From Amycolatopsis sp. cg9 (GTDB lineage: Bacteria; Actinomycetota; Actinomycetes; Mycobacteriales; Pseudonocardiaceae), in assembly GCF_041346945.1 (NCBI RefSeq), contig NZ_CP166851.1:1-64000 (forward strand): a stretch of DNA of 64,000 bases. Reading direction: 5' to 3'. The translations under genes and the position numbers were made by a program. Shown here piece by piece: positions 1 through 64,000 of this stretch. Below the pieces are notes generated by a model that was not told where the DNA came from, did no database searches, and was given only the letters and a program-made list of their open reading frames with translations. The stretch's first letter is position 1. Each line of letters opens with the position of its first letter.

Positions 1-148
1 GGGCGGCGGCCAGCAGCTGCTCGGCCACGACGTTGTCCGGTTTGGCCTCGGCGAGCGCGGCCAGTGCGAGCCAGGCCCGGTCGGCCAGCACGCCCACTTG
101 GCGGCGGAAGTCGGCGCGCGAGCGCGCCGACAGGGTCGTTGGAGGCAT
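1..148 (-). CDS. hypothetical protein, 3' part outside window
   Basis: Only the first 49 codons are visible; the gene runs off the left edge. It starts at an ATG with GGGAG five bases upstream and reads MPPTTLSARSRADFRRQVG, followed by an alanine-rich helical stretch. I recognise no domain. It is the last visible gene of the long minus-strand series. Confidence 0.6.
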   Translation of the reverse strand, partial: MPPTTLSARSRADFRRQVGVLADRAWLALAALAEAKPDNVVAEQLLAAA

Positions 149-216
149 AGGTGCTCCCGTTCACTCGGTTTCGGTGGGCCGCGCACCGGGGGTGGTCAGT
201 CCCCGGTGCGCGTGGA

Positions 217-504
217 TCACCGCCCGGCGGGCGGCCCGCAGTGCGTGCGTTCGGCGATGCGGTCGCCGATGCGGTCGCCGATGTGGTCGACGGCGTGGAC
301 GACGGCCTCGTTGACGTCGTGCTGCACCGCCCGGCCGACGTTGTTGAGGGCGGTGACCAGCACGAACGCCGCGGCGACGACGGCCGCGGACACGAGCACG
401 GTCAGCAGGCCGGCGACGACGCGGCGGCGGCGCGGCGGCGGGGAGAACAGCTCCGGGTAGCGCGGCGGGTAGTGCGGCGTGTCGTCGCGGTCGGTTTCGG
501 GCAT
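217..504 (-). CDS. small single-pass membrane protein
   Basis: This 95-residue protein has a charged, proline-rich N-terminus (residues 1-28, ending RRRR) and one hydrophobic segment (about 29-53). A short C-terminal tail contains a duplicated GDRI. The RRRR just before the membrane segment suggests that the N-terminus is cytoplasmic and the tail outside. I chose the ATG at 504 rather than one at 588 because the earlier start would run through the hairpin spacer. No family is recognised; it may be a small plasmid membrane protein of unknown role. Confidence 0.6.
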   Translation of the reverse strand: MPETDRDDTPHYPPRYPELFSPPPRRRRVVAGLLTVLVSAAVVAAAFVLVTALNNVGRAVQHDVNEAVVHAVDHIGDRIGDRIAERTHCGPPAGR

Positions 505-544
505 GACGGCGTCCTTGTCGTGAGCTGGGACAGGGGAAGAGGCG

Positions 545-592
545 GCGGGTGTGCCCGGCTGCGCGGGTTGCGGCCAGACCGGGCACACCCGC
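545..592. terminator. GC-rich hairpin between genes
   Basis: Perfect 14-base arms (GCGGGTGTGCCCGG and its complement) enclose a 20-base loop. There is no U-tract, as is common for actinobacterial hairpin terminators. It lies between the stop of the gene at 598 and the start at 504. Confidence 0.5.
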
Positions 593-597
593 GGGGA

Positions 598-1230
598 TCA
601 GCCGAGAGAGACGACGGCGATGCGGTCCCGCAGCTCGGGCGGGAGACCGAGCGCGCGCACGACGGCCTCCGTCAGGGCCTCCGCCCTGATCTGGGCGAGT
701 TGATCGAGCAGGTGGGTGAACCAGCTCTGGAAGTTCTCGCCCAGGGGCGCCGGCGTGTCGTCGTCGTCCGCGACGCCGGTGATCAGGCAATGACCGTGGA
801 TCTCCGGCAGGGTGCCGGCGGCGAGCAGGACGCGCGCGTGGTCGCGTTCGGTGTCGCTGGCGATGTAGTGGCCGTCGCGGACGTCGGCGAGCAGGTGGTG
901 CAGGAACTTGGTCGCCCCGACGTTGAGCGGCTGGTGGGCGACGCTGTTGCCGCCGACCCAGAAGCTCACCCGGCGCAGGTGGCTGATCCGGTCGACGAAC
1001 GGGTCGCCGATCCGATCGGCGATCGCGGTGTACGGGTCGGTGGCGCTGATCGCGATCGGGCCGGGACCGGTCATGGTCAGCTCGACCGCGGTCATGGCGC
1101 CGGGCGAGGGCTTGACCCACCAGGGGTGGGCGGGTTCGCCGGTGGCGCTCCAGCTGGCCGCGTCCGCGGTGAGGGCGTCGATCTGCTCGATGACGTCGTC
1201 GACGCGGTCGTGATGGCCGTGCTCGTTCAT
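598..1230 (-). CDS. hypothetical protein, 210 aa
   Basis: The start at the ATG at 1230 is supported by GGAGGG about nine bases upstream. The protein is soluble and acidic at its N-terminus, with helical stretches and no signal peptide. A motif around residues 30-45 is rich in Trp and Pro (HPWWVKPSPG). No catalytic motif or known family is recognised. It is probably a single-gene unit, with structured spacers on both sides. Confidence 0.65.
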   Translation of the reverse strand: MNEHGHHDRVDDVIEQIDALTADAASWSATGEPAHPWWVKPSPGAMTAVELTMTGPGPIAISATDPYTAIADRIGDPFVDRISHLRRVSFWVGGNSVAHQPLNVGATKFLHHLLADVRDGHYIASDTERDHARVLLAAGTLPEIHGHCLITGVADDDDTPAPLGENFQSWFTHLLDQLAQIRAEALTEAVVRALGLPPELRDRIAVVSLG

Positions 1231-1616
1231 GCGGTGTCCCTCCGTGAGATCCCTGGCCAAGGCCGGGAATCGCCGTGAACTGGCTGCGCCCCTGCGGATC
1301 CCGGAGGTGGTGTCGTGCTCCGGGCGGGGCGCTTGCCGTTCGGCCGGCGCAGGTGGCCGGGTCAAACCGCGGTGGCGGGGACGGGCCGCTGCCCGACCGG
1401 AGGGAGGGGTGGCAGCGGCCCGTTCCCGCGCGGTTTGACGCGGACGCCGGAGTCGGCCAGCGTGCGCCCGCGCCGCCCGGTGCACGGCGCCCCGATCGAC
1501 TCCTCTCTCGTCTCGACCCACCCGGATGTGGTGGTCGTTTCTGGCGCGGGACAACAAAAAACCCCGTGCCGCGAGCGCGACCGGGGACGTGGGGATGCTG
1601 TTGGACGGGCGAGAGG
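1231..1616. other. 386-base gene-free spacer with a long hairpin
   Basis: No credible gene is seen here. The spacer is dominated by the long hairpin at 1361-1439, itself flanked by GC-rich segments that can pair around it. Next to the stop of the neighbouring gene (1550-1616) there is a short AT-richer run (ACAACAAAAAACCCC), which could end transcription of the gene that starts at 1922. Confidence 0.5.
1361..1439. repeat. long imperfect hairpin in spacer
   Basis: Arms of about 30 bases (beginning GTCAAACCGCGG and ending CGCGGTTTGAC) pair around a short purine-rich loop. It shares its architecture, an inner strong stem with outer pairing arms, with the spacers at about 5.9, 6.5, 7.4, 13.4, 18.9 and 41.1 kb. 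Confidence 0.6.
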
Positions 1617-1922
1617 TCAGTCGTCGAGCAGGGAGCCCAGCACCGTGGCGGCGGCCTTGGCCTGGAGCAGCTGGCGCGAGAGCAGTCGCTTCGCGCGGAA
1701 CTCCTCGGCGATCCACTCGGCGAACCGCTGTGGGCAGTGCTCGGCCGCGGCTTCCATCCAGCCGTAGCGGTCGCCGTCGCCGGTGGCGTCCTGGACTTCC
1801 TCGTGCAACAGCGCGTGGAACTGCGCCGGGTCGCCGTAGCTGCTCAGCGGCTGGCTCCAGCCGGTGATGCAGTCGGTGCAGCCGCAGCCGACCGGGTCGA
1901 TGCGGTGCGGATTGCCGATCAT
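1617..1922 (-). CDS. hypothetical Cys-containing protein, 101 aa
   Basis: The ATG at 1922 is preferred because GGAGG lies nine bases upstream; a GTG at 1928 would leave only three. The N-terminus carries a short cysteine cluster (GCGCTDC, residues about 13-19) that could bind a metal. The rest is helical and acidic. The function is not recognised. Three direct repeats lie just upstream (1950-2033), so the gene is probably controlled by a protein binding there. Confidence 0.6.
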   Translation of the reverse strand: MIGNPHRIDPVGCGCTDCITGWSQPLSSYGDPAQFHALLHEEVQDATGDGDRYGWMEAAAEHCPQRFAEWIAEEFRAKRLLSRQLLQAKAAATVLGSLLDD

Positions 1923-1949
1923 CGACACATACCTCCTGACCTGCGAGGG

Positions 1950-2033
1950 GAGTAATCGGGAACTGAACCCGCACGGCGCGCGCGAGTAATCGGGAACTGA
2001 ACTGCGGGGGCGGGGAGTAATCGGCGAGTGAAC
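1950..2033. repeat. three 19-base direct repeats upstream of a gene
   Basis: GAGTAATCGGGAACTGAAC occurs at 1950-1968 and 1984-2002. A degenerate copy (GAGTAATCGGCGAGTGAAC) lies at 2015-2033. Start-to-start spacing is 34 and 31 bases, about three helical turns. Their position, between the stop of the ATPase gene and the start at 1922, suggests operator sites. Confidence 0.7.
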
Positions 2034-2129
2034 GCGGGCCGTGGGTTCAGCGGTGCCGCGTCGCGTTCGCCGCCGCAGCGAGCGGGCGGGAACGCCGGGG
2101 GCTCGCCCGGTGGCCGGGTGCCGGGGTGA

Positions 2130-3206
2130 TCAGAAGTCGATCTGCGGTTTCCTGGCCCGGTTGAGCACGACGGAGGTGATGGCGGGCAGTTCGCCGTCCT
2201 GGGCTTTCTGGCTGTCGCTGCGCATGTCGACGACCTCGAACTTCTGGAGGCGGTAGCCGCCGCTGCTCGATACGGCATCCCGCATGTGGAAGCGGAGGCT
2301 CACGTCGAGGTCGTAGTCGTTGATCGCCTGCAAGCTGTCGCTGTCGAACAGGTCGACGGGACCGGTGATGACGTCGGCGTCGCCGTCCTCCCAGGTGATC
2401 CGGGCTTCGACGACGGAGTTGCGGCGGTCGGTGCGCTTGATGTTGAGGTCGCCGATGAACTGGGCGAACGGTTCTCCGCGACGTAGCTCGAACGCGATGC
2501 TCCTCAGGTGATCGAAGTTCAGGTCGTACTTCCTGGCGAACTCGATGACCTCGTCGACCTGGTCGTCGGCGATACCGGGCACCTGGTCGCGCAGGTAGGT
2601 GGCGACGGTCTCGGGGTCGGGGTAGGCGAATCGCATGTGGTAGTGGGCGCGGCCGGGACGGTTGAGCATGAACTCCGAGACCCGGTTCAAGTGGTTCACC
2701 GACAGGACGTAGAGCCGTTTGGTCGTGCTGGTTCCGTCGAACAGGGACAGGAACTGGTTCTGCGCGTCGTCGTCGCCGTTGTTGCCGAAGACCTTCTCGA
2801 ACTCGTCGAACACGAGGAGGGCGCCGCCGAGTTCGTCCAGGAAGGACGCCAGCCCTGGCGTCGAGTGCTGGACGAGGACCGTCGGCAGCTCCAGCACCTC
2901 GCGGGCCTGTTCGGCGAGCATGCGGATCATCAACGACTTGCCCATGCCCTTGTCCCCGGACAAGATCACGCCCAGGGACCGGTCCATGTCCTTGTAGGCC
3001 CGCACGATGCGATCCACGCGCTGCGCGTGGGAGCCGTAGACGGTTTCCCCGCCGGAGGTGAGCGGAGCGACCTCGCGAAGGCTGTATCCGGACAGCTTGT
3101 CGAACACGATGGAGTAGGTCGCCACCGGCAACTCGGTGTAGGTCTGCACGGAGCTGCCGTAGAAGCGGAACTGGCCGCCCGAGGCGACGATGGTGGACGC
3201 GGGCAT
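2130..3206 (-). CDS. AAA+ ATPase, 358 aa
   Basis: This is an ATP-driven protein of the AAA+ class. Walker A is GDKGMGKS (residues 84-91) and Walker B is LLVFDEFE (130-137). NRPGRAHYH follows, with an arginine placed like an arginine finger, after a sensor-1-like VLSVNHLNR. The C-terminal third lacks a recognised domain. I start it at the ATG at 3206 after the 3259-3309 hairpin; the open frame continues much further upstream but overlaps the next gene. The substrate is unknown; a DNA transaction role fits the plasmid context but is inference. Confidence 0.85.
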   Translation of the reverse strand: MPASTIVASGGQFRFYGSSVQTYTELPVATYSIVFDKLSGYSLREVAPLTSGGETVYGSHAQRVDRIVRAYKDMDRSLGVILSGDKGMGKSLMIRMLAEQAREVLELPTVLVQHSTPGLASFLDELGGALLVFDEFEKVFGNNGDDDAQNQFLSLFDGTSTTKRLYVLSVNHLNRVSEFMLNRPGRAHYHMRFAYPDPETVATYLRDQVPGIADDQVDEVIEFARKYDLNFDHLRSIAFELRRGEPFAQFIGDLNIKRTDRRNSVVEARITWEDGDADVITGPVDLFDSDSLQAINDYDLDVSLRFHMRDAVSSSGGYRLQKFEVVDMRSDSQKAQDGELPAITSVVLNRARKPQIDF

Positions 3207-3258
3207 GGGGTGCTCACTTTCGCTGGAGTGGTGAACGGTTGGTGGTGCAGCGGAAACA

Positions 3259-3309
3259 CCGCGACCCGGCCTCCGCCCGGCAGAACAGCGGACAGTGACC
3301 GGGTCGCGG
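3259..3309. terminator. hairpin spacer
   Basis: 11-base arms CCGCGACCCGG and CCGGGTCGCGG lie 30 bases apart, between the genes at 3335 and 3206. Confidence 0.4.
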
Positions 3310-3334
3310 ACATGGGCGATCCGAGTGCCGGTAA

Positions 3335-3985
3335 TCAGCTCGGCGCCGGGCCGGGAGCTGGGCGGCTGGCCGGTTCGGGCCAGCGGTAAGGGCGGCGGTG
3401 CGCGGAGTCGCGCCGGCACACCCAGCCGACCGGGGCCAGCCTCATCGGCCAGGCGCAGCAGGACGGCAGGTCGAAAGGGCCGGGGGACGGGCAGGACGGC
3501 CGCCGGTGCAACGAGTCGGCGGGGTGGGGTTCTCCGCTGGTCAGCGTGTCGGCCCAGTCCAGGCCGCGGGCGACGGTGATGGTCTGGCGGCCGCAGGCCG
3601 GGCAGGCGCAGCCGCGGCCGCAGCGGCAGGACGGCATCCGGGCGATGCCGCCGTTGCCGTCCGGCTCGGCGACGGCGGCGTACTGCGAGGGAAGCGGGTA
3701 GGGGCTCGGGTCGCGGGGCGGCAGCTGGTAGGTGTCGGCCCACAGCTGGCCGGTCGCTGGGGTGGTGAAGATCGACGCCTCGGTCAGCGCGACCGCGGGG
3801 ACGGTGCGTCCGTCGAAGCGGTAGCGGGCGCCGTCCTCGTCGTAGATGAGCGCGCGCCGGTCGGCGGTGACCTCGACGGTGCGCAGCTTGCCGATCAGCG
3901 GCCGCAGCACGGGCCGGTCGCTGTAGCCGATCTCGACGGTCACCCGGTCTCCGGGCGTGATCGTCGTGCGGGTCCACGCGGGCAT
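3335..3985 (-). CDS. hypothetical Cys-rich protein, 216 aa
   Basis: It begins at an ATG with GAGGAGG upstream. Residues 1-65 look like a small beta-rich domain. Residues about 118-135 hold a dense cysteine cluster (CRCGRGCACPAC) typical of a zinc-binding knuckle. The C-terminal part has more cysteine and is proline- and arginine-rich. The family is not recognised. It follows the Mom-like gene by 28 bases, so the two are probably cotranscribed. Confidence 0.65.
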   Translation of the reverse strand: MPAWTRTTITPGDRVTVEIGYSDRPVLRPLIGKLRTVEVTADRRALIYDEDGARYRFDGRTVPAVALTEASIFTTPATGQLWADTYQLPPRDPSPYPLPSQYAAVAEPDGNGGIARMPSCRCGRGCACPACGRQTITVARGLDWADTLTSGEPHPADSLHRRPSCPSPGPFDLPSCCAWPMRLAPVGWVCRRDSAHRRPYRWPEPASRPAPGPAPS

Positions 3986-4013
3986 GGCGACGTCCTCCTC
4001 GATCGGTCGTGGG

Positions 4014-4865
4014 TCAGGGAATCGGCGGGAGCGGGAGCGGTCGGTCGGGCTTGGGGTAGCGGCGGGGGGCCATGCCGATGGCGGTGCGGGTGCGCTCGCC
4101 GCGGGTCCGGCCGATGCGCAGGGCGTAGCGGTGGTTGCCGGGATGGCGGACGCGGTGGCAGCCGATCTCCCGCAGCGCGACGCGCAGCCAGTGGCGGGGA
4201 TCGGCGTCGGGTTCCGGCGGGGTGGCGCCGAGACCGACCAGGCGGGCGATGACGCCGGCGGCGCCGGTCTCGCGGCCGGTGACCTTGGCCTGGGCGCGGG
4301 CGGTGAGCACCGTCGCGTCGGGCAGCAGGGTGAGGGTGCGCGGGGTGGATCGGCCCAGGTACGCGAAATTCAGGGCCTGGTAGACGATTCCGCAGTGGCC
4401 GGGCTTGATCAGCTCCGATCCGCGCCACCGCTCGACCGGATCGGAGAAGGCGACCAGGCCGCGCACGCCACGTTCGGCGGCGAGGTCGAACGACCGTGCG
4501 CAGAACCAGGATTCGCCGTTGCTCGGCACCGAGTCGGCCAGGCACAGCCGGGAGATCTCGATGGACTCGTAGTGCGGGGTCAGCGCGGGGAACACGCCGG
4601 TGAGGACCCGGTTGCTCATCGGCACGCCCATGGCGAGCACGCCGACCAGTTGGGGTTCACCGGTAGGCGTGCGGGTGTCGAACAGCCCGGTGCGCAGCCG
4701 CACCACGGGCCAGGTGGACGAGTAGTGGTGGCGCAGTGTCCAGGCGCGGGCGCGATCCTCGGTCAGCTCGTCGACGACGTAGCGGTCGGGATCGAAGCCG
4801 CCGTCGGCGACCGGACGCCAGCGGGGCAGGCCATCGCGCCACCGCTGGGTCACGGTGATGGCCAT
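4014..4865 (-). CDS. Mom-like DNA-modification protein (GNAT fold)
   Basis: The sequence resembles actinobacterial proteins annotated as the Mom family, relatives of phage Mu Mom, which modifies adenine in DNA. Diagnostic stretches are HHYSSTWP near residue 46, LVGVLAMGVPMSN, ISRLCLADSVPSNGESWF and LVAFSDP, followed by GIVYQALNFAYLGRS and TLTLLPD. The length of 283 residues fits. The start at the ATG at 4865 has AGGAG upstream. Known family members act on DNA; the exact product here cannot be read from sequence. It may protect the plasmid from restriction (inference). A DpdA-like gene lies 9 kb upstream. Confidence 0.75.
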   Translation of the reverse strand: MAITVTQRWRDGLPRWRPVADGGFDPDRYVVDELTEDRARAWTLRHHYSSTWPVVRLRTGLFDTRTPTGEPQLVGVLAMGVPMSNRVLTGVFPALTPHYESIEISRLCLADSVPSNGESWFCARSFDLAAERGVRGLVAFSDPVERWRGSELIKPGHCGIVYQALNFAYLGRSTPRTLTLLPDATVLTARAQAKVTGRETGAAGVIARLVGLGATPPEPDADPRHWLRVALREIGCHRVRHPGNHRYALRIGRTRGERTRTAIGMAPRRYPKPDRPLPLPPIP

Positions 4866-4922
4866 GACGGGTGGTCTCCTACGAAATCGCAGTTCAAGGT
4901 GGGTTTCCGGGCATCGCCGGGA

Positions 4923-4955
4923 GCGCAGCGGACTGGGATGTCTGGTCCGCTGCGC
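4923..4955. terminator. hairpin spacer
   Basis: Perfect 11-base arms GCGCAGCGGAC and GTCCGCTGCGC with an 11-base loop. Confidence 0.5.
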
Positions 4956-4994
4956 GGTGGCGGGGTAGGCCAGGACGGTGCGGCGTCCGAGGGG

Positions 4995-5852
4995 CTACTC
5001 GGGCGCGGACTGGGGCGCCGCGGCGGTCCGCAGGTGGGGTTGGAGCAGAGCGCGGACCAGCGCGGCGGCCGGCGGAGTCAGCCGGGCCTCGGCCTGTTCG
5101 ATCACGTCGTAGACGCCGTCCGGATCGGTGAGCGCGCCGGACGGCAGGGTGATGCAGCGGTCGGTGGACACCGGACGTCCGTTGACGAACACCGCGACCC
5201 CGATGCTCTGCTCGGCTCCGGGGTCGGTGACGACGTCCACGATCGGGTCGGCGGTTCGCCGGTCGGCGTAGTCGGCCAGGGCTCGGCGGATGCCGCGGAT
5301 GTGGCAGTCCGGGTCGAAGTCGCGGTGCGCATGCCCGAGCAGGAGGTAGTCGGTGATCGTGGCCGGGACGTCCGGGCCGGGCTCGGTGGCGGCCAGCTCG
5401 TCGAGCACGGCCGCGTGCGCGGCCAGCCACTCCGTCGCCTGCTCGTCGGTCAGGGCGGTCCAGCAGTTCGTGAGCGCGTAGCGGCCCTGCTCGTCGGGGT
5501 AGACCAGGCGCGGCTGTCCCTGCGGGTCCTCGTCCCACGGGTCGTCCTCGATGGCCAGCGTCGGGAGGCCGTTCGGGTCGGCGTGCCAGGTGAACTTGAC
5601 CTGCGCGCTGCCGTAGTGGGCTTCCAGGACGACGCCAATCCACCGGGCGATGGCGAAGCTGACCACGAACGGCTGCTCGACCAGGAGTCCGATCTTGTCC
5701 GCCCACGCAACGCTGTCGGGGTCGGGGTCCATCAGGATTCCGGGGAACGCTGGCCCGAAACCCAAGTGGGCCAGTGCTTCCTTCCCTTCCGCGGCGTGGG
5801 GCTCGTTGCGGGCGGGTTCGTCTTCACTGTGGGAGGTAAGGGAAATTGCCAC
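4995..5852 (-). CDS. hypothetical protein, 285 aa
   Basis: I place the start at the GTG at 5852, five bases after AGGAG. The same initiation segment (AGGAGCGCACGTGGCA) precedes the gene starting at 6375. The protein is soluble and acidic, with aromatic-rich stretches (residues about 75-110) and no signal or membrane segment. No family is recognised. It ends 129 bases before the Mom-like gene and is separated from it by a hairpin. Confidence 0.6.
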   Translation of the reverse strand: MAISLTSHSEDEPARNEPHAAEGKEALAHLGFGPAFPGILMDPDPDSVAWADKIGLLVEQPFVVSFAIARWIGVVLEAHYGSAQVKFTWHADPNGLPTLAIEDDPWDEDPQGQPRLVYPDEQGRYALTNCWTALTDEQATEWLAAHAAVLDELAATEPGPDVPATITDYLLLGHAHRDFDPDCHIRGIRRALADYADRRTADPIVDVVTDPGAEQSIGVAVFVNGRPVSTDRCITLPSGALTDPDGVYDVIEQAEARLTPPAAALVRALLQPHLRTAAAPQSAPE

Positions 5853-5914
5853 GTGCGCTCCTGGTGGGCCGAGGTGCTGCTCCGCCGGGCGGTGGAGCGC
5901 GGCCCGTGGGCGCG

Positions 5915-5966
5915 GCCAGGCGCGTGGGGGCAAGCCTGCTGTTGGCTTGCCCCCACGCGGCTGGCC
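5915..5966. repeat. nested hairpin spacer
   Basis: The inner stem is GCGTGGGGGCAAGCC paired with its exact complement around TGCTGTT. Outer segments GGCCA and TGGCC extend it. Further out, GGTGGAGCGC (from about 5891) can pair with GCGTTCCACC (about 5979). Confidence 0.6.
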
Positions 5967-6045
5967 GTGCAGGGTCGTCGCGTTCCACCGCCGGGCAGAG
6001 CGCGGCGGGCTGGAGCTCCGTCTGGTCCCGCCGCGCCCTGCGCGC

Positions 6046-6375
6046 TCAGAACGGCGCCATGGCGGCGGTACGGCCGCCGTCGAGCCGCGGCGCGTTGCCC
6101 CAGGGGCTGGGTACGGGCACGCGAGCCGCCAGCCGCGCCAGGACCTCGCCGTGGCAGGAGCGCGGGGCGCACCAGCAGCCGAGCGTCTTGTCGGCCAGCT
6201 CGCCGAGCGCGGACATCAGGTGCGGTTGGTCGAGCAGCCACTGCTCGTAGAGGTCGATCACCTCGTCGCGGCTGCCGTCGATGCCGATCTGGAAGGGGTT
6301 GCCCCACTTCGAGCCGCGGCCGATGTAGACGTCGTAGCGGGCCTGCTTGCAGTGGACGACCAGCGGATGTGCCAC
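6046..6375 (-). CDS. DUF4326 domain protein, 109 aa
   Basis: This small protein matches the DUF4326 pattern: VVHCKQARYDVYIGRGSKWG near the N-terminus, then NPF, and a C-terminal LGCWCAPRSCHGEVLA with clustered Cys and His. The family is widespread in phages and plasmids; its biochemical role is unknown. The GTG start at 6375 has AAGGAG five bases upstream. An open frame continues upstream but has no better start. Confidence 0.8.
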   Translation of the reverse strand: MAHPLVVHCKQARYDVYIGRGSKWGNPFQIGIDGSRDEVIDLYEQWLLDQPHLMSALGELADKTLGCWCAPRSCHGEVLARLAARVPVPSPWGNAPRLDGGRTAAMAPF

Positions 6376-6505
6376 GTGCGCTCCTTCTCGTGAGACCTCG
6401 GATCGCTCGCCTGGCGCCGGAACATCGCCGGGCGGGTTCAGCCGCGGGGGCTGGTGATCCGCGTGCCGGGGATCAGGCCGCGGCCGGGCCCGAAGGGGCG
6501 GCGGG

Positions 6506-6536
6506 GGTGGCGGCCCGTGCTGTTCGGGCCGCCACC
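6506..6536. repeat. nested hairpin spacer
   Basis: The inner perfect stem is GGTGGCGGCCCG / CGGGCCGCCACC with loop TGCTGTT, nearly the same loop as at 5937. Outer GC-rich segments (about 6470-6500 and 6538-6575) also pair, beginning and ending in GATCAG/CTGATC. Confidence 0.6.
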
Positions 6537-6647
6537 ATCGGCGCGGACCCGGCCTGGGTCTGATCGGCTTCGCGCGGATCGACGGGCCCTGGCTGGACTC
6601 GGTCGGCACGTCACGCGCGTCGGCGCGTGCGGTGGATCATTCGGTGG

Positions 6648-7307
6648 TCAGACCTCGATGAGGAGCTGTCCGGCCGGGGCGTAGACGCAGTCGACCTCGT
6701 TGCCGTGGTGGCGGCCGTCGCAGTCGATGGCGCCCAGGCGGCGGTCGGGCATGGCGAGCTTGCTGCGGAGGAACTGCTCGTGCTCGTCCATGGCCCGCTT
6801 CTTCAGGGCTTCGTAGTGCGTGCGCGCTTCGGCGAAGTCGTCGATGTCGGGCAGGCCCGCGGTGTTCCACAGCCGCAGGTACAGCCCGGCGCCGGCGGAG
6901 GTGAGTGGCGCCACCAGGCTCGTGTTGCGCAGCGCGCAGCAGCCTTCGGCGGCGGTGCCCGGCCGGGTGTCCTCGCCGGCGGCGACGCGGTCGAGGATTT
7001 CGCGGCAGTGCGACCGGTAGATCATCTCGCTGGCCATCCGCTCCAGGCCGGGGTTGGGCTGGAGCAGCGAGAAGCTGTGCCAGATCCGGTCGGCCTGCTG
7101 CGGGTGTCGGGCCTGTGCGGCGGCGATTTCCTCTTCGGCCCACTCCATGCGCTCGAACGCGCCGGCCATGACCGCGAAGATCCCCTTGGCATCTTCACCG
7201 AGGAGGCGTTCGGCGGCGGTGATCAGGTCGGGGGACAGGGTGGTGTCCGGCTCGGCGGGCACGGCGACGGTGGTGTCGGCGCTGGGGACGAGGTCGGTCG
7301 CGGTCAT
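6648..7307 (-). CDS. hypothetical protein, 219 aa
   Basis: The start is at the ATG at 7307 with GGAAGGACC upstream. It is a mostly helical, acidic protein. The centre holds a Cys pair (GCCALRNTSLVAPLT), and the C-terminus has a possible metal site (DCDGRHHGNEVDC). No family is recognised. It is flanked by nested hairpin spacers on both sides, so it is probably expressed alone. Confidence 0.6.
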   Translation of the reverse strand: MTATDLVPSADTTVAVPAEPDTTLSPDLITAAERLLGEDAKGIFAVMAGAFERMEWAEEEIAAAQARHPQQADRIWHSFSLLQPNPGLERMASEMIYRSHCREILDRVAAGEDTRPGTAAEGCCALRNTSLVAPLTSAGAGLYLRLWNTAGLPDIDDFAEARTHYEALKKRAMDEHEQFLRSKLAMPDRRLGAIDCDGRHHGNEVDCVYAPAGQLLIEV

Positions 7308-7416
7308 CGCGGAAGGTCCTTCCGGTGCGGGAATGGGTCTGCCCGCCGCCCGGTCCGGTCGGTGCCGTACGCCCCGGGCGGTGGGGCGCACTCGTTGCGC
7401 GCCGGCCGCGGGGAAA

Positions 7417-7449
7417 GGGGTCCAGCCGGTGCTTTTCCGGCTGGACCCC
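7417..7449. repeat. nested hairpin spacer
   Basis: The stem is GGGGTCCAGCCGG / CCGGCTGGACCCC with loop TGCTTTT. Flanking arms around 7371-7390 (CGGGCGGTGGGGCGCA) and 7470-7490 (GTGCGGCCGCCCCACCG) also pair. Confidence 0.6.
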
Positions 7450-7536
7450 GGCCCGCGGCCGGGGCAGAGTGCGGCCGCCCCACCGCCCGGGGTACGGCGC
7501 CGTGTTCTCTCGTTCTTCCTGTTCAGCGCCGTTTCG

Positions 7537-8091
7537 TCAGCGCAGGCGCCACTGCTGGTCGTCGGTGTCGGTGATCTCGTCGTCGTAGAGCCAGGCCGCG
7601 AGCAGCGGCCGCAGCGGCTCGGCGATCGCCCGGTCGATCTGGGCCAGCGGCACCCCGCTGTGGCGCTGGCTCTTGTGGTGGGCCCAGGCGGTGAGCACGC
7701 CGGTCAGCGCGTCGACCAGCGCGCGGGTGGGCGTGCCCGGCTGGTAGTCGGCTTCGAGCTCGGCCAGGAGCCGTTCGGTGTCCGTCAGCGGCGTCCGCAC
7801 CTGGTAGCGGTGCAGGTAGGGCAGGGTGATCTCGACGGTCGTTCCTGGCTGCCGTCCGGCGAGCACGACCCGGTTGTTGCCGCCGTCGCCGCCGCACTGC
7901 ACGACCCAGGCGGTGCTCCAGCGGGTCCAGACGCGGGTGATGCCCTTCATCAGCAGCTCGGGCCGGACCCGGACTTCTCGTTCGAACTCCTTGCGCAGGC
8001 CGTGCCCGATGAGGGCGTCGCCGAGGTCGCCGGTGTCGCGCACGTACAGCTCGCTGTAGGGCGGGATGAACGCCGACTGCGGTCCGGGCAT
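7537..8091 (-). CDS. hypothetical protein, 184 aa, coupled to ComM-like gene
   Basis: The start ATG overlaps the stop of the upstream ComM-like gene (TGATG) and has GGAGG seven bases upstream, so translation is probably coupled. The sequence has an N-terminal beta-rich half and a helical C-terminal half. It contains no recognised motif. Coupling suggests that it works with the ComM-like protein (inference). A copy of the CTGAACAG word lies 11 bases after its stop. Confidence 0.65.
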   Translation of the reverse strand: MPGPQSAFIPPYSELYVRDTGDLGDALIGHGLRKEFEREVRVRPELLMKGITRVWTRWSTAWVVQCGGDGGNNRVVLAGRQPGTTVEITLPYLHRYQVRTPLTDTERLLAELEADYQPGTPTRALVDALTGVLTAWAHHKSQRHSGVPLAQIDRAIAEPLRPLLAAWLYDDEITDTDDQQWRLR

Positions 8092-9572
8092 CACCGCACC
8101 TCCGCTTCGGTGGGGCCGATGTCGACCGCGTTGCGCAGGGCCAGGGCCTGCTCGATGTGGTGGCGGCCGGGTTCGTCGGCGCCGTCGAGGTCGGCGACGG
8201 TCCACGCCAGCCTCAGAGCGATGTCCGCGCCGCGGCCGGACAGAGCCCCGGTGTCCTGCGCGTGGCGGACCCGGTCGGCCACCGCGGCGGTGCCCGCGAC
8301 GGCGTGCAGCACCGCGTGCGGCACGCTCGCGTTGGTCACGCCCGGTCCCTGTCCGGCCCGGCTCCAGCGGGCCGCGGCGCGGGCGCGGGCGGTGGCGACG
8401 TCGGCGCGGGCCCGCTTCAGCAGCCGGGTGACGCGGGCGTGGTCATGGGCGTCGGGCTTCGGGTGCAGGGCGGTGTGGCGGGCGATGGTCTGGATGTCGA
8501 TCGCGTCGCGCAACGCCGGTGCCATCTGCCATCGCCGCGGGGCCGAGGTGCGGATGCTCGTGGCGATCAGCTGGAGCCCGGACGGGAAGCGGTGGGTGCG
8601 CCCGTCGTGGGAGAGGCGGACTTCCCGCTCGATCAGCACGCCGCGCAGCGCTTCCTGTGCGGCGGCGCCGAACTCGTCGAGCTCGGGGGCGAACAGCACG
8701 CCGTGGTGGGCCTGGCTCAGCAGGCCGGGCTGGGGGCCTCCCAGCAGCGACGCGATCGGGTCGCTGTGATGGGTGACGACCAGCGGCGGTGTGGACACCA
8801 GGGCGGCGCCGTCCTCGCGCGGGCCGAGCAGGGACTGGATCGCGGCCAGCTCGAGCTGCTGCTGCGGGGTGAGGTCGGGTACCAAGGCGTGCAGCCAGGA
8901 GGCGACGGCCGCGGTGCCCGCGTCGGTGCCGAAGCCGCACAGCAGGTGGTGGCCGCCGGCGGCGGCGATCGTGACCACGCGCTGGGCAGTCGCGGTCAGC
9001 GCGCTCATCGGCGCGGGCTGACGTGCGGCAACCGGTCCGGCCGGCACGCTCAGCCGGTGCAGGGCCGCGTCGTCGCCACGCAGCCAGTCGGCGATCTCGG
9101 CGAGGGTGTGGGCGCCGAGCACGTCGAGCCCGTCGACCAGTGCAGCCTGGCCGAGCGAGGCCGCGGGCACGATGACCCGGCGGATGCCGTGGGCGTAGGC
9201 GGCCTGCGCGGCGGGCAGCACGCCCAAAGTCGGGCGGAGGCTGCCGTCCAGGCCGACCTCGCCGAGCACCGCGGTGCTGGCCAGCCGCTGCGGCACGACG
9301 TCGAGGGTGGCGGCCAGCACGGCGACGGCCACGGCGGCGGCCTCGGGCTGCGCGGACGCCGGCGGGATCCGCACCTCGACGTGGGGGCGCGGGTCGCCGT
9401 GGCGCGGGCGGGAGTTGGCCAGGGCCGCGTGGACCCGGTCGTGCAGCTCCCGGTTGGCACTCTGGTGCCCGGTGACCAGGGTGATTCCGGGCGGTCCGTC
9501 GACGGCGGCGGCGGTGAGGGTGAGCGGGTGGCCGGTCAGGCCGTGCACGGCCACGGTCGAGATGGTGGTCAT
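8091..9572 (-). CDS. ComM/YifB-like protein with degenerate ATPase motifs
   Basis: It follows the plan of the YifB/ComM family (493 residues, near the usual 500). An N-terminal Lon-protease-like domain carries STAVLGEVGLDGSLRP (residues 99-114). The Mg-chelatase-type AAA+ core carries GGHHLL (206-211) and ends in the family C-terminal helical domain. In active members GGHHLL leads into a GPPGxGKT P-loop; here it reads CGFGTDAGT, lacking the lysine. The Walker B position reads VLFAPELDEF, lacking the first Asp. ATP binding is therefore doubtful. ComM is a branch-migration helicase in competence. A regulatory or scaffold role here is inference. Confidence 0.85.
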   Translation of the reverse strand: MTTISTVAVHGLTGHPLTLTAAAVDGPPGITLVTGHQSANRELHDRVHAALANSRPRHGDPRPHVEVRIPPASAQPEAAAVAVAVLAATLDVVPQRLASTAVLGEVGLDGSLRPTLGVLPAAQAAYAHGIRRVIVPAASLGQAALVDGLDVLGAHTLAEIADWLRGDDAALHRLSVPAGPVAARQPAPMSALTATAQRVVTIAAAGGHHLLCGFGTDAGTAAVASWLHALVPDLTPQQQLELAAIQSLLGPREDGAALVSTPPLVVTHHSDPIASLLGGPQPGLLSQAHHGVLFAPELDEFGAAAQEALRGVLIEREVRLSHDGRTHRFPSGLQLIATSIRTSAPRRWQMAPALRDAIDIQTIARHTALHPKPDAHDHARVTRLLKRARADVATARARAAARWSRAGQGPGVTNASVPHAVLHAVAGTAAVADRVRHAQDTGALSGRGADIALRLAWTVADLDGADEPGRHHIEQALALRNAVDIGPTEAEVR

Positions 9573-9624
9573 GGCGAGGCTCCCTTCGGGGGCGACGATG
9601 GGGTGCTGAACAGCGCAGTCGGGG

Positions 9625-9939
9625 TCAGGCGCGGGCGATGGCGAGGAAGCCGGGCCCGCCGTACTTGCCGTCGACCGGGCGGTAGCAGCCGCGGCACACG
9701 ACGCCGGTGGGCGACTCGGAGCCCTTGCCGCTGGCGTGGCAGCACGGGGTGAGCGGGATCAGGTACTCGGAGCCGTCGTCGTGCCGGATCGGGTTCTCGG
9801 TGTCGCCGAGCGGGACCAGCAGGTCGCCGTCGGCGTCGATGCCGCGTACGCGGCCGGCGATCACGGCGTGGACCGTCACGTGCTGGCCGTCGGCGAGGGT
9901 GAGCTCGACGGTGTCGGCGGGATTGGTGGGGCGGGGCAT
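9625..9939 (-). CDS. small zinc-ribbon-like protein, 104 aa
   Basis: The start is at the ATG at 9939. Residues 1-60 form a beta-rich segment (VELTLADGQHVTVHAVIAG). A Cys set follows: PCCHASG and then VVCRGCY, which could hold one zinc. The rest is short. The family is not recognised. It precedes the ComM-like gene by 52 bases and may share its transcript. Confidence 0.55.
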   Translation of the reverse strand: MPRPTNPADTVELTLADGQHVTVHAVIAGRVRGIDADGDLLVPLGDTENPIRHDDGSEYLIPLTPCCHASGKGSESPTGVVCRGCYRPVDGKYGGPGFLAIARA

Positions 9940-9978
9940 GGGGTCGTCACCTTTCGGGCCTGGGTGTGCGGGAACAGC

Positions 9979-10018
9979 GCGGCCGCCGGTCACCGTGGGT
10001 CGGGTGACCGGCGGCCGC
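9979..10018. terminator. strong hairpin between genes
   Basis: Perfect 16-base arms GCGGCCGCCGGTCACC and GGTGACCGGCGGCCGC with loop GTGGGTCG, just downstream of the stop of the gene at 10029. Confidence 0.6.
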
Positions 10019-10028
10019 GGGATCGTGG

Positions 10029-10421
10029 TCAGCCGGGGAGGGAGGCGGCGTAGCGCATGGCGGCGACGTCGATGTCGATGCCGCCCCCGTTCATGGCGAC
10101 GGGCTGGATGCCGCGTCCGGCGAGCAGGCCGGCTTCTTGGGGATCAGCGGCGTAGTCCCAGCCCTCGCGGGCGCGGACCTCGGCGTGGATGTGGTCGTGG
10201 CCGTGTTCGCAGGTGTAGCCGCGGCCGTCGGGCAGGGCCCAGGCCAGCCCGCCGCATTCGAGGGCGTACTGCTCGCCGTCGTCGGGGTGGACGTGCATGG
10301 TCAGCCAGTCGCAGGCCCAGACCTCCTCGGCCAGGAAGCAGGCGCGGACCGCGGCGACGCTGGCGTGCGCGACCGGCTCTCCGTCGGAGTGACGGCGGCG
10401 GTTTCCGCAGATCACAGACAT
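10029..10421 (-). CDS. hypothetical His-rich protein, 130 aa
   Basis: The start ATG at 10421 has GGGAG upstream. The N-terminal part carries a Cys and an RRRH cluster; the centre reads YTCEHGHDHIHAEVRAREGWDYA, a His-rich patch likely to bind metal. No family is recognised. The upstream spacer (10422-10625) can form a large imperfect hairpin. Confidence 0.6.
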   Translation of the reverse strand: MSVICGNRRRHSDGEPVAHASVAAVRACFLAEEVWACDWLTMHVHPDDGEQYALECGGLAWALPDGRGYTCEHGHDHIHAEVRAREGWDYAADPQEAGLLAGRGIQPVAMNGGGIDIDVAAMRYAASLPG

Positions 10422-10442
10422 GGACTCTCCCGTCGGGGGTGG

Positions 10443-10562
10443 CGCGTGGACGGGTTGGTCGCAGCGGGAGCGGCACCGGGCGGAGGGGGCGGAGCTCGCG
10501 CAGCGACGCCGTAGGCGCCCCGGAGCCCGGTGCTGCTTCTGCTGGCATGGACCCGTCCGCGC
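10443..10562. repeat. large imperfect hairpin spacer
   Basis: Segment 10443-10481 (beginning CGCGTGGACGGGT, ending GCACCGGGC) pairs imperfectly with 10525-10562 (beginning GCCCGGTGC, ending GGACCCGTCCGCG). Confidence 0.45.
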
Positions 10563-10625
10563 GGCACCGGCGGGCAGTCCCAAGCCGGAGCAGGACGTTG
10601 AAGCAGGGCCGGGTCTGCGGCGGTC

Positions 10626-11192
10626 CTACGCGGGCGTCCCCGAGTCGACGATCTGGCCGCGCCGAATCCGCTCGGGCCTGTCACTGGGCCAGCCGGGAGC
10701 GTCACGCCACACCTCGTCGCGCACCAGCTGGCGAACCGGCCGGCGCAACCGGACCGGCACGGTGTCCGGGCCGTACGACGCTTCCTCGCGGAGCTGGTAC
10801 CGCGCTAGGTACATCACTTCGACGCGGCAGTTGTTGAAGAACGTGCGGTGTTCGGTGGCGAACAGACGGGCGGCGTCGAGGTCGGTGAAGGCTTCGACGA
10901 AGCCGCCACCGCCGCGGCATTCGTAGTCGGACTTGGACGACCGTGTCGGGGCCTGGGTGATGACGTTGCGGACGTAGACCTCGACTCGGCCGTGTTCACG
11001 GACCGCCTCCTGGGCCGGCCGCTCGGCGGCCGGGTCCGGCGTCGGAAGGCGCGGTTCGCCGTCCGCAGGCGGCGGTGAGTGGAATTCGGGCCCGGTCGTC
11101 GGGGCGGCGACTGGTCCCTGGCTGTCGTCGCCGGGGACTGGGCGGAGAAGCCAGTCGAGCAGTTCGTCGGTGGTGCCGGCAGCTGGCTGCAT
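10626..11192 (-). CDS. hypothetical protein, 188 aa
   Basis: The start ATG at 11192 follows AGAAAGGACACC. The first 65 residues are low-complexity and proline-rich. The remainder is a compact domain with VEVYVRNVIT, a glycine run and an aromatic-rich segment (FFNNCRVEVMYLARYQ), ending in a basic tail. No known family. Two GAATATTC palindromes 30 bases apart lie 55-92 bases upstream and probably control it. Confidence 0.6.
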   Translation of the reverse strand: MQPAAGTTDELLDWLLRPVPGDDSQGPVAAPTTGPEFHSPPPADGEPRLPTPDPAAERPAQEAVREHGRVEVYVRNVITQAPTRSSKSDYECRGGGGFVEAFTDLDAARLFATEHRTFFNNCRVEVMYLARYQLREEASYGPDTVPVRLRRPVRQLVRDEVWRDAPGWPSDRPERIRRGQIVDSGTPA

Positions 11193-11246
11193 CCGGGCGG
11201 TGTCCTTTCTGGCTGAGAGGTGAGGTCGGCAGCCGCGCGGCGAGGT

Positions 11247-11284
11247 GAATATTCGGCTTGCGGGCGGAGGAAACTTGAATATTC
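11247..11284. promoter_or_regulatory. pair of GAATATTC palindromes
   Basis: GAATATTC occurs at 11247-11254 and 11277-11284, exactly 30 bases apart. Such AT-rich 8-base palindromes are rare in this DNA, so a dimeric repressor site upstream of the gene starting at 11192 is likely. Confidence 0.55.
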
Positions 11285-11348
11285 GAATGCCGCGCAGGTT
11301 CACGAGGCTCTGTCTGGCCTTACGCGGGCTGATGGGCCGCGGGCAGGA

Positions 11349-11388
11349 GGCCGGGCCCGCGCTGGGGAACGTCCGCGCGGGCCCGGCC
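11349..11388. terminator. hairpin after the ParB-like gene
   Basis: Perfect 14-base arms GGCCGGGCCCGCGC / GCGCGGGCCCGGCC, located just after the stop at 11405. Confidence 0.6.
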
Positions 11389-11404
11389 AGGCACGAGGCG
11401 GCGT

Positions 11405-13279
11405 TTACGCCGCGCCGCTGTCGACTTCGGGGGCGTCCTGGTCGACGTCGCCGGAGTCGGCGCCGGCGGGGGCGAGGTGCGGCCACCGCTCGTGGTCGAG
11501 TTCTGGGTTGTTGATCAGCTGTTCGATGTGGGAGAGCGGGTAACCCAGCGCTTCCAGCAGCTCGAAGTAGAAGCGTGTGTCGTCGCTGGGGCGCCGCCAG
11601 CTCGCGTCGGCGTTGTCGGTGTAGCTCCGGTTCCAGTGCTCCTCGCACGCGCCGATGACCTGGGCGAGGCGGATGAACACGGCCTGGGCCTCGCTGGTGG
11701 TCTTCTTGCGCAGCTGTGCCACGAGGGGGTTGGCCTCGCGCTTGTTGCCCTGGGGTTCGGCGAGTTTGAGCAGGGTGCAGGCGTAGCGGTGCGCCGGCGC
11801 GGCCTCCTCGAGGAAGTCGGAGGCCAGCACCGGGGCCAGTGCCAGCCAGTGGTGCACGCGGGCCGGGAGGTCGGCGGGCTTCTTCTTCCGCCACCCGGTG
11901 AAGAACTTGACCAGCCACTCCCGGCGGCCTGCCTTGGCGTCGCGCCACAGCTTGTTGTTCTCGCCCGCGCGTTTGACCTCCGCGGCCTTGAACGCGGCGC
12001 TTTGCTCCGGCCGGGCCACCAGCGCGGCGCGCTGCACGTGTCCGTGCCCGGCGGGGTCGGTGCAGACGTAGACGACGTCGACCGACAGGTCGTAGGGGTC
12101 GTTCTCGACGTAGGCGGCGTGGCCGGGGCAGCCGGCGTGCTCCTCGGCGGTCATCGTCTGCTCGGCCTGCTCGTCGGCGAACAGGTCGTCCACGGCGACG
12201 ACGTCGTCGGCGTCGGGGTCGGCGAGCGGGATTCCGCGGGCCCGAAGCTGCTCCTGCGCGGCTGCGGTCTTCACCGCGACGATGGCGTGGTGGCCGTGTG
12301 CCGCGTAGTCCAGGCAGAACTCGGTGACCTCGACCTCCATCCAGTGGTCGACGTCGACGGCCACCGCCCGGCCGGGGCAGTCGGCGTGGGCGGCGGTCTC
12401 CAGCGGAGTCGGGTCGTCGCCGATGCAGAGCTCGTCGAGTCGGAGGCTGCCCTCGGGCGGGTTCTGCTCGTCGTCGATGAGGGCGTAGCCCTGCTCGGCG
12501 AGCTGCTGTGCCTGCTCGGCCCGCATCGCGCGCCGCCGGCGGTCCTTGCGGACCTGCTCGGCCTTCCACTCGAAGTTGCGCGGGTTGTTGGTCAGGAAGT
12601 CCAGCAGTACCTGGTGGTCGTGTTCGTTGTCGGCGAACTCGATCAGCTGACCGAGCTCCAGCAGGTCGAGGTCGGGAAGGGCTTCGCTGGCGGCGCGGAT
12701 CCGCGGCTGCGCGGCGACTGCGCGTCCGACGCGGACGCGCTCGACCGGGCGGGCCAGTGCCTGGGCGATCTTCTCGTCGTCGTCCATGCCGGCCAGTGCC
12801 AGCTGCTCGTAGAGACCGGCCTCCTCGGCCTGGGTGTAGCCCTCGCGGTGGATGTTCTCGATGCCCTGGGCCACCAGCACGTCCTTGCGACTGGTGCCTG
12901 GCGCGTGCACGAGGAGCGAGACGGTCAGGTCGGGGTTCTCCACCTCCTTCACCGCGACCGCGGCAGCGCTGCGGTGGAACCCCACCAGGACGTCGGGCTC
13001 ACCGTCGGGGTCGAGGACGACGTTGATGATCGAGACCTTCGGGTCGACGCCGTGCTCGGCGATCGAGGCCACCAGGTCGGGGCGGCGTTCGCGGATGTTG
13101 CCGACGACGCGGGAGTTGCCGCCGGTGCGCAGCCTGCGCGGGTCGACGCCGTGCAGGACGTACGGGTAGGTGACCTGCTCGGCGACGTCGCCGGTTGTCC
13201 CGGCGACGTCCACGGTCGTGGTCGTCGCGTCGGTGGCGCCGTCGACGGCGGTGTCGCGTTCGGCGAGGGTCGTGGTCAT
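11405..13279 (-). CDS. ParB/Srx-fold protein, 624 aa
   Basis: The N-terminal third follows the ParB nuclease-like domain: VDPRRLRTGGNSR, then GVDPKVSIINVVLDPDGEPDVLVGFHR, then ENIHREGYTQAEEAGLYEQLALAG, which matches box II of ParB (ENIQR-type), followed by an HTH-like helix set. The centre has several Cys/His positions, and the C-terminal 200 residues are basic and helical. It is much longer than partition ParB (about 300-350) and is not next to a parA, so it may be a plasmid regulator or a ParB-like NTPase or nuclease. The start ATG at 13279 is placed by similarity; its ribosome binding site is weak. Confidence 0.75.
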   Translation of the reverse strand: MTTTLAERDTAVDGATDATTTTVDVAGTTGDVAEQVTYPYVLHGVDPRRLRTGGNSRVVGNIRERRPDLVASIAEHGVDPKVSIINVVLDPDGEPDVLVGFHRSAAAVAVKEVENPDLTVSLLVHAPGTSRKDVLVAQGIENIHREGYTQAEEAGLYEQLALAGMDDDEKIAQALARPVERVRVGRAVAAQPRIRAASEALPDLDLLELGQLIEFADNEHDHQVLLDFLTNNPRNFEWKAEQVRKDRRRRAMRAEQAQQLAEQGYALIDDEQNPPEGSLRLDELCIGDDPTPLETAAHADCPGRAVAVDVDHWMEVEVTEFCLDYAAHGHHAIVAVKTAAAQEQLRARGIPLADPDADDVVAVDDLFADEQAEQTMTAEEHAGCPGHAAYVENDPYDLSVDVVYVCTDPAGHGHVQRAALVARPEQSAAFKAAEVKRAGENNKLWRDAKAGRREWLVKFFTGWRKKKPADLPARVHHWLALAPVLASDFLEEAAPAHRYACTLLKLAEPQGNKREANPLVAQLRKKTTSEAQAVFIRLAQVIGACEEHWNRSYTDNADASWRRPSDDTRFYFELLEALGYPLSHIEQLINNPELDHERWPHLAPAGADSGDVDQDAPEVDSGAA

Positions 13280-13428
13280 CGAGTGCCCCAATCGAGGTTT
13301 TCGGGCATGGCTCTGCCCTGGCGTGATTGCGGAATGTGTTGGTGCGAAGGGAAAAGCGGCCGTGGCCGGGGCGCTGGGCCGTCGACCTGGTCCGGTGGTG
13401 CGCTCGCTGTCGGGCGCTGCCGGGGCCC

Positions 13429-13459
13429 GGGGTGTCCAGCGCTTTTTGCTGGACACCCC
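13429..13459. repeat. nested hairpin spacer
   Basis: The stem is GGGGTGTCCAGC / GCTGGACACCCC with loop GCTTTTT. Outer arms rich in GGTGGTGCGC (13391) and GTGGCGCAC (13468) flank it. Confidence 0.6.
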
Positions 13460-13521
13460 GGGTTCGGTGGCGCACGCTGTGCGGCGCACACCGGGCCCGG
13501 CGGCGGGTGCTCGGCCGGTTT

Positions 13522-14415
13522 TCAGGCGCGGACGAGGGCGGGGGTGTAGTTCTCCGAGGCGCGGATCGCGGCGATGACGTCTTCGCGCCAGCGGATGGCC
13601 CAGCGCGGGCAGTTGTTGCAGGGCCCGGCGTGCCGGCAGCCGGGCAGCCGCAGGTCGGTGACCCTCGCCTGCTGGGACCAGGCCAGGCTGTCGGCGGAGA
13701 CGAAGTGCTGGGCGTAGAGGCGCAGCGCCGAGGTCTTCAGGCCGAAGCCGTGCAGCCGGTATCCGCGGCGGGCGAAGTGGGCGGCGATGACGCCGACCGG
13801 TTTCACCGAGCCCCTGCGGCACACCGAGCCAAGCCCGACCTGGCGCTGGGCGGCGAGGTCGACGCCGGCCTTGCGGTACATCGCGTCGTGGCGTTCGTAG
13901 TCCTGCGGCGTCCAGCCCTGAAGGACCGGCATCCAGGGTGCGTGCGGGAATTCGCGGGCCAGGTAGAGGTAGGACTCCAGGGTCCATTCCTGGTGCTCGA
14001 GCACTGTCGCTCCGGAGCGGGCGACCACGTCCGGTTCGCAGGGATAGTCAAGGGGCGCAACGAATTCCGGGTATCCGCAGTCGGACATGAGCCGGTAGAC
14101 CATGCCGCCGTAGGTGTCCTCGTTCCAGCGCCAGGTGCCGTGGTCGCGGATCTCGGTGTAGGCGCCGCTGTCGATGGCGTACGGGATGCCGGCGATCGGC
14201 ATGCCGGGTCCACCGGGGACGTAGGCGGAAAGGGTGTGCGCGGACACGCACAGCGGGACCGGGCTGTGGGCCAGCCACCAGGGGCGATGCGTGCCCAGGA
14301 AGAACATGAGCCGCCGTGCCGGGTCGCGCAGCCGCTGCGACTGCGTCCAGGGCGTGATCGTGATGTCGTGCAGCGACGGCCAGCGTCCGCGGGCGGTGGG
14401 AGCGTGGACGGGCAT
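13522..14415 (-). CDS. DpdA-like TGT-family protein for DNA modification
   Basis: The 297-residue sequence matches the actinobacterial/phage family of tRNA-guanine-transglycosylase-like DpdA proteins, which insert 7-deazaguanine bases into DNA. Markers are FFLGTHRPWWLA (residues about 38-49), YAIDSGAYTEI, APLDYPCEP, VLEHQEWTLESY, PWMPVLQGWTPQDYERH, VGLGSVCRRG, LHGFGLKTSAL and SADSLAWSQQAR. The C-terminal Cys/His set (CRHAGPCNNC) is the expected zinc site. The usual WMCEP reads YPCEP here. No preQ0 synthesis genes are visible, so precursor would have to come from the host or elsewhere on the plasmid. Confidence 0.85.
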   Translation of the reverse strand: MPVHAPTARGRWPSLHDITITPWTQSQRLRDPARRLMFFLGTHRPWWLAHSPVPLCVSAHTLSAYVPGGPGMPIAGIPYAIDSGAYTEIRDHGTWRWNEDTYGGMVYRLMSDCGYPEFVAPLDYPCEPDVVARSGATVLEHQEWTLESYLYLAREFPHAPWMPVLQGWTPQDYERHDAMYRKAGVDLAAQRQVGLGSVCRRGSVKPVGVIAAHFARRGYRLHGFGLKTSALRLYAQHFVSADSLAWSQQARVTDLRLPGCRHAGPCNNCPRWAIRWREDVIAAIRASENYTPALVRA

Positions 14416-14438
14416 CCGGGATCTCCTTCCTGATCAGG

Positions 14439-14500
14439 GCCGTGGCCGGGCGGCGCGGCCGGACACGGGCGGCAGCCCGGTCGGGCCGCCCGGCCACGGC
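14439..14500. terminator. hairpin between genes
   Basis: 16-base arms GCCGTGGCCGGGCGGC / GCCGCCCGGCCACGGC around a 30-base loop, downstream of the stop at 14514. Confidence 0.6.
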
Positions 14501-14513
14501 AGGAAGGGCGGGG

Positions 14514-15212
14514 TCAGAACTGGAGGTGGATCTGCGCGGTGTCGTCGGTTCCGTCCGCGGGCCGGTAGACGTCGGCGCGCCAGAGCTGGGCGGTCTCGTC
14601 CAGCGCCGACCAGTCGTCGACGCGCTGGAATCCGCGCTCGGCCAGCGCCTTGTCGACGTCGGCTGGCGTGGCGGGGGCGGGGAACGCAAGGTCACCGCCG
14701 TCCTGGGCGGCCGCGACGACGACCACGTCGCCGTGGCGGCGATCCCAGTGCGTGGCGAACCGCGGCGGCTCGACCACGGGCCCGGCCGGCATGTCGGCGA
14801 TCGCGGTCAGCCACGGCACGCCGAGCCCCTGCTGGCGGACGTCGTCGGGTTTGCCTTCGAGCTCCAGCACGTGTTTCTGGGGGAGCAGCGGATCGCCGTC
14901 GGTGTCGCAGCCCGCGGTGAACAGGCCGAGTTCCGGCACGTAGGTGCAGGTCGTGCCGATCCACTCGTAGGCCGGTTCCTCGTAGACGGTGAACGCGACC
15001 TCGGGGGCGTGATTGATCAGCTGGTGCGCCACGTCGGTGGCGCTCGCGCACCGGAATTCGGTGGCGGTGTACCACTCGCCCACGTGCAGGGTCGTGTTGT
15101 CCTCGGCGTCGTCGTAGGCCAGGTCGTACTCGGCGAGGGTGTCGAGCACAGTGCGCACGCGGTGCGGTGGGCAGGCGTGGATGGTGGCGGCTCCGGAAGT
15201 CCAGTCGCCCAT
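14514..15212 (-). CDS. hypothetical protein, 232 aa
   Basis: The ATG at 15212 has GGAG upstream. The protein is acidic and soluble, with beta-rich N-terminal (YTATEFRCAS) and central (FTVYEEPAYEWIGTTCTYVPELG) parts. It resembles conserved unknown proteins of actinobacterial plasmids in general character, but I cannot name a family. It lies 47 bases after the PP-loop gene and so is probably cotranscribed with it. Confidence 0.65.
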   Translation of the reverse strand: MGDWTSGAATIHACPPHRVRTVLDTLAEYDLAYDDAEDNTTLHVGEWYTATEFRCASATDVAHQLINHAPEVAFTVYEEPAYEWIGTTCTYVPELGLFTAGCDTDGDPLLPQKHVLELEGKPDDVRQQGLGVPWLTAIADMPAGPVVEPPRFATHWDRRHGDVVVVAAAQDGGDLAFPAPATPADVDKALAERGFQRVDDWSALDETAQLWRADVYRPADGTDDTAQIHLQF

Positions 15213-15259
15213 GGCGGGTCATCTCCTCTCGCAGGTTTCTGCGCAGGTCAAAGGGGGTT

Positions 15260-16663
15260 TCAGGCGGTGAGGTGAAGCTGGGAGGCAGCGGTCCAGGCAG
15301 CCGGGAACGCCGGGCCGGTCTTGCTGAGCGCGGTCGCCGGGGCGACGGTGAGGAACTGCTCGGCGGTCGGGGCGCCCTGAGCGAGGCGGTGCGGCTCGCG
15401 GCGGCGCAGCCAGGCGCGGGGATGGGCGTCGTCGGCGAACGCCGGATCGCCGACGGTCACGGGCACGCCCGCGCAGCGGGCGCGCTGGTCGAGCCGGGTG
15501 TGCATCTGCTCAGCCGGTCCGATGTCGAGGACCCGGACCGAGCGAGCGTGGTTGGCCTTGCCGTCGGTGCGCGGCGAGAGCGTGCGGCGCACGTCGTAGA
15601 CCGCCCACGGCAGCGCGGCCAGCTGCCGTTCGAACGCGGTGAGGACCGCGGCGGTGCCAGCGGAGGCCCGCAGCAGCGACAGCAGCCGCTGCCCCTTGAT
15701 CAGGCCCTGCGTGGCGTTCAGGGCGGTGGCGACCCACTCCATCACCAGGGCGAGCACGCCGGCGTCCGGCTCGTCGACGAACCGGGCCACGGTCTCGGCC
15801 TGGCCGGCCTTAGTCGCCAGCGCGAACGGGCAGTAGGTGCAGGCGGACTTGACCCAGGACTCGACGCCGAACGTCGCGCGCAGGAACGCTTGGGCGCGGG
15901 CGCGGTCCCAGCCGCCGTCCCATTCGCGCAGCGGGTATTCGCCGGTGCGCAGCGCGGTGTTGTAGCGCGCGTCGCGTTCGGCGCGGCGGGCCTCGCCGAG
16001 CTCGTAGCCCATGACGTGCCGGTAGGGCCGGCCCTGGGTGAGTTCGCCGATGACCGTGTCCAGCGGCCACGCCTTGAAGTGCTGGCTGCACAGGCGATCG
16101 CCGGTGGTCTGCGGAACGAGGGCGCCGTCGAACAGTTCGTGCGCCAGGGTCCAGGCGCCGACCAGGTGCAGCCGGTCGGGACTGCGGGTGTCGGACAGGA
16201 TGTCGACGCCGTCGGCTTGGCGCGGCCCCCGGCGGGCGACCTGGAGGTAACGCACGCCGTTGGCCGCCATCAGCGGCAGCAGGTGCTGCTCGACCAGGCG
16301 GCGGGTGGCCGGCCACTCCTGCCCGGTCATGCCGGTGATCACCGCGAGCTCGTGCAGTTCGAAGTCGCGGCTGGCGGGGTCGGTGAGCCAGCGGGCGAGA
16401 ATCGCCGAGGAGTCGCAGCCGAGCCCGAACCCCAGCACCACCCGCGGCGGAGGCTCGCCCCGCACCGATGCCAGCGGCTTCGCTGTCGGCGGCGGGGTAG
16501 CCGGGCGGAGCAGGCCGAGCGCGGCCTGCGCCTGGTGGACGGCCCGCCGCGCGACTGGTTCGGGAACGCGGTCGCCGAGCGGGTCGCGCAGCGGCGGCAG
16601 CAGCGCATCCGGCGAGCCGGTGGACTGCACCGGTGGGCCGGGGCTGATGGTGGACGTGCTCAT
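15260..16663 (-). CDS. PP-loop ATPase of the PAPS-reductase-like family
   Basis: Adenylating PP-loop enzymes carry SGGxDS; here VVLGFGLGCDSSA (residues about 75-87) fills that role. It is followed by VITGMTGQEWPATR, GDRLCSQHFKAWPLD, HVMGYELGEARRAERDAR and SACTYCPFALATK. The Cys pairs resemble the metal site of actinophage PAPS-reductase-like proteins. The length is 467 residues; the first 70 are linker-like. The enzyme would activate a substrate with ATP. Because Mom-like and DpdA-like genes share the region, a role in nucleotide or DNA modification is plausible but unproven. The start ATG has GAGG upstream. Confidence 0.8.
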   Translation of the reverse strand: MSTSTISPGPPVQSTGSPDALLPPLRDPLGDRVPEPVARRAVHQAQAALGLLRPATPPPTAKPLASVRGEPPPRVVLGFGLGCDSSAILARWLTDPASRDFELHELAVITGMTGQEWPATRRLVEQHLLPLMAANGVRYLQVARRGPRQADGVDILSDTRSPDRLHLVGAWTLAHELFDGALVPQTTGDRLCSQHFKAWPLDTVIGELTQGRPYRHVMGYELGEARRAERDARYNTALRTGEYPLREWDGGWDRARAQAFLRATFGVESWVKSACTYCPFALATKAGQAETVARFVDEPDAGVLALVMEWVATALNATQGLIKGQRLLSLLRASAGTAAVLTAFERQLAALPWAVYDVRRTLSPRTDGKANHARSVRVLDIGPAEQMHTRLDQRARCAGVPVTVGDPAFADDAHPRAWLRRREPHRLAQGAPTAEQFLTVAPATALSKTGPAFPAAWTAASQLHLTA

Positions 16664-16740
16664 GGTCGGGTGGCCTCTCGTGCGCGGTTTCGGGGCGCCA
16701 GGCACGGCTGGTCGGTCCATGCGGGGCGCGGGAAGGGGCC

Positions 16741-16793
16741 GGACAGCGCGAAGGCCCGGCGCCGGTTCGCGGAGAACCAGGGCCGGGCCTTCA
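16741..16793. repeat. 53-base hairpin repeat, copy 1
   Basis: This segment is repeated at 17773-17825 with only a few mismatches. It folds as GAAGGCCCGGCGCCGGTTC paired with GAACCAGGGCCGGGCCTTC, so it is probably a terminator downstream of the gene ending at 16840. Confidence 0.75.
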
Positions 16794-16839
16794 GGCGCGG
16801 TGCGGATGGCCACGGCGGGCCGGAGCCGCAGCGGCGGGG

Positions 16840-17721
16840 TTAGTCGAGGCGGACGAGGCGGCGGCAGCGGGTGGCCGCGTGCACGGTGCCGGACTCCTCG
16901 AGGGAGCCGCGGTTCCACCGCTCGAAGGCCACGACCTTCTGCCGGCGGCGGCAGGTGCACCACCTGGTGCTCTCGACCGCGCCGACGTGGTCGCCGACGA
17001 GGATGAAGCTGGCGGTGGGCGTGCCGAACAGGTTCAGGCCGTCGCTGAACGGCACGTCGATGTTGCGGATGTCGGGCGAGTCGAGCTCGGCGGCGAGCCG
17101 GGTCCACCGCCGGAGCCGGTCGGTGACCTGGTGCGGTGTGAGCGGGGAGGGCCCGGTCAGGGACACCCACTCCTCGCCGTTGAACATCTGCCAGGAAGCA
17201 CCCTCGTCGAGGCCGCGGGCGTCGGCGGTGAGCTTGGCGGCCAGCCGCTCGCGATCGGCGCGGCGGGCGATGATCCGGTTCCACATCAGCGGCGCGCCGC
17301 GGTACGGCCCCCAGCTGGCGGCCTCGCGCGAGAGGTAGCTGCGGACGAGGAACTGGCCCTTGGTGCGCATCTCGGCGACCAGCTGCGCGGTCTCGGACTC
17401 GTTGATGATCTCGTCGAGCACGGTCTCCATGCCCATGAAGCCGGTGTCCATCGGCTCGCCGTCCTGGAGGCTGCGCTGGAGGAACTGCTCGAGCTGGCGG
17501 TCGCCGAACCTGGTGTGGTCGTAGGCGTAGAAGGTCGTGGGGCCGCCGCAGCCTTCGTTGGCGATGCGGCCGACGACACCGAGTTCGGGGTGCACGAGTT
17601 CGGCGCTGTAGGCGACGCCGCGGCCGGTCTCCAACTCGTTGAACCCGCTGACGGTGAACGCGTACGGGGCTTCGATTCCGGTGTGCGGCCAGCGGATGCG
17701 GGATTCGATGATGGTGGGCAC
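16840..17721 (-). CDS. hypothetical protein, 293 aa
   Basis: The GTG at 17721 has GGAGG seven bases upstream. The protein is acidic, with a helical middle (residues 90-180), and ends in an arginine-rich tail with Cys (TRWCTCRRRQK, CRRL). No family is recognised. Both neighbouring spacers carry the same 53-base hairpin. Confidence 0.65.
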   Translation of the reverse strand: MPTIIESRIRWPHTGIEAPYAFTVSGFNELETGRGVAYSAELVHPELGVVGRIANEGCGGPTTFYAYDHTRFGDRQLEQFLQRSLQDGEPMDTGFMGMETVLDEIINESETAQLVAEMRTKGQFLVRSYLSREAASWGPYRGAPLMWNRIIARRADRERLAAKLTADARGLDEGASWQMFNGEEWVSLTGPSPLTPHQVTDRLRRWTRLAAELDSPDIRNIDVPFSDGLNLFGTPTASFILVGDHVGAVESTRWCTCRRRQKVVAFERWNRGSLEESGTVHAATRCRRLVRLD

Positions 17722-17772
17722 AGGTGGTCCTCCGGTGTTCAGGAGACGTCGGGCCGCTGGGTGAAGGGCCCT

Positions 17773-17825
17773 GGACAGCGCGAAGGCCCGGCGCCGGTTC
17801 GCGGGGAACCGGGGCCGGGCCTTCG
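17773..17825. repeat. 53-base hairpin repeat, copy 2
   Basis: Near-identical to 16741-16793. Its stem is better paired (GGTTC/GAACC with loop GCGGG), consistent with a functional hairpin. Confidence 0.75.
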
Positions 17826-17857
17826 CCTGGGTGGAAGAGGTGGCGGCGGATGCCAGC

Positions 17858-18235
17858 TCAGGAGTGGGTGACCTTGCAGGAGCTCAGCGGCACGCCGGGC
17901 AGGTCGTAGCTGTCGCGGCCAGCCAGGTGGCCGAACTTCTCCGAGGAGAACGCCAGCGTGTTCGTCGACCCCTTGTCGAGGGTGACGGTGGCGCGCCGCT
18001 GACCGCGGCCGCCGCTGGTGATCGTCGTGACGACGCCGGTCAGGCCGTTGAGGTACTGCGGCGAGAGATCCACCAGGGTGACCTTCGCCTGCTCGGTCAC
18101 CTCGGCCGCGACCTTCTCGCGCAGGACACCGCGGCGCGACTTCGTCGCCTTGGTGATGGCGTCGAGGTCGTTTTCCTCGGCGTGCTCGAGAACGAAGGCG
18201 ACGACGGCGCGCAGCTCCAGGGTTGCTGTGGACAT
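17858..18235 (-). CDS. hypothetical protein, 125 aa
   Basis: The ATG at 18235 has AAGGAG seven bases upstream. The helical N-terminal half is followed by a beta-rich half that contains GRGQRRATVTLDKGSTNTLAFSS. The shape recalls a small nucleic-acid-binding barrel, but the resemblance is not strong enough to name. Confidence 0.6.
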   Translation of the reverse strand: MSTATLELRAVVAFVLEHAEENDLDAITKATKSRRGVLREKVAAEVTEQAKVTLVDLSPQYLNGLTGVVTTITSGGRGQRRATVTLDKGSTNTLAFSSEKFGHLAGRDSYDLPGVPLSSCKVTHS

Positions 18236-18270
18236 GCGGAACTCCTTGCGGGACTGGGGGAATCGGGTGC

Positions 18271-18298
18271 GGTGGTGCCGCGATCACGCGGCACCACC
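18271..18298. terminator. perfect hairpin
   Basis: 12-base arms GGTGGTGCCGCG / CGCGGCACCACC with loop ATCA, between the stop at 18343 and the start at 18235. Confidence 0.6.
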
Positions 18299-18342
18299 AG
18301 CGGTGTCGAGGGCCTTGCTGGGCGGCGACGGCGGCATTGCAG

Positions 18343-18771
18343 TCAGCAGCTGGCCCAGCCGAAGAACAGCCAGCCGGTCACCTCGGGGCTCGCGGTGATG
18401 GAGCTGTTCCCGCCGGCGGCGGGGTCGCCGTGAGCGGCTTCGATCTCGGCGGGCTTGTCGAGCCGCTGTGCGGTGGCGCGGATCGGCGCGCTGGGTGTGT
18501 CGCGGGATCCGCCGCACACCGGGATGGCCCCGGCGGGGCCCCACTTGTCGCAGATGCGCTCGTCGTTGTCGCGGATCAGCTTGTCCGCCAGGGCCTCGGC
18601 GTCGCTTTCCGAGAGCGGCGGACCGTCGATGACGATGTACTCGTCCTTCTCGGCGACGCTGCCGGTGTAGCCGCCGTGGCCGTAGTCGTACTGGGCCTGC
18701 TCGACGGCCGCGCGGAATGCGGCGTCGACGTCGGCGCCTTCGGAGTAGGTGGTGAAGGCTTCTGCGCCCAT
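18343..18771 (-). CDS. conserved-type hypothetical protein, 142 aa
   Basis: The ATG at 18771 has GAGGAG upstream. The N-terminal part reads VDAAFRAAVEQAQYDYGHGGYTGSVAEKDEY, and later DERICDKWGPAGAIPV; this pattern recurs in unknown proteins of actinobacteria and their plasmids. The C-terminus ends WLFFGWASC. No function is known to me. Confidence 0.65.
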   Translation of the reverse strand: MGAEAFTTYSEGADVDAAFRAAVEQAQYDYGHGGYTGSVAEKDEYIVIDGPPLSESDAEALADKLIRDNDERICDKWGPAGAIPVCGGSRDTPSAPIRATAQRLDKPAEIEAAHGDPAAGGNSSITASPEVTGWLFFGWASC

Positions 18772-19134
18772 GGGCGGGTTTCTCCTCGGCTGCTGGTCGT
18801 CCAGCGGCAGCCCCGAAGTCCCTGTTCACCGAAGGTGCAGGCGGGTTTGTGCTGCCGCGCCCCGCGGTTCGGCGGGACGCGCTCGGTCGGCGCCGGCGGC
18901 GGGAAGGGGGTCAAGCTCGCGGGTGCTGTTCCCGCGGGCTTGACGCCCGACCGGCGGCGGCGCAGCGTGCGCGACGTCCCGCCGGACCGCGGGCGTGGCA
19001 GGAGGAGATAGGGAGAGTGGATCGAGGCGCCCGTCGCTTCTGGTCCACAACAGCGGGAGTTCGTGCTGGCTACGCACTTCTGCTGTTCAGCGCCTTGACC
19101 TGTGCGGTGTTGGCGACGCGGGATGGGTCCCGAT
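18772..19134. other. 363-base gene-free spacer
   Basis: It holds the hairpin at 18910-18944 with outer pairing arms, and a CTGAACAG word (minus orientation) at 19083-19090. A short open frame on the minus strand (19077-18826) crosses the hairpin and has no ribosome binding site, so I do not call it a gene. Confidence 0.5.
18910..18944. repeat. nested hairpin spacer
   Basis: GTCAAGC and CGCGGG pair with CCCGCG and GCTTGAC around TGCTGTT. Outer arms CCGCGGTTCGGCGGGACGCG (18863) and its near-complement (about 18970-18992) extend the fold. Confidence 0.6.
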
Positions 19135-20331
19135 TCAGTGGGACCGGATGGCCGGGCTCGTGCGGGCGGCGCTGAGCGGCAGGCAGCCGGCGAGTGCCAG
19201 GGCCGCGGCGGCCATGGGCAGCCAGGTGGGGCCGGCGTGGTCGGTGAGGGCGCCGCCGAGGACACCGCCGATGCCCATGCCGAGGTAGACGATGCCGCCG
19301 CCGAGGGACAGCAACAGCGGCGTGGTCCGGTTGTCGCCGAGGTCGGACAGCCATGCGTTCAGCGGCGGGGCCGCCGACCACGCCGCCGCTCCCCACGCGG
19401 CAACGACGAGCAGCGTGGTGACGGGATTGGCGGTGGCGGGGTCGAGCAGGAACAGCGCCGCGGCCGCGCTGCCGCTGCCACCGAGCAGGACGGCACGGGG
19501 GCCGAACCGGTCGATCAGGTGACCGGCGGCGAGGGTTCCGATGACCGCGCCGAGGCCGTAGGCGGCCAGGTAGACGCCGATCGGCACGCCGCTGCCGCGG
19601 TGAGTTCCCAGCAGCAGCGCGAGGTAGGGGTAGACCGCGCCGGTGCTGGTCCAGGTGAGGATGCCGCCGCCCAGGACGCCGGCGACGCCGGGCCTCGCGG
19701 CGGCGGCCAGCCGCTCACGCAGGCCCTGCTCGGGCGGGGCGGCGGCGGTCGGGGCGGTGGCCGCGACGACGACCGCCGCGCCGGCGCACAGCGCGGCGAT
19801 CAGTGCCATGGCGATCCGGAACCCGGCGACGCTGGCGACCGCGGCGGCGCCGGGAACCCCGAGCAGCAGCGACAGGGTCAGCCCGGTCAAGGTGCGGGCG
19901 ATCGCGGGGGAGCTCCGGGTGGGTGCGACTGTGCGTGCGGCCAGGCCCACCGCGGTGGCGGTGGTCAGCGCCGCGCCCAGAGCGGTCAGCACCCGGCCTG
20001 CGACCAGGAGCGTGTAGGTCGGCGCGGCGGCCACGAGGAGGTCTCCGGCGCTGAGGGTGAGCAGGCAGACGGCCAGGAGTTGACGCCGTTCCCAACTGCC
20101 GGTGGCGACGGCGAGCAGGGGGCCAGCCAGTCCGCAGATGGCGGCGAACACGGTGGCCAGCTGGGCCGCGACCACGCCGGAGGTGTGCAGTTCGGCGATG
20201 AGGGAGGGCAGGAGCCCGGCGACGGCGTGCCCGCTCGTGCCCACGCAGAAGGTGGCCAGAATGGGGCCGGTCAGCGGCGGGATCCGGTGGGCTGCCGTTG
20301 CCAGGCCGCGTCGCGTGGGCGCGGTGATCAT
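19135..20331 (-). CDS. MFS transporter, DHA1-like
   Basis: This 398-residue protein has about 12 hydrophobic segments and the layout of drug:proton antiporters. The loop after helix 2 contains GSWERRQLL and the loop between the two halves is charged (PPEQGLRERL). The mid-protein loop HLIDRFGPRAVLLGG is the typical motif at the start of the second half. It starts at the ATG at 20331 or a GTG at 20340, a few bases after the preceding stop, so it is coupled to the YkuD-like gene. The likely role is export of a small molecule; the substrate is unknown. Confidence 0.85.
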   Translation of the reverse strand: MITAPTRRGLATAAHRIPPLTGPILATFCVGTSGHAVAGLLPSLIAELHTSGVVAAQLATVFAAICGLAGPLLAVATGSWERRQLLAVCLLTLSAGDLLVAAAPTYTLLVAGRVLTALGAALTTATAVGLAARTVAPTRSSPAIARTLTGLTLSLLLGVPGAAAVASVAGFRIAMALIAALCAGAAVVVAATAPTAAAPPEQGLRERLAAAARPGVAGVLGGGILTWTSTGAVYPYLALLLGTHRGSGVPIGVYLAAYGLGAVIGTLAAGHLIDRFGPRAVLLGGSGSAAAALFLLDPATANPVTTLLVVAAWGAAAWSAAPPLNAWLSDLGDNRTTPLLLSLGGGIVYLGMGIGGVLGGALTDHAGPTWLPMAAAALALAGCLPLSAARTSPAIRSH

Positions 20332-20345
20332 GGAGATCACGGGCG

Positions 20346-21068
20346 CTACCGGATGAGCACGGCGGTGCCGGGGGTAGCGCACACGGCCAGCACCGGGACG
20401 GCGTCGGGCGGCACAACCACCGATCCGTCGGTGGAGGACAGTCCCTGGGCCGCGCCCGGCCAGGTGTGCAGCCCGACCGCAGCCATCCGGGCACCCCAAG
20501 CCAGGTGGGTGCTCATGTGGCTGGCCAGCAGCACAGCGCGATCGACCAAGCCGCGGTCGGGCCGAATCTCGCCGAGGACGAAGGTGCGACCACGTGGGGT
20601 CGGGCTGGTGGGGCGTCCGACTCCGGCGGGCCAGGTCACCAGGTTGCGGCCGTGGTGCAGGGTGACCGAGCGCGCTGCGGTGTCGACCGTGATGTGGGTC
20701 GGGTGATCGACCGTCTCGACACGGTCGTCCAGGCGCAGCCAGCCGACGGCGCCGTCCGGGCGGACCGGCAGCAGCACTTGTGCCCAGCCGTGTCGCTCGT
20801 CGACGACCGGCAGCCAGGTGGGCATGCCGGGATGGGCCTGCACCGGGAGCACGGCGAACGCTTCGCCGCCGGGCACGCGGTGGACCGGGATGGGCGTGCG
20901 TGGCCGGAGGCGGACGGGCAGCGGGCGGTCGGGCAGCGCCTGGTCGCGGGGCGCGGACGCGATGGTGGACGACCAGGTCGCCACGGGCAACGCGGGCGGT
21001 TGCCGGTCGTCGGGGCGCGGCACGCCCGGCGGGGTGGAGTGTTCGGCCAGGCGCAGGGTTTGGCTCAC
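20346..21068 (-). CDS. YkuD-fold (L,D-transpeptidase-like) protein lacking the catalytic Cys
   Basis: The C-terminal half follows the YkuD pattern: ITVDTAARSVTLHHGRNLVTWPAGVG, then TPRGRTFVLGEI, GLHTWPG and a final VPVLAVCATPGTAVLI. In active L,D-transpeptidases the motif is SHGCxR. Here it reads STDGSVV, so the nucleophilic Cys and the Arg are missing. There is no signal peptide. It may be an inactive or repurposed member. The GTG start at 21068 follows GGGGGAACCACC. It sits between a MetE-like gene and an MFS gene, in one operon with both. Confidence 0.65.
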   Translation of the reverse strand: MSQTLRLAEHSTPPGVPRPDDRQPPALPVATWSSTIASAPRDQALPDRPLPVRLRPRTPIPVHRVPGGEAFAVLPVQAHPGMPTWLPVVDERHGWAQVLLPVRPDGAVGWLRLDDRVETVDHPTHITVDTAARSVTLHHGRNLVTWPAGVGRPTSPTPRGRTFVLGEIRPDRGLVDRAVLLASHMSTHLAWGARMAAVGLHTWPGAAQGLSSTDGSVVVPPDAVPVLAVCATPGTAVLIR

Positions 21069-21134
21069 GGTGGTTCCCCCGGAAGCAGATGGACGCGGTC
21101 CGGCGCGGGCCGCGGCGTGTGGTGGATGTGGTGG

Positions 21135-22295
21135 TTACGGCGTGGTCGGGACGGGCGCGGCGGAGAGCTGCCAGGCCAGCGCGATGTTGGCTTCGGCCTC
21201 CTCTGGGGTGCGACGGCCCAGGCCGCAGGCGGCGGCGACCGCGTCGACGGGCCGGCCGAGGGCCTGCTCGACGAGTTCGAGGGCGCGGGCGGAGGCGTGC
21301 GGGTGGTGCTCGTCCACCAGACCCGCGTACAGCTGGACATCGGCGCGCAGGCGGCGCAGGACCTCGTAGTCGGACGGCCTGGTCGACGGCGCGGTCTCGC
21401 CGTCGCACAAGGCGATGTGCAGCGGCGGCATCGGGTAGCCCGCGCGGTCCAACCGGGCGGCGAGGGCGTTGGTAAAGGCGACCAGCGGTGCCAGGTCCCG
21501 CATGCCGGAGATCGGTTTGTGCTCGAGGTCGCCGCGGCACCAACCGTGCAGGACGAGCAGGGTCTGCGGGGGCAGGGCGGTGATGACGCCAGCGAGCTGG
21601 CGGGTCAGCATCCGGGTCACCAGGGGCCACGCCGCGCGGGGCGCCCGGTCGTAGGCGACCATGACCGCGGGGCTTTCCAGCTGGATGACGATGTCCTCGC
21701 TCCACCGGTCGGCGAGCTGCCGGATCTGGTCGACCTCGGCCACGATCGCGGCGGTGAACGTCGGCAGGTGTGCGAGCGCGCTGCGGATCGCGCGCAGCGC
21801 GGCGGCCGCGGGCAGCAGACGCATCGTCGCGGCGGGCACGCCGAAGGCGAACAGGCTCAGGTCCAGCGGCGCGGGCATCGAGACCTGGTACGGCGGCAGG
21901 TCCGCGGCACTGAGCTGGCGGCGGGCGGCGATCGCGGCCGAGACCTCCTGGGCGCGGCGCGGGCCGACGTCGCCGGGTGCGAGGGTGTCGCCGGGCCGCA
22001 GCCGGTAGGCCGGCATCCGGGTGTAGCCGGAGGAGTCGCCGTCCAGTACGAGTTCGAACGGGCCGCGATCGCGCAGGCTCTCCAGCCAGTCGATGATCCA
22101 GCGCGGGTCGCGGTCGCAGGGCAGCGTGGTCAGCCGCATGGCGCCGGCGTGGTCGAGCAGCCACTGCATGCCTGCCCGGTCGGTTGGCGCCACCGCGGGC
22201 GGCAGCGATCCGACGAAGTGCACTTGGCGTCGTGCCTCCGGGTCGCCGGAGTCGGCGGATGCTTCTGCTGAGCTGCGGTGATCCAGCAGTGACAT
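21135..22295 (-). CDS. MetE/UROD-like barrel protein
   Basis: This 386-residue protein resembles the C-terminal barrel of cobalamin-independent methionine synthase and related UROD-like enzymes. It carries VHFVGSLPP at the N-terminus, then FELVLDGDSSGYTRMPAYRL, IVIQLESP, LLVLHGWCRGD (possible zinc ligands His and Cys) and AACGLGRRTPEEAEANIALA near the end. It is about half the size of MetE, so it is a single barrel. The reaction is unknown; methyl or alkyl transfer to a thiol would fit the fold (inference). The start is two bases after the preceding stop. Confidence 0.6.
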   Translation of the reverse strand: MSLLDHRSSAEASADSGDPEARRQVHFVGSLPPAVAPTDRAGMQWLLDHAGAMRLTTLPCDRDPRWIIDWLESLRDRGPFELVLDGDSSGYTRMPAYRLRPGDTLAPGDVGPRRAQEVSAAIAARRQLSAADLPPYQVSMPAPLDLSLFAFGVPAATMRLLPAAAALRAIRSALAHLPTFTAAIVAEVDQIRQLADRWSEDIVIQLESPAVMVAYDRAPRAAWPLVTRMLTRQLAGVITALPPQTLLVLHGWCRGDLEHKPISGMRDLAPLVAFTNALAARLDRAGYPMPPLHIALCDGETAPSTRPSDYEVLRRLRADVQLYAGLVDEHHPHASARALELVEQALGRPVDAVAAACGLGRRTPEEAEANIALAWQLSAAPVPTTP

Positions 22296-22297
22296 GG

Positions 22298-22552
22298 TCA
22301 GTCTCCCTCCCGCGCCGAGTCAGCGGCGTCCTCGTCCTGGGGCTCGCCGGGGATCTCGTCCGGGACGCTGGAGGAAACTTCGTCGGGCACCTTGCCGGTG
22401 ACCAGCTGCCAGGCTGAGCATGATCCGCACCAGCCGTAGGGCGACTGGGGGCCACCCTCGTCTTGTTCCTCGACCTCGGCCGGCACCGTGTACGAGTGCC
22501 CGCAGAGCAGGTCGTAGCGGACCTTGCGGTGGTCCACGCTCGGCGTGCTCAT
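22298..22552 (-). CDS. small zinc-ribbon protein, 84 aa
   Basis: It starts at the ATG at 22552 with GGAGG upstream. DLLCGHSY and WCGSCSAW give a C-x-H and C-x2-C set that could bind one zinc; the tail is very acidic. It is the first gene of the operon 22552-19135, downstream of a possible operator at 22601-22679. Confidence 0.6.
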   Translation of the reverse strand: MSTPSVDHRKVRYDLLCGHSYTVPAEVEEQDEGGPQSPYGWCGSCSAWQLVTGKVPDEVSSSVPDEIPGEPQDEDAADSAREGD

Positions 22553-22600
22553 AGCCACTCGCCTCCTCCCCGACGATTCCGCCAACTAGACGTCCATATG

Positions 22601-22679
22601 AGTTGACGTACAGGCAGACGGTAACCCTGCAAGGGGTGGTGATGTCAACTGGTGTGGACGTATTGCCCAGCGCGTTGAC
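22601..22679. promoter_or_regulatory. GTTGAC repeats between divergent genes
   Basis: GTTGAC at 22602-22607 and the inverted GTCAAC at 22644-22649 form an inverted repeat (AGTTGAC ... GTCAACT). A third GTTGAC is at 22674-22679. The region is AT-richer than its surroundings and lies between the starts at 22552 (minus) and 22782 (plus), so it probably holds both promoters. Confidence 0.45.
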
Positions 22680-22781
22680 GTGGCACAGCTGCGGCACTGG
22701 TGATCATCCGATGAGGGGTGATCGGCGAGATCCCGCCTCGTGACGAGGTTTGATCAGCTCCCCGGCGCGAGTTTGTGGATC

Positions 22782-23360
22782 ATGAGCACTTCGACAGATC
22801 GGGCGGTCGTCCTGCTGCTGAGCTGGCTGGGCGGCCTCGCCGGTCACTACAGCGGCGACTACCTCGTCCAGCGCGACTGCGACGCGCAGCGCAAGCAGGA
22901 GCGCAACGCGGCCGGGCGGCGGGCGCTCCTGCGGCACGTGGTCACGTACGCGCTGAGCCTGGCCGGCACCCGCGCCGTGGCGTATCGGGTGGCCCGAACG
23001 CGGGTGCCGTTGCGCGCGCAGGTGATCGCCGCGGTCGTCGAGGCGGTGCTGCACGCGCTCATCGACGACGGCCGGCTGCTGCGCCGCTACGCCGAGCTCG
23101 TCGGCAAGACGCGGTTCCACGAGCTCGCCGACCAGGGGATCAACGGACGATCATTGCTCGACCAGGCGGCTCATCTCGGTGTGCAGCTGCCGATCGGCGC
23201 GGCCATGACCGCGGTGGTGGCCGGGCTGGCGACGTCGTCAGCCGGACCGCTGGACCTCGTCCCAGCTCCAGAGCCCGCGGGAGGGGATCGGAGCCGGAAC
23301 GGGGAGACTGCTGCGCTGGGTCAGATCAGATCGGTGTCGAAGTGCGCGGACCTCGAGTAG
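22782..23360 (+). CDS. DUF3307-like membrane protein
   Basis: Residues 10-35 read LLSWLGGLAGHYSGDYLVQRD, a form of the DUF3307 signature (membrane helix, H..(S/A)D(Y/F).(L)Q). A KQERN linker and a second hydrophobic segment (HVVTYALSLAGTRAVAYRV) follow. A conserved histidine-rich helix (VVEAVLHALIDDGRLL) and a third hydrophobic stretch lie near the C-terminus. The family is found on phages and plasmids, with no assigned function. Its 3' end overlaps the convergent gene by 40 bases. Confidence 0.6.
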   Translation: MSTSTDRAVVLLLSWLGGLAGHYSGDYLVQRDCDAQRKQERNAAGRRALLRHVVTYALSLAGTRAVAYRVARTRVPLRAQVIAAVVEAVLHALIDDGRLLRRYAELVGKTRFHELADQGINGRSLLDQAAHLGVQLPIGAAMTAVVAGLATSSAGPLDLVPAPEPAGGDRSRNGETAALGQIRSVSKCADLE

Positions 23361-24448
23361 AGCAGGCGGTAGCAGGCGGAGAAGTTCTCCACGGCCATGC
23401 CGCCGGGCTGGAGCCACTGGTCGGCAATCTTCTTCCAGCCCTCGGCGCCGTACTTCTCATCGGCATAGGAGGAGATGAAGCCGGCCAGGGTCTCGGCGAC
23501 CTCGGTGTAGCGGTCGGGGCCGGCGGTCCAGCGGCGCAGCACCGCCGCGATCTGGTCGCGGGCCTCCTTGTGCACCCGGCGGGGGCTGGGCCCGCTCTGG
23601 CGGCGTTGTTCCACCGACAGGCTCTGCTTGTTCGGGTACAGATTCAGCTCGTTGCCGAACCAGACGATCGGCATGATCAGCTCGGCTTCCCAGGAGCCGG
23701 GTCGTCCGGCGGTCAGGGACCGCTGGGCGTAGTTGGCGGTCTTGCTGACGTCGCTGTCCCACGGGCCGAACCGCTCACGAGCCTCGTGGTGCAGTTGTTC
23801 CAGCGCCGAGGCGAGGCTGCCGATCAGTTTGCGGCCGGCCAGGTCGAACGCGGCGCGCAGGTCGGCTTCGTCTTGGTCGGTCATCGGCAGAACCGGCCGC
23901 CACGGGCCGAAGTGCTTGTCGATTTCCGCCAGCGGGCGTGCCTCCAGCAGCCGGCGACCGAGGTCGAACCTCTTCGCCTGGTAGCCGTGGCGGTCGGTGG
24001 TGGTGTTCTCGATCCTGTCGATGATCAGCTCGACGCGCTCGGCGGTGATCGCGTCGTCGTCCAGCCGCTCGGCCAGGGCCTGCGCGGTCGAGACCCACCG
24101 CAGTCCCAGTGGAAGGAGTTCAACGATGGCCGCGACCTGCTCGATGCTCAGGGTCGGGTGGCCGGGCTGTTCGGCCAGCTCCGCAAGCTGTTCGTCGGTG
24201 AGGGGTCGCGGACAGGAGGCAGTCGGGTCGTATCCGTGGAAGTTGCCGTTACCGCAGGTGAGCCAGCCGAAGTTCTCACTGTCGGCGATGCGGTACAGGT
24301 CGTGGTCCTCGCCCGCGGCGGAGTCGGCGGCGGGGGTCGCGTCCGCGGTCCCGGTGAGCGTGGCGTGGGCCGCGACGTAGCTGAGTCCGTGCTGGGCGGC
24401 GTAGTCGCGCACCTTGGTGCGCAAGCTGGCGCTGCTGTTCTTGGGCAT
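23321..24448 (-). CDS. hypothetical protein, 375 aa
   Basis: The ATG at 24448 follows GGAACGG. The N-terminal 30 residues (SLRTKVRDYAAQHGLSYVAAHATLTG) look like a short DNA-binding or oligomerisation helix pair common in plasmid proteins. The rest is helical and acidic with no known domain. The reading frame remains open upstream, but that part shows no coding character. Confidence 0.6.
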   Translation of the reverse strand: MPKNSSASLRTKVRDYAAQHGLSYVAAHATLTGTADATPAADSAAGEDHDLYRIADSENFGWLTCGNGNFHGYDPTASCPRPLTDEQLAELAEQPGHPTLSIEQVAAIVELLPLGLRWVSTAQALAERLDDDAITAERVELIIDRIENTTTDRHGYQAKRFDLGRRLLEARPLAEIDKHFGPWRPVLPMTDQDEADLRAAFDLAGRKLIGSLASALEQLHHEARERFGPWDSDVSKTANYAQRSLTAGRPGSWEAELIMPIVWFGNELNLYPNKQSLSVEQRRQSGPSPRRVHKEARDQIAAVLRRWTAGPDRYTEVAETLAGFISSYADEKYGAEGWKKIADQWLQPGGMAVENFSACYRLLYSRSAHFDTDLI

Positions 24449-24716
24449 GATCGTCCGTTCCGGCTCGGTCCCCACGCCACCGGCCTCGACGATGTCCGCA
24501 CAGGCCGAACTCACCGCGGGCCCCGGGGGACCATTGGCCGACAACATCGCCTCCCGGCGTGGGCGGGGCGAATGCGGCTCCAGCGTGCGCGTCCTGACTA
24601 GCCGATGACGATACCGGTCGCCAGGGCACGTGGCTGACGTCGTTCTCGGATCGGCGCGCCGGTCTGGCCGCAGGGCGACGCAGTTCTTCTCGTTACTCTT
24701 CGTCTGCGTGAGCGCG

Positions 24717-25013
24717 TTAGTCGTCGGCGTCCCGTTCGTAGGTGCCGGCGGGGAAGTCGCCTTCGAGGTACAGCACGGTGGTCCGTTCACCGATGCGGCC
24801 GGTGAGGTTGGCTTCGGCGGCGGTCTCGATGCCGATCACGATCTGCTCGCCGTTCAGGTCGCCGCCGGGCTGGTCCAGCGTGTCGATGACGACGAGGCGG
24901 TCGTCGGGAACGTTCAGTGGCACGGTGTCGGGCACGCCCAGGGCGCGGACAAGATCGCGTGCGGTCCGCGGGCTGTGCGCGGGCTTGTACTCGTATTCCT
25001 CAAGACGCGTCAT
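24717..25013 (-). CDS. hypothetical protein, 98 aa
   Basis: It is acidic and beta-rich (VVIDTLDQPGGDLNGEQIVIGIE). The start ATG overlaps the stop of the upstream gene (ATGA), so it is translationally coupled and under the same control as 25010-25408. No family is recognised. Confidence 0.65.
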   Translation of the reverse strand: MTRLEEYEYKPAHSPRTARDLVRALGVPDTVPLNVPDDRLVVIDTLDQPGGDLNGEQIVIGIETAAEANLTGRIGERTTVLYLEGDFPAGTYERDADD

Positions 25014-25408
25014 CGGAGCCCTTCCTCGGGATGAGCCGAGCTTCGGTGCGAGCTCGCCGCGGTGCCGGCCGGATCGTCGAAGTAGGCCACGGAGTTGCGG
25101 GAGGGGTGCGGCGTGGTGGTGGGCTGCCCGACGCGGGCGTCGCCGAGCAGCAGGTCGCCTTCCAGGGCGTAGCGCCCGCCGCACTTGGTGATGCCGGTGA
25201 TCCTCGCGACGGCCAGGACCGTCCCGTCCAGATCGACGACCTGCACCTCGTCCTGTTGGAGGGCCCGGTCGGTCCTGAGCACCCATACGCCCCGGCCGGC
25301 TTCCCAGGCTTCCTGCTCGGACATCCCCGGCCAGCTGCCGATGCGCGAGCGCCCCAGCCAGTCGTTTGCCGGCGCGGCCCGCTCCTGGCCGAGCTGAATC
25401 TGCAACAC
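25010..25408 (-). CDS. hypothetical protein, 132 aa
   Basis: I choose the GTG at 25408 because GGAGG lies five bases upstream; an ATG at 25420 in the same frame would be leaderless. The centre is beta-rich (VQVVDLDGTVLAVARITGITKCGGRYALEGDLLLGDARVG), like a small barrel. A perfect 25-base-arm inverted repeat lies directly upstream. The function is unknown. Confidence 0.65.
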   Translation of the reverse strand: MLQIQLGQERAAPANDWLGRSRIGSWPGMSEQEAWEAGRGVWVLRTDRALQQDEVQVVDLDGTVLAVARITGITKCGGRYALEGDLLLGDARVGQPTTTPHPSRNSVAYFDDPAGTAASSHRSSAHPEEGLR

Positions 25409-25420
25409 ACCAACCTCCAT

Positions 25421-25489
25421 GCAAGCTTTGTAACTTGTTGCAAAGCTAACCTGAAGTCGGCTAACTTTGCAACAAGTTACAAAGCTTGC
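25421..25489. promoter_or_regulatory. 25-base-arm inverted repeat (operator)
   Basis: The arm 25421-25445 (GCAAGCTTTGTAACTTGTTG, continuing CAAAG) is the exact reverse complement of 25465-25489, with 19 bases between. Each arm is itself a dyad of the form CTTTGYAAC-N2-GTTRCAAAG, so two dimer sites may be present. It lies between the starts at 25408 (minus) and 25720 (plus). Confidence 0.75.
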
Positions 25490-25719
25490 GAACTCCGGGA
25501 GGTGGCTGAGCGTGTACCGCTGGAAACTGTCGGTGCCGACCGGTATGGTTCTCCTCGGCCGCGCGCCGGCCCGTCCGAGTTCCCCCGCCCACGCTGGGGT
25601 GAGCGTCCCCACGGACGAAGACGTCGCAGACTCAGCGCAGTGCACTTTCCCTTGTCGTGGCTTGATTTCTGCCTGCGGTGAGGACGGCGTGGGCGTACTT
25701 CACCGGGGAAGCGACAGTC

Positions 25720-26088
25720 ATGCCACGTGATTCCAGGGCCCTGACGCGCGCCGCGCGCAAGCGCTCCAGCGAGCGGGAACTGCCCTACCAGACGGCCCGG
25801 ACCGACGTGCTGGCCATCCGCCAGCTGATGGACGACGGCGAGCTGACCTTCGACGAGGCCGAGGCGGTCTACGACGATCCCGCCAACAAGCTGCTGTGCG
25901 AGACGTGCGGCTGGACCGTCGGCATGGTGTGCCCCGAGTGCGTCCCGGGGTGCGGCTGCAACAACGGCCGGTGCAGCGGGTGGCGGCACGAGGAATACAT
26001 GAGCGACGACGAGCGGGACGAGTTGAACGCCTGTCCCGACTGCGGCGGAGACGTCACCAGCCCGTACGGCTGCGAGTGCGGCGAATGA
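25720..26088 (+). CDS. small Cys-rich protein, 122 aa
   Basis: The ATG follows GGGGAAGCG. The helical N-terminus is followed by a dense set of cysteines: LLCETCGWTVGMVCPECVPGCGCNNGRC and, at the end, CPDCGGDVTSPYGCEC. Two or three zinc sites are likely. It is coupled by ATGA overlap to the primase-polymerase gene, so it may act with it in replication (inference). Confidence 0.65.
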   Translation: MPRDSRALTRAARKRSSERELPYQTARTDVLAIRQLMDDGELTFDEAEAVYDDPANKLLCETCGWTVGMVCPECVPGCGCNNGRCSGWRHEEYMSDDERDELNACPDCGGDVTSPYGCECGE

Positions 26089-26654
26089 ACGACGTCCAGG
26101 CAAGCCTGGCCGCGCCCGACCCGGCCGCGCTCATCGAGCGCGGCCTGGCGGTCTTCCCCTTGCCGCCCGGCGGCAAGGCGGCCCCGAAGGGCTGGCAGCA
26201 CACGGTTACCCGCGACCTCAGGCAGGTTCGCGCGACCTGGCCGGCCGGATCGAACATCGGCATCGCCTGCCGCGCTTCGAACATCGTGGGTATCGACCTT
26301 GACCGGCACACCGGCGGAGGCGCCAACGCCGGCGTCGACGGCGTCGAGGTCTTCACCGCGTTGTGCGCGCGCTGGGGCATGAAACGGCCCGTGACACTGG
26401 AAACCCGCACCGGCAACAACGGCCGGCACCTGTTGTTGCGGGTCCCGCGCGGCCTGATCGTTCCCTCAGTGTCGGGAGGCCGCTCCCGGCTCGGACCGGG
26501 CATCGACATCCGCGGCCCGGGTCTCAGGATCGGCGGCTACCTGGTCGGTCCCGGCTCGATCGTCGACGGCCGCGAGTACGCCGTCGAGGTGGACTCGCCG
26601 ATCGCGATGCTGCCCGGTTGGATAGCCGCGCTGATCGGCAGGAGGACGCGGTGA
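26085..26654 (+). CDS. primase-polymerase N-terminal (PrimPol-type) domain protein
   Basis: The 189-residue sequence matches the bifunctional DNA primase/polymerase N-terminal domain. Markers are ALIERGLAVFPLPPGGKAAPKGW (residues 16-38), the acidic metal motif VVGIDLDRHTGG (about 65-76) and TGNNGRHLLLRVPRG. GIDIRGPGLRIGGYLVGPGSIVDG follows as the catalytic His/Arg region. It lacks a helicase part, so it may prime or extend DNA with other proteins. It lies in a three-gene overlapping operon. Confidence 0.85.
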   Translation: MNDVQASLAAPDPAALIERGLAVFPLPPGGKAAPKGWQHTVTRDLRQVRATWPAGSNIGIACRASNIVGIDLDRHTGGGANAGVDGVEVFTALCARWGMKRPVTLETRTGNNGRHLLLRVPRGLIVPSVSGGRSRLGPGIDIRGPGLRIGGYLVGPGSIVDGREYAVEVDSPIAMLPGWIAALIGRRTR

Positions 26655-27658
26655 AGCGGCTGGTGCTCTGGCTCCGATCCGGTGGCTGGCGACGCGCCGA
26701 GCCCGCGCCGCCGCGGCCGGACGAGCATCCCGGGCAGGACCTGGCCAGGCCGATCGTGCACGTGGTGGATGCGCGCAACCCCAACCGCGCCGGCGTTCCC
26801 GAAGGCGGGTTGATCTACGGCTACGCCCGGCCGACCCCGTGGGGCTTCCTGGTGGTGCAGACCGGCTGGCTGGGCGAGGCAGTCCGGCGCGCCGAGCAGG
26901 TGGGGCCGATCGAGATCCGGTACAACGACCGGTCGACCGGCGCGCCCACCTCCCGGCGGATCCGCGCGATCGTCGCCTGCCCGCACGGGCAGTGGCAGTG
27001 GTTGGACACAGGCTGGGCGATCGACGATCCCGGCCAGCTCGCCCCCGCCCATCACCTGGAGCCACCGACTCCGGAACTGCTCTACGACGTGCGATGGCAC
27101 TGGGGACCGGACAACTTCGGCATGAACTACCGGGCCGAGATGCCGCACTGGAAGCTCCTCGCCTGGTGCGCCACCGAGGACTGGGCCACACGGATCGCCG
27201 AGGCTGCGATGGCCTGGGACGACGAGCGCCTGCTCGCCGCCCAGGTCCAGCGGCCCGGACCCAGCGGTCGCGAGCTCGTGCTGACCTACGTCCCCGAACC
27301 CCACCGCACTCGACCGCAGCGTTCGTACGCTCCTGCCTCCGACGCGCGCGACTGGCCGCCCTCGACACCACCGACCGCGATGCCGCTCGGCGCCCCCGAC
27401 GACCGCGGCAAGTGGCCGCTGCACGAACTGCGCGTACACACCGGTGCCGCGGACGCGTCCTGGGAAACGGTGTGCTGGTGCTACGACCCCTTCGCCGCGC
27501 TCGGGGTGGCGGCCGACCTCGGCGTCGGACTGGCCGGATACCCGTACCGCTTCGCCGAGGTCTGGGGCGCGAACGAACGCACCGCCGGCGGCCGGTGGGC
27601 ACTTGACTCCCGCGTGCCCGCACCGTCGCAACACGATCTACCTGCTAGTTCAGGGTAA
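26651..27658 (+). CDS. hypothetical protein, 335 aa
   Basis: The GTG start overlaps the primase-polymerase stop (GTGA) and has GGAGG upstream. The sequence is Trp-rich and contains no motif I can assign. Coupling suggests a role in the same process as the primase-polymerase. It ends 45 bases before a convergent regulator gene. Confidence 0.65.
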   Translation: MKRLVLWLRSGGWRRAEPAPPRPDEHPGQDLARPIVHVVDARNPNRAGVPEGGLIYGYARPTPWGFLVVQTGWLGEAVRRAEQVGPIEIRYNDRSTGAPTSRRIRAIVACPHGQWQWLDTGWAIDDPGQLAPAHHLEPPTPELLYDVRWHWGPDNFGMNYRAEMPHWKLLAWCATEDWATRIAEAAMAWDDERLLAAQVQRPGPSGRELVLTYVPEPHRTRPQRSYAPASDARDWPPSTPPTAMPLGAPDDRGKWPLHELRVHTGAADASWETVCWCYDPFAALGVAADLGVGLAGYPYRFAEVWGANERTAGGRWALDSRVPAPSQHDLPASSG

Positions 27659-27703
27659 AAGGCACGTTCCACGTGGACCGTCTCGACATTGCGGCGACCC
27701 GAT

Positions 27704-28696
27704 CTACTGATCGCCGGGATCGAGCAGGAACGGGAACGTGGCGGATCCGCCGGTCAAGGCGTTGTTCGCCTTCGCGGCCTGGACCGCGGCCTGCATCTTC
27801 AACGTGTGGCCGTACCGGACGTGGCTGGCGACGTTGGCCAGCTGCGGATCGACGAGGGCAGCGGGGCCCGGTGGGCACAGGCCGCAGTGCTCGCAGACGA
27901 CCTCGACCGCTTCAGCCGGCACCTGGGTGACCTTGCCGCAGGTGGCTCGCGGGCAGGTGATCTCGCTGTCGTGCGGCAGCAGGTCGAACGGCGTCACCTG
28001 GTGCTCGGTGCCGCATTGGGAGCAGCGCAGGGTCGCCGGCACGGTCCAGTCCACGCTGCGGTCGAGGTTCATTCGGTAGGAGACCGAGGTCGGCGAGGCC
28101 ACCAGCTCGCAGGACGGGCACCGGGCGTACCAGGTGTCCACAGCGCTTTTGACCAGCGGGTAGGCGACGACCGCCTGCGGCTCGATCGTCGTCGGCACCG
28201 CGGCGGCCGCTGGGGCGGCTGGCAGTACGGCCTCGATCCGGTCGGCGGGCTGGTCGTAGGCGGCGGCCAGGGCGGCCGCGACGCGGGCGCGGCTTTCCGG
28301 CGAGCTCCAGGTCGTCGGAAGGCGTCCGGCTTCGGTTTCGGCGAGCAGCCAGCTCGAGACGCGCAGCTGCGGGCGGGTGAGCAGCGGCCGCAGGCGCGTC
28401 ACGGCGGCCCGCTGGGTGAGGCCAGCGCCGCGGCGAAGAGCGGCGAGGTCGGCCGCGGCGGTCTCGCCGATGGTCAGGTCCCGGATCTCGCACCCGAGCG
28501 CGGCGGCCAGCTGCGCGATGCGCGCCGGCTCCGGAGTCGCGGCGCCCTGCTCGTACTTGATGAGCTGGCGCCGGGTGGTGCCGACTCCGGCGGCGAGCTC
28601 GTCGAGCGAAAGCCCAGGGCGCTCGCGGTCGTGCCGCGGTGCCGCCTCGCGGATGCGCTTCATCGCTTCGCCGTCGAAACTGGCCTGCCCTCGCAT
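27704..28696 (-). CDS. XRE-family regulator with zinc ribbons
   Basis: Residues about 28-60 form an HTH (LSLDELAAGVGTTRRQLIKYEQG) and a second HTH-like part follows (GLTQRAAVTRLRPLL). The C-terminal half has four Cys pairs (CPSC, CSQC, CPRATCGK, CEHCGLC) for two zinc ribbons. The ATG at 28696 has no ribosome binding site at normal distance, and a palindrome ends 10 bases upstream. This suggests leaderless translation and autoregulation (inference). Confidence 0.75.
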   Translation of the reverse strand: MRGQASFDGEAMKRIREAAPRHDRERPGLSLDELAAGVGTTRRQLIKYEQGAATPEPARIAQLAAALGCEIRDLTIGETAAADLAALRRGAGLTQRAAVTRLRPLLTRPQLRVSSWLLAETEAGRLPTTWSSPESRARVAAALAAAYDQPADRIEAVLPAAPAAAAVPTTIEPQAVVAYPLVKSAVDTWYARCPSCELVASPTSVSYRMNLDRSVDWTVPATLRCSQCGTEHQVTPFDLLPHDSEITCPRATCGKVTQVPAEAVEVVCEHCGLCPPGPAALVDPQLANVASHVRYGHTLKMQAAVQAAKANNALTGGSATFPFLLDPGDQ

Positions 28697-28705
28697 CCAA
28701 CCAGT

Positions 28706-28727
28706 CTAAAGGACACGTGTCTTTTAG
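28706..28727. promoter_or_regulatory. 22-base palindrome upstream of XRE gene
   Basis: CTAAAGGACACGTGTC followed by TTTTAG, near-perfectly self-complementary with one mismatched pair. It lies 10 bases before the regulator start, as expected for an autoregulatory operator. Confidence 0.65.
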
Positions 28728-28808
28728 CTTGATTGTGCTGGTGATGATCAGTTCCGAAATGCTCCCCTGCCGGTGCGACCGAAGCAGGACGACCCGGCTG
28801 GCGACCGC

Positions 28809-29117
28809 CTACTCCGTGGGCTCCTCATCCAGGCCCATTCGGTGTCGGAAGCCCGGATCGCCGACGACCTCGCCCGCGTCGATCCGCATCGCGGCGGTGT
28901 CGAATTCTCGGCCGCCGCCGACGTGTTCGATGAAGTTGGCTTGGTCGAGCTGATCGACGGGCGCGAACCGCCATCCAACGGGGAACGGGTCATTCGGCGC
29001 GTCGTTCGTCACGAACCACAGCCGCCACGTGCGTCCGCGGCTGTCGTCGCCCTCGTAGATGTAGGTGTCACCGGCCCAGATCGGCGTCCATACCGGCAAT
29101 TTCGTCCGGTCACTCAT
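28809..29117 (-). CDS. hypothetical protein, 102 aa
   Basis: The start overlaps the end of the upstream gene by eight bases, so it is coupled to it. The protein is acidic and Trp-rich (TPIWAGDTYIYEGDDSRGRTWRLWFV), resembling a small beta-sheet domain. The function is unknown. Confidence 0.65.
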   Translation of the reverse strand: MSDRTKLPVWTPIWAGDTYIYEGDDSRGRTWRLWFVTNDAPNDPFPVGWRFAPVDQLDQANFIEHVGGGREFDTAAMRIDAGEVVGDPGFRHRMGLDEEPTE

Positions 29118-29706
29118 GGCCGTAGCCCGTCGGCGTAGGCACGCGCGCCCGGTCGCTAAGCGCGCTGACGTCGATCGTGGCCGAGGTCTTGGTGATGCCA
29201 CCCGGCCTGATCCCTCCAGCGTTGTCGCTGTCCTCGGGCAGGGAGCGCACGCTGACGGTGCGGCCGGCCGGTGCGAGCACGGTGGCGTTTCCGTCGGGGT
29301 GCACGCACAGCGTGTACCCGGCGAGTTCGACGTGCTCCTTGCCCTCGAAGTCGGCCAGGTCGCCGGGCAGTTCGTCCAACGGAATGGCGATCACCGGGTA
29401 CCGCTCGCCCCGCTGCCAGATGTGCGGAGAGGTCTGGCCTTCCAGGTGAGACAGCCGGAGCCGGGCCTGGAACCGGACACGAGGCTCGGGATAGCCGGGC
29501 ACGGTCTGCGGGTTGGTGACGGCGAACGCGGCCACGATCCGCTTCTGATGGGCGGCGTAGACGCAGACGACCCGGCCGGGGTCGATCTTGCGGGTCTCCA
29601 GGTTCCAATCGCCAAGCGCGACGTCCTGGGCGGTCGCCTCCCCGCGTTGCACTTCAGGCCAGCGGTTGCGGACGTTCACCACGAGCGCCAACTCTTCCAC
29701 TGCCAC
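29110..29706 (-). CDS. hypothetical protein, 198 aa
   Basis: The first GTG (29706) is almost on top of GGAGG; a second GTG at 29700 has the ideal seven-base spacing and may be the true start. The centre reads RVVCVYAAHQKRIVAAFAVTNPQ, then many beta strands, a layout seen in uncharacterised plasmid proteins. The gene sits behind an AT-rich promoter with a 17-base dyad and is the first of a two-gene operon. Confidence 0.65.
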   Translation of the reverse strand: MAVEELALVVNVRNRWPEVQRGEATAQDVALGDWNLETRKIDPGRVVCVYAAHQKRIVAAFAVTNPQTVPGYPEPRVRFQARLRLSHLEGQTSPHIWQRGERYPVIAIPLDELPGDLADFEGKEHVELAGYTLCVHPDGNATVLAPAGRTVSVRSLPEDSDNAGGIRPGGITKTSATIDVSALSDRARVPTPTGYGHE

Positions 29707-29728
29707 ACCTCCGATCCCCTATATAAGC

Positions 29729-29745
29729 CACTATAGAAGATAGTG
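29729..29745. promoter_or_regulatory. AT-rich dyad in promoter region
   Basis: CACTATAGAAGATAGTG has 6-base arms around the centre and lies in an AT-rich stretch (29718-29757) about 30 bases before the start at 29700-29706; likely an operator over the -10 region. Confidence 0.5.
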
Positions 29746-29960
29746 ACCCATAAAGGCTAGTAGCCCCTGGTGACCACCGACCCGGAACCGGCGAAGCCCA
29801 GAGAAGCGCCCCTGTGACGTGATGACAACAACCATGATCAGCGAAATTCGTTATTGCTGGTCAGGGCGCATCAGCGGTGGCAAATACGGTGGTCGGGTCA
29901 TGGGCGACCAGCGCCATGAGTGCTTGCTCTGCGTACCGCGTCAGCGACACTCTGGGGCCC

Positions 29961-31205
29961 ATGACGACCGAGGCGGCGGGCTACCGGAGTGTGTTCGCGG
30001 TGGCGCAGTTCCGCCGGTTGTGGGTCGCGCACGTGCTGTCGGTGGCCGGGGACCAGCTGGCTCGGGTCGCGCTCACGGTGCTCGTGTACGACAGGACCCG
30101 GTCGTCGGGCCTGGCCGCACTCACCTACGCGTTGACGTACTTGCCCGATCTCGTCGGCGGCGCGGCGCTGGGTGGACTGGCCGACCACTTCCCGCGCCGG
30201 ACCGTGATGGTTTGCGCCGATCTCGGGCGCGGCGTCATGGTCGCGCTCATGGCGGTGCCGGGTGTGCCGCTGCTGGTGCAGGTCGCGCTGCTCGCCGTCG
30301 TGCAGTTGCTGGCCGTGCCGTTCTCGAGCGCGCGGCAGGCAGTGCTGCCGGACATCCTGACCGGAGACGAGCTCGCCGTCGGGATCGGCGTGCTGTCGAT
30401 GACCTACCAGGCTGGGCTCGTGCTGGGGTTCGGCGGTGGCGCCGCGGTGGTCGCCGGGCTGGGGACGTCCGGGGCGTTGTGGGTCGACGCGGCTACGTTC
30501 GCCGTCTCCGCCGCGGTGATCCGGTTCGGGCTGACCGCGCACGCGCCGCCGCGCGAGCACGCGGCCGGCGAGGGGCAGTGGGCGAAGATCCGGGCCGGTT
30601 GGCGGGTGGTGGCCAGAGACGCCCGGCTGCGGTCGTTGCTGACGTTGGCATGTTGCTCGGGCTGGTACGTCGTGCCGGAGGGCCTGGCCGTGCCCTACGC
30701 CGCGCAGCTGGGCGTCGGCTCCGCCGCGATCGGGTGGCTGCTCGCGGCCAACCCGCTGGGGATGGTGGCCGGCATGCTGCTGTTGAAGCGGCTGGCTCCG
30801 GATCGCCGGCTGCGACTGCTCGGCCCGTTGGCGGTGGCGACCAGCCTGGTGCTGCTGCCGACCGGCTGGGGCCCGGGAGTCGTGGTCAGCGTCGTGCTGT
30901 GGGCGGTGTCGGGCGCGTGCTCGGCGCACAACATCATCATCCAGTCCACCTACGTGGCGACCGCGCCGGCGGAGATGCGCGGGCGCGCGGTCGGGCTGGC
31001 GATGGCCGCCCTGCGGGCAGCGCAGGGCGTGGCCATCGTGCTGGCCGGGCTACTGGCCCAGCTGCTGCCGCCCTCGCTGGTGATCGCCGCGGCCGCGGCC
31101 GCCGGCGTGCTCATGGCCGCCGCGGCCGCGGCGGCGTGGAGACGTGCGGCCTCGTCCGCGCCGTCACTCCCGGCGCGGAACGAGGCCGACGACCTCGGGC
31201 AGTGA
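29961..31205 (+). CDS. MFS exporter, 414 aa
   Basis: The sequence follows the MFS_3/enterobactin-exporter-like plan: FRRLWVAHVLSVAGDQLARVAL at the N-terminus, then ALTYLPDLVGGAALGGLADHFPRRTVM (motif A-type loop) and LPDILTGDELAVG. A loop carries RAGWRVVARDARLR, and a second set of helices ends in an alanine-rich segment. It has twelve predicted helices. The ATG at 29961 is preferred. It converges on the tiny-peptide array and shares a hairpin terminator with it, so it could export those peptides (inference); it may equally be an unrelated drug exporter. Confidence 0.85.
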   Translation: MTTEAAGYRSVFAVAQFRRLWVAHVLSVAGDQLARVALTVLVYDRTRSSGLAALTYALTYLPDLVGGAALGGLADHFPRRTVMVCADLGRGVMVALMAVPGVPLLVQVALLAVVQLLAVPFSSARQAVLPDILTGDELAVGIGVLSMTYQAGLVLGFGGGAAVVAGLGTSGALWVDAATFAVSAAVIRFGLTAHAPPREHAAGEGQWAKIRAGWRVVARDARLRSLLTLACCSGWYVVPEGLAVPYAAQLGVGSAAIGWLLAANPLGMVAGMLLLKRLAPDRRLRLLGPLAVATSLVLLPTGWGPGVVVSVVLWAVSGACSAHNIIIQSTYVATAPAEMRGRAVGLAMAALRAAQGVAIVLAGLLAQLLPPSLVIAAAAAAGVLMAAAAAAAWRRAASSAPSLPARNEADDLGQ

Positions 31206-31232
31206 ATGCTCTCGAAGGACAGATTGGGCATG

Positions 31233-31249
31233 CAGGGGAGCTGCCCCTG
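31233..31249. terminator. hairpin shared by convergent units
   Basis: CAGGGG and CCCCTG pair around AGCTG. It lies 28 bases after the MFS stop on the plus strand and just after the last tiny peptide on the minus strand, so it can end both transcripts. Confidence 0.5.
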
Positions 31250-31251
31250 TC

Positions 31252-31281
31252 CTACTTGGTCGTCCAGTTCACGTCGCGCAT
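31252..31281 (-). CDS. tiny peptide gene 3, MRDVNWTTK
   Basis: This nine-codon ORF reads M-R-D-V-N-W-T-T-K-stop, with the perfect ribosome binding site GAGGAGGTG (31288-31296) six bases upstream. The first six codons are identical, base for base, to peptide 1. It is far below normal gene-calling limits. It would be the third and last in transcription order on the minus strand. Confidence 0.55.
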   Translation of the reverse strand: MRDVNWTTK

Positions 31282-31375
31282 GAGGTTCACCTCCTCGAGG
31301 GATGCCGTGCGGCCTGTTCACGGCCGACGACGGGTTGACCTGAGCTGTCGGACCGACCGACCTGGTCGGCCGGGG

Positions 31376-31399
31376 TCACCAGTTCACGTCCTTGCGCAT
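31376..31399 (-). CDS. tiny peptide gene 2, MRKDVNW
   Basis: This seven-codon ORF reads M-R-K-D-V-N-W-stop with GAGGAGGTG at 31407-31415, seven bases upstream. It differs from peptide 1 by one inserted Lys codon. The bases after the stop (GTGACCCCGGCC) match those after peptide 1. Confidence 0.55.
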   Translation of the reverse strand: MRKDVNW

Positions 31400-31506
31400 G
31401 GCAGGGCACCTCCTCGACAGGCGTCATCCAGCCCAGACGGGGCTGTTCAGCGGTGTGGGGCAGCGGAACCGACGTCAGGGCCTGGTCGGCCGCGTCGGGG
31501 CTGGGG

Positions 31507-31527
31507 TCACCAGTTCACGTCGCGCAT
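31507..31527 (-). CDS. tiny peptide gene 1, MRDVNW
   Basis: This six-codon ORF reads M-R-D-V-N-W-stop with GGAGGAGGTG (31534-31543) six bases upstream. A longer frame runs in from upstream (ending LPEEVPAMRDVNW), so a larger peptide cannot be excluded. The repeated ribosome binding site at all three copies argues for the short form. Confidence 0.55.
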   Translation of the reverse strand: MRDVNW

Positions 31528-31693
31528 GGCGGGCACCTCCTCCGGCAGGAAGAGCTTGTCCGTTGGGCTATCCGGGTGCATTCCCGGCGGCGTAGACCAT
31601 CGTCCCTGGTCGCAGCGGGGACGCCGCGTACAGATTCGGTTACGGTGGCCTGGGGGTGCAGACACGCTGCGCTCTTTATGCAGGTGGGGACTA

Positions 31694-33034
31694 GTGCAGG
31701 GGCGGATCGGAAGACCATACAGATGGGTCACGGGCCTAGCCCTGTGGCAGGTCCCGTCGCACGTGCGCACCTACGTCCTGGCCGTCTACGGCGTCGCCAT
31801 CGCGGCGGCCACTTCGACGGCCTTCCTGATGCCGGTCACCCGCCTCGACCTGCTGCGCTTCGGCGTGCTGGCCCTGTGCGCCGTGGTCTACATCGAGTTC
31901 ACCCGCCGCATTGAACGCCAACGCGAGTACTGGCGCGGGAGCACCGCGCCGTACCTGGACACCAAGAGCGTGTGGAGCTTCGCCGCGGTGCTGGTGCTGC
32001 CGCCGGTGATGGCGTCGGCGATGGTCGTGCTGACCTACGCGGTCGCGTGGTGGCGGATCTGGCCGCACGAGCGCCCGGTCCCGCTCTACCGCTGGGCGTT
32101 CAGCGGCGCCACCGTCGTGTGCGGCACCCAGGCCGCCGTCGCGGTCCTCGCGCTCGGGATGCACCACTACCCCGGCGTCCCGGACGCCGCGGTGCCGGCC
32201 GGGCTGATCGACCTCGTCGTGGTCGCCGCGGCCGCCGCGCTGCGCTGGCTGGTCAACGCGTCGATGGTGATGGCCGCGATCCTGATCAGCAACGCGAAAG
32301 CCGACATCCGCGACCTGTTCCGCAACTTCGCCGAGCACCTGTCCGAGGCCGGCACGATGGGCCTCGGCGTGGTGGCGGCCACCCTGGTCGTCGGTCACCC
32401 GGTCGTGCTGGCCGGCGTTGTCGTCGCCCTGGTCGCCATGCACCGCAGCCTGTTGCTGCACCAGTTCCAGCACAAGGCGCGCACCGACACGAAGACCGGG
32501 CTGGCGACCGCCGGCTGGTGGCGCGAGCTCGCCGAACAGGCGCTCGCCCGCGCTCAGGACCGCGACGGCACGCTGGGCGTGATGCTGGTTGACCTGGACC
32601 ACTTCAAGACCATCAACGACAAGCGCGGCGGACACCTCGTCGGCGACCAGGTCCTCGCCGCGGTTGGCGACGCATTGCGCGAGGAAACCCGTGAACAGGA
32701 CATTTGCGGCCGTTTCGGCGGTGACGAGCTCGCGATCGTGATCCCCGATGTCAGCTCGCCGCGCAACCTGCTCGCGGTCGCCGAACGCATCCGGCGCCGT
32801 ATCCACTCGGTGGTCGTGGAGATCCCCGGCGAGGACGGCCAGGGCCCGCTCGAGCTCACCGGTCTGACGGTGTCGATCGGCGCCACCCTGTTTCCCGCGC
32901 CCGACGTCGAGGACATCGACGATCTGCTGCGGCGAGCCGACACCGCGCTCTACGAGGCCAAGGAGGGCGGCCGGGACCGCACCTGCCTCAGCCCGTCTCC
33001 GACGCCGATTCCGACCCAGGCGGCCGGAAGCTGA
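31694..33034 (+). CDS. membrane diguanylate cyclase (GGDEF), 446 aa
   Basis: Enzymes of this class make cyclic di-GMP from two GTP. The N-terminal 250 residues contain about six hydrophobic segments. The GGDEF domain begins near residue 270 with TDTKTGLATAGWW, followed by LGVMLVDLDHFKTINDKRGG, then RFGGDELAIV as the active-site loop. REQD lies five residues before that loop and matches an inhibitory I-site (RxxD). The GTG at 31694 has GGTGGGGA upstream. No EAL domain is present. It diverges from the tiny-peptide array, so the region 31544-31693 should hold both promoters. Confidence 0.85.
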   Translation: MQGRIGRPYRWVTGLALWQVPSHVRTYVLAVYGVAIAAATSTAFLMPVTRLDLLRFGVLALCAVVYIEFTRRIERQREYWRGSTAPYLDTKSVWSFAAVLVLPPVMASAMVVLTYAVAWWRIWPHERPVPLYRWAFSGATVVCGTQAAVAVLALGMHHYPGVPDAAVPAGLIDLVVVAAAAALRWLVNASMVMAAILISNAKADIRDLFRNFAEHLSEAGTMGLGVVAATLVVGHPVVLAGVVVALVAMHRSLLLHQFQHKARTDTKTGLATAGWWRELAEQALARAQDRDGTLGVMLVDLDHFKTINDKRGGHLVGDQVLAAVGDALREETREQDICGRFGGDELAIVIPDVSSPRNLLAVAERIRRRIHSVVVEIPGEDGQGPLELTGLTVSIGATLFPAPDVEDIDDLLRRADTALYEAKEGGRDRTCLSPSPTPIPTQAAGS

Positions 33035-33063
33035 TCCAGGCCGCGGCCCTGGGAGCTGGCTGG

Positions 33064-33076
33064 CTTTCAGATATGC
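33064..33076 (-). repeat. inverted iteron next to rep stop
   Basis: GCATATCTGAAAG in minus orientation, eight bases beyond the rep stop; matches the origin iterons 1 kb away. Confidence 0.6.
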
Positions 33077-33083
33077 GCCGGGC

Positions 33084-34013
33084 CTACGCCCCGGCCGTGA
33101 TGGCGCGCAGTCCGCGGAGCGGGACCGATGTGCGGCTCGGTGTGAGGAGCAGGCCGTCCTTGGTGACCCTGACGCTGGCCTCCGGGTAGATCGCGCGCAC
33201 CGAGGCCATGGCGGCGACGACCGCTTTGCGGAAGTTCGCCATGCCCTTCACGTCGTCGGCGTAGTCGCTGCCGAGCTGGGCGCGCAGAGCCAGCCACGGC
33301 ACCAGGGACGGTTCTTGCAGGTAGCTGAACCGGTAGGTCAGCCACACGTAGAGGTCCATAGCCATCGCCGCGCCGAGCCATCGCATGATCGCCCAGTCGA
33401 CGGGCACCGGGCTCGCGCGAACGTACCGGTAGAACTCGTCCGAGAGCACGATGGTCGAGGGCATCATCGCGATCTGGCCGTCCGGGCCGGGTTTTCCCCA
33501 GTACAGGTCCCAATGCGAGGCCACCAGGAACCGGTGCCCCTCGTCGTGCCCGGCCCGGGTGACGTTGATGGTGAACGACGACTCGAGCAGGTTCAACGCT
33601 TGCTCGCGGAACCGGCCGGCCGGGCCGCTGGAGCCGCCGGTGTTGCCGATGCCGAGTTCGGACAGGAACCCCTTCGCGGTGTCGCCGAGGGGAATCACCG
33701 CCCCGTTCGTGCGCACGGCCTGAGTGGCCAGCCAGGCGACGAGGAGCCGCGGGTAGGACCCGAAGGGGAACATCGGCGTTCCGGCCTTGCCGTTCGGACC
33801 GTCGGTGACGATGCGCGGGGTCAGCAGGAGTTCGGTGTCGCCGTTGCGTCGGCTCCACACCAGCGTCCCGGGCTTGGGCCGGTTGTAGGGCAACGACACC
33901 TGCGCCATGACCCGCGGCAGGTACCCGATGTCCTGGTGGCCTTGTTGGTTGGCCTCCCAGATGGCAGCAGCTTCTCGCGCCCGTTCCAGGTCGGTGGTTT
34001 TGCTGCGCGCCAC
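33084..34013 (-). CDS. repA: plasmid replication initiator, RepA_C type
   Basis: The protein matches the RepA_C family (plasmid-encoded RepA). Markers are PMFPFGSYPRLLVAWLATQAVRT (residues about 95-117), VIPLGDTAKGFLSELGIGNTGGSSGPAGRFREQALNLLES, a strand with HWDLYWGKPGP, TIVLSDEFYRYV, SPVPVDWAIMRWLG and MDLYVWLTYRFSYL. It would bind the iterons beside it and load the replisome. The length of 309 residues is normal. The start is a GTG at 34013 with no clear ribosome binding site. The iterons begin 78 bases upstream of its start, so it is probably autoregulated. Confidence 0.88.
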   Translation of the reverse strand: MARSKTTDLERAREAAAIWEANQQGHQDIGYLPRVMAQVSLPYNRPKPGTLVWSRRNGDTELLLTPRIVTDGPNGKAGTPMFPFGSYPRLLVAWLATQAVRTNGAVIPLGDTAKGFLSELGIGNTGGSSGPAGRFREQALNLLESSFTINVTRAGHDEGHRFLVASHWDLYWGKPGPDGQIAMMPSTIVLSDEFYRYVRASPVPVDWAIMRWLGAAMAMDLYVWLTYRFSYLQEPSLVPWLALRAQLGSDYADDVKGMANFRKAVVAAMASVRAIYPEASVRVTKDGLLLTPSRTSVPLRGLRAITAGA

Positions 34014-34090
34014 CGGGACAGCCTATGAGTCGGACGTCCAACGCCCGCAGACCTGGGTCTCGCACGGCGCGTCGCCGGGGGCGACCGAAC

Positions 34091-34694
34091 GCATATCTGC
34101 AAGCGCTCACGCTCTGAACAGGGCGAACTCCAGGGCGGTCGCCCCGAGAAGGGGTCGTTGCTCCCACCCCAGCCCACGACGCGGCGGCGCATATCTGGAA
34201 GACCATCGCCGGCGGAAGAGCACGACGCTGTCGACGCATATCTGCAATCCGGCTGCTCAGGATGCCTTCCGACGCCAGCGGACGTGGTCGCTCGAGCCCA
34301 GCCACCGAGGCACCGCAGCGACACCTGGTCATGGCCGACGACGTCTCGCCCCCGGACGCATATCTGCAAGCGACGCATCCGAGCCGTTTTATCCCAAATG
34401 CGCTATTCAGAGCGGGCGGGACGCGCATCCCGTGCGGCTCAGGCACCGGCGCGCGCATATCCAGAAGCGCACGCTGGGTCCGCGTCGGCCGCCTCGGCAT
34501 GATGACGGGGAGCGGGATTCACCCTGCCGGGGACGGTGGCGACGGTTGTCCACGCATACTTGGAAGCCCACGGACAGGTTGTCCACAGAGGACCGTCCGC
34601 CGTCGAGGTTGTCCACGCATATTCGTGAGCGACCATGATCCGAAATCGCCAGGTCGCGACGCATACTTGCAAGACAGCGACGCATACCCGAAAG
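34091..34694. other. plasmid origin: iteron array
   Basis: Nine copies of GCATAYYTGCAAG-like iterons lie at 34091, 34189, 34236, 34358, 34455, 34554, 34618, 34661 and 34682. The best copies read GCATATCTGCAAG (34091, 34358) and GCATACTTGCAAG (34661). All point the same way and are often preceded by GAC or CCAC. Together with DnaA boxes and AT-rich tandem repeats next to rep, this is a typical iteron origin. A CTGAACAG word is at 34114. Confidence 0.9.
34546..34616 (+). promoter_or_regulatory. DnaA-box-like sites in origin
   Basis: TTGTCCAC occurs at about 34546, 34579 (as TTGTCCACAG) and 34609. The middle copy matches the actinobacterial DnaA box TTGTCCACA; the outer two run directly into iterons. 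Confidence 0.75.
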
Positions 34695-34742
34695 ACGCCA
34701 CGGGCACGTTGCCGCAGGTCAGAGGCCGGTTTTTGCCGGTCC

Positions 34743-34784
34743 CCTGTAGTTCTTTTCCTGTAGATCTTTACCTGTAGTAGTAGG
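34743..34784 (+). repeat. three 14-base AT-rich tandem repeats (unwinding element)
   Basis: CCTGTAGTTCTTTT, CCTGTAGATCTTTA and CCTGTAGTAGTAGG follow one another without gaps. Their AT content and position at the far end of the iteron array fit a DNA-unwinding element. Confidence 0.8.
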
Positions 34785-34834
34785 CGGTCGAACCTGTGGA
34801 TGACTTCGGCCGCAACGCTGTCCCAGGTGGGTGT

Positions 34835-36025
34835 TCACCCGGCGGCGAGGTCTGGGCCTCGCGTAGCGAACTCGTCCCGCACCTGGGCGAACAGGTCTGG
34901 ATCGGCGAGTAGGTCAGCGCCGGCGCAGGCCAGCGCGGTGGCCATCTGCGTCATCGCGGTGTGGGCGCGTGGCTGGATGACGGCCTCGGCCATCGCGCGG
35001 GAGTGCGTCGGCGTCCCGGCATCCATGACCTGGATGTACGGGTGGATCGCGGGCAGGGCGAGCGAGACGTTGCCGATGTCGGAGGAACCGGTGCCGCCAC
35101 GCAGCACGGGCTGATCGACGGTGACGCCTTGGCGACGCAGGTGGTGAGCGACGCGGTCGGCGATGGTGTGGTTGTTCTTGCGCTCGCGGTAGACCAGGCC
35201 GGCGGTGATGCTGACGGTGGTCCCGGTCGCCGCGGCCGCGGCGTGGGCGACGGCGATGACGCGCTCGCGCAGGTCGTCGAGCTCGGCCGTGGTGGCGGCG
35301 CGGACGGTGAACTCGGCGCGGGTGTAGTCGGGGATGACGTTGGCGGCCTGGCCGCCGTCGGCGATGATGCCGTGCATCCGGCTGGTCTCCGGGACGAACT
35401 GGCGCAGGGCGTCGACGCCGGTGAAGAACTGGATCACCGCGGCGAGCGCTGATCGGCCGTCTTGCGGGCTGCCGGCGGCGTGGGCGGCGACGCCGTGCCA
35501 TTCCAGGGTCAGGTGCACCGAGGCGGTGGCGTGCCGGATCGGCCAGGTCCGGTCGGAGGGGTGGAACATCAGGGCCGCGTCGATGTCGGCGAACGCTCCG
35601 GCTTCGAGCAGGAGCACCTTGCCGCCGGCGCCTTCTTCGCCGGGCGTACCGATGCACGCGACGGTGCCCGGTATCTCGGGCGCTGCGCGGCGTAGCGCTG
35701 TGGCCGCACCGACCGCGCCGGCGGCGATCAGGTTGTGTCCGCAGCCGTGGCCGATGCCCGGCAGCGCGTCGTACTCGGCGAGGAAGGCGATCACCGGGGT
35801 CGCGTCGCCGGCGTCGGCGCGGAAAGCGGTGTTCAGGCCACCGTAGGGCTGAGTCACCTCGAAGTCGTCGGCGAGGAACGTGAGCAGCCGCTGGACCGCG
35901 CGGGTTTCCTGCATCGCCAGCTCGGGATGTGCGTGCAGGTCGCGGCTGAGGTCGATCAGCGCGGCGGACATCCGCGCGACTTCGGTGTCGATGCGCTGGT
36001 GTACCTCGGTCGGGGCGCCGGCCAT
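34835..36025 (-). CDS. M20-family amidohydrolase (AbgB-like)
   Basis: Residues 25-45 read LSRDLHAHPELAMQE, then VIAFLAEYDALPGIGHGCGHNLIAAGAVGAA and GTPGEEGAGGKVLL. These are the metal and catalytic motifs (H, D, GHxCGHN, EE) of M20D peptidases and aminoacylases. HATASVHLTLEWHGVAAHAAGSPQDGRSALAAV forms the dimerisation lid. The length of 396 residues is normal. It removes an acyl or p-aminobenzoyl group from an amino acid in known relatives. AAGGAGG precedes the ATG. It has no obvious link to replication; probably cargo. Confidence 0.9.
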   Translation of the reverse strand: MAGAPTEVHQRIDTEVARMSAALIDLSRDLHAHPELAMQETRAVQRLLTFLADDFEVTQPYGGLNTAFRADAGDATPVIAFLAEYDALPGIGHGCGHNLIAAGAVGAATALRRAAPEIPGTVACIGTPGEEGAGGKVLLLEAGAFADIDAALMFHPSDRTWPIRHATASVHLTLEWHGVAAHAAGSPQDGRSALAAVIQFFTGVDALRQFVPETSRMHGIIADGGQAANVIPDYTRAEFTVRAATTAELDDLRERVIAVAHAAAAATGTTVSITAGLVYRERKNNHTIADRVAHHLRRQGVTVDQPVLRGGTGSSDIGNVSLALPAIHPYIQVMDAGTPTHSRAMAEAVIQPRAHTAMTQMATALACAGADLLADPDLFAQVRDEFATRGPDLAAG

Positions 36026-36193
36026 CGAGGTGTCCTCCTTGTGGTCGGGTGCGAAGCGGGGTGCTCCGGCCGGGCCGGAGCCCCTTCATCCTCCCTGCGG
36101 CCACGGTCGTGCAGGACTTGCGCTTCGCCTGCCGGTGCGGGCTCGTAGGGTGGTACGTCTGCTCGCACGTGGCGGAAGTGGAAGGGGTTGAGC

Positions 36194-37585
36194 GTGGCGG
36201 CCGATCTGGAAACGCTGGTGGCGCAGGTGTGGAGCCCGGATGTGCGGCCGCTCGCCGAAGAAGCGTGGCGCTGCTACAACGCCGGTGCGATCCGCGCGAG
36301 CATCGCCGCGACCTGGTCGGCGGTGAGCGCGGACATCATCGTGAAGCTGATCCGCCTGGCCGATGAAGGCGACAAGGGCGCCCAGGCGTTCCGCCGGCAG
36401 GTCACCGACGCGCAGGAGAAGGGGCTCAAGCCCGAGGGTGTGCGCGCCATGCAGGCGATCGAAGCCTCCCTGGTCGACAAGGCCGTGGAGTTCGAGCTGA
36501 TCGACACCATCGGCAAACGCGAACTGGACCGCATCCGGGAGGACCGGCACCTCTGCTCGCACCCGTCGCTGCGGATGGAGGGCGAGGTGTACAACCCTCG
36601 GCCCGAGGCCGCCCGCGGCCACCTGGCCATCGCGCTGGCCACGTTGCTGGTCCACCCGCCCACGCAGGGCCGCAAGCTGGTGGAGGAGTTCAAGAACTTC
36701 ATCTGCGACCCGCTGTTCGCCTCGTCCGCGGCTCACATCCGCGCCGCGTTCCATGACCGCGTCCGGGCCGCCACCCGCAAGAGCATCATCAAGATCGCCG
36801 CGTTGGCCGCGATGCTCGAGCTCGACCCGGACGGCCGGATGCCGGCGGACGTGCACGCCGACCGGATGGCGTTCGCGTTGCGCGCCTTCTCCGAGGTAGC
36901 TCGCGACACCGTTCGCGACGCCGTGGGCGAGACCCGCGAGCGGTTTCAGGTTCTCGACGGCGCGGTCCAGCTGCGGGCCTTGGTCCGCATGGCCGACGAC
37001 GACTACTTCTGGATCTCGGTGGATCCGGCGCTGGCGACGCGGTTCCAAGCGCTGCTCAACGCTCCTGTCACGGTGGGCCAGTGGGATCCGCTGCCGCCGG
37101 AGGTCGCGTCGTGGCTGGCGCTGGTGGGCAGCACCTACGCCCGCGGTCGCTTGCCCGGCCTGACGGTTCGCTTCGACCAGCTCGGCGACTTCCACCGCCA
37201 GCAGGTCATCGCCGCCCGGCCGTGCGAGTTCTTCCTGCCGAAGGTGATCGAGATGCTGCGGACCGCGGGCAGCTGGCGCACCGGCGAGCAGGTGGGTCGT
37301 CTGCTGGTGCAGCACGCGGCGTTCCTCTCGCTCGACACGCTCGCGGAAGCGCTCACCGTCTGGTGCGGCAACAGCCAGTGCCGAGACGCGGCAGAGATGC
37401 CGGGCCTGGCCGTGCAGCTGCTGCACGCGACCGCTCATCTCGGCGTCGCCCGTGGGCCGCTGTTCAGCGACTTCGTCGCCAAGTGCGAGTTCGCCGCCGG
37501 GGAAGGCGAGTACTACAGCTACCCGGACCTGAAATCGGCGCTGCGCAACCTGGTGCTCCTGGCGCCCGCAGCTACGATGCCGTGA
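36194..37585 (+). CDS. HEPN-like protein, first gene of a coupled HNH operon
   Basis: The GTG at 36194 has GGAAGGGG eight bases upstream. The N-terminal 200 residues are helical; LDRIREDRHLCSHPSL contains R-x4-H (RHLCSH, residues 118-123), the catalytic pattern of HEPN RNases. It is preceded by CYNAGAIRASIAATWSAVSADII, as in HEPN/DUF4145-like helices. The C-terminal 260 residues are unknown. Its stop overlaps the next start (TGATG), and an HNH nuclease gene follows. The layout resembles an abortive-infection or defence unit (inference); biochemical activity cannot be read from sequence alone. Confidence 0.65.
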   Translation: MAADLETLVAQVWSPDVRPLAEEAWRCYNAGAIRASIAATWSAVSADIIVKLIRLADEGDKGAQAFRRQVTDAQEKGLKPEGVRAMQAIEASLVDKAVEFELIDTIGKRELDRIREDRHLCSHPSLRMEGEVYNPRPEAARGHLAIALATLLVHPPTQGRKLVEEFKNFICDPLFASSAAHIRAAFHDRVRAATRKSIIKIAALAAMLELDPDGRMPADVHADRMAFALRAFSEVARDTVRDAVGETRERFQVLDGAVQLRALVRMADDDYFWISVDPALATRFQALLNAPVTVGQWDPLPPEVASWLALVGSTYARGRLPGLTVRFDQLGDFHRQQVIAARPCEFFLPKVIEMLRTAGSWRTGEQVGRLLVQHAAFLSLDTLAEALTVWCGNSQCRDAAEMPGLAVQLLHATAHLGVARGPLFSDFVAKCEFAAGEGEYYSYPDLKSALRNLVLLAPAATMP

Positions 37586-37797
37586 TGACCGATCAGCCGG
37601 CCAGCGAGGAACCAGCGCCTGCGATGATCCTGCCGCGGGTGCTCATCCTCGACTTCGTCGCCCCCTCGGCCTATGCCGAGGACGGCGCATCACCCCGATC
37701 GAGCGGTAGGCCAACCTCGACTCTGCCACCGATCCTCGGGCCCGGCGCCATCACCAAGACGACCATGACGGCACGGCTGCCGTTCGTGACGCGCTGA
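37585..37797 (+). CDS. small protein between HEPN-like and HNH genes, 70 aa
   Basis: The ATG overlaps the upstream stop (TGATG), and the next gene starts at 37800, three bases after this stop. The sequence (AMILPRVLILDFVAPSAYAEDG) has a hydrophobic centre and a Thr/Pro-rich tail. It has no recognised domain. The tight coupling on both sides supports it as a real gene, possibly an antidote or a linker. Confidence 0.5.
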   Translation: MTDQPASEEPAPAMILPRVLILDFVAPSAYAEDGASPRSSGRPTSTLPPILGPGAITKTTMTARLPFVTR

Positions 37798-37799
37798 AC

Positions 37800-38684
37800 G
37801 TGGCGAGCGGTAAGCCCAGGCCGGGGGACCAGACCACGAGGCTGTTGTTCGGTAGCGCGAACCGGTGCGCGTTCCCGAACTGCCCCGAACTGCTGGTGCA
37901 GCGCTACGAGGGGATCATGACGGTCACCGTCGAGGTCGCGCACATCCGTTCGGAGAAGCCGCGGGGTCCTCGGCATGTACCCGGTTACCAACCGGTCCAC
38001 GAGTTCGAGAACCTGCTTTTGCTATGCCTGAAGCACCACAAGATGGTCGACGACAACCCCGACGTCTTCCCGATCGAGTTGCTGGAGGAGTGGAAGGAGA
38101 TCCAGGTCGGGCAGGTCGGAACCGCTCTGGACGAGGACGTCGTGGCCGCGTTGCGCCAGCAGGTCTCCACCTTGAGCGAGACGGTCGCCGCGCTGACTGG
38201 CTCCGCGTCCGCGCGGACCGCGAAGGTACAGCTGCTCGCCGGGCGCGGGAGTGACCGCGAAGCGGCGATGATGCCGCTGGATGTGTACCGGCGGGTCACC
38301 TTCGAGAACGTCCCGTCGATCGTCTACCTCGGCGTGGAGGTCAGCGACCACGGCCTGCTCCGGGTCCGGCAGGCCGGCCTCGAGTTCGACTTCGGTGAAG
38401 CCAGTGCGGAGGCGATGGCGATCTACCTGCTGCCGTCGGAGATCCTGAGCCGGGACGAGCAGCACGAAGTGCGGCTGGTCGACCAGGATCGGCTGCGGGC
38501 CAGCATGCTCAAGCTCGGCCGGGCCACCAAGCGGCTGCCGCTGCGGTTCCGCGGATTCGTGCAGCTCGACGACGGCCGCCAGGTCAGCGGGGTGTGGACG
38601 CCGATGCTGGAGCTGCCGATCTGGCGCGACGAGATCACCGAGGAAGACGTACAGCGCTTGATGCGCCGCCCCTCGACGTCCTGA
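37800..38684 (+). CDS. HNH endonuclease, 294 aa
   Basis: The N-terminal 85 residues form a standard HNH ββα-metal nuclease: CAFPNC (23-28), VEVAHI (His48), HEFENLLLLCLKHH (Asn71, His80) and KMVDDNP. The C-terminal 200 residues form an unknown domain with a coiled helix (VAALRQQVSTLSETVAAL) followed by a beta-rich half. The GTG start is three bases after the small gene's stop. Such HNH domains are effectors in several phage-defence systems and cut DNA. No SAVED or other sensor domain is obvious in the C-terminal part. Confidence 0.85.
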   Translation: MASGKPRPGDQTTRLLFGSANRCAFPNCPELLVQRYEGIMTVTVEVAHIRSEKPRGPRHVPGYQPVHEFENLLLLCLKHHKMVDDNPDVFPIELLEEWKEIQVGQVGTALDEDVVAALRQQVSTLSETVAALTGSASARTAKVQLLAGRGSDREAAMMPLDVYRRVTFENVPSIVYLGVEVSDHGLLRVRQAGLEFDFGEASAEAMAIYLLPSEILSRDEQHEVRLVDQDRLRASMLKLGRATKRLPLRFRGFVQLDDGRQVSGVWTPMLELPIWRDEITEEDVQRLMRRPSTS

Positions 38685-38709
38685 TGAGCGGAGGACGCGG
38701 ACGTCGCGG

Positions 38710-38961
38710 CTAACTGACCTGCGGTGCGGCTTGTTCTCGCAGCTGGGCCGCCATGCGTTGTGCCGTGGTGTTGAGGATGCCTTCCGCGCCGGTCGGGTCG
38801 TCGGCTGGCCGCGCGGCCAGCAACTCCAGCAGATCGGCCAGGGCGACGGTGGCGGTGCGGCCGAGTTCGACCTGCGTGAGGCCGTCGGGGGCGAAGATGT
38901 CGCTGGCGAGGTTCGCGGCGTGTTCCCGGCGGCGTTCCGGGGTCAGGTCGGCGAAGTTCAT
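38710..38961 (-). CDS. hypothetical small protein, 83 aa
   Basis: It begins MNFADLTPERRREHAANLASDIF and is helical and charged throughout. The ribosome binding site is weak. It is convergent with the HNH gene and last of the 42775-38710 minus-strand series. The function is unknown. Confidence 0.5.
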   Translation of the reverse strand: MNFADLTPERRREHAANLASDIFAPDGLTQVELGRTATVALADLLELLAARPADDPTGAEGILNTTAQRMAAQLREQAAPQVS

Positions 38962-39017
38962 GATCCGGAGCGTAGGGGAGTCCGCGCCGGCAGGAACGGC
39001 AAGCGCTGGTGATGACC

Positions 39018-39644
39018 TCATCGGGGAAGTTCTTCCCGGTCGGTGCCGTACACCAGGCTGACGACGTTCACGGTGGTCACAGCACCGGCCGCCTGCTCGA
39101 CGACACCCAGTACGTCGGCGACGTGGGCACGCACCTGCTCGGACAGCAGCTGCGTCTCGTTGTCGGCGGACCAGCGGGACGCGGTCACCGTGACATCCAC
39201 GCGCAGGGCCATCGCGGTGTCCGCGAGCTGCGGAGCTTCCTGGGGGCGGTCCGTCAGGCTCACCACGACCGCCCCGCCGGCGGCGCGGACCTTCTCCGAA
39301 CGGACGATCGCCTGCTCGATCCGGTCCGTCAGCTCGGCGATGGACGGACTGGCCGCGGGGTCCTGCGTCTCTGGCCGGCGATGCGGGTACGTTGCGACGT
39401 CGACCCGCAGGCCGACCGTGACCGGCTGTCTGGGAGCTGGGGGTCGCCCGCCGAGCGCTTCCAGGTATGCGCACAGCTGGTCCCGGACCTCGGTGTCCCC
39501 CCATCCCCATTCCCGGGCCAGGGCAACCAGGTGCGGATCGTCGCGCCGCACCTGGAGCAGCTGCTCGTCGGTGACGTCGAAGGCGACGTTCCCGACGGTT
39601 TCGTCGCGCATGCGCGCGAGGTCGTCGGCGCTGGGCTGGTCCAT
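39018..39644 (-). CDS. hypothetical protein, 208 aa, with a duplicated N-terminal domain
   Basis: The N-terminal 60 residues (LARMRDETVGNVAFDVTDEQL, ALAREWGWGDTEVRDQL) match those of the gene at 46290-46928 (ALAREWGWGDTELREEL region). The C-terminal parts differ: here there is a soluble beta/helix domain, there a membrane segment. The shared part is a small helical domain of unknown role. It starts at an ATG with AAGGAG upstream. Confidence 0.65.
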   Translation of the reverse strand: MDQPSADDLARMRDETVGNVAFDVTDEQLLQVRRDDPHLVALAREWGWGDTEVRDQLCAYLEALGGRPPAPRQPVTVGLRVDVATYPHRRPETQDPAASPSIAELTDRIEQAIVRSEKVRAAGGAVVVSLTDRPQEAPQLADTAMALRVDVTVTASRWSADNETQLLSEQVRAHVADVLGVVEQAAGAVTTVNVVSLVYGTDREELPR

Positions 39645-39758
39645 CGCGGTGCTCTCCTTGGCGTCGGGTCGCTGTGGTCTCGGATGCCCGGCGGAATCAG
39701 GGAATTCAGGTTCCCATGGAATTCGATGATCAGCGGCGGTGTGGCGGGTTGTAGCTGT

Positions 39759-40511
39759 TCAGCGGGCGGGGACGGCGGAGGTGTCGGTGGTGGTGACCAC
39801 GAGGGCCAGGCGGTGACGGCGGGGCAGGAACCGGACGTCGCTGGTGGGCCAGTCGTCGCGGCAGAGTCCGGCGGGCGGCGGGGTCCAGCCCGGCCTGGCC
39901 CACCGGTACAGCCGTTGCAAGGGGTCGAGGGCGAAGTAGCGCGGGAGCCAGCCGCCGGTGTTGGGGATCGGCGGGTCCAGTGGTTCGCCGCGGGCGTCGA
40001 GCTGGAGGCGTACGCGGTCGGCGTCGTCGTGGTGGCGGCGGCAGAAGGTGTGCAGGGCAACGATGTGGCCGGTGGCTAGGTCCCGCTCCTCGACGCTGAT
40101 CGTGGCGTGGTTGCCGCACACCAACCGCGTGCCGGGCGGCGACTGCGGGACGCTGGCCGCCACGGCGCTGCGCGGGCGGTACGGGCGCACGCGCGGGCCC
40201 TGGCAGGTCATGCCGGAGCGCAGCTGGTGCTCGCGGCCGGGTTCGTAGCGCGGAGCGTCGGCGGCGAGGGCCAGCTTGTGCCGCCACCGGCCGAGCTCGT
40301 CGCGGCCGAGCAGCAGGGCTGCTCGGGTGAGGCTGCTCGCGGCGTCGGGAGCGTGCCGGGCCGGGTCGCGCAGGTTCACCCATGCCAGGGCCAGGGCGAG
40401 CTCGCGGACCTCGGTCGGGAGCTGGTCGGCGTAGATCCGGGCGACCAGGTCGTCGTGGTGCTGGAGGTCGGCGAATTCCCGCTGGGCGTCGCGCTGGGTC
40501 AGTTCGGCCAT
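39759..40511 (-). CDS. hypothetical protein, 250 aa
   Basis: The N-terminal half is helical (REFADLQHHDDLVARIYADQL). The centre holds possible metal ligands (LVCGNHATIS, FCRRHHDD). The C-terminus is Trp/Pro-rich. The stop codon TGA lies inside a CTGAACAG word. Its start overlaps the end of the upstream gene by 13 bases. No family is recognised. Confidence 0.6.
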   Translation of the reverse strand: MAELTQRDAQREFADLQHHDDLVARIYADQLPTEVRELALALAWVNLRDPARHAPDAASSLTRAALLLGRDELGRWRHKLALAADAPRYEPGREHQLRSGMTCQGPRVRPYRPRSAVAASVPQSPPGTRLVCGNHATISVEERDLATGHIVALHTFCRRHHDDADRVRLQLDARGEPLDPPIPNTGGWLPRYFALDPLQRLYRWARPGWTPPPAGLCRDDWPTSDVRFLPRRHRLALVVTTTDTSAVPAR

Positions 40512-40750
40512 CGGGTCACCTCCTCCAGCATCAGGCAGGACTCCAGGTCCGCGTCCGCGATGGTGTAGAGCGGCACCGGCCAGTCGTCGGCCACGCGGAC
40601 GGTGCCCTGCACTGCGAGGAGGGTGACCATCTGCTCGGCGTCCGGGCCCTGAACAGCGACAATGTCGAGGACCCAGGGCGGCTGCCCGAGCGGGTTGCGC
40701 ACGGTCGTCCCCGGTCGCAGTTGCCCGGCTCGGGGATCGGCGCCGGTCAC
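40499..40750 (-). CDS. hypothetical small protein, 83 aa
   Basis: A GTG start overlaps the upstream stop (GTGA). The protein is beta-rich (TVRNPLGQPPWVLDIVAVQG) and looks like a small barrel domain. It is part of a tightly packed operon with its neighbours on both sides. Confidence 0.6.
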   Translation of the reverse strand: MTGADPRAGQLRPGTTVRNPLGQPPWVLDIVAVQGPDAEQMVTLLAVQGTVRVADDWPVPLYTIADADLESCLMLEEVTRWPN

Positions 40751-41061
40751 GCGCCCGCGTTCTGGGCCTGGCGGACGGGGCCGGCGACCGCGGCGTGGGC
40801 GCCGTAGGTCGGGACGTAGGTGCCCAGCCGCTGCCAGTCGTCGGTGAGGGTGAAGCCTCGCTCGGCCAGCAGCTGCGCGGCCGCGGCGGTCAGCACGGCG
40901 GCGCTGGCCCGCTCCTGCTCGGTACCCAGCTCGGTGAGGCTGGTGCGCGGCGCCGGCTGGTGCTCGATGCGCTGTTCCAGGGGCAGGGCGCCGCCGGGGC
41001 CGTCGACGCGCACGGTGGAGGTCTCGTCGGTGATGCGGGTGATCGTGGCGTAGAGCGACAT
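40747..41061 (-). CDS. hypothetical protein, 104 aa
   Basis: The ATG at 41061 has AGGAGG six bases upstream. The beta-rich N-terminus (SLYATITRITDETSTVRVDGPGG) is followed by a helix and a winged tail. The function is unknown. A nested hairpin spacer separates it from the coiled-coil gene. Confidence 0.6.
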   Translation of the reverse strand: MSLYATITRITDETSTVRVDGPGGALPLEQRIEHQPAPRTSLTELGTEQERASAAVLTAAAAQLLAERGFTLTDDWQRLGTYVPTYGAHAAVAGPVRQAQNAGA

Positions 41062-41137
41062 CGTGGTCCTCCTGGTCGAGTGTTGGTGGCCGTCGGCCGG
41101 TGGCGGTGGAGCGCGTCCCGGTGGCGCGGGCGGCGCC

Positions 41138-41170
41138 GGGCTGGTCAAGCGGGGTGTGCTTGACCAGCCC
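41138..41170. repeat. nested hairpin spacer
   Basis: The inner stem is GGGCTGGTCAAGC / GCTTGACCAGCCC around GGGGTGT. Outer arms GGTGGCGGTGGAGCGCG (41098) and the near-complement ending GGTCCACCGCCACC (41198) also pair. Confidence 0.65.
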
Positions 41171-41218
41171 GGCGTGGCTCGCGCAGGGTCCGCGCGGTCC
41201 ACCGCCACCTGGTGCCGG

Positions 41219-42775
41219 TTACTCGACCTCCTCCAACAGGGCGCGGAACTCGCGACGCAGCTCCGCCAGCCGGCCCGCGCGGTCCTCGACGTCGTCCTCG
41301 CCGGCCAGCGTGATGGTTCGGGCCAGGGCGGCGCGCAACGCGCGGACCAGACCGGCCTGCTCGCGCCGCGCGGTCTCGGCGGTTTCGGCGCGCTGGGTGA
41401 GCCCGCCGAGCTGTTGGTGCAGCTGGCCGATTTGGTCGGCGTGTGCCCGCCGCTCGGCATCGCGGGCGGATTCGGCCTGTTCACGGACCTGCTCGACGGC
41501 GGCGTTGAACTCGCGGCGCGCCTGTTCGAGTCGCTGGTCGAAGTCGGCGCGGGCATCGTCGAGGGCGCGCTGCTGCTCGCCGGCGCGGCGCTCCAGCTCA
41601 GCGGCGAACTCCTCGCGCAGCGTGCGTTCCAGCTCGGCGGCCTGGGCGACGGCGGCGTTGGCGCGTTCCGCCTGAGCCTCGGCGCGCTGCTTCTGCTCCT
41701 CGGTCGCGGCGCGGGCTGCGGTCAGCTCGCCTTCGGTGCGGGCGAGGTCGCCGGCGGCCTTCTCGGCCTTTTCGGCCAGGGCCTCGATGCGTTCGTCGGC
41801 GCGTTCCAGGTTGTCCTGGAGCTCGGTGACCCGGCCTTCGGCGCGCTCTTCGGCCTTCTCGGCGCGCTCCTTGGCCAGGCGGTCGCGGCGCGCGGCGTCC
41901 TCGGCGGTTTCCGCCCGTGTCTCGGCGGCGGCCTTGGCGGCCTCGGCGTCGACGGCGACCTGGCGTGCGGTCGCGGCGTTGCTCTTCTCCGTGGCCGCCT
42001 CCTGTAGCGCGGTGTCGCGGGCGGCGTGCGCGGCCGCCACGTCCTGCGCGAGCTGGGCGCGGACGCCGCCCAGGCCGTCGAGCAGGCTGGTGATGGGCCC
42101 CAGGACGGCCTGAACAGCGGGGATAGCGGTATCGACGAGTTCGCCCAGTTCGACGACGTCGAGGTCGGGGACGCCGACCGGTCCTTCGGCGTCGGCTCCG
42201 GTCTGGAGGCGGATGACCGCGGCGAGATCGCGCTCGGAGCGCGCCATCTGCCCGCAGGTCTTCAGCACGCCGGGCTCGACCTCCCAGGACGTGACGTCCT
42301 TCGAGCAGTACTCGGACTTCTTCCCGGCACGCTGCTCGTCGGGCAGCGGCTTGCGGCAGCGGGAAAACCCGCAGCGACGGACGTGCGCCTCGTTGAACGC
42401 GACGGCGGAGACCGGATCCAGCCGCGCCGGCCGGGTTCGCGCCGCGACCGCGGCGACCTCCGCGGGCCCCACGTGGCGGGCATAGCCGCGTCGGCCCTCG
42501 CCGTCGACGAAGACCCCGGGCTCGGTTGCCCCGGCGGATTCCGCCGCCAGCTCGGCCGCAGGGCGGCCGGTGAGGTCGGCCTGCGCTGCGAAGAACGCGC
42601 CCGCCGGGTCGGACGTCGACGGGCCGTCTGCGCCGCCTTCACCAGCGACGGGGCCGCCGGGCCGCTCGCCGCGAGCACCGGAATCGCCGGTCGCCGCGCC
42701 GGGATCGGCGGGCGCGCGGTCCGCCGCTGAGCGTTCTTGCTGGTCAGCGGGCTGCTCGCCCTGCTCATCGGTCAT
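41219..42775 (-). CDS. long coiled-coil protein with Cys cluster (KfrA-like shape)
   Basis: The first 90 residues are low-complexity and acidic. Next comes a Cys set (RRCGFSRCRKPLPDEQRAGKK, EYCSK, LKTCGQM) that could bind zinc. Residues about 235-510 are one long coiled coil rich in Ala, Glu and Arg. The layout recalls plasmid KfrA-type structural or regulatory proteins, but I see no clear KfrA HTH. It is the first gene of the minus-strand operon and is divergent from the plus-strand operon, with operators between. Confidence 0.7.
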   Translation of the reverse strand: MTDEQGEQPADQQERSAADRAPADPGAATGDSGARGERPGGPVAGEGGADGPSTSDPAGAFFAAQADLTGRPAAELAAESAGATEPGVFVDGEGRRGYARHVGPAEVAAVAARTRPARLDPVSAVAFNEAHVRRCGFSRCRKPLPDEQRAGKKSEYCSKDVTSWEVEPGVLKTCGQMARSERDLAAVIRLQTGADAEGPVGVPDLDVVELGELVDTAIPAVQAVLGPITSLLDGLGGVRAQLAQDVAAAHAARDTALQEAATEKSNAATARQVAVDAEAAKAAAETRAETAEDAARRDRLAKERAEKAEERAEGRVTELQDNLERADERIEALAEKAEKAAGDLARTEGELTAARAATEEQKQRAEAQAERANAAVAQAAELERTLREEFAAELERRAGEQQRALDDARADFDQRLEQARREFNAAVEQVREQAESARDAERRAHADQIGQLHQQLGGLTQRAETAETARREQAGLVRALRAALARTITLAGEDDVEDRAGRLAELRREFRALLEEVE

Positions 42776-42797
42776 GGTCGCTACCCTACCACGATTT

Positions 42798-42841
42798 GAT
42801 TCGAGTTCGTAACTGGGTTGATTGTGAATCCGAATCGAATC
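42798..42841. promoter_or_regulatory. inverted GATTCGA repeats between divergent operons
   Basis: GATTCGA (42798-42804) and TCGAATC (42835-42841) form an inverted repeat 30 bases apart in an AT-rich stretch, likely an operator controlling one or both divergent promoters. Confidence 0.55.
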
Positions 42842-42860
42842 ATGTAACCTTGTGGCAGTG

Positions 42861-42882
42861 GTAGATAAGCACGGTTATCTAC
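42861..42882. promoter_or_regulatory. perfect 8-base-arm dyad before plus-strand operon
   Basis: GTAGATAA and TTATCTAC flank GCACGG. It lies 33 bases before the GTG at 42915 and could be an operator or a leader hairpin for the 42915-48601 operon. Confidence 0.65.
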
Positions 42883-42914
42883 TACTCTGGGTCGGAACGA
42901 CGGGAGGAGGCGCT

Positions 42915-43259
42915 GTGAGCGCTCTGGAGGGCACCGAAAACATGGACCCCGACCTCGGCGGCGCCGGACGGCCCGTCGAGGACCAGGCGGACGCACAGCG
43001 GGAGTTCGCGCTGACGCTGGAGCACGCCGAGAGCGCCGCCCGGCGGCTCGCGGCCGACCTCGCCGAGATGCAGCGCAACATCGGACGAACTGGCGCCCCC
43101 GGGCCGAGCGGCTACGCCACCGCGGCAGAAGGCGCCGCCGTCGCGGTCCGGCTGCTCAGCCAGCTCGCGGTCGACGCCGCGCCCGACCGGATCGTCGCCG
43201 CGGCCGCCATCTTCGACAGCTTCCTGCCCAGCCGGGGTGACGGCGCGAGGGCGGCGTGA
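42915..43259 (+). CDS. hypothetical helical protein, 114 aa, operon start
   Basis: The GTG at 42915 follows GGAGGAGG, which is better than an upstream GTG in the same frame at 42852 that crosses the operators. The protein is mostly helical (ALTLEHAESAARRLAADLAEMQRN) with a second helix pair at the end. It overlaps the next gene (GTGA). It is the first gene of a 12-gene coupled operon. Confidence 0.65.
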   Translation: MSALEGTENMDPDLGGAGRPVEDQADAQREFALTLEHAESAARRLAADLAEMQRNIGRTGAPGPSGYATAAEGAAVAVRLLSQLAVDAAPDRIVAAAAIFDSFLPSRGDGARAA

Positions 43260-43615
43260 GCACGCCGGCACCGGGCGAGCACCGGGGAGAGCAGCCGGAG
43301 GACCACCCCGGCGAGCCGACCCCCGCGGTAGGCGGCCGCGAGTCGAGCGCCCGCGGCGTCGGGTCGCTGGCCGCGGGCGTCGCCGTCGCCGCCGCGGCGG
43401 TCGTCCTGGGTACGGCCCTGTTCTTCGTGGTCACCCCCGCCGAGCACTTCGCCACCGGGATCGGCGTTGTCGCCGCCGTGGTCGCGGCCGCAGCGCTGAC
43501 GTTCTGGTGGCGGGGTGCGGCCCGGAGCCGACGGCACCGTGGAAATGCGACTCCAAGCCCTCTGAACAGCACGAACGCGAGCCAGCAGACCGACGAGGAA
43601 GGAACCGCGCGATGA
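43256..43615 (+). CDS. two-helix membrane protein, 119 aa
   Basis: After a 33-residue hydrophilic start come two hydrophobic segments (GVAVAAAAVVLGTALFFVV and GIGVVAAVVAAAALTFW). The basic tail contains PLNSTN, encoded by a CTGAACAG word. The start overlaps the upstream stop. Confidence 0.65.
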   Translation: MSTPAPGEHRGEQPEDHPGEPTPAVGGRESSARGVGSLAAGVAVAAAAVVLGTALFFVVTPAEHFATGIGVVAAVVAAAALTFWWRGAARSRRHRGNATPSPLNSTNASQQTDEEGTAR

Positions 43616-43881
43616 AGCCGTTCCGCCGGCGCCGCAGGAGCCCGTACGCGCCGGAAGCGGAGGCCGTGATCGCCGGCGCCCAGATGACCGGGCGCGCGCT
43701 GGCCGACGCCACCGCGGAGTTCGTACGCATCTACGGCCAGGAACCGTCGCCGGAGACCATCCATGTGCCCTCGGAGCGCGGCGACCTTCCGCAGCTGGAG
43801 ACCGCGTCGCGTCCCGCTCCGGCCGAGACCGACGCTGAACAGGCGCAACCGACCGCGGGCACGGAATCCGAGGGGCGCTGA
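43612..43881 (+). CDS. hypothetical small protein, 89 aa
   Basis: A basic start (MKPFRRRRR) is followed by a helix (EAEAVIAGAQMTGRALADATAEFVRIYG) and a disordered acidic tail. The tail has AEQ encoded within a CTGAACAG word. ATGA overlap with the preceding gene. Confidence 0.6.
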   Translation: MKPFRRRRRSPYAPEAEAVIAGAQMTGRALADATAEFVRIYGQEPSPETIHVPSERGDLPQLETASRPAPAETDAEQAQPTAGTESEGR

Positions 43882-43887
43882 CCGAGG

Positions 43888-44238
43888 ATGAGCACACCCG
43901 ACGACTTCACGGTCGGCGACGACGGCCGGATCAACACGCTGCCCGCGCCGGACGTCCTGCTGCGCGATCACGCTGATCTCTGGGGCAGCGACTACGCGGA
44001 GTTGGTTCGCCGAGCCGCCGACCTGCAAATCCGGGCCTGGGCAGACGAGACGATGCGCCCGGAGCTCTACCGGCAGCTCGACCCGCTGTGGCACACCGCG
44101 AGGGACCTGCTGCTGGCAGCCGGCGCCGAGTCCACGCAGCAGGCGGCGCAGGACAAGGCGGGGCTGGACATCCGCCAGGTCGCGCTGTCCCGGTGGCGCA
44201 CCGGAGACCGTCCACCGCGTGGCGGTGATCGAGCGTGA
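43888..44238 (+). CDS. hypothetical protein, 116 aa
   Basis: A helical protein (YAELVRRAADLQIRAWADETMR) with a basic C-terminal tail. The ribosome binding site is GAGG six bases upstream. Its stop overlaps the next start. No family is recognised. Confidence 0.6.
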   Translation: MSTPDDFTVGDDGRINTLPAPDVLLRDHADLWGSDYAELVRRAADLQIRAWADETMRPELYRQLDPLWHTARDLLLAAGAESTQQAAQDKAGLDIRQVALSRWRTGDRPPRGGDRA

Positions 44239-44981
44239 TCGGGTCGGAGACCAGCGACACCCGCGCTGCCGAGCCCGCCGAGGAGCAGGAGCGCGGCGAT
44301 GCGGACGTCGAGTCGCGTGTCGCCGCGCTCGAGGACGAGCGGCGCCGCCTGCTGGCGCGGCTGGCGGATATCCGCGCCGAGCTGGCCGACCTGCGTACCC
44401 CGCGCACGTGGCAGATCGCCCCGCCGGCGCAGTGGTCGCAGGTGCGGCTGAGCCTGGAGGACGTGGAGGCGGTGCTGCGTAGTGATCCGGAGGCGGAGTG
44501 GACTTTCGCGTCGCTGCACCAGCACTTTCCCGATGCCTCGGACGGGCAGCTGCGTCGGCAGCTCGGCCGGCTGGTCAAGCGCGGCCTGGTGCTCGTCCCC
44601 GCCCGCGGCCGCTACGTCCTGGCCCGGCTCACGCCGAAGCAGTACCGCGAAGCCCACGCCCCGCACGTGCCGCTTCGCCAGCGGGTGCTGGACGTCGTGC
44701 TCGTCGACGAGGCGCGCCCGTGGAAGCTGACCCAACTGCGCGCTCACCTCGACCCGCCACCTCCCGTCGAGAGCCTGCGGGGTGTCCTGGCCGCCCTGAT
44801 GCGCGAGCACTACGTCATCCGGGACCCGCAGGGCTGGTACCGGGTACTTCCCGCCTCGGCCCGCCAGGCCCTGCGCCAGCGCGGCGACACTGAGATCGTC
44901 GGCGCCGTCGTCGCCACCCGCGGCACCACCGCGGCCCGCACTCGCGCGCCGCGCCGAATCGCCCGAACCCAAGGACGGTGA
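44235..44981 (+). CDS. winged-helix-like DNA-binding protein with coiled coil, 248 aa
   Basis: An N-terminal coiled coil (VAALEDERRRLLARLADIRAEL, residues 28-50) is followed by two predicted winged-helix units (FASLHQHFPDASDGQLRRQLGRLVKRGLVLV and KLTQLRAHLDPPPPVESLRGVLAALMREHYVI). The C-terminus is very basic. It is probably the DNA-binding or regulatory member of the operon. The GTG start overlaps the upstream stop. Confidence 0.65.
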   Translation: MIGSETSDTRAAEPAEEQERGDADVESRVAALEDERRRLLARLADIRAELADLRTPRTWQIAPPAQWSQVRLSLEDVEAVLRSDPEAEWTFASLHQHFPDASDGQLRRQLGRLVKRGLVLVPARGRYVLARLTPKQYREAHAPHVPLRQRVLDVVLVDEARPWKLTQLRAHLDPPPPVESLRGVLAALMREHYVIRDPQGWYRVLPASARQALRQRGDTEIVGAVVATRGTTAARTRAPRRIARTQGR

Positions 44982-44988
44982 CGACCTC

Positions 44989-45330
44989 ATGGGCGACCTG
45001 AACAGCACAGACACCACGCCCGGCGGACAAGACGCCGTCTGGGCGTGCACGTGGCACGCCGACACCGGCATGGCAGTGCGGAGGTTCCCTCGCCCGGCGG
45101 ACCTCATCACCGCGGCCGGGCAGGCCCTGGCTCAGCGCCAGGACACCGGCCCCGCTGACCGGGTGTGGATCGTCCTCACCGAGACCGAGACCACGCAGCT
45201 GGCGCCCGAGCTCCGGGACGTGCTGGCCAGGCTCGTGCGCGATGGGCGCCGCGTCGGCCTGGTCGTCGAGGTGCACGGCGGGCCCAGTCCCGCGCCACAC
45301 CCTGAACGGGCGGCGACGAACCGGCCCTGA
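44989..45330 (+). CDS. hypothetical protein, 113 aa
   Basis: The ATG follows AAGGACGG. The beta-rich middle (VWIVLTETETTQLAPELRDVLARLVRDGRRVGLVVEV) suggests a small alpha/beta domain. CTGAACAG occurs twice: once in codons 4-6 and once around the stop (TGA inside the word at 45327). Confidence 0.6.
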   Translation: MGDLNSTDTTPGGQDAVWACTWHADTGMAVRRFPRPADLITAAGQALAQRQDTGPADRVWIVLTETETTQLAPELRDVLARLVRDGRRVGLVVEVHGGPSPAPHPERAATNRP

Positions 45331-45403
45331 ACAGCACAAACCGCGCACCACCACGAGATCCACCCATCCTGTTGGACCACCGACACTGAGGGAGTTGACC
45401 GGC

Positions 45404-45850
45404 ATGAGCAGCACGCCGACCGAGACCATCGCCCGGTTCGAGCACGTGGGCGTCACCTACGAGCTGGACCACCTCGGGATCGCTCAGCCCGAGCAGTGGG
45501 GCCAGCTGGCCATCTACGCCGACGGCGACATGGTCGGCGAGTTCGAGGTGACCTTCCCCGCCTCGGCGTTCGCCGACACCGACCGCCCCGAGCTGCCCGA
45601 CACCGACGTGCTGGCCGAGCTGGCGCGCCACCAGCTCGCCGTCGACGCCGGCGCCCCGGACCGGATGACCCTGGAGCTGACCAACCGCAGGGTCATGGCG
45701 GCCTGGTGCGGCGGGCACGAGCCCGACGACCTGGGTAGCGACGTCCTGCTCGTCGACGTCCCCGCCGGCCGCGCGGTGATCGTGAAGGGCCAGACCGTCG
45801 AGCGGACCGAGACCGGCTTCCGCAAGCTCGACACCCGGAGCGAGGCGTGA
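45404..45850 (+). CDS. hypothetical protein, 148 aa
   Basis: It begins at the ATG at 45404 with GGGAG nine bases upstream. The protein is acidic and mostly beta (FEHVGVTYELDHLGIAQPEQWGQLAIYADGDMVGEFEV). An upstream extension of the frame has no start signal. It overlaps the following gene (GTGA). Confidence 0.65.
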   Translation: MSSTPTETIARFEHVGVTYELDHLGIAQPEQWGQLAIYADGDMVGEFEVTFPASAFADTDRPELPDTDVLAELARHQLAVDAGAPDRMTLELTNRRVMAAWCGGHEPDDLGSDVLLVDVPAGRAVIVKGQTVERTETGFRKLDTRSEA

Positions 45851-46293
45851 GCGCCCCGGCCGCCGACCCGGCGGCGGAGGAGATCAGCGAGGACGTGTTC
45901 GCGATGGCCGAGCACGTGCTCCGCACCCGCGACGTCGACCACACCCGCTACGGCTGGCGCGGCCTGGGTGAGTTCACCGCCCGCCACGCGGTCGAGGCCC
46001 TGGCCGCGGCCGGGCTGCTCAACCCGCGCCCGCAACACGTCGTGCCGCCGGAGCTGACCGCCGACCGGGCCGAACTGCTGGTGCGCCGCGGCCTGGCCGA
46101 CCGCCAGGACCGCATCGTCGTCGCCGAGGCCGGGGTGCTGCGGCTGGAGTGGTCCACCGCGGTCCGCAGCTACCGGCTCACCGACCACACCGGCGAGCAC
46201 TTCCGCGGCACCGACGACGCCGCGGCCGCCGCGGCGTTCAACGAGCTCGCCCAGCGCGACGCCGCGGCTGCCGGTGCCGGGGAGACGGCGTGA
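45847..46293 (+). CDS. hypothetical protein, 148 aa
   Basis: A helical N-terminus (ISEDVFAMAEHVLRTRDVDHTRYGWRGLGEF) is followed by an HTH-like stretch and a beta hairpin. The GTG start overlaps the upstream stop and its own stop overlaps the next start. The function is unknown. Confidence 0.65.
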   Translation: MSAPAADPAAEEISEDVFAMAEHVLRTRDVDHTRYGWRGLGEFTARHAVEALAAAGLLNPRPQHVVPPELTADRAELLVRRGLADRQDRIVVAEAGVLRLEWSTAVRSYRLTDHTGEHFRGTDDAAAAAAFNELAQRDAAAAGAGETA

Positions 46294-46928
46294 ACACCGA
46301 CCCGGCCGGCGCCGGGCCGACCGAGACCGAGCTGACCGCGATGCGCGACATGATGCTCGGCGTGATCGACTTCGCGCCCACCGACGCCGAGCTGCGCACG
46401 GCCTGGTCCAACCCACGGCTGGCCAGCCTGGCGCGGGAGTGGGGCTGGGGCGACACCGAGCTGCGCGAAGAGCTGGCGGCCGAGCTCGAGGCCATCCACC
46501 GCGACGCCCTGTCCACCGCCGTGCAGCTGCGCACGGGCCGCCAGGAGCGACTGCTCGATCCCACCTACGTGCGTCCGGTGCAGCTCGACGAAGCGGCCCT
46601 GGCGCGCGGTAACGGGTCCGCGGGCGAGCCCGCCCCGGCCCCGCACTCCCCCACCGGCCCAACGACCGCTGCGGTACCGCCGGCGGTACCGCCGAGGCCG
46701 GCTCCGCCGGGCACCGCGGCCACCGTGCTGCTGATCATCGGCGTCGCCGTAGCCGGTGGCGCCGCGATCGTGCTGTTGACCTGGGCGCACCAGCTGCTGG
46801 CCGGGCTGGCGTGCGTGGTGGCCGCGGTGGCGCTGATCGTGGTGGCCGACCGGCGGCTGCGGCGCCACGGCGCAGCCCGCCGCGCGGCCCTGAACAGCGA
46901 CAACGCACAGGAACACCGCGATGGGTGA
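46290..46928 (+). CDS. membrane protein with duplicated N-terminal domain, 212 aa
   Basis: Residues 15-65 (TAMRDMMLGVIDFAPTDAEL, LAREWGWGDTELREEL) match the start of the protein at 39018-39644, so one copy arose by duplication. A proline-rich linker leads to two hydrophobic segments (TAATVLLIIGVAVAGGAAIVLLTW and LLAGLACVVAAVALIVV). The tail RAALNSDN is encoded across a CTGAACAG word. The gene before it overlaps by GTGA. Confidence 0.65.
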   Translation: MNTDPAGAGPTETELTAMRDMMLGVIDFAPTDAELRTAWSNPRLASLAREWGWGDTELREELAAELEAIHRDALSTAVQLRTGRQERLLDPTYVRPVQLDEAALARGNGSAGEPAPAPHSPTGPTTAAVPPAVPPRPAPPGTAATVLLIIGVAVAGGAAIVLLTWAHQLLAGLACVVAAVALIVVADRRLRRHGAARRAALNSDNAQEHRDG

Positions 46929-47223
46929 CTACCTGGCCGCGCCCCGGGACGCCTCGTCGTTCGCGCGCCCGGACACGCGCACGACGAAGGTCTACCACGC
47001 GAGCGAGGCCGGGCAGGTGCACTCCAGCGGGCAGCCGCTCAGCAGCGGCTACCGGCTGCTCAGCGCGGTCTGCTCGCACCAGGTGCTCGACGACTACTCC
47101 GCGGTCGCGCTCGAGGAGGCCCCGGAGGAGCTTCGGTGCCGGCGCCCGGCGTGCGCGAGGATCTGGCGGGAGCACGCCAACGCGGTGAACAGCGGAAACG
47201 ATTCGCAGGAGGCTTCGCGGTGA
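46921..47223 (+). CDS. hypothetical protein, 100 aa
   Basis: The start overlaps the previous gene by eight bases. The protein is short and contains three Cys (AVCSHQ, CRRPAC) that may bind metal. The tail AVNSGND is encoded by GTGAACAGCGGAAAC, a one-base variant of the dispersed word. Confidence 0.6.
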   Translation: MGDYLAAPRDASSFARPDTRTTKVYHASEAGQVHSSGQPLSSGYRLLSAVCSHQVLDDYSAVALEEAPEELRCRRPACARIWREHANAVNSGNDSQEASR

Positions 47224-47489
47224 CGGTCCCACGATCAGTCCCACGGCCGGTCCCCGACGTGGCGCGCCGCTGGCGGCAGTGGACCCACCGGTACTTCACC
47301 CTGGCCGCGGTCCTCGCCTGCGCCGGCCTCGTCGGCGCGTTCGTGCTGCCCGCCGGCCGGATCGTCACCATCGCCACGGCGACGGGCATGTGCCTGGTGG
47401 CCGGGTTCGTCGCCTCGGGCACCTACTGCCTGGGCCGCGCCCACGTGCTCGACGGCCTGCGCGCGACCGGAACGGACCAGCCCCAGTGA
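47220..47489 (+). CDS. two-helix membrane protein, 89 aa
   Basis: It has a basic N-terminus with RRW and two hydrophobic segments (FTLAAVLACAGLVGAFVLPA and IVTIATATGMCLVAGFVASGTYCL). The GTG start overlaps the upstream stop, and the recombinase gene overlaps its own end. Confidence 0.65.
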   Translation: MTVPRSVPRPVPDVARRWRQWTHRYFTLAAVLACAGLVGAFVLPAGRIVTIATATGMCLVAGFVASGTYCLGRAHVLDGLRATGTDQPQ

Positions 47490-48601
47490 GCACCGAGGTC
47501 GAGCTGCGGCGGGACCGCGGGCCGGAGGTCGCCCGGCCGGGCGAGGTCACGCTCGCCAGCGCGGCCAGCCTGGTGCTGCCGCCGCCGGCCCCGGACGAGC
47601 GCTACCACCTGCGCGGGCTGACCGAGCTGTGGGCGGCCAAAGTCGCCGGCGCCGAGTCCGCGCACACCCGCCGCTCCTACGAGACCGGGCTGGCGCAGTG
47701 GCTGGACTACTGCCTGCGCAGCCGCGTCGACCCGCTCGCGGCCCGCCGCGCCGACGTAGACGACTGGCTGGCCACCCACCTGAACAGCAAGAACCCGCAG
47801 ACCGTCAACGCACGGCTGGCCGCGGTCGGCTCCTGGTACGGCTACCTGCTCGACAACGACATCGACGTCCGCGACCCCACCGCCCGGGTCAAGCGCCCCA
47901 AGCGGCAGCGCGCGAAGTCCAAGACGACGTACCTGGACGAGGACGAGCTCAACGCGCTGCTGGCCGAGGCCGACCGTCGCCTGGAACACGCGAAGCCGCT
48001 CGGCGGGCTCGCGCTGGAGATCGCCGCCCGCGACGTCTCGGTGCTGCGCACGCTCTACACGACCGCCGTCCGATCCGGAGCGGTCCAGCTGGCCACCGTC
48101 CCGGACGTCCGCCTGGTCCAGGACGGGCACCGGGTCCTTCGCTTCCACGGTAAGGGCGACGGCGGGGAGACCACCGACCGGCTCAAGCCGCTGGTCCCCT
48201 ACGCGGCCACCGCCGTCGACTTCTACCTCGAGCTCGTCGCCGAACGCCTCGGCGTGCCCGTCGACGAGCTCGACGGCCTGGCCTTCAGCACCACGCCGTA
48301 TCAAGGCCGGCCCGGCGGCCGCGGACTACGGTCGGACGCGCTCGCCGAGATGATCCGCACTATCGCCGCCGCGGCGGGCATCGCCCCGGCCAAGGCCGCC
48401 AAGCTCACCCCGCACTCGCTTCGGCACACCGCGGCTACCCTGCTCGGCAAGACGAAGACGCTGGCCGAGGTACAGGACTTCCTCGACCACGCCGACCCGA
48501 GGACAACCCGGACGTACCTGCACACCGACCAGTCGCTCAACGCTTCGCTCGCCTACAGCACGATGTCGTTCATCCACGTCCCGCCTGTTCAGGCGGCGTA
48601 A
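47486..48601 (+). CDS. tyrosine recombinase, XerC/D-like
   Basis: The core-binding domain (residues 40-145: HTRRSYETGLAQWLDYCLR, NPQTVNARLAAVGSWYGYLL) precedes a catalytic domain. Residues seen are Arg in TTAVRSGAV, Lys in FHGKGDGG, His-x-x-Arg in PHSLRHTAATLL, His in FLDHADPRTTRTY, and Tyr in that last segment. The length of 371 is normal. On a plasmid such enzymes resolve multimers or integrate DNA. It closes the coupled operon. I saw no paired att-like repeats flanking it. Confidence 0.9.
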   Translation: MSTEVELRRDRGPEVARPGEVTLASAASLVLPPPAPDERYHLRGLTELWAAKVAGAESAHTRRSYETGLAQWLDYCLRSRVDPLAARRADVDDWLATHLNSKNPQTVNARLAAVGSWYGYLLDNDIDVRDPTARVKRPKRQRAKSKTTYLDEDELNALLAEADRRLEHAKPLGGLALEIAARDVSVLRTLYTTAVRSGAVQLATVPDVRLVQDGHRVLRFHGKGDGGETTDRLKPLVPYAATAVDFYLELVAERLGVPVDELDGLAFSTTPYQGRPGGRGLRSDALAEMIRTIAAAAGIAPAKAAKLTPHSLRHTAATLLGKTKTLAEVQDFLDHADPRTTRTYLHTDQSLNASLAYSTMSFIHVPPVQAA

Positions 48602-48736
48602 CTCCGCGCACGAGCGGCAACGCCATCGCGCTGGAGCCTGTCCTCGAAGCGACGGCAGCGCAGTCACTTCGAGGGCGGGTTCGATGGCCAATTCCGCGCA
48701 ATCCGTGCGGATCGCCGTCGCAGGCGGGTCGGCCAG

Positions 48737-50461
48737 GTGTCACAAGGGGCTCCCGAGGTCGCGTGGGCACGGCAGGGGAGGGTAAAGTCCCAGGTCAGCG
48801 GCTACGGCGACGGGCTTGAGCTCCGCAAAACGCTCCCTGAGTGGCCCGTCACCCCGGGCCAGCCTCTAGATGGCAGTGAAATAGTGGTCCACATGCTGCC
48901 CCCCGTTCGAATCACCCGAACCGAACTCATCGGGTGTATCGGTCGTATCGCCCATAGGCACCAGAACGCTGGCTGCTGCGACCCGGACGACATCCCCTCG
49001 CCCGCACGGTCGAACCCCCGCGAAACCCTCGCCTACCTGCGGAAACACCCCGTCCCCACCGTGCCGGGATGGATCAGTCGAGCTGATGCACTGGATGCTC
49101 AGCTGCTGGTGATCGCCGGCTCCTGGGACCGGTGGCGCACCGAACGGCACCACCTACGCGGCGGACTGGGCGACGGCCTGTTCTACGACCAGCTCGGCGC
49201 GAGGCTCGGCATCGGTCGCGACAGCCACGAGCGAGCTGAAGGCGACACGCGCTCCGTCCGGCGCCGGCGCACCGGCCGTGGCGACCCGCACCAGCCCGCA
49301 CGCTGGCGGCTGTCCACGCTGACTGACCTGCTGCGCTACGACGAGCCGACGCAGGATCTCGCCCGACGGGCCCGCCGGGACCGCACCGTAGACCACGACG
49401 ACCCGCGGTGGGACTGGCTGACCAAGCACCGCGACGAGCTCGTCGCCGTCGCGTACGACCTGGCGGCCGCCGCCGAACGCCACGGCGTCACGGCCCGGCG
49501 CTGGCTGGACGAACTCCTCGCCGACCTCACCGACGACGCGATCAGCCCGTCAACGCCGGCAGTTCTCGGGCTCGCGATCGCCGAGGTGCGCACCGCCCGA
49601 CCGGTGGTCGAGCTGACCAGCACTCACGCGGTACACCGCGTGCTGCTCGCCGGCGACGCCTTCCGCTGCGAGTTCTCCGGGATCGGTTGCCATGCGCACT
49701 GGCAGTCGGCTCCCCCTCCTGCCGACGCCGCGGCGCTCGTCCGAGCGATCGCTCGACGCCGCGAACGCATGGACGATCCACGGCGCGACCAGATCCCGGC
49801 GCCGGACACCGCCGACCCCGCCGACGTGCTGCGCTTCCTGCGCTGCTGCCCGGCGACGAATCGTGGAGTGCGCGCGTTTGACCACCTGGACGCGCTCAGC
49901 CTCGTCAACGCGCTGTGGTGGCTGGACCGCAGCGCCGAGCTGGCCGCGCTGCGATTCGGACTCCGGATCGGCCTACCTCGGGACGTCCTGCGCCGGCAAA
50001 TTGGTGCAAGCTACGCCATTACCCGAGGCCAAGGAGTGCAGGATCGGTTCGATCGCTTGATTAGCCTCACGACTTACGGTCGCCCCGATGAGAAGCGCGC
50101 GCGCGACATGCGGACAGCCGGTGAGTCCCAATTGAGCCAGGAACAGGAGTGGATTGGTGCCAACATCGACACTTTGACACACGCCGCCGATGTGATCGTG
50201 GCGACTGCCGATGCGCTCATGATGCCGGATGACGAGCGGGAATGGATCGACATGCTCGCCAGCGAACGCAGGCATCGCGAGATCACGACCATGTCGCTGG
50301 TGACCTTCGCCTACGCGGCCGACGAGATCCAAGAGGCTCTAGATGATGAGCCTGAGCACGATATGGCTGCCGAAGCCCTATGCGTGTTGGCCGAAGTTGA
50401 CGACTTCCCCACGGTAAGGAAGCTGCGCGCTGCCACGCGGCCGATGGAGTTCACCTTGTGA
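48737..50461 (+). CDS. hypothetical protein, 574 aa
   Basis: The GTG at 48737 is the upstream limit; an ATG at 48893 is an alternative and neither has a clear ribosome binding site. No domain is recognised; a pair of helices with Cys (CCDPDD) lies near residue 80. Base composition changes near 49,990: codons before that are strongly GC-ending, and those after are mixed and AT-richer. This suggests recombination or a join in the gene. It is followed by the AT-rich region before parA. Confidence 0.6.
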   Translation: MSQGAPEVAWARQGRVKSQVSGYGDGLELRKTLPEWPVTPGQPLDGSEIVVHMLPPVRITRTELIGCIGRIAHRHQNAGCCDPDDIPSPARSNPRETLAYLRKHPVPTVPGWISRADALDAQLLVIAGSWDRWRTERHHLRGGLGDGLFYDQLGARLGIGRDSHERAEGDTRSVRRRRTGRGDPHQPARWRLSTLTDLLRYDEPTQDLARRARRDRTVDHDDPRWDWLTKHRDELVAVAYDLAAAAERHGVTARRWLDELLADLTDDAISPSTPAVLGLAIAEVRTARPVVELTSTHAVHRVLLAGDAFRCEFSGIGCHAHWQSAPPPADAAALVRAIARRRERMDDPRRDQIPAPDTADPADVLRFLRCCPATNRGVRAFDHLDALSLVNALWWLDRSAELAALRFGLRIGLPRDVLRRQIGASYAITRGQGVQDRFDRLISLTTYGRPDEKRARDMRTAGESQLSQEQEWIGANIDTLTHAADVIVATADALMMPDDEREWIDMLASERRHREITTMSLVTFAYAADEIQEALDDEPEHDMAAEALCVLAEVDDFPTVRKLRAATRPMEFTL

Positions 50462-51447
50462 GGCGGACGCAGTTAATGCCAGGATTACGGGCATGACATC
50501 AGGTGCTTTTCTCCTGGGAGAACCGCGCCGCTTTGACGGAGCTGGGAGAGGCAGCGACACATGCAAGGTTCGGCATATGACCTGGCAGACGACACGAACT
50601 AGTCTCTTCGCTAGTCGCCATGTTAGTCGCACTGACAGTCTCCTCCTCAGCCCTCAGATAGCCTCTTGCATGTGTCATTGGCAGTCGATGTCTACATTGT
50701 TTGACCAGTCTGGTATTACAGCCGCACACACGGCTGCTGGGAAGCGTCTACAGGTAGCCTGGTCTCCAACCCATGTCAAATCCTGTGATGTTTTCTGTCC
50801 AACATCTATTCGTACGACTACTAATACATACTTTCAAAATTTCCTCGTTAAGGTTGCTGCAAAATCCAATAACTTGGATGTGAGGCAGGCCCGTGCCACG
50901 CCCTATTGCAACGCCGTTTGTGCGATCCGGTTACTGACACTGTCCGCAAACCCACTTACAAACGAGTGCACATGCGCCAGTACGGTGGGGTGTCAGACAG
51001 GCTGTAGGATTTACCTTACGGGTGAACTAACGATCCGCAGCATGATTGCGTTTATGTGTAGCCGTAAGGTCAAGCATAGGAGTAAACACGCAGTCAAGCG
51101 GTCGGTTCAACAAACGCATATACTGCGAGATCTTCGAACAGACATATGCACGCACTGGCGTGCAGTGCTGTCTACGAACCAGCTCCCAGCCCCGCCATGG
51201 CTTGCACTTTCGCAGGTACGCAAGACCAACATCTCGGACGCTGGTACAGCTCGTGCCCAAGCAAGGCTCACTGATCATCATGCAGACGTAGCCCCAGATG
51301 CCGACACGCTCCGCCCCATCGACTCACGAACGAAGCAGGCAGCAGCGGTACCCTCACCCTCGCGCACGCGTGAACAGGCGGAATCACGTGCGATTCGCCT
51401 GAGTGCGTACAACACGTTCGTCGTCACGAACAGGAGGGGAGTCCATC
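50462..51447. other. 986-base AT-richer gene-free region upstream of parA
   Basis: This stretch is clearly lower in G+C than anything around it. The only long frame (50493-51476) has no coding character and I do not accept it. The region contains the AGTC array at 50601-50640 and a GTGAACAGGCGGAATC variant of the dispersed word at about 51370. Candidate functions are the partition site and parA promoter. Confidence 0.6.
50601..50640. repeat. four AGTC tetramers at exact 12-base spacing (candidate centromere)
   Basis: AGTC lies at 50601, 50613, 50625 and 50637, within the pattern YTAGTCKC for three of the four. It is upstream of the ParA/RHH pair. RHH partition proteins such as ParG are known to bind short tetramer boxes at regular spacing, so this is a candidate parS. 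Confidence 0.45.
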
Positions 51448-52551
51448 GTGGTCTCTACCGAGCTGCCCGCGCTTAGCCAGCTCACGTTGAGAGGGTTCAG
51501 CACCAGCACACCGCCGGCGGAACTCGAGGCGTTCATCGACTTGATCCGGCCGGTCCTGGAGCGCGTCATCGCGGTGTTCCAGGGGAAGGGCGGGCAAGGT
51601 AAGACCTCGATTGCGACGCACACCGCCGGCCTGTTGGCCGAGGCCGAGGCGGCCAAGGCCGAGGACGGCCAGCCACACGGCCGCGTGCTGCTCATCGAGA
51701 TGGACCTGCAAGGCAATGCCCACGAGGACTTGGGTACGGGGACCGACCCCCTCAACGACGAGGGCTACGCCCTTCGAGAAGCCATCCTGGGCGGCCACGA
51801 CCCGATCATCATCCGCGACGTCCGTGGCCGCCAGTGCCTGGACCTGCTCCCGGCTGGTGAGGAGCTGTCGAACCTGCCGGCGGGCATCATGTACGCATCG
51901 CAGCAACGTGGCCCGGCGGCCTGGTTGGGGCTTGCGGTCCTGATCGCCAGGCTCGTTGTTCAGTACGGGTACAGCTGGGTGGTCATCGACTGCCCGCCGT
52001 CAAGCAAGGAACCCCAGATCCTCGCCCTGGCCGCCGCGCGCTACGCACTAGTGCCCATGTCGGTGGCGGACGCGGGCTCCATCAAGGGCATGGAGGGGGT
52101 CAGCAAGCGATTCACGGAAGCTCGCAAGTACAACCCCGACCTGATGCTGCTGGGCGCGGTGCTGTTCAAGTTCGCGCACAAGTACTACACCGACAAGAAG
52201 ACCGGGGAGAAGCGAGCGGTCGGTGCCTGGGTCGAAGCCCGTCGGGAAGTCGAGGAGATCCTGGCCAAGGCAGGAGTCGACGCCCCGGTGTTCAGGTCGG
52301 TCATCCGTGACGCCGAGACCGTGGCGAAGGCATGCCGCGGCCGCGGTCAGCTGTCGTTCGAGATCGCCGAGGCCACAGACGGCGTGAAGTGGTGGGAGAA
52401 GCGCCGGGGGAGCCGGGGCAACGTACTGCCTACGGAGCGAGCCGAACAGGTCGGCGAGGACTACCTCGACCTGGTCGAGGAGATCGTCTCAGCCATCGCC
52501 GAGATCGAAGCCGAAGACGCTGCTGAGTCTGGAGAGGTACTGCCGGCATGA
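51448..52551 (+). CDS. parA: ParA-type partition ATPase
   Basis: ParA ATPases segregate plasmids by moving on the nucleoid. The deviant Walker A is GKGGQGKTS (residues 46-54). VLLIEMDLQGNAHEDLG is the motif A' region and VVIDCPPSSKEPQIL is Walker B. The protein lacks the N-terminal HTH of type Ia ParA, so it is type Ib-like with a short extension. The GTG at 51448 follows GAGGGGAG; an upstream in-frame start has no signal. The stop overlaps the start of the RHH gene. Confidence 0.92.
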   Translation: MVSTELPALSQLTLRGFSTSTPPAELEAFIDLIRPVLERVIAVFQGKGGQGKTSIATHTAGLLAEAEAAKAEDGQPHGRVLLIEMDLQGNAHEDLGTGTDPLNDEGYALREAILGGHDPIIIRDVRGRQCLDLLPAGEELSNLPAGIMYASQQRGPAAWLGLAVLIARLVVQYGYSWVVIDCPPSSKEPQILALAAARYALVPMSVADAGSIKGMEGVSKRFTEARKYNPDLMLLGAVLFKFAHKYYTDKKTGEKRAVGAWVEARREVEEILAKAGVDAPVFRSVIRDAETVAKACRGRGQLSFEIAEATDGVKWWEKRRGSRGNVLPTERAEQVGEDYLDLVEEIVSAIAEIEAEDAAESGEVLPA

Positions 52552-53639
52552 CCGAGACCACCGACACCGGCCCCGCGCGGCCTAAGACCCCGGACGTGTC
52601 CGGTCTGGGCGGCGGTCGTCGCCGCGACCGAGCCCGGCGGCTCACCGCAGCGGCTCAAGGCGGACCCGGCGCGGTCCCGGCCGCGCTGGCCGGCCCCGCC
52701 GCCCAGGCGCCCAGCGGAGAGCCAGCTGCGGACGTGCCCACGAGCGAGCATCAGGTGCCTGTCCAGCAGGCTGCGGCACCTGCGCCGCCCGCGGCCGCGT
52801 CAACGTCCGAGGCGGCGCCCAGCACGCCTCCTGAACAGCAGCCTGAACAGCGCAAAGCCGCCGAGCTGCCAGCCGCGCAGGAACCTGCGGCACCGATCGT
52901 TCAACAGGTCGTCGCCGAATCGCCAGCAGCTGCGGCAGCAACGGACGACACACCGGCGTCGCCGGCCGGACAGACCGCCGCACCGCCCGCGAATACCCTC
53001 CAGCCTCCGGGCGGCGCGACCGACGAGGGTCCTGAACAGGGCAAACAGCAGGGAATCTCCAGTACGACCGAGCACGCCGTGCAGGATGCGGCCGACGAGG
53101 TGACCGCACAGCCGCCGGCTCTTGGTGCTGGTTTGCAGGACGCGGTCGACAGCACGCCGTCCACCGAGCTGGCAGACCTCGAGCAGGACGCGGACCAGGA
53201 GGACGACGACGAGCGTGACGACCTGGACGACGAGACGGAGGAGTTCGCCGGAGGCCCGATCACCCTCCAGACCTACGTCCCCGATGTTCTGGCGACGAAG
53301 TTCCAGAACATGCAGACGACCGGCCGAACAGCCGAGCTGATCGTCCTCACCGCGGTCCGGGACTGCGTGGAGCGCCTTCCGCAGCTCATCGCAGACGCCC
53401 GCGGACCCGTTCACGAGTCCGGGCTCTTCGCCGGGCTGGAGGTCCTGGAGAAGAAGCCCGGCCGGCAGGCCAAGCCGAAGCCGAACAGCTCTCGCGTGCA
53501 GTACCAGGTGCGTCCCGCGTTCCTGCCCGACCTCAAGAAGGTCGCCAAGAAGCACAAGCTCAAGCTGTCCGTGCTCGTTCGCCTGGCCCTCGGCGACTTC
53601 TTCAGCGTTCCGGTGCGGATCGCCCGGACGAAGCGGTAG
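52548..53639 (+). CDS. ParB-role DNA-binding protein with C-terminal ribbon-helix-helix
   Basis: The first 230 residues are low-complexity (Ala, Pro, Gln, Glu). The C-terminal part has RVQYQVRPAFLPDLKKVAKK followed by HKLKLSVLVRLALGDFF, the strand-helix-helix layout of an RHH domain. The gene overlaps parA by four bases (ATGA). It would bind the centromere and stimulate ParA (inference from context). Three CTGAACAG words encode PEQ in the linker. Confidence 0.75.
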   Translation: MTETTDTGPARPKTPDVSGLGGGRRRDRARRLTAAAQGGPGAVPAALAGPAAQAPSGEPAADVPTSEHQVPVQQAAAPAPPAAASTSEAAPSTPPEQQPEQRKAAELPAAQEPAAPIVQQVVAESPAAAAATDDTPASPAGQTAAPPANTLQPPGGATDEGPEQGKQQGISSTTEHAVQDAADEVTAQPPALGAGLQDAVDSTPSTELADLEQDADQEDDDERDDLDDETEEFAGGPITLQTYVPDVLATKFQNMQTTGRTAELIVLTAVRDCVERLPQLIADARGPVHESGLFAGLEVLEKKPGRQAKPKPNSSRVQYQVRPAFLPDLKKVAKKHKLKLSVLVRLALGDFFSVPVRIARTKR

Positions 53640-53652
53640 ACCACCAACCCTC

Positions 53653-53693
53653 GCGCCTCCTCCGCGCGGTCCACTGCCGTGCGGAGGAGGCGC
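53653..53693. terminator. terminator after the partition operon
   Basis: Perfect 13-base arms GCGCCTCCTCCGC / GCGGAGGAGGCGC with a 15-base loop, 14 bases after the stop at 53639. Confidence 0.8.
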
Positions 53694-53745
53694 TGTGTAG
53701 GGCGTTATACAGTTGGACTAGTGGCTGGGGCCGGGAAGTCTCGAC

Positions 53746-54120
53746 ATGCTGCTGAACAGCAAAAAGCTGCACCCGATGACGACCGGCGAGCCAGTTGACC
53801 CGGCAGGCAACCCCGCCCCGCCGGATCACTGGGACCTGGTTCCTGAACTCGTGATTCAGGCGCCGGCGCTATTCGGTGGGCGCCGCGGACCCTTCCAGAT
53901 AGCACCGTTCGAGCGACCCCACGTGCTCTGGCAGCAGGACGGCACGTGGCGTATCGACCCGTACGGCGTCGGCCGACGTGAAGGTTCTGACTACGAAAAG
54001 CAGACATTCCTCGTCGTGGATGGGCAGCTCCTCAACGACCTCGAACCCGAGCAGACCTACTTGCTCCGGCACACGCGGGCTGGCGACGGCCATTGTGGAG
54101 TCGAGCTCCGCCGCGCGTGA
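53746..54120 (+). CDS. hypothetical protein, 124 aa
   Basis: Two starts are possible: the ATG at 53746, where codons 3-5 hold a CTGAACAG word, or an ATG at 53776. The centre reads FERPHVLWQQDGTWRIDPYGVG and looks like a small beta domain. It is a single gene between the partition terminator and a convergent operon. The function is unknown. Confidence 0.55.
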   Translation: MLLNSKKLHPMTTGEPVDPAGNPAPPDHWDLVPELVIQAPALFGGRRGPFQIAPFERPHVLWQQDGTWRIDPYGVGRREGSDYEKQTFLVVDGQLLNDLEPEQTYLLRHTRAGDGHCGVELRRA

Positions 54121-54172
54121 CTGTCGGTAGCCCTCGATCGAACATCGTCACGTGTCATCCGTTCCCAGCCGG

Positions 54173-54421
54173 TCAGCTCCGTCCGTCCAGCACCTCAGCG
54201 GCCTCTCGGAACCGGTGGGCACGCTCCTGGAGGCGAGCAGCGAGCTCGCCCAGGATGATGATCGTGGTGTGGAGCCCCGGAGAACAGGCGGCTCGGTATT
54301 CGGCGGCCTGCTCACGTAGCGCGATGGCCAGATGTTGAGCCTCTTCGGCGCGCTGCCAGCAGTCGTACTGGTCGAGACCAGACGTACTCGGGGCTTCGAG
54401 GTGGGCAAGGGTGTAGTTCAC
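54173..54421 (-). CDS. hypothetical helical protein, 82 aa
   Basis: The GTG at 54421 overlaps the stop of the upstream small gene (GTGA). The protein is almost entirely helical (WQRAEEAQHLAIALREQAAEYRAA, IIILGELAARLQERAHRFREAAEVL), like a coiled-coil dimer. The function is unknown. Confidence 0.55.
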   Translation of the reverse strand: MNYTLAHLEAPSTSGLDQYDCWQRAEEAQHLAIALREQAAEYRAACSPGLHTTIIILGELAARLQERAHRFREAAEVLDGRS

Positions 54422-54609
54422 GCTCCTACACCCCCATTGAACAGGGGAGACATGTAGCGATCCCGGACGATCTGCCTCGTCCACCCCCTCGCCGACAGCC
54501 TCATCGAAGTGCGTTGTCTTTGGACCCTTGCGGCGCGGTGGGTACCGGTGGCGGCTCGTTTTCCGTACCGCGTGCCGGGGCACTGGCTTCGGTCGATCGG
54601 CTCGGCCAT
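54418..54609 (-). CDS. small basic protein, 63 aa
   Basis: The ATG at 54609 has AAGGAG ten bases upstream. The protein is strongly basic (RSQCPGTRYGKRAATGTHRAARVQRQR) and ends PLFNGGVGA. The overlap with the next gene supports it as real. It may bind nucleic acid (inference). Confidence 0.5.
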   Translation of the reverse strand: MAEPIDRSQCPGTRYGKRAATGTHRAARVQRQRTSMRLSARGWTRQIVRDRYMSPLFNGGVGA

Positions 54610-54707
54610 GCTGGGCACGCTCCTTCCTGGTAGGGGGAGTGGCCCCGTCGCGGCGACGCTTGCTGGCTTGGCCGTGGCGGGGCGCTACTCGTGGGAATTC
54701 CTGCTGT

Positions 54708-55430
54708 TCAGCCGCGTTCGCGACAGGTGTTGAGCATCTGGGCGAGCGCGGTCTTCTCCGGACTGGAGATGGTCAACTTCCACTCGGTCTTCACTGCGAC
54801 CCAGCGGACGGCGTAGTCGCAGCGTTCGGCCGGCACCGGGAGGTATTCCGGCGGCGGGCCGTCGCCCTTACTGCGGTTGCTGTGGGCGGTGACAGCGACC
54901 AGCTCGGTCTGCCAGTCGTTGGCGAACCGCTCGCGCTGGTCCTGGGGCCAAGAGGCCGCTCCGGTGCGCCATGCTTCGGCCTCTGGCACCAGGTGGTCAA
55001 TGTCGAGTTCGGTTGGGTCGTGGACGGTGACCCCGTCATAGAGGGACACCCAGGTACCGGAGATGACCTTGCAGGTCTTTGGGTCGCTGCGGACGTCCCG
55101 GCCTTGGCGCTGAAGCACGATCTCGCGGGTGTCGCAGGAGTTGCCGTGGCTGGCCCAGCGGTCTCCGAACTTCGTCCGCGCGTAGCCAGCCATGGAGCCG
55201 GGCGCCTCGACGCGGAGCTCGCCGAGCTGGCGGACGGCGGCCGTGAGGGCGGACGGCTGGGTAGTCGCGACGATCGGCGCGGAGCTCCCTGTGACGTTTG
55301 CGCCGGTTTGCCCGGGTTTGCAGCTGGTCAGCGACGCGGCGAGGAAGATCGTCAAAGCGAGTATGCAAGACCGAGCTGGCTTGCCATCTGCGCTGTTCAA
55401 GGTGGGTTTCTCCACTTCTCCCGGGGGCAT
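54708..55430 (-). CDS. secreted DUF1524-type HNH nuclease (lipoprotein)
   Basis: After a hydrophobic segment (ILALTIFLAASLTSC) comes a lipobox-like LTSC, so the protein is probably lipid-anchored outside the cell. The catalytic part reads LDIDHLVPEAEAW, then ANDWQTELVAVTAHSNRSKGDGPPPEYLP. This is the DUF1524 His-Asn pattern of the GmrSD/secreted-nuclease family. The start is uncertain: the ATG at 55430, or a TTG at 55400 that has GGAG eight bases upstream. The stop TGA lies within a CTGAACAG word. Confidence 0.8.
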   Translation of the reverse strand: MPPGEVEKPTLNSADGKPARSCILALTIFLAASLTSCKPGQTGANVTGSSAPIVATTQPSALTAAVRQLGELRVEAPGSMAGYARTKFGDRWASHGNSCDTREIVLQRQGRDVRSDPKTCKVISGTWVSLYDGVTVHDPTELDIDHLVPEAEAWRTGAASWPQDQRERFANDWQTELVAVTAHSNRSKGDGPPPEYLPVPAERCDYAVRWVAVKTEWKLTISSPEKTALAQMLNTCRERG

Positions 55431-55646
55431 GGTTGCGGCGCGGGACGGAGACCTCGCGACCGCCCGGGAGGCGGCCACGCATGTCCAATTTGTGCGGTAT
55501 TGGAGCGTGTTGGCGACGAACAGCTCGTCGAGCGGCCCGCGACCGGTCGCGAATGAGGGGGTGGCGGGCCCCGGTCAGGGCTCCGGCGAGCACGAATGTG
55601 CCGTTGAACAGGTCGAATGACATTCGACCGTCCAGGACGTCGGCGT

Positions 55647-56270
55647 TTACGAGGCGGCCTCGTTCAGGACGCCGCCGTTATTGACCGACCATTCGTTGAC
55701 GACTTCCCAGACGGTGTGGTCTGGGCCGTAGTCGGGTGCGGCGATGGTGACCTGCCGTGACCTGATAACCGCGTTGATCGCGTCGCGGTGGCACTCGTCG
55801 TACTGGAATCGAATCTCGCTGGCGCGACGCTGGGTCCCGAAGCCGGTGCAGACCTGCTCGGCGCGACGCGTCACGTCGATGAAGTCGCGACAGCGGCGGG
55901 CGAACCGCGTGTTCAGGACGGTATTTGTGATGACGATCAACCCTGCTTGCTGGGCAACGTCGATCAGCTCGGAAGACCGGTCAGGAGCGATCCAGCCTTC
56001 GACTGCGGCCCGTTGAGCCCAGGTTGCGCCGTCGAACCCCGTGCCGGGTGCGCGGCCGGGCTGGCTGGCGTCGGTGACGTAGCCGGCGCGATTGGCGCGC
56101 GCCAGCACGGGGACGAGCTCTGCGGTTTCTTCGTCGGGGCCGAATCCGGGTTCGTAGCCGGGCTGGGACTCGATGGCGCCTTCGAGCCACAGGGCAGTCA
56201 ACCGGCCGAGATCACGAAGGTCGCGTGCGGCGTACCAGCGCTCGCGGTCGGCGCGAGCCATGCGCTTCAT
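55647..56270 (-). CDS. DUF6919-like hypothetical protein, 207 aa
   Basis: RWYAARDLRDLGRLTALWLEG, PGYEPGFGPDEETAELVPVLA and NRAGYVTDASQPG with WAQRAAVEGW match the pattern I know from Streptomyces DUF6919 proteins. The function of that family is unknown. The start at the ATG at 56270 is chosen because the gene before it ends at 56299; the ribosome binding site is weak. Confidence 0.6.
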   Translation of the reverse strand: MKRMARADRERWYAARDLRDLGRLTALWLEGAIESQPGYEPGFGPDEETAELVPVLARANRAGYVTDASQPGRAPGTGFDGATWAQRAAVEGWIAPDRSSELIDVAQQAGLIVITNTVLNTRFARRCRDFIDVTRRAEQVCTGFGTQRRASEIRFQYDECHRDAINAVIRSRQVTIAAPDYGPDHTVWEVVNEWSVNNGGVLNEAAS

Positions 56271-56298
56271 CGCTGGTCCAGGGGGGCGGTTGCGCTGT

Positions 56299-56607
56299 TC
56301 ATGCTGTCGCTCCCGAAGCGATGTCGGCTTCGAACTCGGCTGCGCTGCGCGCTTCTGCGGCGAAGCGGAGGCGGCCTTGAGCAACGCGGTGCCACTGCTG
56401 GGCGAGCTCGGCATCACCGGCCTCCGCGGAGCCGCGGGCGAACAGCGCGGCGGCATTCGCCGCGATCTCGAAGTCCTCGGCCACGTCGGCGAAGCGCCCC
56501 AGGCGAAGGAGTCGAAAGGCTTCCTGGACGGCGATCTGGGCCAGGATGTACAGGCTCAACGAGGGGCCTTGCTGGGCAAGCAGGCCCAAGGGATGCGCGT
56601 GAGACAC
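56299..56607 (-). CDS. hypothetical helical protein, 102 aa
   Basis: The GTG at 56607 has GGAAGGGACC upstream. The protein is helical, with TPR-like spacing (LYILAQIAVQEAFRLLRLGRFADVAEDFEIAANAAALFARG). It is probably in one operon with the DUF6919-like gene that follows. The function is unknown. Confidence 0.6.
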   Translation of the reverse strand: MSHAHPLGLLAQQGPSLSLYILAQIAVQEAFRLLRLGRFADVAEDFEIAANAAALFARGSAEAGDAELAQQWHRVAQGRLRFAAEARSAAEFEADIASGATA

Positions 56608-56715
56608 TGATGGTCCCTTCCGTGCTGGTAGGGGCTGGCGGGTCGCACGAACTGTGGTAAGGGCTGTGCGGCCCGCCGCGCCGGATCTCCGTCCGGCAGC
56701 TCGGCTAGGTGATCA

Positions 56716-56740
56716 TCAAGTCGCCTTAGAGACGACTTGA
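56716..56740. terminator. hairpin at the end of the HTH-like gene
   Basis: TCAAGTCG and CGACTTGA (56716-56723, 56733-56740) pair around CCTTAGAGA, ending at the stop codon at 56741. Confidence 0.5.
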
Positions 56741-57043
56741 TCAGGAGTCGGCCATCACCTCCCCGGCGTCCTCGAGCCGCTTCCTCACCTTGTAGACGTG
56801 CGCGGCCGTCCGGCCGATGGCGGCGCCGATCACCGTCTCGTTCATCGACCGCTTCTTGCCGTAGCGCACAGCGGCTTCATCGGCGAGCTTCGACTCCTTC
56901 TTCAGCCACTCCTCCAGCTTGTGCACCGCCGCTGCATAGGTCAGCGGGTCGCTGCTTGGCGGGGGAAGCTGCGGCTGCGGATCGTTGCTCAGGGTGTCTT
57001 CCATGCACTGATTCAACAGCGTTGACACGGTGACGTCAACCAT
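56741..57043 (-). CDS. small HTH-like protein, 100 aa
   Basis: The ATG at 57043 has AAGG about ten bases upstream. The C-terminal half (KRSMNETVIGAAIGRTAAHVYKVRKRLEDAGEV) looks like an HTH or winged helix. Two palindromic operators lie 80-150 bases upstream, consistent with autoregulation or plasmid-copy control (inference). Confidence 0.6.
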   Translation of the reverse strand: MVDVTVSTLLNQCMEDTLSNDPQPQLPPPSSDPLTYAAAVHKLEEWLKKESKLADEAAVRYGKKRSMNETVIGAAIGRTAAHVYKVRKRLEDAGEVMADS

Positions 57044-57122
57044 AGTTCGCCGCCCTTTAGCCGGTGTTGACAACGTGGTTCGACGAGCATCGGCTCGTAG
57101 CGCAGAGTGACCAAAAGGCCAA

Positions 57123-57192
57123 CTTGGCGATCCTGAAATCGCCAAGACATTGACCAGGAATCGCCCAACTTGGCGTTTGAATCGCCAAGTTG
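57123..57192. promoter_or_regulatory. two TTGGCG palindromes
   Basis: Site 1: CTTGGCGAT (57123-57131) and ATCGCCAAG (57138-57146). Site 2: CAACTTGGCG (57166-57175) and CGCCAAGTTG (57183-57192). They lie upstream of the small HTH-like gene starting at 57043 and are probably its operators. Confidence 0.7.
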
Positions 57193-57247
57193 CCGAGCGG
57201 ATGAGCAAGGCAATGACTGTGCGTTTCGTGGCGTGGTATACCTATAT

Positions 57248-57304
57248 CCGCGCGCGCGCCCGCGCGAGCGCGCGCCACGCGCGCGGGGGCGCGCGCCTGC
57301 GCGT
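57248..57304. repeat. alternating CG tract
   Basis: About 57 bases made almost only of CG and GC steps, beginning CCGCGCGCGCGCCCGCGCGA. Directly beside it is an AT-rich TATACCTATATC. No gene spans it. It could adopt Z-DNA or act as a composition boundary. Confidence 0.6.
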
Positions 57305-57423
57305 TACGAGCCCCCGCGATCGCCTATCCCGCGCGAGAGACCCCTTCAATCAGGGCTTGGCGTTTCACTCACCGTGCACTGGACGCTGGCCGGCGGGGCG
57401 CGTCGCCCCGCCGGCCAGGCCGG

Positions 57424-57657
57424 CTAGGAGAGGTGGTCGTCCGGCGCCTCGCTGATCAGCTTCAGCATCGCCTCCCGGGTGCCGGTGCCCAGCTCCTCGG
57501 CCTTCTCGTGGTCCCACGCCTTGTAGCGGCCGTTCGGGTCGGTCTTGCCCTCGTCGTCCATCGGGCCGAGGACCGAGTACCGCCGGCCTTCGGTGCGGTC
57601 GAGGGTCGCGGCGTACTGACCGTCGGCGTTCTCGTCGAAGAGGATCTTGTTCGTCAT
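57424..57657 (-). CDS. hypothetical small acidic protein, 77 aa
   Basis: The ATG at 57657 has GGAGG upstream. It is acidic (NKILFDENADGQYAATLDR, GPMDDEGKTDPNGRYKAWDHEKAEEL). No family is recognised. The frame continues upstream without a good start. Confidence 0.6.
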   Translation of the reverse strand: MTNKILFDENADGQYAATLDRTEGRRYSVLGPMDDEGKTDPNGRYKAWDHEKAEELGTGTREAMLKLISEAPDDHLS

Positions 57658-57808
57658 CGTGGCCTCCGCTGCTCGGGTCTGGCGTTCCCGTCGTTCTGTA
57701 ACCAGTAAACCCCGGTTCGCCGCCGTTGTCAACACCCTTGACTCTGCCGTTTAAACTGCGTTGAATCGCGGGGTGAACGACGCGCTGACGGGACGTGGAG
57801 GACGTGAC

Positions 57809-58069
57809 ATGGCCGAGGGCACCAAGCACACCTGCAACTCGGACCGACCCGGCATGCCGCTGTCGTACGGCCGGCGAGCCGAGCTGGGCGTCTGCCCGCG
57901 GTGCGACGAGCTCCACGCTGGCGCTGCGCCGCGGACCCTTGCCTGGGGCGGCCGAGCGGCCAGCGCGGTGGTCGACGACCGCAGCGCGGAGATCCGGGCG
58001 CACTTCGCGGCCGGCGGGCCGCACTCGCGGGGTGCGTGCGGGCCGGTGTGCACTTTCGGCGACTGGTGA
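57809..58069 (+). CDS. small Cys-containing protein, 86 aa
   Basis: The ATG at 57809 has GGAGG upstream. Cysteines in HTCNSDRPG, VCPRCDELH and GACGPVC suggest one zinc site. It is convergent with the large HTH protein gene and stops 15 bases from it. The function is unknown. Confidence 0.55.
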   Translation: MAEGTKHTCNSDRPGMPLSYGRRAELGVCPRCDELHAGAAPRTLAWGGRAASAVVDDRSAEIRAHFAAGGPHSRGACGPVCTFGDW

Positions 58070-58084
58070 ATGGCACCCGCCGCG

Positions 58085-59989
58085 TCACCAGCCGCCGGTC
58101 TCCGGGTCGTGGTTGCAGCGCACGGTCGGGGTGTCCGCGGGCACGTGCAGCCAGCCGAGCTCGTCGCACAGCTCGCAGGCGTCGATCGCGGCCCGGCGTG
58201 CTGCGATCTCCTCGCGGCGGGCCTGCTCGAACGCCTCCCGCTGCTGCTGCCGCAGGATCGGGCTGTTGCGCTCGACGTCGCGGATGACGCGCTGCTTGAA
58301 CGGCGACAGCGTCGGCTCGGCCCGCGCCAGCCGCGCCCTAATCCACCCGCGGGCGCTGCGGATGTAGCGGGGGAGCTGGGTGAACTCCGGGTAGCCGTGC
58401 AGTTGGTCGGCCAGGTCCTCCCAGCTCCAGTCGTGGCGGTCGAGCAGGTGGGACGCCCGGATCTGTGCCGCCAGCCACCGCACCGACACCGCGTCGCACA
58501 CCCGCGGATCAAGACGCGACCGAAGAAGCCATTCAGCGGCCCGCACAGCCTCAGACTGGGGCGCACGCTCGCGATCACCCTCGGAGCCCTGAGTTCGCCC
58601 GCCAGCGGCCGAATCAGAGCCGTTTTTGATCGAGGAAGCCGTCTTCTTGTCACTGCCCGGCGAAGCCGGTCGGTTATCCACAGGTTGTACGGAACTGGAC
58701 TTCACTTGATCTTGGTTACACACCTGCGGGGGGTGGACATTTTGGTGTTTGTGCAGGTCAGCGCCCAGGGGGTTGAAGCGCAGGCACCCGGCAACCGGCC
58801 CGCAGTCCGGGCAGACCGGGTTCGAGCTGGGCGCCCAGGACACCAGGTCGACCGGCTCGTGGACGGTGTGCGCTCCGCTCGCGTAGACGACGGTCACCGT
58901 GCCGTACAGCAGCACGTTGGCCGGGTGGACGCGCTCGTCGGCGTGCTGGCGCAGCAGCTGCTCGCCCGCGCTGACGCACGCGTCGACCAGGGCGCTGGCC
59001 TCCTCCAGCTCCTGGACAGCGAGCGGGACGCGCAGCTCGTAGACGGGAGCCAGCTGTACGAGGGTCGGTTCGTCGGCCTGGTCCTCGCGCTCGACGTCGT
59101 CGTTCAGTTCGAGATCGAGGGTCTGCCGGGCGGCTGCGGCCGCCCGGCGGCCGCGAAGGCCGGCGCGGACGGCGTCGAGTTCGGCGCGAGCACGGGCGAT
59201 TGCCGCGTCCTCCGCCGCGACAGCCTCCGCGACCCTGCGTTCCCGCTCTTGGCGCTCCGCGGCGGTCTCGCCGTCCGGGGCCTCTTTCCGGGGCAGCTGG
59301 CAGCCGGGCAGGATCTCCCACAGCAGCGCCTCCCGCTGGAGCCAGGCGACACAGCGCCGGACCGTCCGGTCCGAGCAGCCGACAGCGGCCGCGATCTCCT
59401 CCTGGGTCACCCAGGTCAGCGGGCGTCGTCCCTGGTCTGAACAGCAGCGGAGCACGTTGCAGATCCGCCACCAGCGCCGCCGCTTGGCGTTGTACCGGAA
59501 CTCCTGTCCCGGCCCGCTCTGCTGCCGTATGCGGTCCTCGACGGCACCGAGCCACACCTCAGCCGAGTCGGCCACCCGCGTGCACTCCGGCGCGCTGCGA
59601 CGAAGGATCTCGCCAGCCAGCCGCATCCGCGCCGGGACCGCGATGTGCCGCAGCACGGCCCACCGAACCCCGGACTCGACCAGCAGCCGGTCGATGGGGT
59701 GCAGCTGGTCGTACTCGTCGGCGGCCGCCAGGACGGCCTCGATGGCCGGGTCGAAGACCAGGATCGGCTCGAGCTGGCCGCTCTCGGTCGCTGCGACCTT
59801 GGCGTGCACGGCCGCGGTTCCGCCGGCCAGGTGCCAGCACTGGTCGCAGACGATCAGCTCGGCGCAGTCCAGTAGGCCGTCACCTGGCACGAGCGGTGCC
59901 CGCAGGCGGCCGAACGGCCGGCCGCAAGCCAGGCAGTCAGGCCGCTGAACAGCGGAAACAGGCGCATACAGGAGCTCGGCGGTGGTCAT
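58085..59989 (-). CDS. large helix-turn-helix protein, 634 aa
   Basis: The N-terminal Cys set is DCLACGRPFG and CDQCWHLAG. A winged helix or HTH follows at residues about 200-240 (TWVTQEEIAAAVGCSDRTVRRCVAWLQREALLW). A coiled coil (RQERERRVAEAVAAEDAAIARARAEL) comes next, and a C-terminal CELCDELGWLHVP with CNHD near the end. It could be a plasmid regulator or secondary replication protein; I cannot choose. CTGAACAG words lie inside at 59437 and 59945. Its start is the ATG at 59989, or 59998 in the same frame. Confidence 0.6.
   Translation of the reverse strand: MTTAELLYAPVSAVQRPDCLACGRPFGRLRAPLVPGDGLLDCAELIVCDQCWHLAGGTAAVHAKVAATESGQLEPILVFDPAIEAVLAAADEYDQLHPIDRLLVESGVRWAVLRHIAVPARMRLAGEILRRSAPECTRVADSAEVWLGAVEDRIRQQSGPGQEFRYNAKRRRWWRICNVLRCCSDQGRRPLTWVTQEEIAAAVGCSDRTVRRCVAWLQREALLWEILPGCQLPRKEAPDGETAAERQERERRVAEAVAAEDAAIARARAELDAVRAGLRGRRAAAAARQTLDLELNDDVEREDQADEPTLVQLAPVYELRVPLAVQELEEASALVDACVSAGEQLLRQHADERVHPANVLLYGTVTVVYASGAHTVHEPVDLVSWAPSSNPVCPDCGPVAGCLRFNPLGADLHKHQNVHPPQVCNQDQVKSSSVQPVDNRPASPGSDKKTASSIKNGSDSAAGGRTQGSEGDRERAPQSEAVRAAEWLLRSRLDPRVCDAVSVRWLAAQIRASHLLDRHDWSWEDLADQLHGYPEFTQLPRYIRSARGWIRARLARAEPTLSPFKQRVIRDVERNSPILRQQQREAFEQARREEIAARRAAIDACELCDELGWLHVPADTPTVRCNHDPETGGW
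59942..59955. repeat. palindromic copy of the dispersed word
   Basis: CCGCTGAACAGCGG is the only fully palindromic copy and lies 34 bases inside the large HTH gene. It is followed by AAAC, as in the extended consensus. Confidence 0.5.
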
Positions 59990-59999
59990 CGCGTCCATC

Positions 60000-60450
60000 C
60001 GGAGGCCGGTTGGCTTGATGACCTGCACGAACGCAGCGCGATGAGGTGTTCAGCGGCCGATGAAGACGCCGTGAACAGGGGAGAGGCGGACAGGCGGCGG
60101 GTGTGTCCCGGCGCGCATGAGTAGACCGCGCTCCTGGTGGTAGGTATGCTGCAACACCAGGAGCGCCGTGTTGTTGCCACGACGTGGGGCTTCCTTCTCC
60201 GAACCCGCCAGGTTCGGGGTAACGGCGAAGGCCGGTGTTGCTAGCACCGGAATTCGCACTCGGCTGTGAGCCAGGGGTGGTGCCCTGACTTTCTTGCTGA
60301 GGTGTTCAGTTGTTGTCCGAGTAGGGCGCTCTGGCTGGTGAGGCCAGATGTCCGAGTTGAAGCTTTGGGTGACTCGATCAGACTCGGGGCGCTGCGTGCG
60401 CCTTCGGACTTGCCGGGGCGGTCCCTTTTGGGGCCGCCCCGAAGTCGTTG
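60000..60450. other. gene-free region with a terminator and variants of the dispersed word
   Basis: No gene is called here. A 22-codon frame (60118-60050 minus, MRAGTHPPPV...) has only a poorly spaced ribosome binding site. GTGTTCAG at about 60047 and 60302 and GTGAACAGGGGAG at 60071 are one-base variants of the dispersed word. CCGGTG/CACCGG at about 60231-60249 forms a small hairpin. Confidence 0.4.
60415..60440. terminator. terminator after Phd-like gene
   Basis: GGGGCGG / CCGCCCC around TCCCTTTTGGGG, 11 bases after the stop of the gene at 60451. Confidence 0.7.
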
Positions 60451-60978
60451 TTATGAGGCTTGCGCCACCTCCTCGAGGAGGAGCTGCTGCTGGCCATCGA
60501 GGTCGTGGTGGTGAGCCATCTCTTCGGTGACGCGTGCAGCGAAGGCGCTGAGGTCGTTGGGCCCGTCGGCCTCGGCCAGGCGGGCGAAGCCGTCCATGAG
60601 GCGAACGGCGAAACTGGCGTGCTCGTACTGGGCGATCGGGATCACCACGGCCAGGGTTTCCTGGTAGCGGGTGATCGCGATGTGCGCGGACTCCTTCTCC
60701 ACCTTCTCCAGATGGACGGCCTGGTCGCGGCGGAAGATGTGGGCGGGGACCTTCTGGATGTCGCGCGCGTAGGTGTCGTCCTGCGGTTCGGCGCGCTGGG
60801 TCAGGCCCTTGACGGCCTGGACTGCGAATGACATCCGGCGGTGGTCTTGGGGCGGCACCACGACGCCGACCGTCGTGCCGTAGCGGGACAGCGCGACATG
60901 ACCGCCCGCCTTGACCTCGGCGAGGTAATCGGCCTGCTTCTCGCGGAAGCGCTGCGCCGGAACACTCATCAGGTCCAT
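60451..60978 (-). CDS. tandem Phd/YefM-like antitoxin-type protein, 175 aa
   Basis: Two copies of the Phd/YefM strand-helix pattern follow each other. One is residues 4-45 (SVPAQRFREKQADYLAEVKAGGHVALSRYGTTVGVVVPP); the other is residues about 70-110 (KVPAHIFRRDQAVHLEKVEKESAHIAITRYQETLAVVIP). Such domains normally form dimers, bind DNA and neutralise a toxin. Here two are fused, and no toxin gene is adjacent. The ATG at 60978 (or 60969) has no clear ribosome binding site. Confidence 0.65.
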   Translation of the reverse strand: MDLMSVPAQRFREKQADYLAEVKAGGHVALSRYGTTVGVVVPPQDHRRMSFAVQAVKGLTQRAEPQDDTYARDIQKVPAHIFRRDQAVHLEKVEKESAHIAITRYQETLAVVIPIAQYEHASFAVRLMDGFARLAEADGPNDLSAFAARVTEEMAHHHDLDGQQQLLLEEVAQAS

Positions 60979-61090
60979 GGCACCGAAACTTACAACACTT
61001 GGCGCCGAAATGCATGATCGAGTTTTGGCGTGTCGGAACTTCGCTGCCCCTGCTACCTGCACCTTCCCTGGGTTCATCCGGATCACCTCC

Positions 61091-61555
61091 TCATCTACTC
61101 GGCATGGCGGCCGGAGCCAGCTGCGCCGGAAAGCCCTGTTCAGCGGCCATCTTTAACACGCGGTGATCGTCGTCGACAACCACGGCGATGGAGCGCACCG
61201 CGGCGATCATGTGCAGCCGTTCGAGCTTCCAGACCGGCGAGGGGCGGAGGTCGTCATCCGGACGCATCACCAGCTCGCCGTCCGGGAGTTCATGCTGGCG
61301 TAGCCAGTCGGCCGTCAGTTGATAGATGCGGTCCGAGCGAGCCGTGAGCCAGACGACGTCGTTGTCCGCAGCGAAGTGGTGGGCCAGGGCGACGCCGGAG
61401 GGGATCGGCCGGTCGGCGCCGGCCGCGTCGAAGAACGCGGCCCACGCTTGACGTGACGCCGTCGAAGGTCGGGGCCCGAGTAGCGGTAGCCGCCACGACC
61501 CGTCCGCCACGAATCCGTCGACGTCGAACACGGCGACCGGCCGATCGTAGGTCAC
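61091..61555 (-). CDS. HAD-fold phosphatase, PNKP-like
   Basis: FDVDGFVAD (residues about 9-17) is the HAD nucleophile motif (DxDG). WLTARSD is motif II and VVVDDDHRVL is the motif IV acidic pair. The layout resembles the phosphatase domain of T4 polynucleotide kinase-like proteins. The GTG start at 61555 uses an AGGAG that is part of the preceding CTGAACAGGAGAAAC segment. Confidence 0.75.
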   Translation of the reverse strand: MTYDRPVAVFDVDGFVADGSWRLPLLGPRPSTASRQAWAAFFDAAGADRPIPSGVALAHHFAADNDVVWLTARSDRIYQLTADWLRQHELPDGELVMRPDDDLRPSPVWKLERLHMIAAVRSIAVVVDDDHRVLKMAAEQGFPAQLAPAAMPSR

Positions 61556-61567
61556 TGTTTCTCCTGT

Positions 61568-62122
61568 TCAGGCGGCCTTGGCGTTGTTGTTCAACACGTG
61601 GTCGGCGGTGACGAGCTGGTCGCGGCCGATGAAGTACTTCATGGTGAGCAATCCGGCGTCGTGCCGCTTCGGGTCACCATGGGAGGTGCACGCGTCGGTG
61701 ACGACCCACGGTGTGTAGCCCAACTCGAACGCGTCGCAGGCCGTCTTCATCACGCATGACTCTGTGGCGATGCCGCAGATCACCATCTCGTTCCACCCGT
61801 TGCGGTGAACCATCCGCGTGAACTCCGGAGTGAACGGCGAGTACTGCGCCGGCTTGTCGATTACCGACCATCGCGCGGCCGACTCGGCCAGCTCGGGGAT
61901 GATCTCGGTTTCCTCCTCGCCGGGCATGAACCGCTCCCAGTGGATCAGCCTGGTGAACTGGCTGTCGGGCTGGTTGAGGAAGCGCGTGTACACGACGTCG
62001 CGGTCGAGCTCTTCCCATCGGCGCACCAGGTCGACGACGTGAGGAACGATCGGCCGCGCACGTGTGCTGACGAACCCGTTCTGCATGTCGACGACGACCA
62101 GCACGCTCTTTCCGCTGTTCAC
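61568..62122 (-). CDS. isochorismatase-family cysteine hydrolase
   Basis: VLVVVDMQNGF (Asp near residue 12), a Lys in VIDKPAQYSPF and the nucleophile in CGIATESCVMKTACDAF form the isochorismatase-like catalytic triad. The length of 184 residues fits nicotinamidase-type members. The GTG start is part of GTGAACAGCGGAAAG, a variant of the dispersed word. The stop TGA lies inside an exact word at 61564. The substrate is unknown. Confidence 0.85.
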   Translation of the reverse strand: MNSGKSVLVVVDMQNGFVSTRARPIVPHVVDLVRRWEELDRDVVYTRFLNQPDSQFTRLIHWERFMPGEEETEIIPELAESAARWSVIDKPAQYSPFTPEFTRMVHRNGWNEMVICGIATESCVMKTACDAFELGYTPWVVTDACTSHGDPKRHDAGLLTMKYFIGRDQLVTADHVLNNNAKAA

Positions 62123-63291
62123 GGCGCTTCCTCCTTGAGTAGTTGCACGGTCTCAATGAGCTTCTGGTCCAGCTCGCTCGAGGACACCACGGCGGCGCGC
62201 AAGGCCCGCAGCTGTGCCGGTTCATTCGCGTCGCCACGCACGATTGCCGCCCGACGTCCGCGGAGCCAACGCCAGTCATGGCCGGCGGGCAACTTCGGGT
62301 CCTCGCCGTCACGAATCTGCTGCTCTAGTTCTTCGCAGAGGCACCACAGTCCCTGGGCCAGGAGCTCAACGGAGGCCAGATCGTCTTCGGTGAGCGCGGC
62401 CGCCGGCGCGAGCGGGTGGTACGCCACCCCGGCCCACGACGCCCAGCCGAGGGACACTCCGTCGACGCCAATCGGCACGTGGTCCTCGGGCGCGAACCCG
62501 TCGTTGAACAGGCGCTGCTCGATCTGACGAGCATGGTGGTGGTCACCGTCGCCGCTACCGAGCAGCGCGCGGGGCGAGGTGAGCAGCCGCAGGGCGGTGT
62601 GCAGATCACGTCCCGACCAGGCAGGTTCAACCAGCCAGAACGCTGTGAGCACATACCGAGCACACGCTCGTTCGTGATCCAGCAGGCGAGATAGGTGGGC
62701 CGCGAGTCGCTGCCGTACGAAGCGGTGGGACTCGCGCCGCCACACCGACACATCAGCGATCGCGTCTGCGCGGTGCGGGGTGACCATGTGCCACACCGCT
62801 ACTCCCCAGCTGAACAGGTACAACAGACCACGCACCGGAGGTTCGCCGTCCTCGTCGAGAACGAGTTCGACTCGCTGCGCGTCGGCCCAGCCGACGGTGA
62901 CCGGGACAGCCGACAGCGCGCTGGCCAACTCGTCGACTGCCGCGCCAACGAAGACAGGTACGAACTGGTGAGCGTGCACGAGGAACGTTCCGTCACCTGA
63001 GATCGAGGGCCGCAGGTTGCCGAACAGCTCTTCTGGACGGCGTCGGTACGCAAGGGAGTAGAGCTGGGCGTAGGGGTCGTCGGCGCGCTTGGGGGAGGAC
63101 TGTCCGTCCTCGTGGCGCATCAGCGCTCGCCGCACGCTCTCGACGCTCGCGGTCATGGGTATTCCGGCCTCCTGAGCCATCCGGTGCAGCTCGAAGGCCG
63201 CGCGGTTCAGCGACCAGCCGCGTTCCTCACGGCAGCCGCGTAGCACCCCATTGGAGCGTCCCGCGTCGTCGTGGTTCGCCGCTAGTGACAT
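62119..63291 (-). CDS. HTH regulator-like protein, 390 aa
   Basis: The N-terminal 90 residues (VLRGCREERGWSLNRAAFELHRMAQEAGI, VESVRRALMRHEDGQSSPKRADDPYAQLYSLAYRRRPEEL) match the XRE-type HTH of actinobacterial regulators. The rest is an unknown helical domain. The ATG at 63291 has GGGGGTG nine bases upstream; an ATG at 63309 is an alternative. Its end overlaps the isochorismatase start (GTGA), so it probably controls that operon. Confidence 0.75.
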   Translation of the reverse strand: MSLAANHDDAGRSNGVLRGCREERGWSLNRAAFELHRMAQEAGIPMTASVESVRRALMRHEDGQSSPKRADDPYAQLYSLAYRRRPEELFGNLRPSISGDGTFLVHAHQFVPVFVGAAVDELASALSAVPVTVGWADAQRVELVLDEDGEPPVRGLLYLFSWGVAVWHMVTPHRADAIADVSVWRRESHRFVRQRLAAHLSRLLDHERACARYVLTAFWLVEPAWSGRDLHTALRLLTSPRALLGSGDGDHHHARQIEQRLFNDGFAPEDHVPIGVDGVSLGWASWAGVAYHPLAPAAALTEDDLASVELLAQGLWCLCEELEQQIRDGEDPKLPAGHDWRWLRGRRAAIVRGDANEPAQLRALRAAVVSSSELDQKLIETVQLLKEEAP

Positions 63292-63358
63292 CGGCAATGT
63301 CACCCCCATGTCCGTGCTGTCATCTACCGCACCCTCTCTGAACAGCCAAAACTGGCCA

Positions 63359-63931
63359 CTAATAGGTCAGTTCCTTGACAACTCCATCAGTGACTTGCTG
63401 ATCACCTTGCGCATCCGATACTGGCCGCTCGAACAGCGCGGCGGAAGGACGCTGCGGATCTGCAATCCGGACGAACCGGAATCCGGCGGCCCGGTAGTAA
63501 TCGTGCAGCCTCGTGTTCGAGGTCCACGCGTCGAGCCGCACGAACGCCTTGCCGCGTTGGCGGGCGATCATCTCGGCGTGATCGAGCAGCAGCGAGCCGA
63601 GCCCGCGGTGCCGGTTGCGCCGATCAGTGATCATCCGATGAACGATCACGCATTCGGCCTGTTCAGCGGGCGTCCATAGCCACGAGTCGGTGTGCTCGTC
63701 AATCGCGATCGTTGCAGCAGGACGCTCGTCCACCTCCGCGATCCAGGTTTCGCCGGCGGCGACCGACGCCGCCACCCGCTCCTCGAACCGTGCCGCGGAG
63801 AGTCCCTTCTCGGACCACTGGTCGCTCCCGATCGAGGCGAGCCACTGGGCGGTCTCGCGCCGCCACCGGGCGATCATGGCCACTTCTGCGGTGTTCGCGC
63901 GCCGGATCTCGACGTCCGCCTTCCCGCTCAC
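63359..63931 (-). CDS. GNAT N-acetyltransferase, 190 aa
   Basis: MITDRRNRHRGLGSLLLDHAEMIARQRGK is the acetyl-CoA-binding motif A (R-x-x-GxG/A), and LDAWTSNTRLHDYYRAAGFRFVRI is the C-terminal GNAT motif. The GTG at 63931 overlaps the stop of the partial gene (GTGA) and follows GGGGAGG. The substrate is unknown. Confidence 0.85.
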   Translation of the reverse strand: MSGKADVEIRRANTAEVAMIARWRRETAQWLASIGSDQWSEKGLSAARFEERVAASVAAGETWIAEVDERPAATIAIDEHTDSWLWTPAEQAECVIVHRMITDRRNRHRGLGSLLLDHAEMIARQRGKAFVRLDAWTSNTRLHDYYRAAGFRFVRIADPQRPSAALFERPVSDAQGDQQVTDGVVKELTY

Positions 63932-64000
63932 TCGTCCTCCCCACGGTCGTTGTCCCTGTTCAGAGCGGCGCGGATGAGCCCCAGGGCCTGGTGGTCACCA
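63928..64000 (-). CDS. 3' end of a gene entering from the right edge
   Basis: The last 23 codons are visible: GDHQALGLIRAALNRDNDRG, then EDE and stop. The tail RAALNRDN closely matches RAALNSDN at the end of the protein at 46290-46928. Both come from a CTGAACAGNGACAAC word. The stop overlaps the GNAT start. Confidence 0.6.
   Translation of the reverse strand, partial: GDHQALGLIRAALNRDNDRGEDE

Follow-up and report, generated by a model that had tools for sequence, protein, structure and literature searches.

The window (the whole stretch of DNA that was analysed, 64,000 nt) is the first third of the 185,872-bp replicon C2 of Amycolatopsis sp. cg9. It carries genes for a tyrosine recombinase, a ParB-like protein and an HTH protein, and it ends within a gene block, common to three plasmids, that begins with a GNAT acetyltransferase and a GntR-type regulator. 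Dispersed among these genes on both strands are 29 exact copies of the word CTGAACAG. Every copy reported by an earlier sequence-only reading exists, and the coordinates are right except for one given as 47779, which is one base off and should be 47780. The features are as follows, "word" meaning CTGAACAG and RAAC denoting the extension.

7519..7526, -, word with RAAC
9606..9613, +, word
19083..19090, -, word
31443..31450, -, word
34114..34121, +, word with RAAC
37460..37467, -, word
39755..39762, -, word; TGA is stop codon of predicted gene 39759-40511
40649..40656, +, word
42110..42117, +, word; aligned copy in P. marina plasmid (128466 +)
43562..43569, +, word with RAAC
43835..43842, +, word
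44998..45005, +, word
45327..45334, +, word with RAAC; TGA is stop codon of predicted gene 44989-45330
46890..46897, +, word
47780..47787, +, word with RAAC, in tyrosine-recombinase gene; aligned P. marina plasmid copy
48585..48592, -, word, end of recombinase gene, antisense; aligned P. marina plasmid copy
52831..52838, +, word, first of pair 12 bp apart, in ParB-like gene
52843..52850, +, word, second of the 12-bp pair, in ParB-like gene
53032..53039, +, word with RAAC
53752..53759, +, word
54704..54711, -, word; TGA is stop codon of predicted gene 54708-55355
59437..59444, +, word in HTH gene 58085-60028; aligned P. marina plasmid copy
59945..59952, +, word with RAAC; aligned P. marina plasmid copy
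61136..61143, -, word
61564..61571, -, word with RAAC; TGA is stop codon of predicted gene 61568-62122
62810..62817, +, word
63338..63345, +, word with RAAC
63359..63931, -, GNAT acetyltransferase gene, first of block common to the three word-bearing plasmids
63659..63666, -, word in GNAT gene
63928..64000 (to 64734 of C2), -, GntR-type regulator gene, named after 58% identical P. marina homologue
63956..63963, -, word, 3' end of GntR gene; aligned CTGAACAG in P. marina plasmid, TTGACCAG in G154:C2
C2 69,122-71,665, TraB-like gene, same block, beyond the window

The strong enrichment claimed for the word holds. The word ranks first among all 8-mers in the window, where 0.93 copies are expected from 100 dinucleotide shuffles (maximum 5) and 2.5 from a third-order Markov model, and first again in C2 as a whole, with 52 copies against 5.5 expected. 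Most of these (43/52) lie at 30-98 kb, a 68-kb stretch with about one word per 1.6 kb. As had been proposed, the word is an element of this plasmid, being neither equally frequent in the chromosome (217 copies in 10.45 Mb, or 0.02 per kb, versus 52 in the 0.186 Mb of C2) nor matched by the third-order model. The chromosome shows a slight excess of the word over its reversed form (217 versus 139). A further word, CAGGGCCT, occurs 39 times on C2 against 8.2 expected and is distributed along the entire replicon. The base at +8 after CTGAACAG is C or G in all 52 copies on C2, and positions +12/+13 are mostly AA and less often TT; the motif reads (C)TGAACAG-S-NNN-RAC. As for the continuation NNNRAAC, the exact extension CTGAACAGNNNRAAC is found at 9 of the 29 window copies with 0.01 expected; in the members of the genus that rank next for the extended word it is present 14, 13 and 12 times. 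As a whole word, CTGAACAG was not found in the literature searched.

The suggestion that copies favour gene junctions is partly right, in that it applies to stop codons. Of the 43 copies at 30-98 kb, 14 are no more than 60 nt from a predicted stop codon (random placement gives 5.6, and reached the observed number in 0/500 trials), but the intergenic share (11/43 versus 8.5 expected) is not significant, and the remaining 32 copies are inside predicted genes. In the window 19/29 copies are co-oriented with the nearest predicted gene, in agreement with the earlier estimate. The coding DNA of the 76 predicted genes at 30-98 kb contains 32 words, compared to 4.3 +/- 1.7 after synonymous-codon shuffling (maximum 9 in 300). 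Because these shuffles remove most copies, and with window copies occurring in several codon phases on both strands, the data support a constraint at the level of DNA and not protein, as the sequence-only reading had argued.

Three word-bearing plasmids were found, from three genera. The Prauserella marina plasmid pPmarDSM45268 has the same motif, with 18 copies of CTGAACAG versus 4.2 expected, 17 of them in a syntenic 59 kb; of 20 copies of TGAACAGS, synonymous shuffling leaves 6.4. The third plasmid, G154:C2, carries a one-base variant, TGACCAG-S-NNNN-AC, around the same gene block. Within its first 41 kb, a limit chosen after the counts were seen, TGACCAGC is the top 8-mer (43 copies versus 4.5 from the Markov model and 5.6 from its chromosome), and TGACCAGS occurs 50 times. 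The only strongly enriched one-mismatch neighbour of TGACCAGC is TGAACAGC (8 versus 1.1). The variant is less confined than the word on C2, with 27 coding copies beyond 45 kb versus 12.4 after shuffling. When all 7-mers were ranked by the frequency with which S....AC follows, TGAACAG came first in C2 (26/62 versus 2.7 expected, z 14.3) and P. marina (13/35 versus 1.5, z 9.5), and TGACCAG came first in G154 (27/53 versus 2.6, z 15.0); the best z values elsewhere were 7.4 in G210:C10, 6.5 in G233:C14 and 8.1 in C2 beyond 100 kb. At aligned places, only one of seven G154 words has a word in C2 and only one of seven has a word in P. marina, and a single site, at the end of the GntR gene, shares its place in all three plasmids. 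Other frequent words were rejected: the top 8-mer of G210:C10 was a 60-bp tandem repeat, and both GAACAGTT in G261:C24 and GAGGACTA in G154 (15 copies) appear to reflect coding sequence.

G154:C2 shares with C2 the GNAT and GntR genes, five further block genes and the TraB-like gene (tblastn), with weak matches also to g061 (24%) and g112 (28%). Five poorly known proteins and the GntR regulator are encoded in the same block as the TraB-like gene. Relatives that have ParA, the ParB-like protein, the recombinase or g061 but lack the block show no word excess (G233:C14, 4 copies in 160 kb; G233:C21, 1 in 22 kb; G261:C24, 0 in 76 kb; G046:C20, 5 in 240 kb). Profile comparisons identify the product of the TraB-like gene as a TraB-like FtsK/HerA translocase: NCBIfam NF041214 is matched by 4/4 relatives (best E 1.3e-14), and a PDB profile search matched FtsK (E 2.7e-5). 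It is a distant relative, since the C2 protein scores 48 bits against NF041214, far under the curated cut-off of 800. Alignment to four Streptomyces TraB proteins (hhalign, 99.7%, 469 columns) stops before the C-terminal domain, and the assignment of that domain as a probable winged helix therefore comes from reading the sequence. Its putative recognition helix is SETVRARLRDL in C2 and P. marina and RGTVLERLRDL in G154, and so changes in step with the word across the three plasmids, while the GntR helix does not. In 338 genomes spread evenly over the order, at least a partial match to the TraB-like profile was present in 225; among the matches listed, full-length proteins were those of C2 and P. 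marina only.

Among the readers that had been offered for the word, a TraB-type translocase is the best supported, and the evidence speaks against FtsK, a partition protein, stoperators and RNA processing. We put the chances at about even that the words serve the TraB-like translocase encoded on the plasmid as dispersed clt/TRS-like recognition sites. The motif CTGAACAG(S)NNN(R)AC would then be a plasmid-specific DNA recognition site, repeated through 68 kb and read by the C-terminal winged helix of a protein presumably acting as a hexamer. Many single sites would let the pump load almost anywhere in the stretch, instead of at one clustered clt locus, and would mark the plasmid as "self" for double-stranded transfer, with conjugation as the probable purpose. 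Against this reading, G210:C10 encodes a 40% identical TraB-like protein, and neither 8-mer counts nor the 7-mer S....AC scan found a dispersed word there. Transfer of C2 may also not need TraB, because the replicon has genes that resemble those of type IV secretion, as judged by tblastn with annotated genes of P. marina.

There is a small but appreciable chance that the word is recognized by some other factor, such as a protein of the host or a fast-evolving one of the plasmid. The comparison covers only three word-bearing plasmids, and tblastn was the sole means of detecting shared genes (cut-offs E 1e-4 for P. marina and 1e-5 for G154), but the word accompanies a single gene block in all three plasmids, each from a different genus. 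A small fast-evolving reader protein could have escaped this comparison. Several individual candidates were discarded. ParA, the ParB-like protein, the recombinase and g061 (49109-50461) are all present in G233 without the word, as are the first two in G261 and g061 in G046. The tandem Phd/YefM-like protein (60451-60978) at first seemed attractive because of a TGTACA-like core; it gave strong matches only in C2 and P. marina (2/390 genomes, with 2 further weak matches) and none on G154:C2 by tblastn. A PF02604 search on G154:C2 was also silent, and carries little weight because it missed the C2 protein itself. The HTH protein (58085-60028) likewise has no tblastn match on G154:C2, and its distant relatives are on pAS20800 and a Saccharothrix plasmid, with 5 word copies each. 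Related-loci searches with the HTH and Phd-like proteins gave no match.

That the block GntR regulator, which we take to be KorSA/TraR-like, reads the word as a plasmid-wide regulon is unlikely. All three plasmids with the word encode it, adjoining tra-like genes, and the only site aligned among all of them falls at the end of its own gene. In its recognition helix, however, P. marina is closer to G154 than to C2, whereas in the word P. marina agrees with C2. Operators of GntR proteins are as a rule palindromes, and most of the copies here are inside predicted genes. We consider it quite unlikely that the sites are stoperators of the kind known from cluster A mycobacteriophages, where a repressor bound at many places would stop transcription along the plasmid backbone. 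PMC9283540 describes the phage stoperators as asymmetric 13-mers with more than twenty copies across the genome, and the L5 sites as showing a striking correlation with transcription direction. The word is likewise asymmetric, present in many copies across the replicon, and prefers gene ends. Stoperators fit poorly, however, because the orientation of the word correlates only weakly with transcription: 37 of the 93 in-gene copies pooled over the three plasmids are antisense to the gene (with/against 20/12 in C2; 14/7 in P. marina, BTGAACAGS; 22/18 in G154, TGACCAGS). In addition, GntR, the sole candidate regulator that all three plasmids encode, does not vary with the word. It is very unlikely that the word is a centromere-type or nucleoid site, scattered along the plasmid, for the ParB-like protein (52548-53639, with two predicted ribbon-helix-helix-like stretches) encoded beside ParA. 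Both genes lie within word territory in C2 and P. marina, but G233 and G261, both without the word, retain ParA and a ParB-like protein of 71% or 61% identity, and G154:C2 has the variant word and no ParA or ParB-like homologue by tblastn. Guide sequences of a plasmid FtsK are highly improbable. KOPS and SRS of FtsK/SpoIIIE are octamers, KOPS being polar toward dif, and the word resembles them as an over-represented octamer that would be read by a translocase winged helix; C2 and P. marina each encode their own FtsK with a gamma domain. The fit is nevertheless poor because the word has no polarity along C2, where 31 plus and 21 minus copies intermingle. Furthermore, the plasmid gamma helix LRVGFARAGRVMELLE differs little from its counterpart LRVGFAKAGRLMDLLE in the chromosomal FtsK, despite the scarcity of the word in the chromosome, and tblastn found no plasmid-FtsK homologue on G154:C2.

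Recognition by the TraB-like translocase has its closest parallel in the TRS of clt on pSVH1, pIJ101 and pWTY27, which are also short repeats on plasmids encoding a TraB-type translocase with a C-terminal winged helix (predicted in our case), and which also change from plasmid to plasmid. PMC3583192 and PMC4170104 describe Streptomyces TraB as reading repeated 8-bp motifs via helix alpha3 of this domain, and place the described TRS in clt and not over tens of kb; the pWTY27 clt has four TGACACC, and a second repeat, CCCGCCC, occurs 15 times across that plasmid (PMC3583192). In contrast to one short clt near the tra gene, there are here about 40-50 single sites over 41-68 kb, with no clt-type clustering of the 43 copies on C2, and an extra AC element follows each site at a distance of roughly one helical turn. 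Among Streptomyces TraB plasmids, one complete and two in part, no equally strong word stood out. The DNA uptake sequences of Haemophilus and Neisseria are dispersed "self" words with a short extension. The word is similar in form; unlike them, it is confined to one plasmid stretch and follows a translocase gene instead of a competence system.

Asking which genes accompany a dispersed word from plasmid to plasmid is one way to look for its reader. If the TraB reading is true, a conjugation-type translocase would have sites over tens of kb that are selected inside coding DNA, as opposed to the single clt of Streptomyces, and the pairs SETVRAR with TGAACAG and RGTVLER with TGACCAG would offer natural material for direct tests of TraB/FtsK-type specificity. 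We tentatively suggest, at somewhat less than even likelihood, that some Pseudonocardiaceae plasmids carry, as a replicon-wide address code within their own genes, a lineage-specific dispersed word that is kept through synonymous codons and read by the winged helix of their TraB-like pump, which could then load at any point of the plasmid, with the code drifting along with the protein.

The word CTGAACAG, an 8-mer containing a TGAACAG core, occurs exactly 29 times on the two strands of the window by pattern search, as the sequence-only reading had counted, and its estimate of about one chance copy agrees with the 0.93 given by dinucleotide shuffles of the window; an order-3 Markov model expects 2.5. 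The window covers bases 1–64000 of contig C2 (185,872 bp, one of two contigs in the 10.64-Mb genome), and across the entire contig the word is the top-ranked 8-mer, with 52 copies against 5.5 expected. The whole genome holds 269 copies, leaving 217 for the 10.45-Mb chromosome, so the word is far from equally common in the host chromosome. The reversed word, used as a control, is found 141 times in the genome with two copies on C2. CTGAACAGSNNNAAC, the extended form, has 28 copies in the genome, 20 of them on C2 and the other 8 chromosomal, and at most 14 in any of the 79 other genomes of the genus. A separate word, CAGGGCCT, is present all along C2 (39 copies versus 8.2 expected), perhaps through codon context.

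The region between 30 and 98 kb of C2 contains 43 of the 52 copies, with three before it and six in the last 88 kb of the contig. The strands are intermixed along the replicon (31 plus, 21 minus), and in-gene copies at 30–98 kb read along the gene in 20 cases and against it in 12. The proposed preference for gene junctions held for stop codons, with 14 of 43 copies within 60 nt of one (5.6 expected; not reached in 500 random placements), but not for intergenic DNA (11 of 43 versus 8.5 expected), the C2 genes being uncurated codon-usage calls made here, three of them hand-corrected. The assignment of the signal to nucleic acid rather than protein is also supported: the coding sequences of 76 predicted genes at 30–98 kb hold 32 copies, and synonymous shuffling that retains the proteins and each gene's codon usage leaves 4.3 ± 1.7 (maximum 9 in 300 shuffles); for 90 genes beyond 100 kb it leaves 1.1 and two are observed. 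Position +8 is always C or G in the 52 copies, +12/+13 are AA or TT in most, and +14 is mostly C. CTGAACAG is an asymmetric, dispersed motif under selection on DNA.

A megablast search of PLSDB with window positions 40–64 kb returned one record, the 134-kb Prauserella marina plasmid pPmarDSM45268, which shares much of the C2 backbone and whose coordinates agree with contig C2 of family genome G263. It carries 18 copies of CTGAACAG (4.2 expected) with the same extension as on C2, and 17 of these lie in a 59-kb part syntenic with C2 30–100 kb. Of its 29 BTGAACAGS sites, eight lie no more than 60 nt from an annotated stop codon, where 3.5 would be expected; 14 run with the gene and 7 against. A P. 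marina gene aligns at 11 of the 34 in-gene C2 copies, and at six of those 11 places TGAACAG is found within 14 nt in P. marina.

Other relatives share backbone genes. A search of 390 family genomes with the conserved region of the ParB-like protein matched four: the genome itself, G263, G233 and G261. Contig C14 of G233 retains ParA (76%), the recombinase (72%), g061 (60%) and much of the remainder of C2; it gave no tblastn matches to g063–g088 at E 1e-10, and the 160 kb read out of its 164 kb contain the word four times. One copy is present on the 22-kb G233 contig C21, which has the ParB-like gene, none in 76 kb of G261 contig C24, which retains ParA and the ParB-like gene, and five in 240 of 276 kb read of G046 contig C20, which has g061. 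Since these relatives keep ParA, the ParB-like gene, the recombinase or g061 without an excess, the word follows another part of the backbone. The same G046 contig (L068–L079) carries a different word, AAGGAAAA, dispersed on both strands (14 copies versus 1.3 expected). Two window genes may be recorded here:

52548–53639 (+), ParB-like protein following ParA, with two ribbon-helix-helix-like stretches by sequence reading and zero Pfam match; its P. marina homologue lacks a listed gene, probably because it spans the record start.
60451–60978 (−), protein with two tandem Phd/YefM-like stretches, whose strong matches are confined to 2 of the 390 family genomes.

The TraB-like protein (C2 69,122–71,665), searched in the same 390 genomes, found some match in 26, and full-length matches only in its own genome, G263 (55%), contig C2 of G154 (47%) and contig C10 of G210 (40%). 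The G154 plasmid has g075–g081 and g083 in common with C2 (tblastn, E 1e-5), besides scattered weaker matches, while FtsK (g082), g070, g071, ParA, the ParB-like gene and the recombinase were not found there at that threshold. It holds two copies of CTGAACAG and 77 of the variant TGACCAGC; the first 40 kb, surrounding the shared block, contain 43 of the latter. In the first 41 kb, a limit picked after the distribution was seen, TGACCAGC is the top 8-mer (43 copies versus 4.5 by Markov model and 5.6 from a 400-kb sample of its own chromosome). Of 34 copies there, synonymous shuffling leaves 8.9 ± 2.3, and of 27 copies past 45 kb 12.4 ± 3.1, so confinement of the variant is not complete. The geometry of its flanks is that seen on C2: counting from the T, S occupies +7 and AC occupies +12/+13. 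When only S....AC was fixed and all 7-mers were ranked, the top words were TGAACAG on C2 (z 14.3) and in P. marina (z 9.5) and TGACCAG on G154 (z 15.0), against a best z of 8.1 in three controls (G210 contig C10, G233 contig C14 and C2 beyond 100 kb). Twelve of 50 TGACCAGS sites have a predicted stop codon no more than 30 nt away, against 3.2 expected, and strand preference is absent (22 with the gene, 18 against). At one aligned place, the 3' end of the GntR gene, C2 and P. marina both carry CTGAACAG and G154 carries TTGACCAG; this is one of seven aligned places for C2 and one of seven for P. marina. The motif goes with a single gene block, and where that block has diverged, on G154, the word differs by one base. 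The G154 plasmid (L105–L114) also bears 13 imperfect palindromes, dispersed and built around ATGTACAT (26 strand-counts versus 0.7), possibly a partition or regulator site, for example:

G154 contig C2, 191060, palindrome cctacatcatATGTACATatgatgtagg.

Genes with clear matches in all three plasmids are GNAT, GntR, g077–g080, the TraB-like gene and g083, whereas g061 (24%) and g112 (28%) have weak matches on G154. By their look, two of these eight are of DNA-binding type, TraB-like and GntR. The TraB-like proteins of C2 and P. marina share the C-terminal helix SETVRARLRDL; in G154 this helix is RGTVLERLRDL and in G210 it is KTTVVDRLKDL. It thus varies together with the word wherever one is known. 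The helix of GntR is out of step, P. marina resembling G154 and not C2. All four TraB-like proteins match NCBIfam plasmid_TraB (best E 1.3e-14, far below the curated cut-off), and three match Pfam FtsK_SpoIIIE weakly. Alignment to four Streptomyces TraB proteins with hhalign (99.7%, 469 columns) stops short of the winged helix, which was assigned by reading the sequence. The gene order of the block resembles Streptomyces tra loci, with the GntR gene divergent from the tra genes. Adjoining the TraB-like gene is a further translocase:

C2 71662–74010 (+) (L001 7662–10010), a full FtsK belonging to the plasmid itself, with 66% identity to its chromosomal counterpart.

G210 contig C10 has a TraB-like gene, but 8-mer ranking and the extension scan found no dispersed word on it. 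A 60-bp tandem repeat lies near both ends of this contig (1.6–2.0 kb and 100.2–100.6 kb); the contig is perhaps a single circular plasmid opened within the repeat.

In the literature, L5 repressor sites correlate strikingly with the direction of transcription (PMC9283540); the TraB protein of Streptomyces assembles at clt, on TRS repeats of 8 bp (PMC4170104), and recognises them with helix alpha3 in the winged helix at its C-terminus (PMC3583192, PMC4170104); and the clt bound by TraA of pWTY27 contains TGACACC four times, a second repeat being spread over that plasmid (PMC3583192). Three Streptomyces TraB plasmids, one covered in full and two in part, gave no word of similar strength, the nearest case being GGACCGGA (29 versus 6.6) in 49 kb of NZ_CP117710.1 (240000–289000, L179). 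That record is a linear Streptomyces plasmid, and the copies lie around a TraB/FtsK-like gene. We infer that the TraB-like translocase of the plasmid reads the word. Unlike the TRS repeats described for Streptomyces TraB, which sit at clt (PMC4170104), the C2 sites are spread and unpolarised along the replicon, and they would serve for loading or for self-recognition of plasmid DNA in double-stranded transfer.
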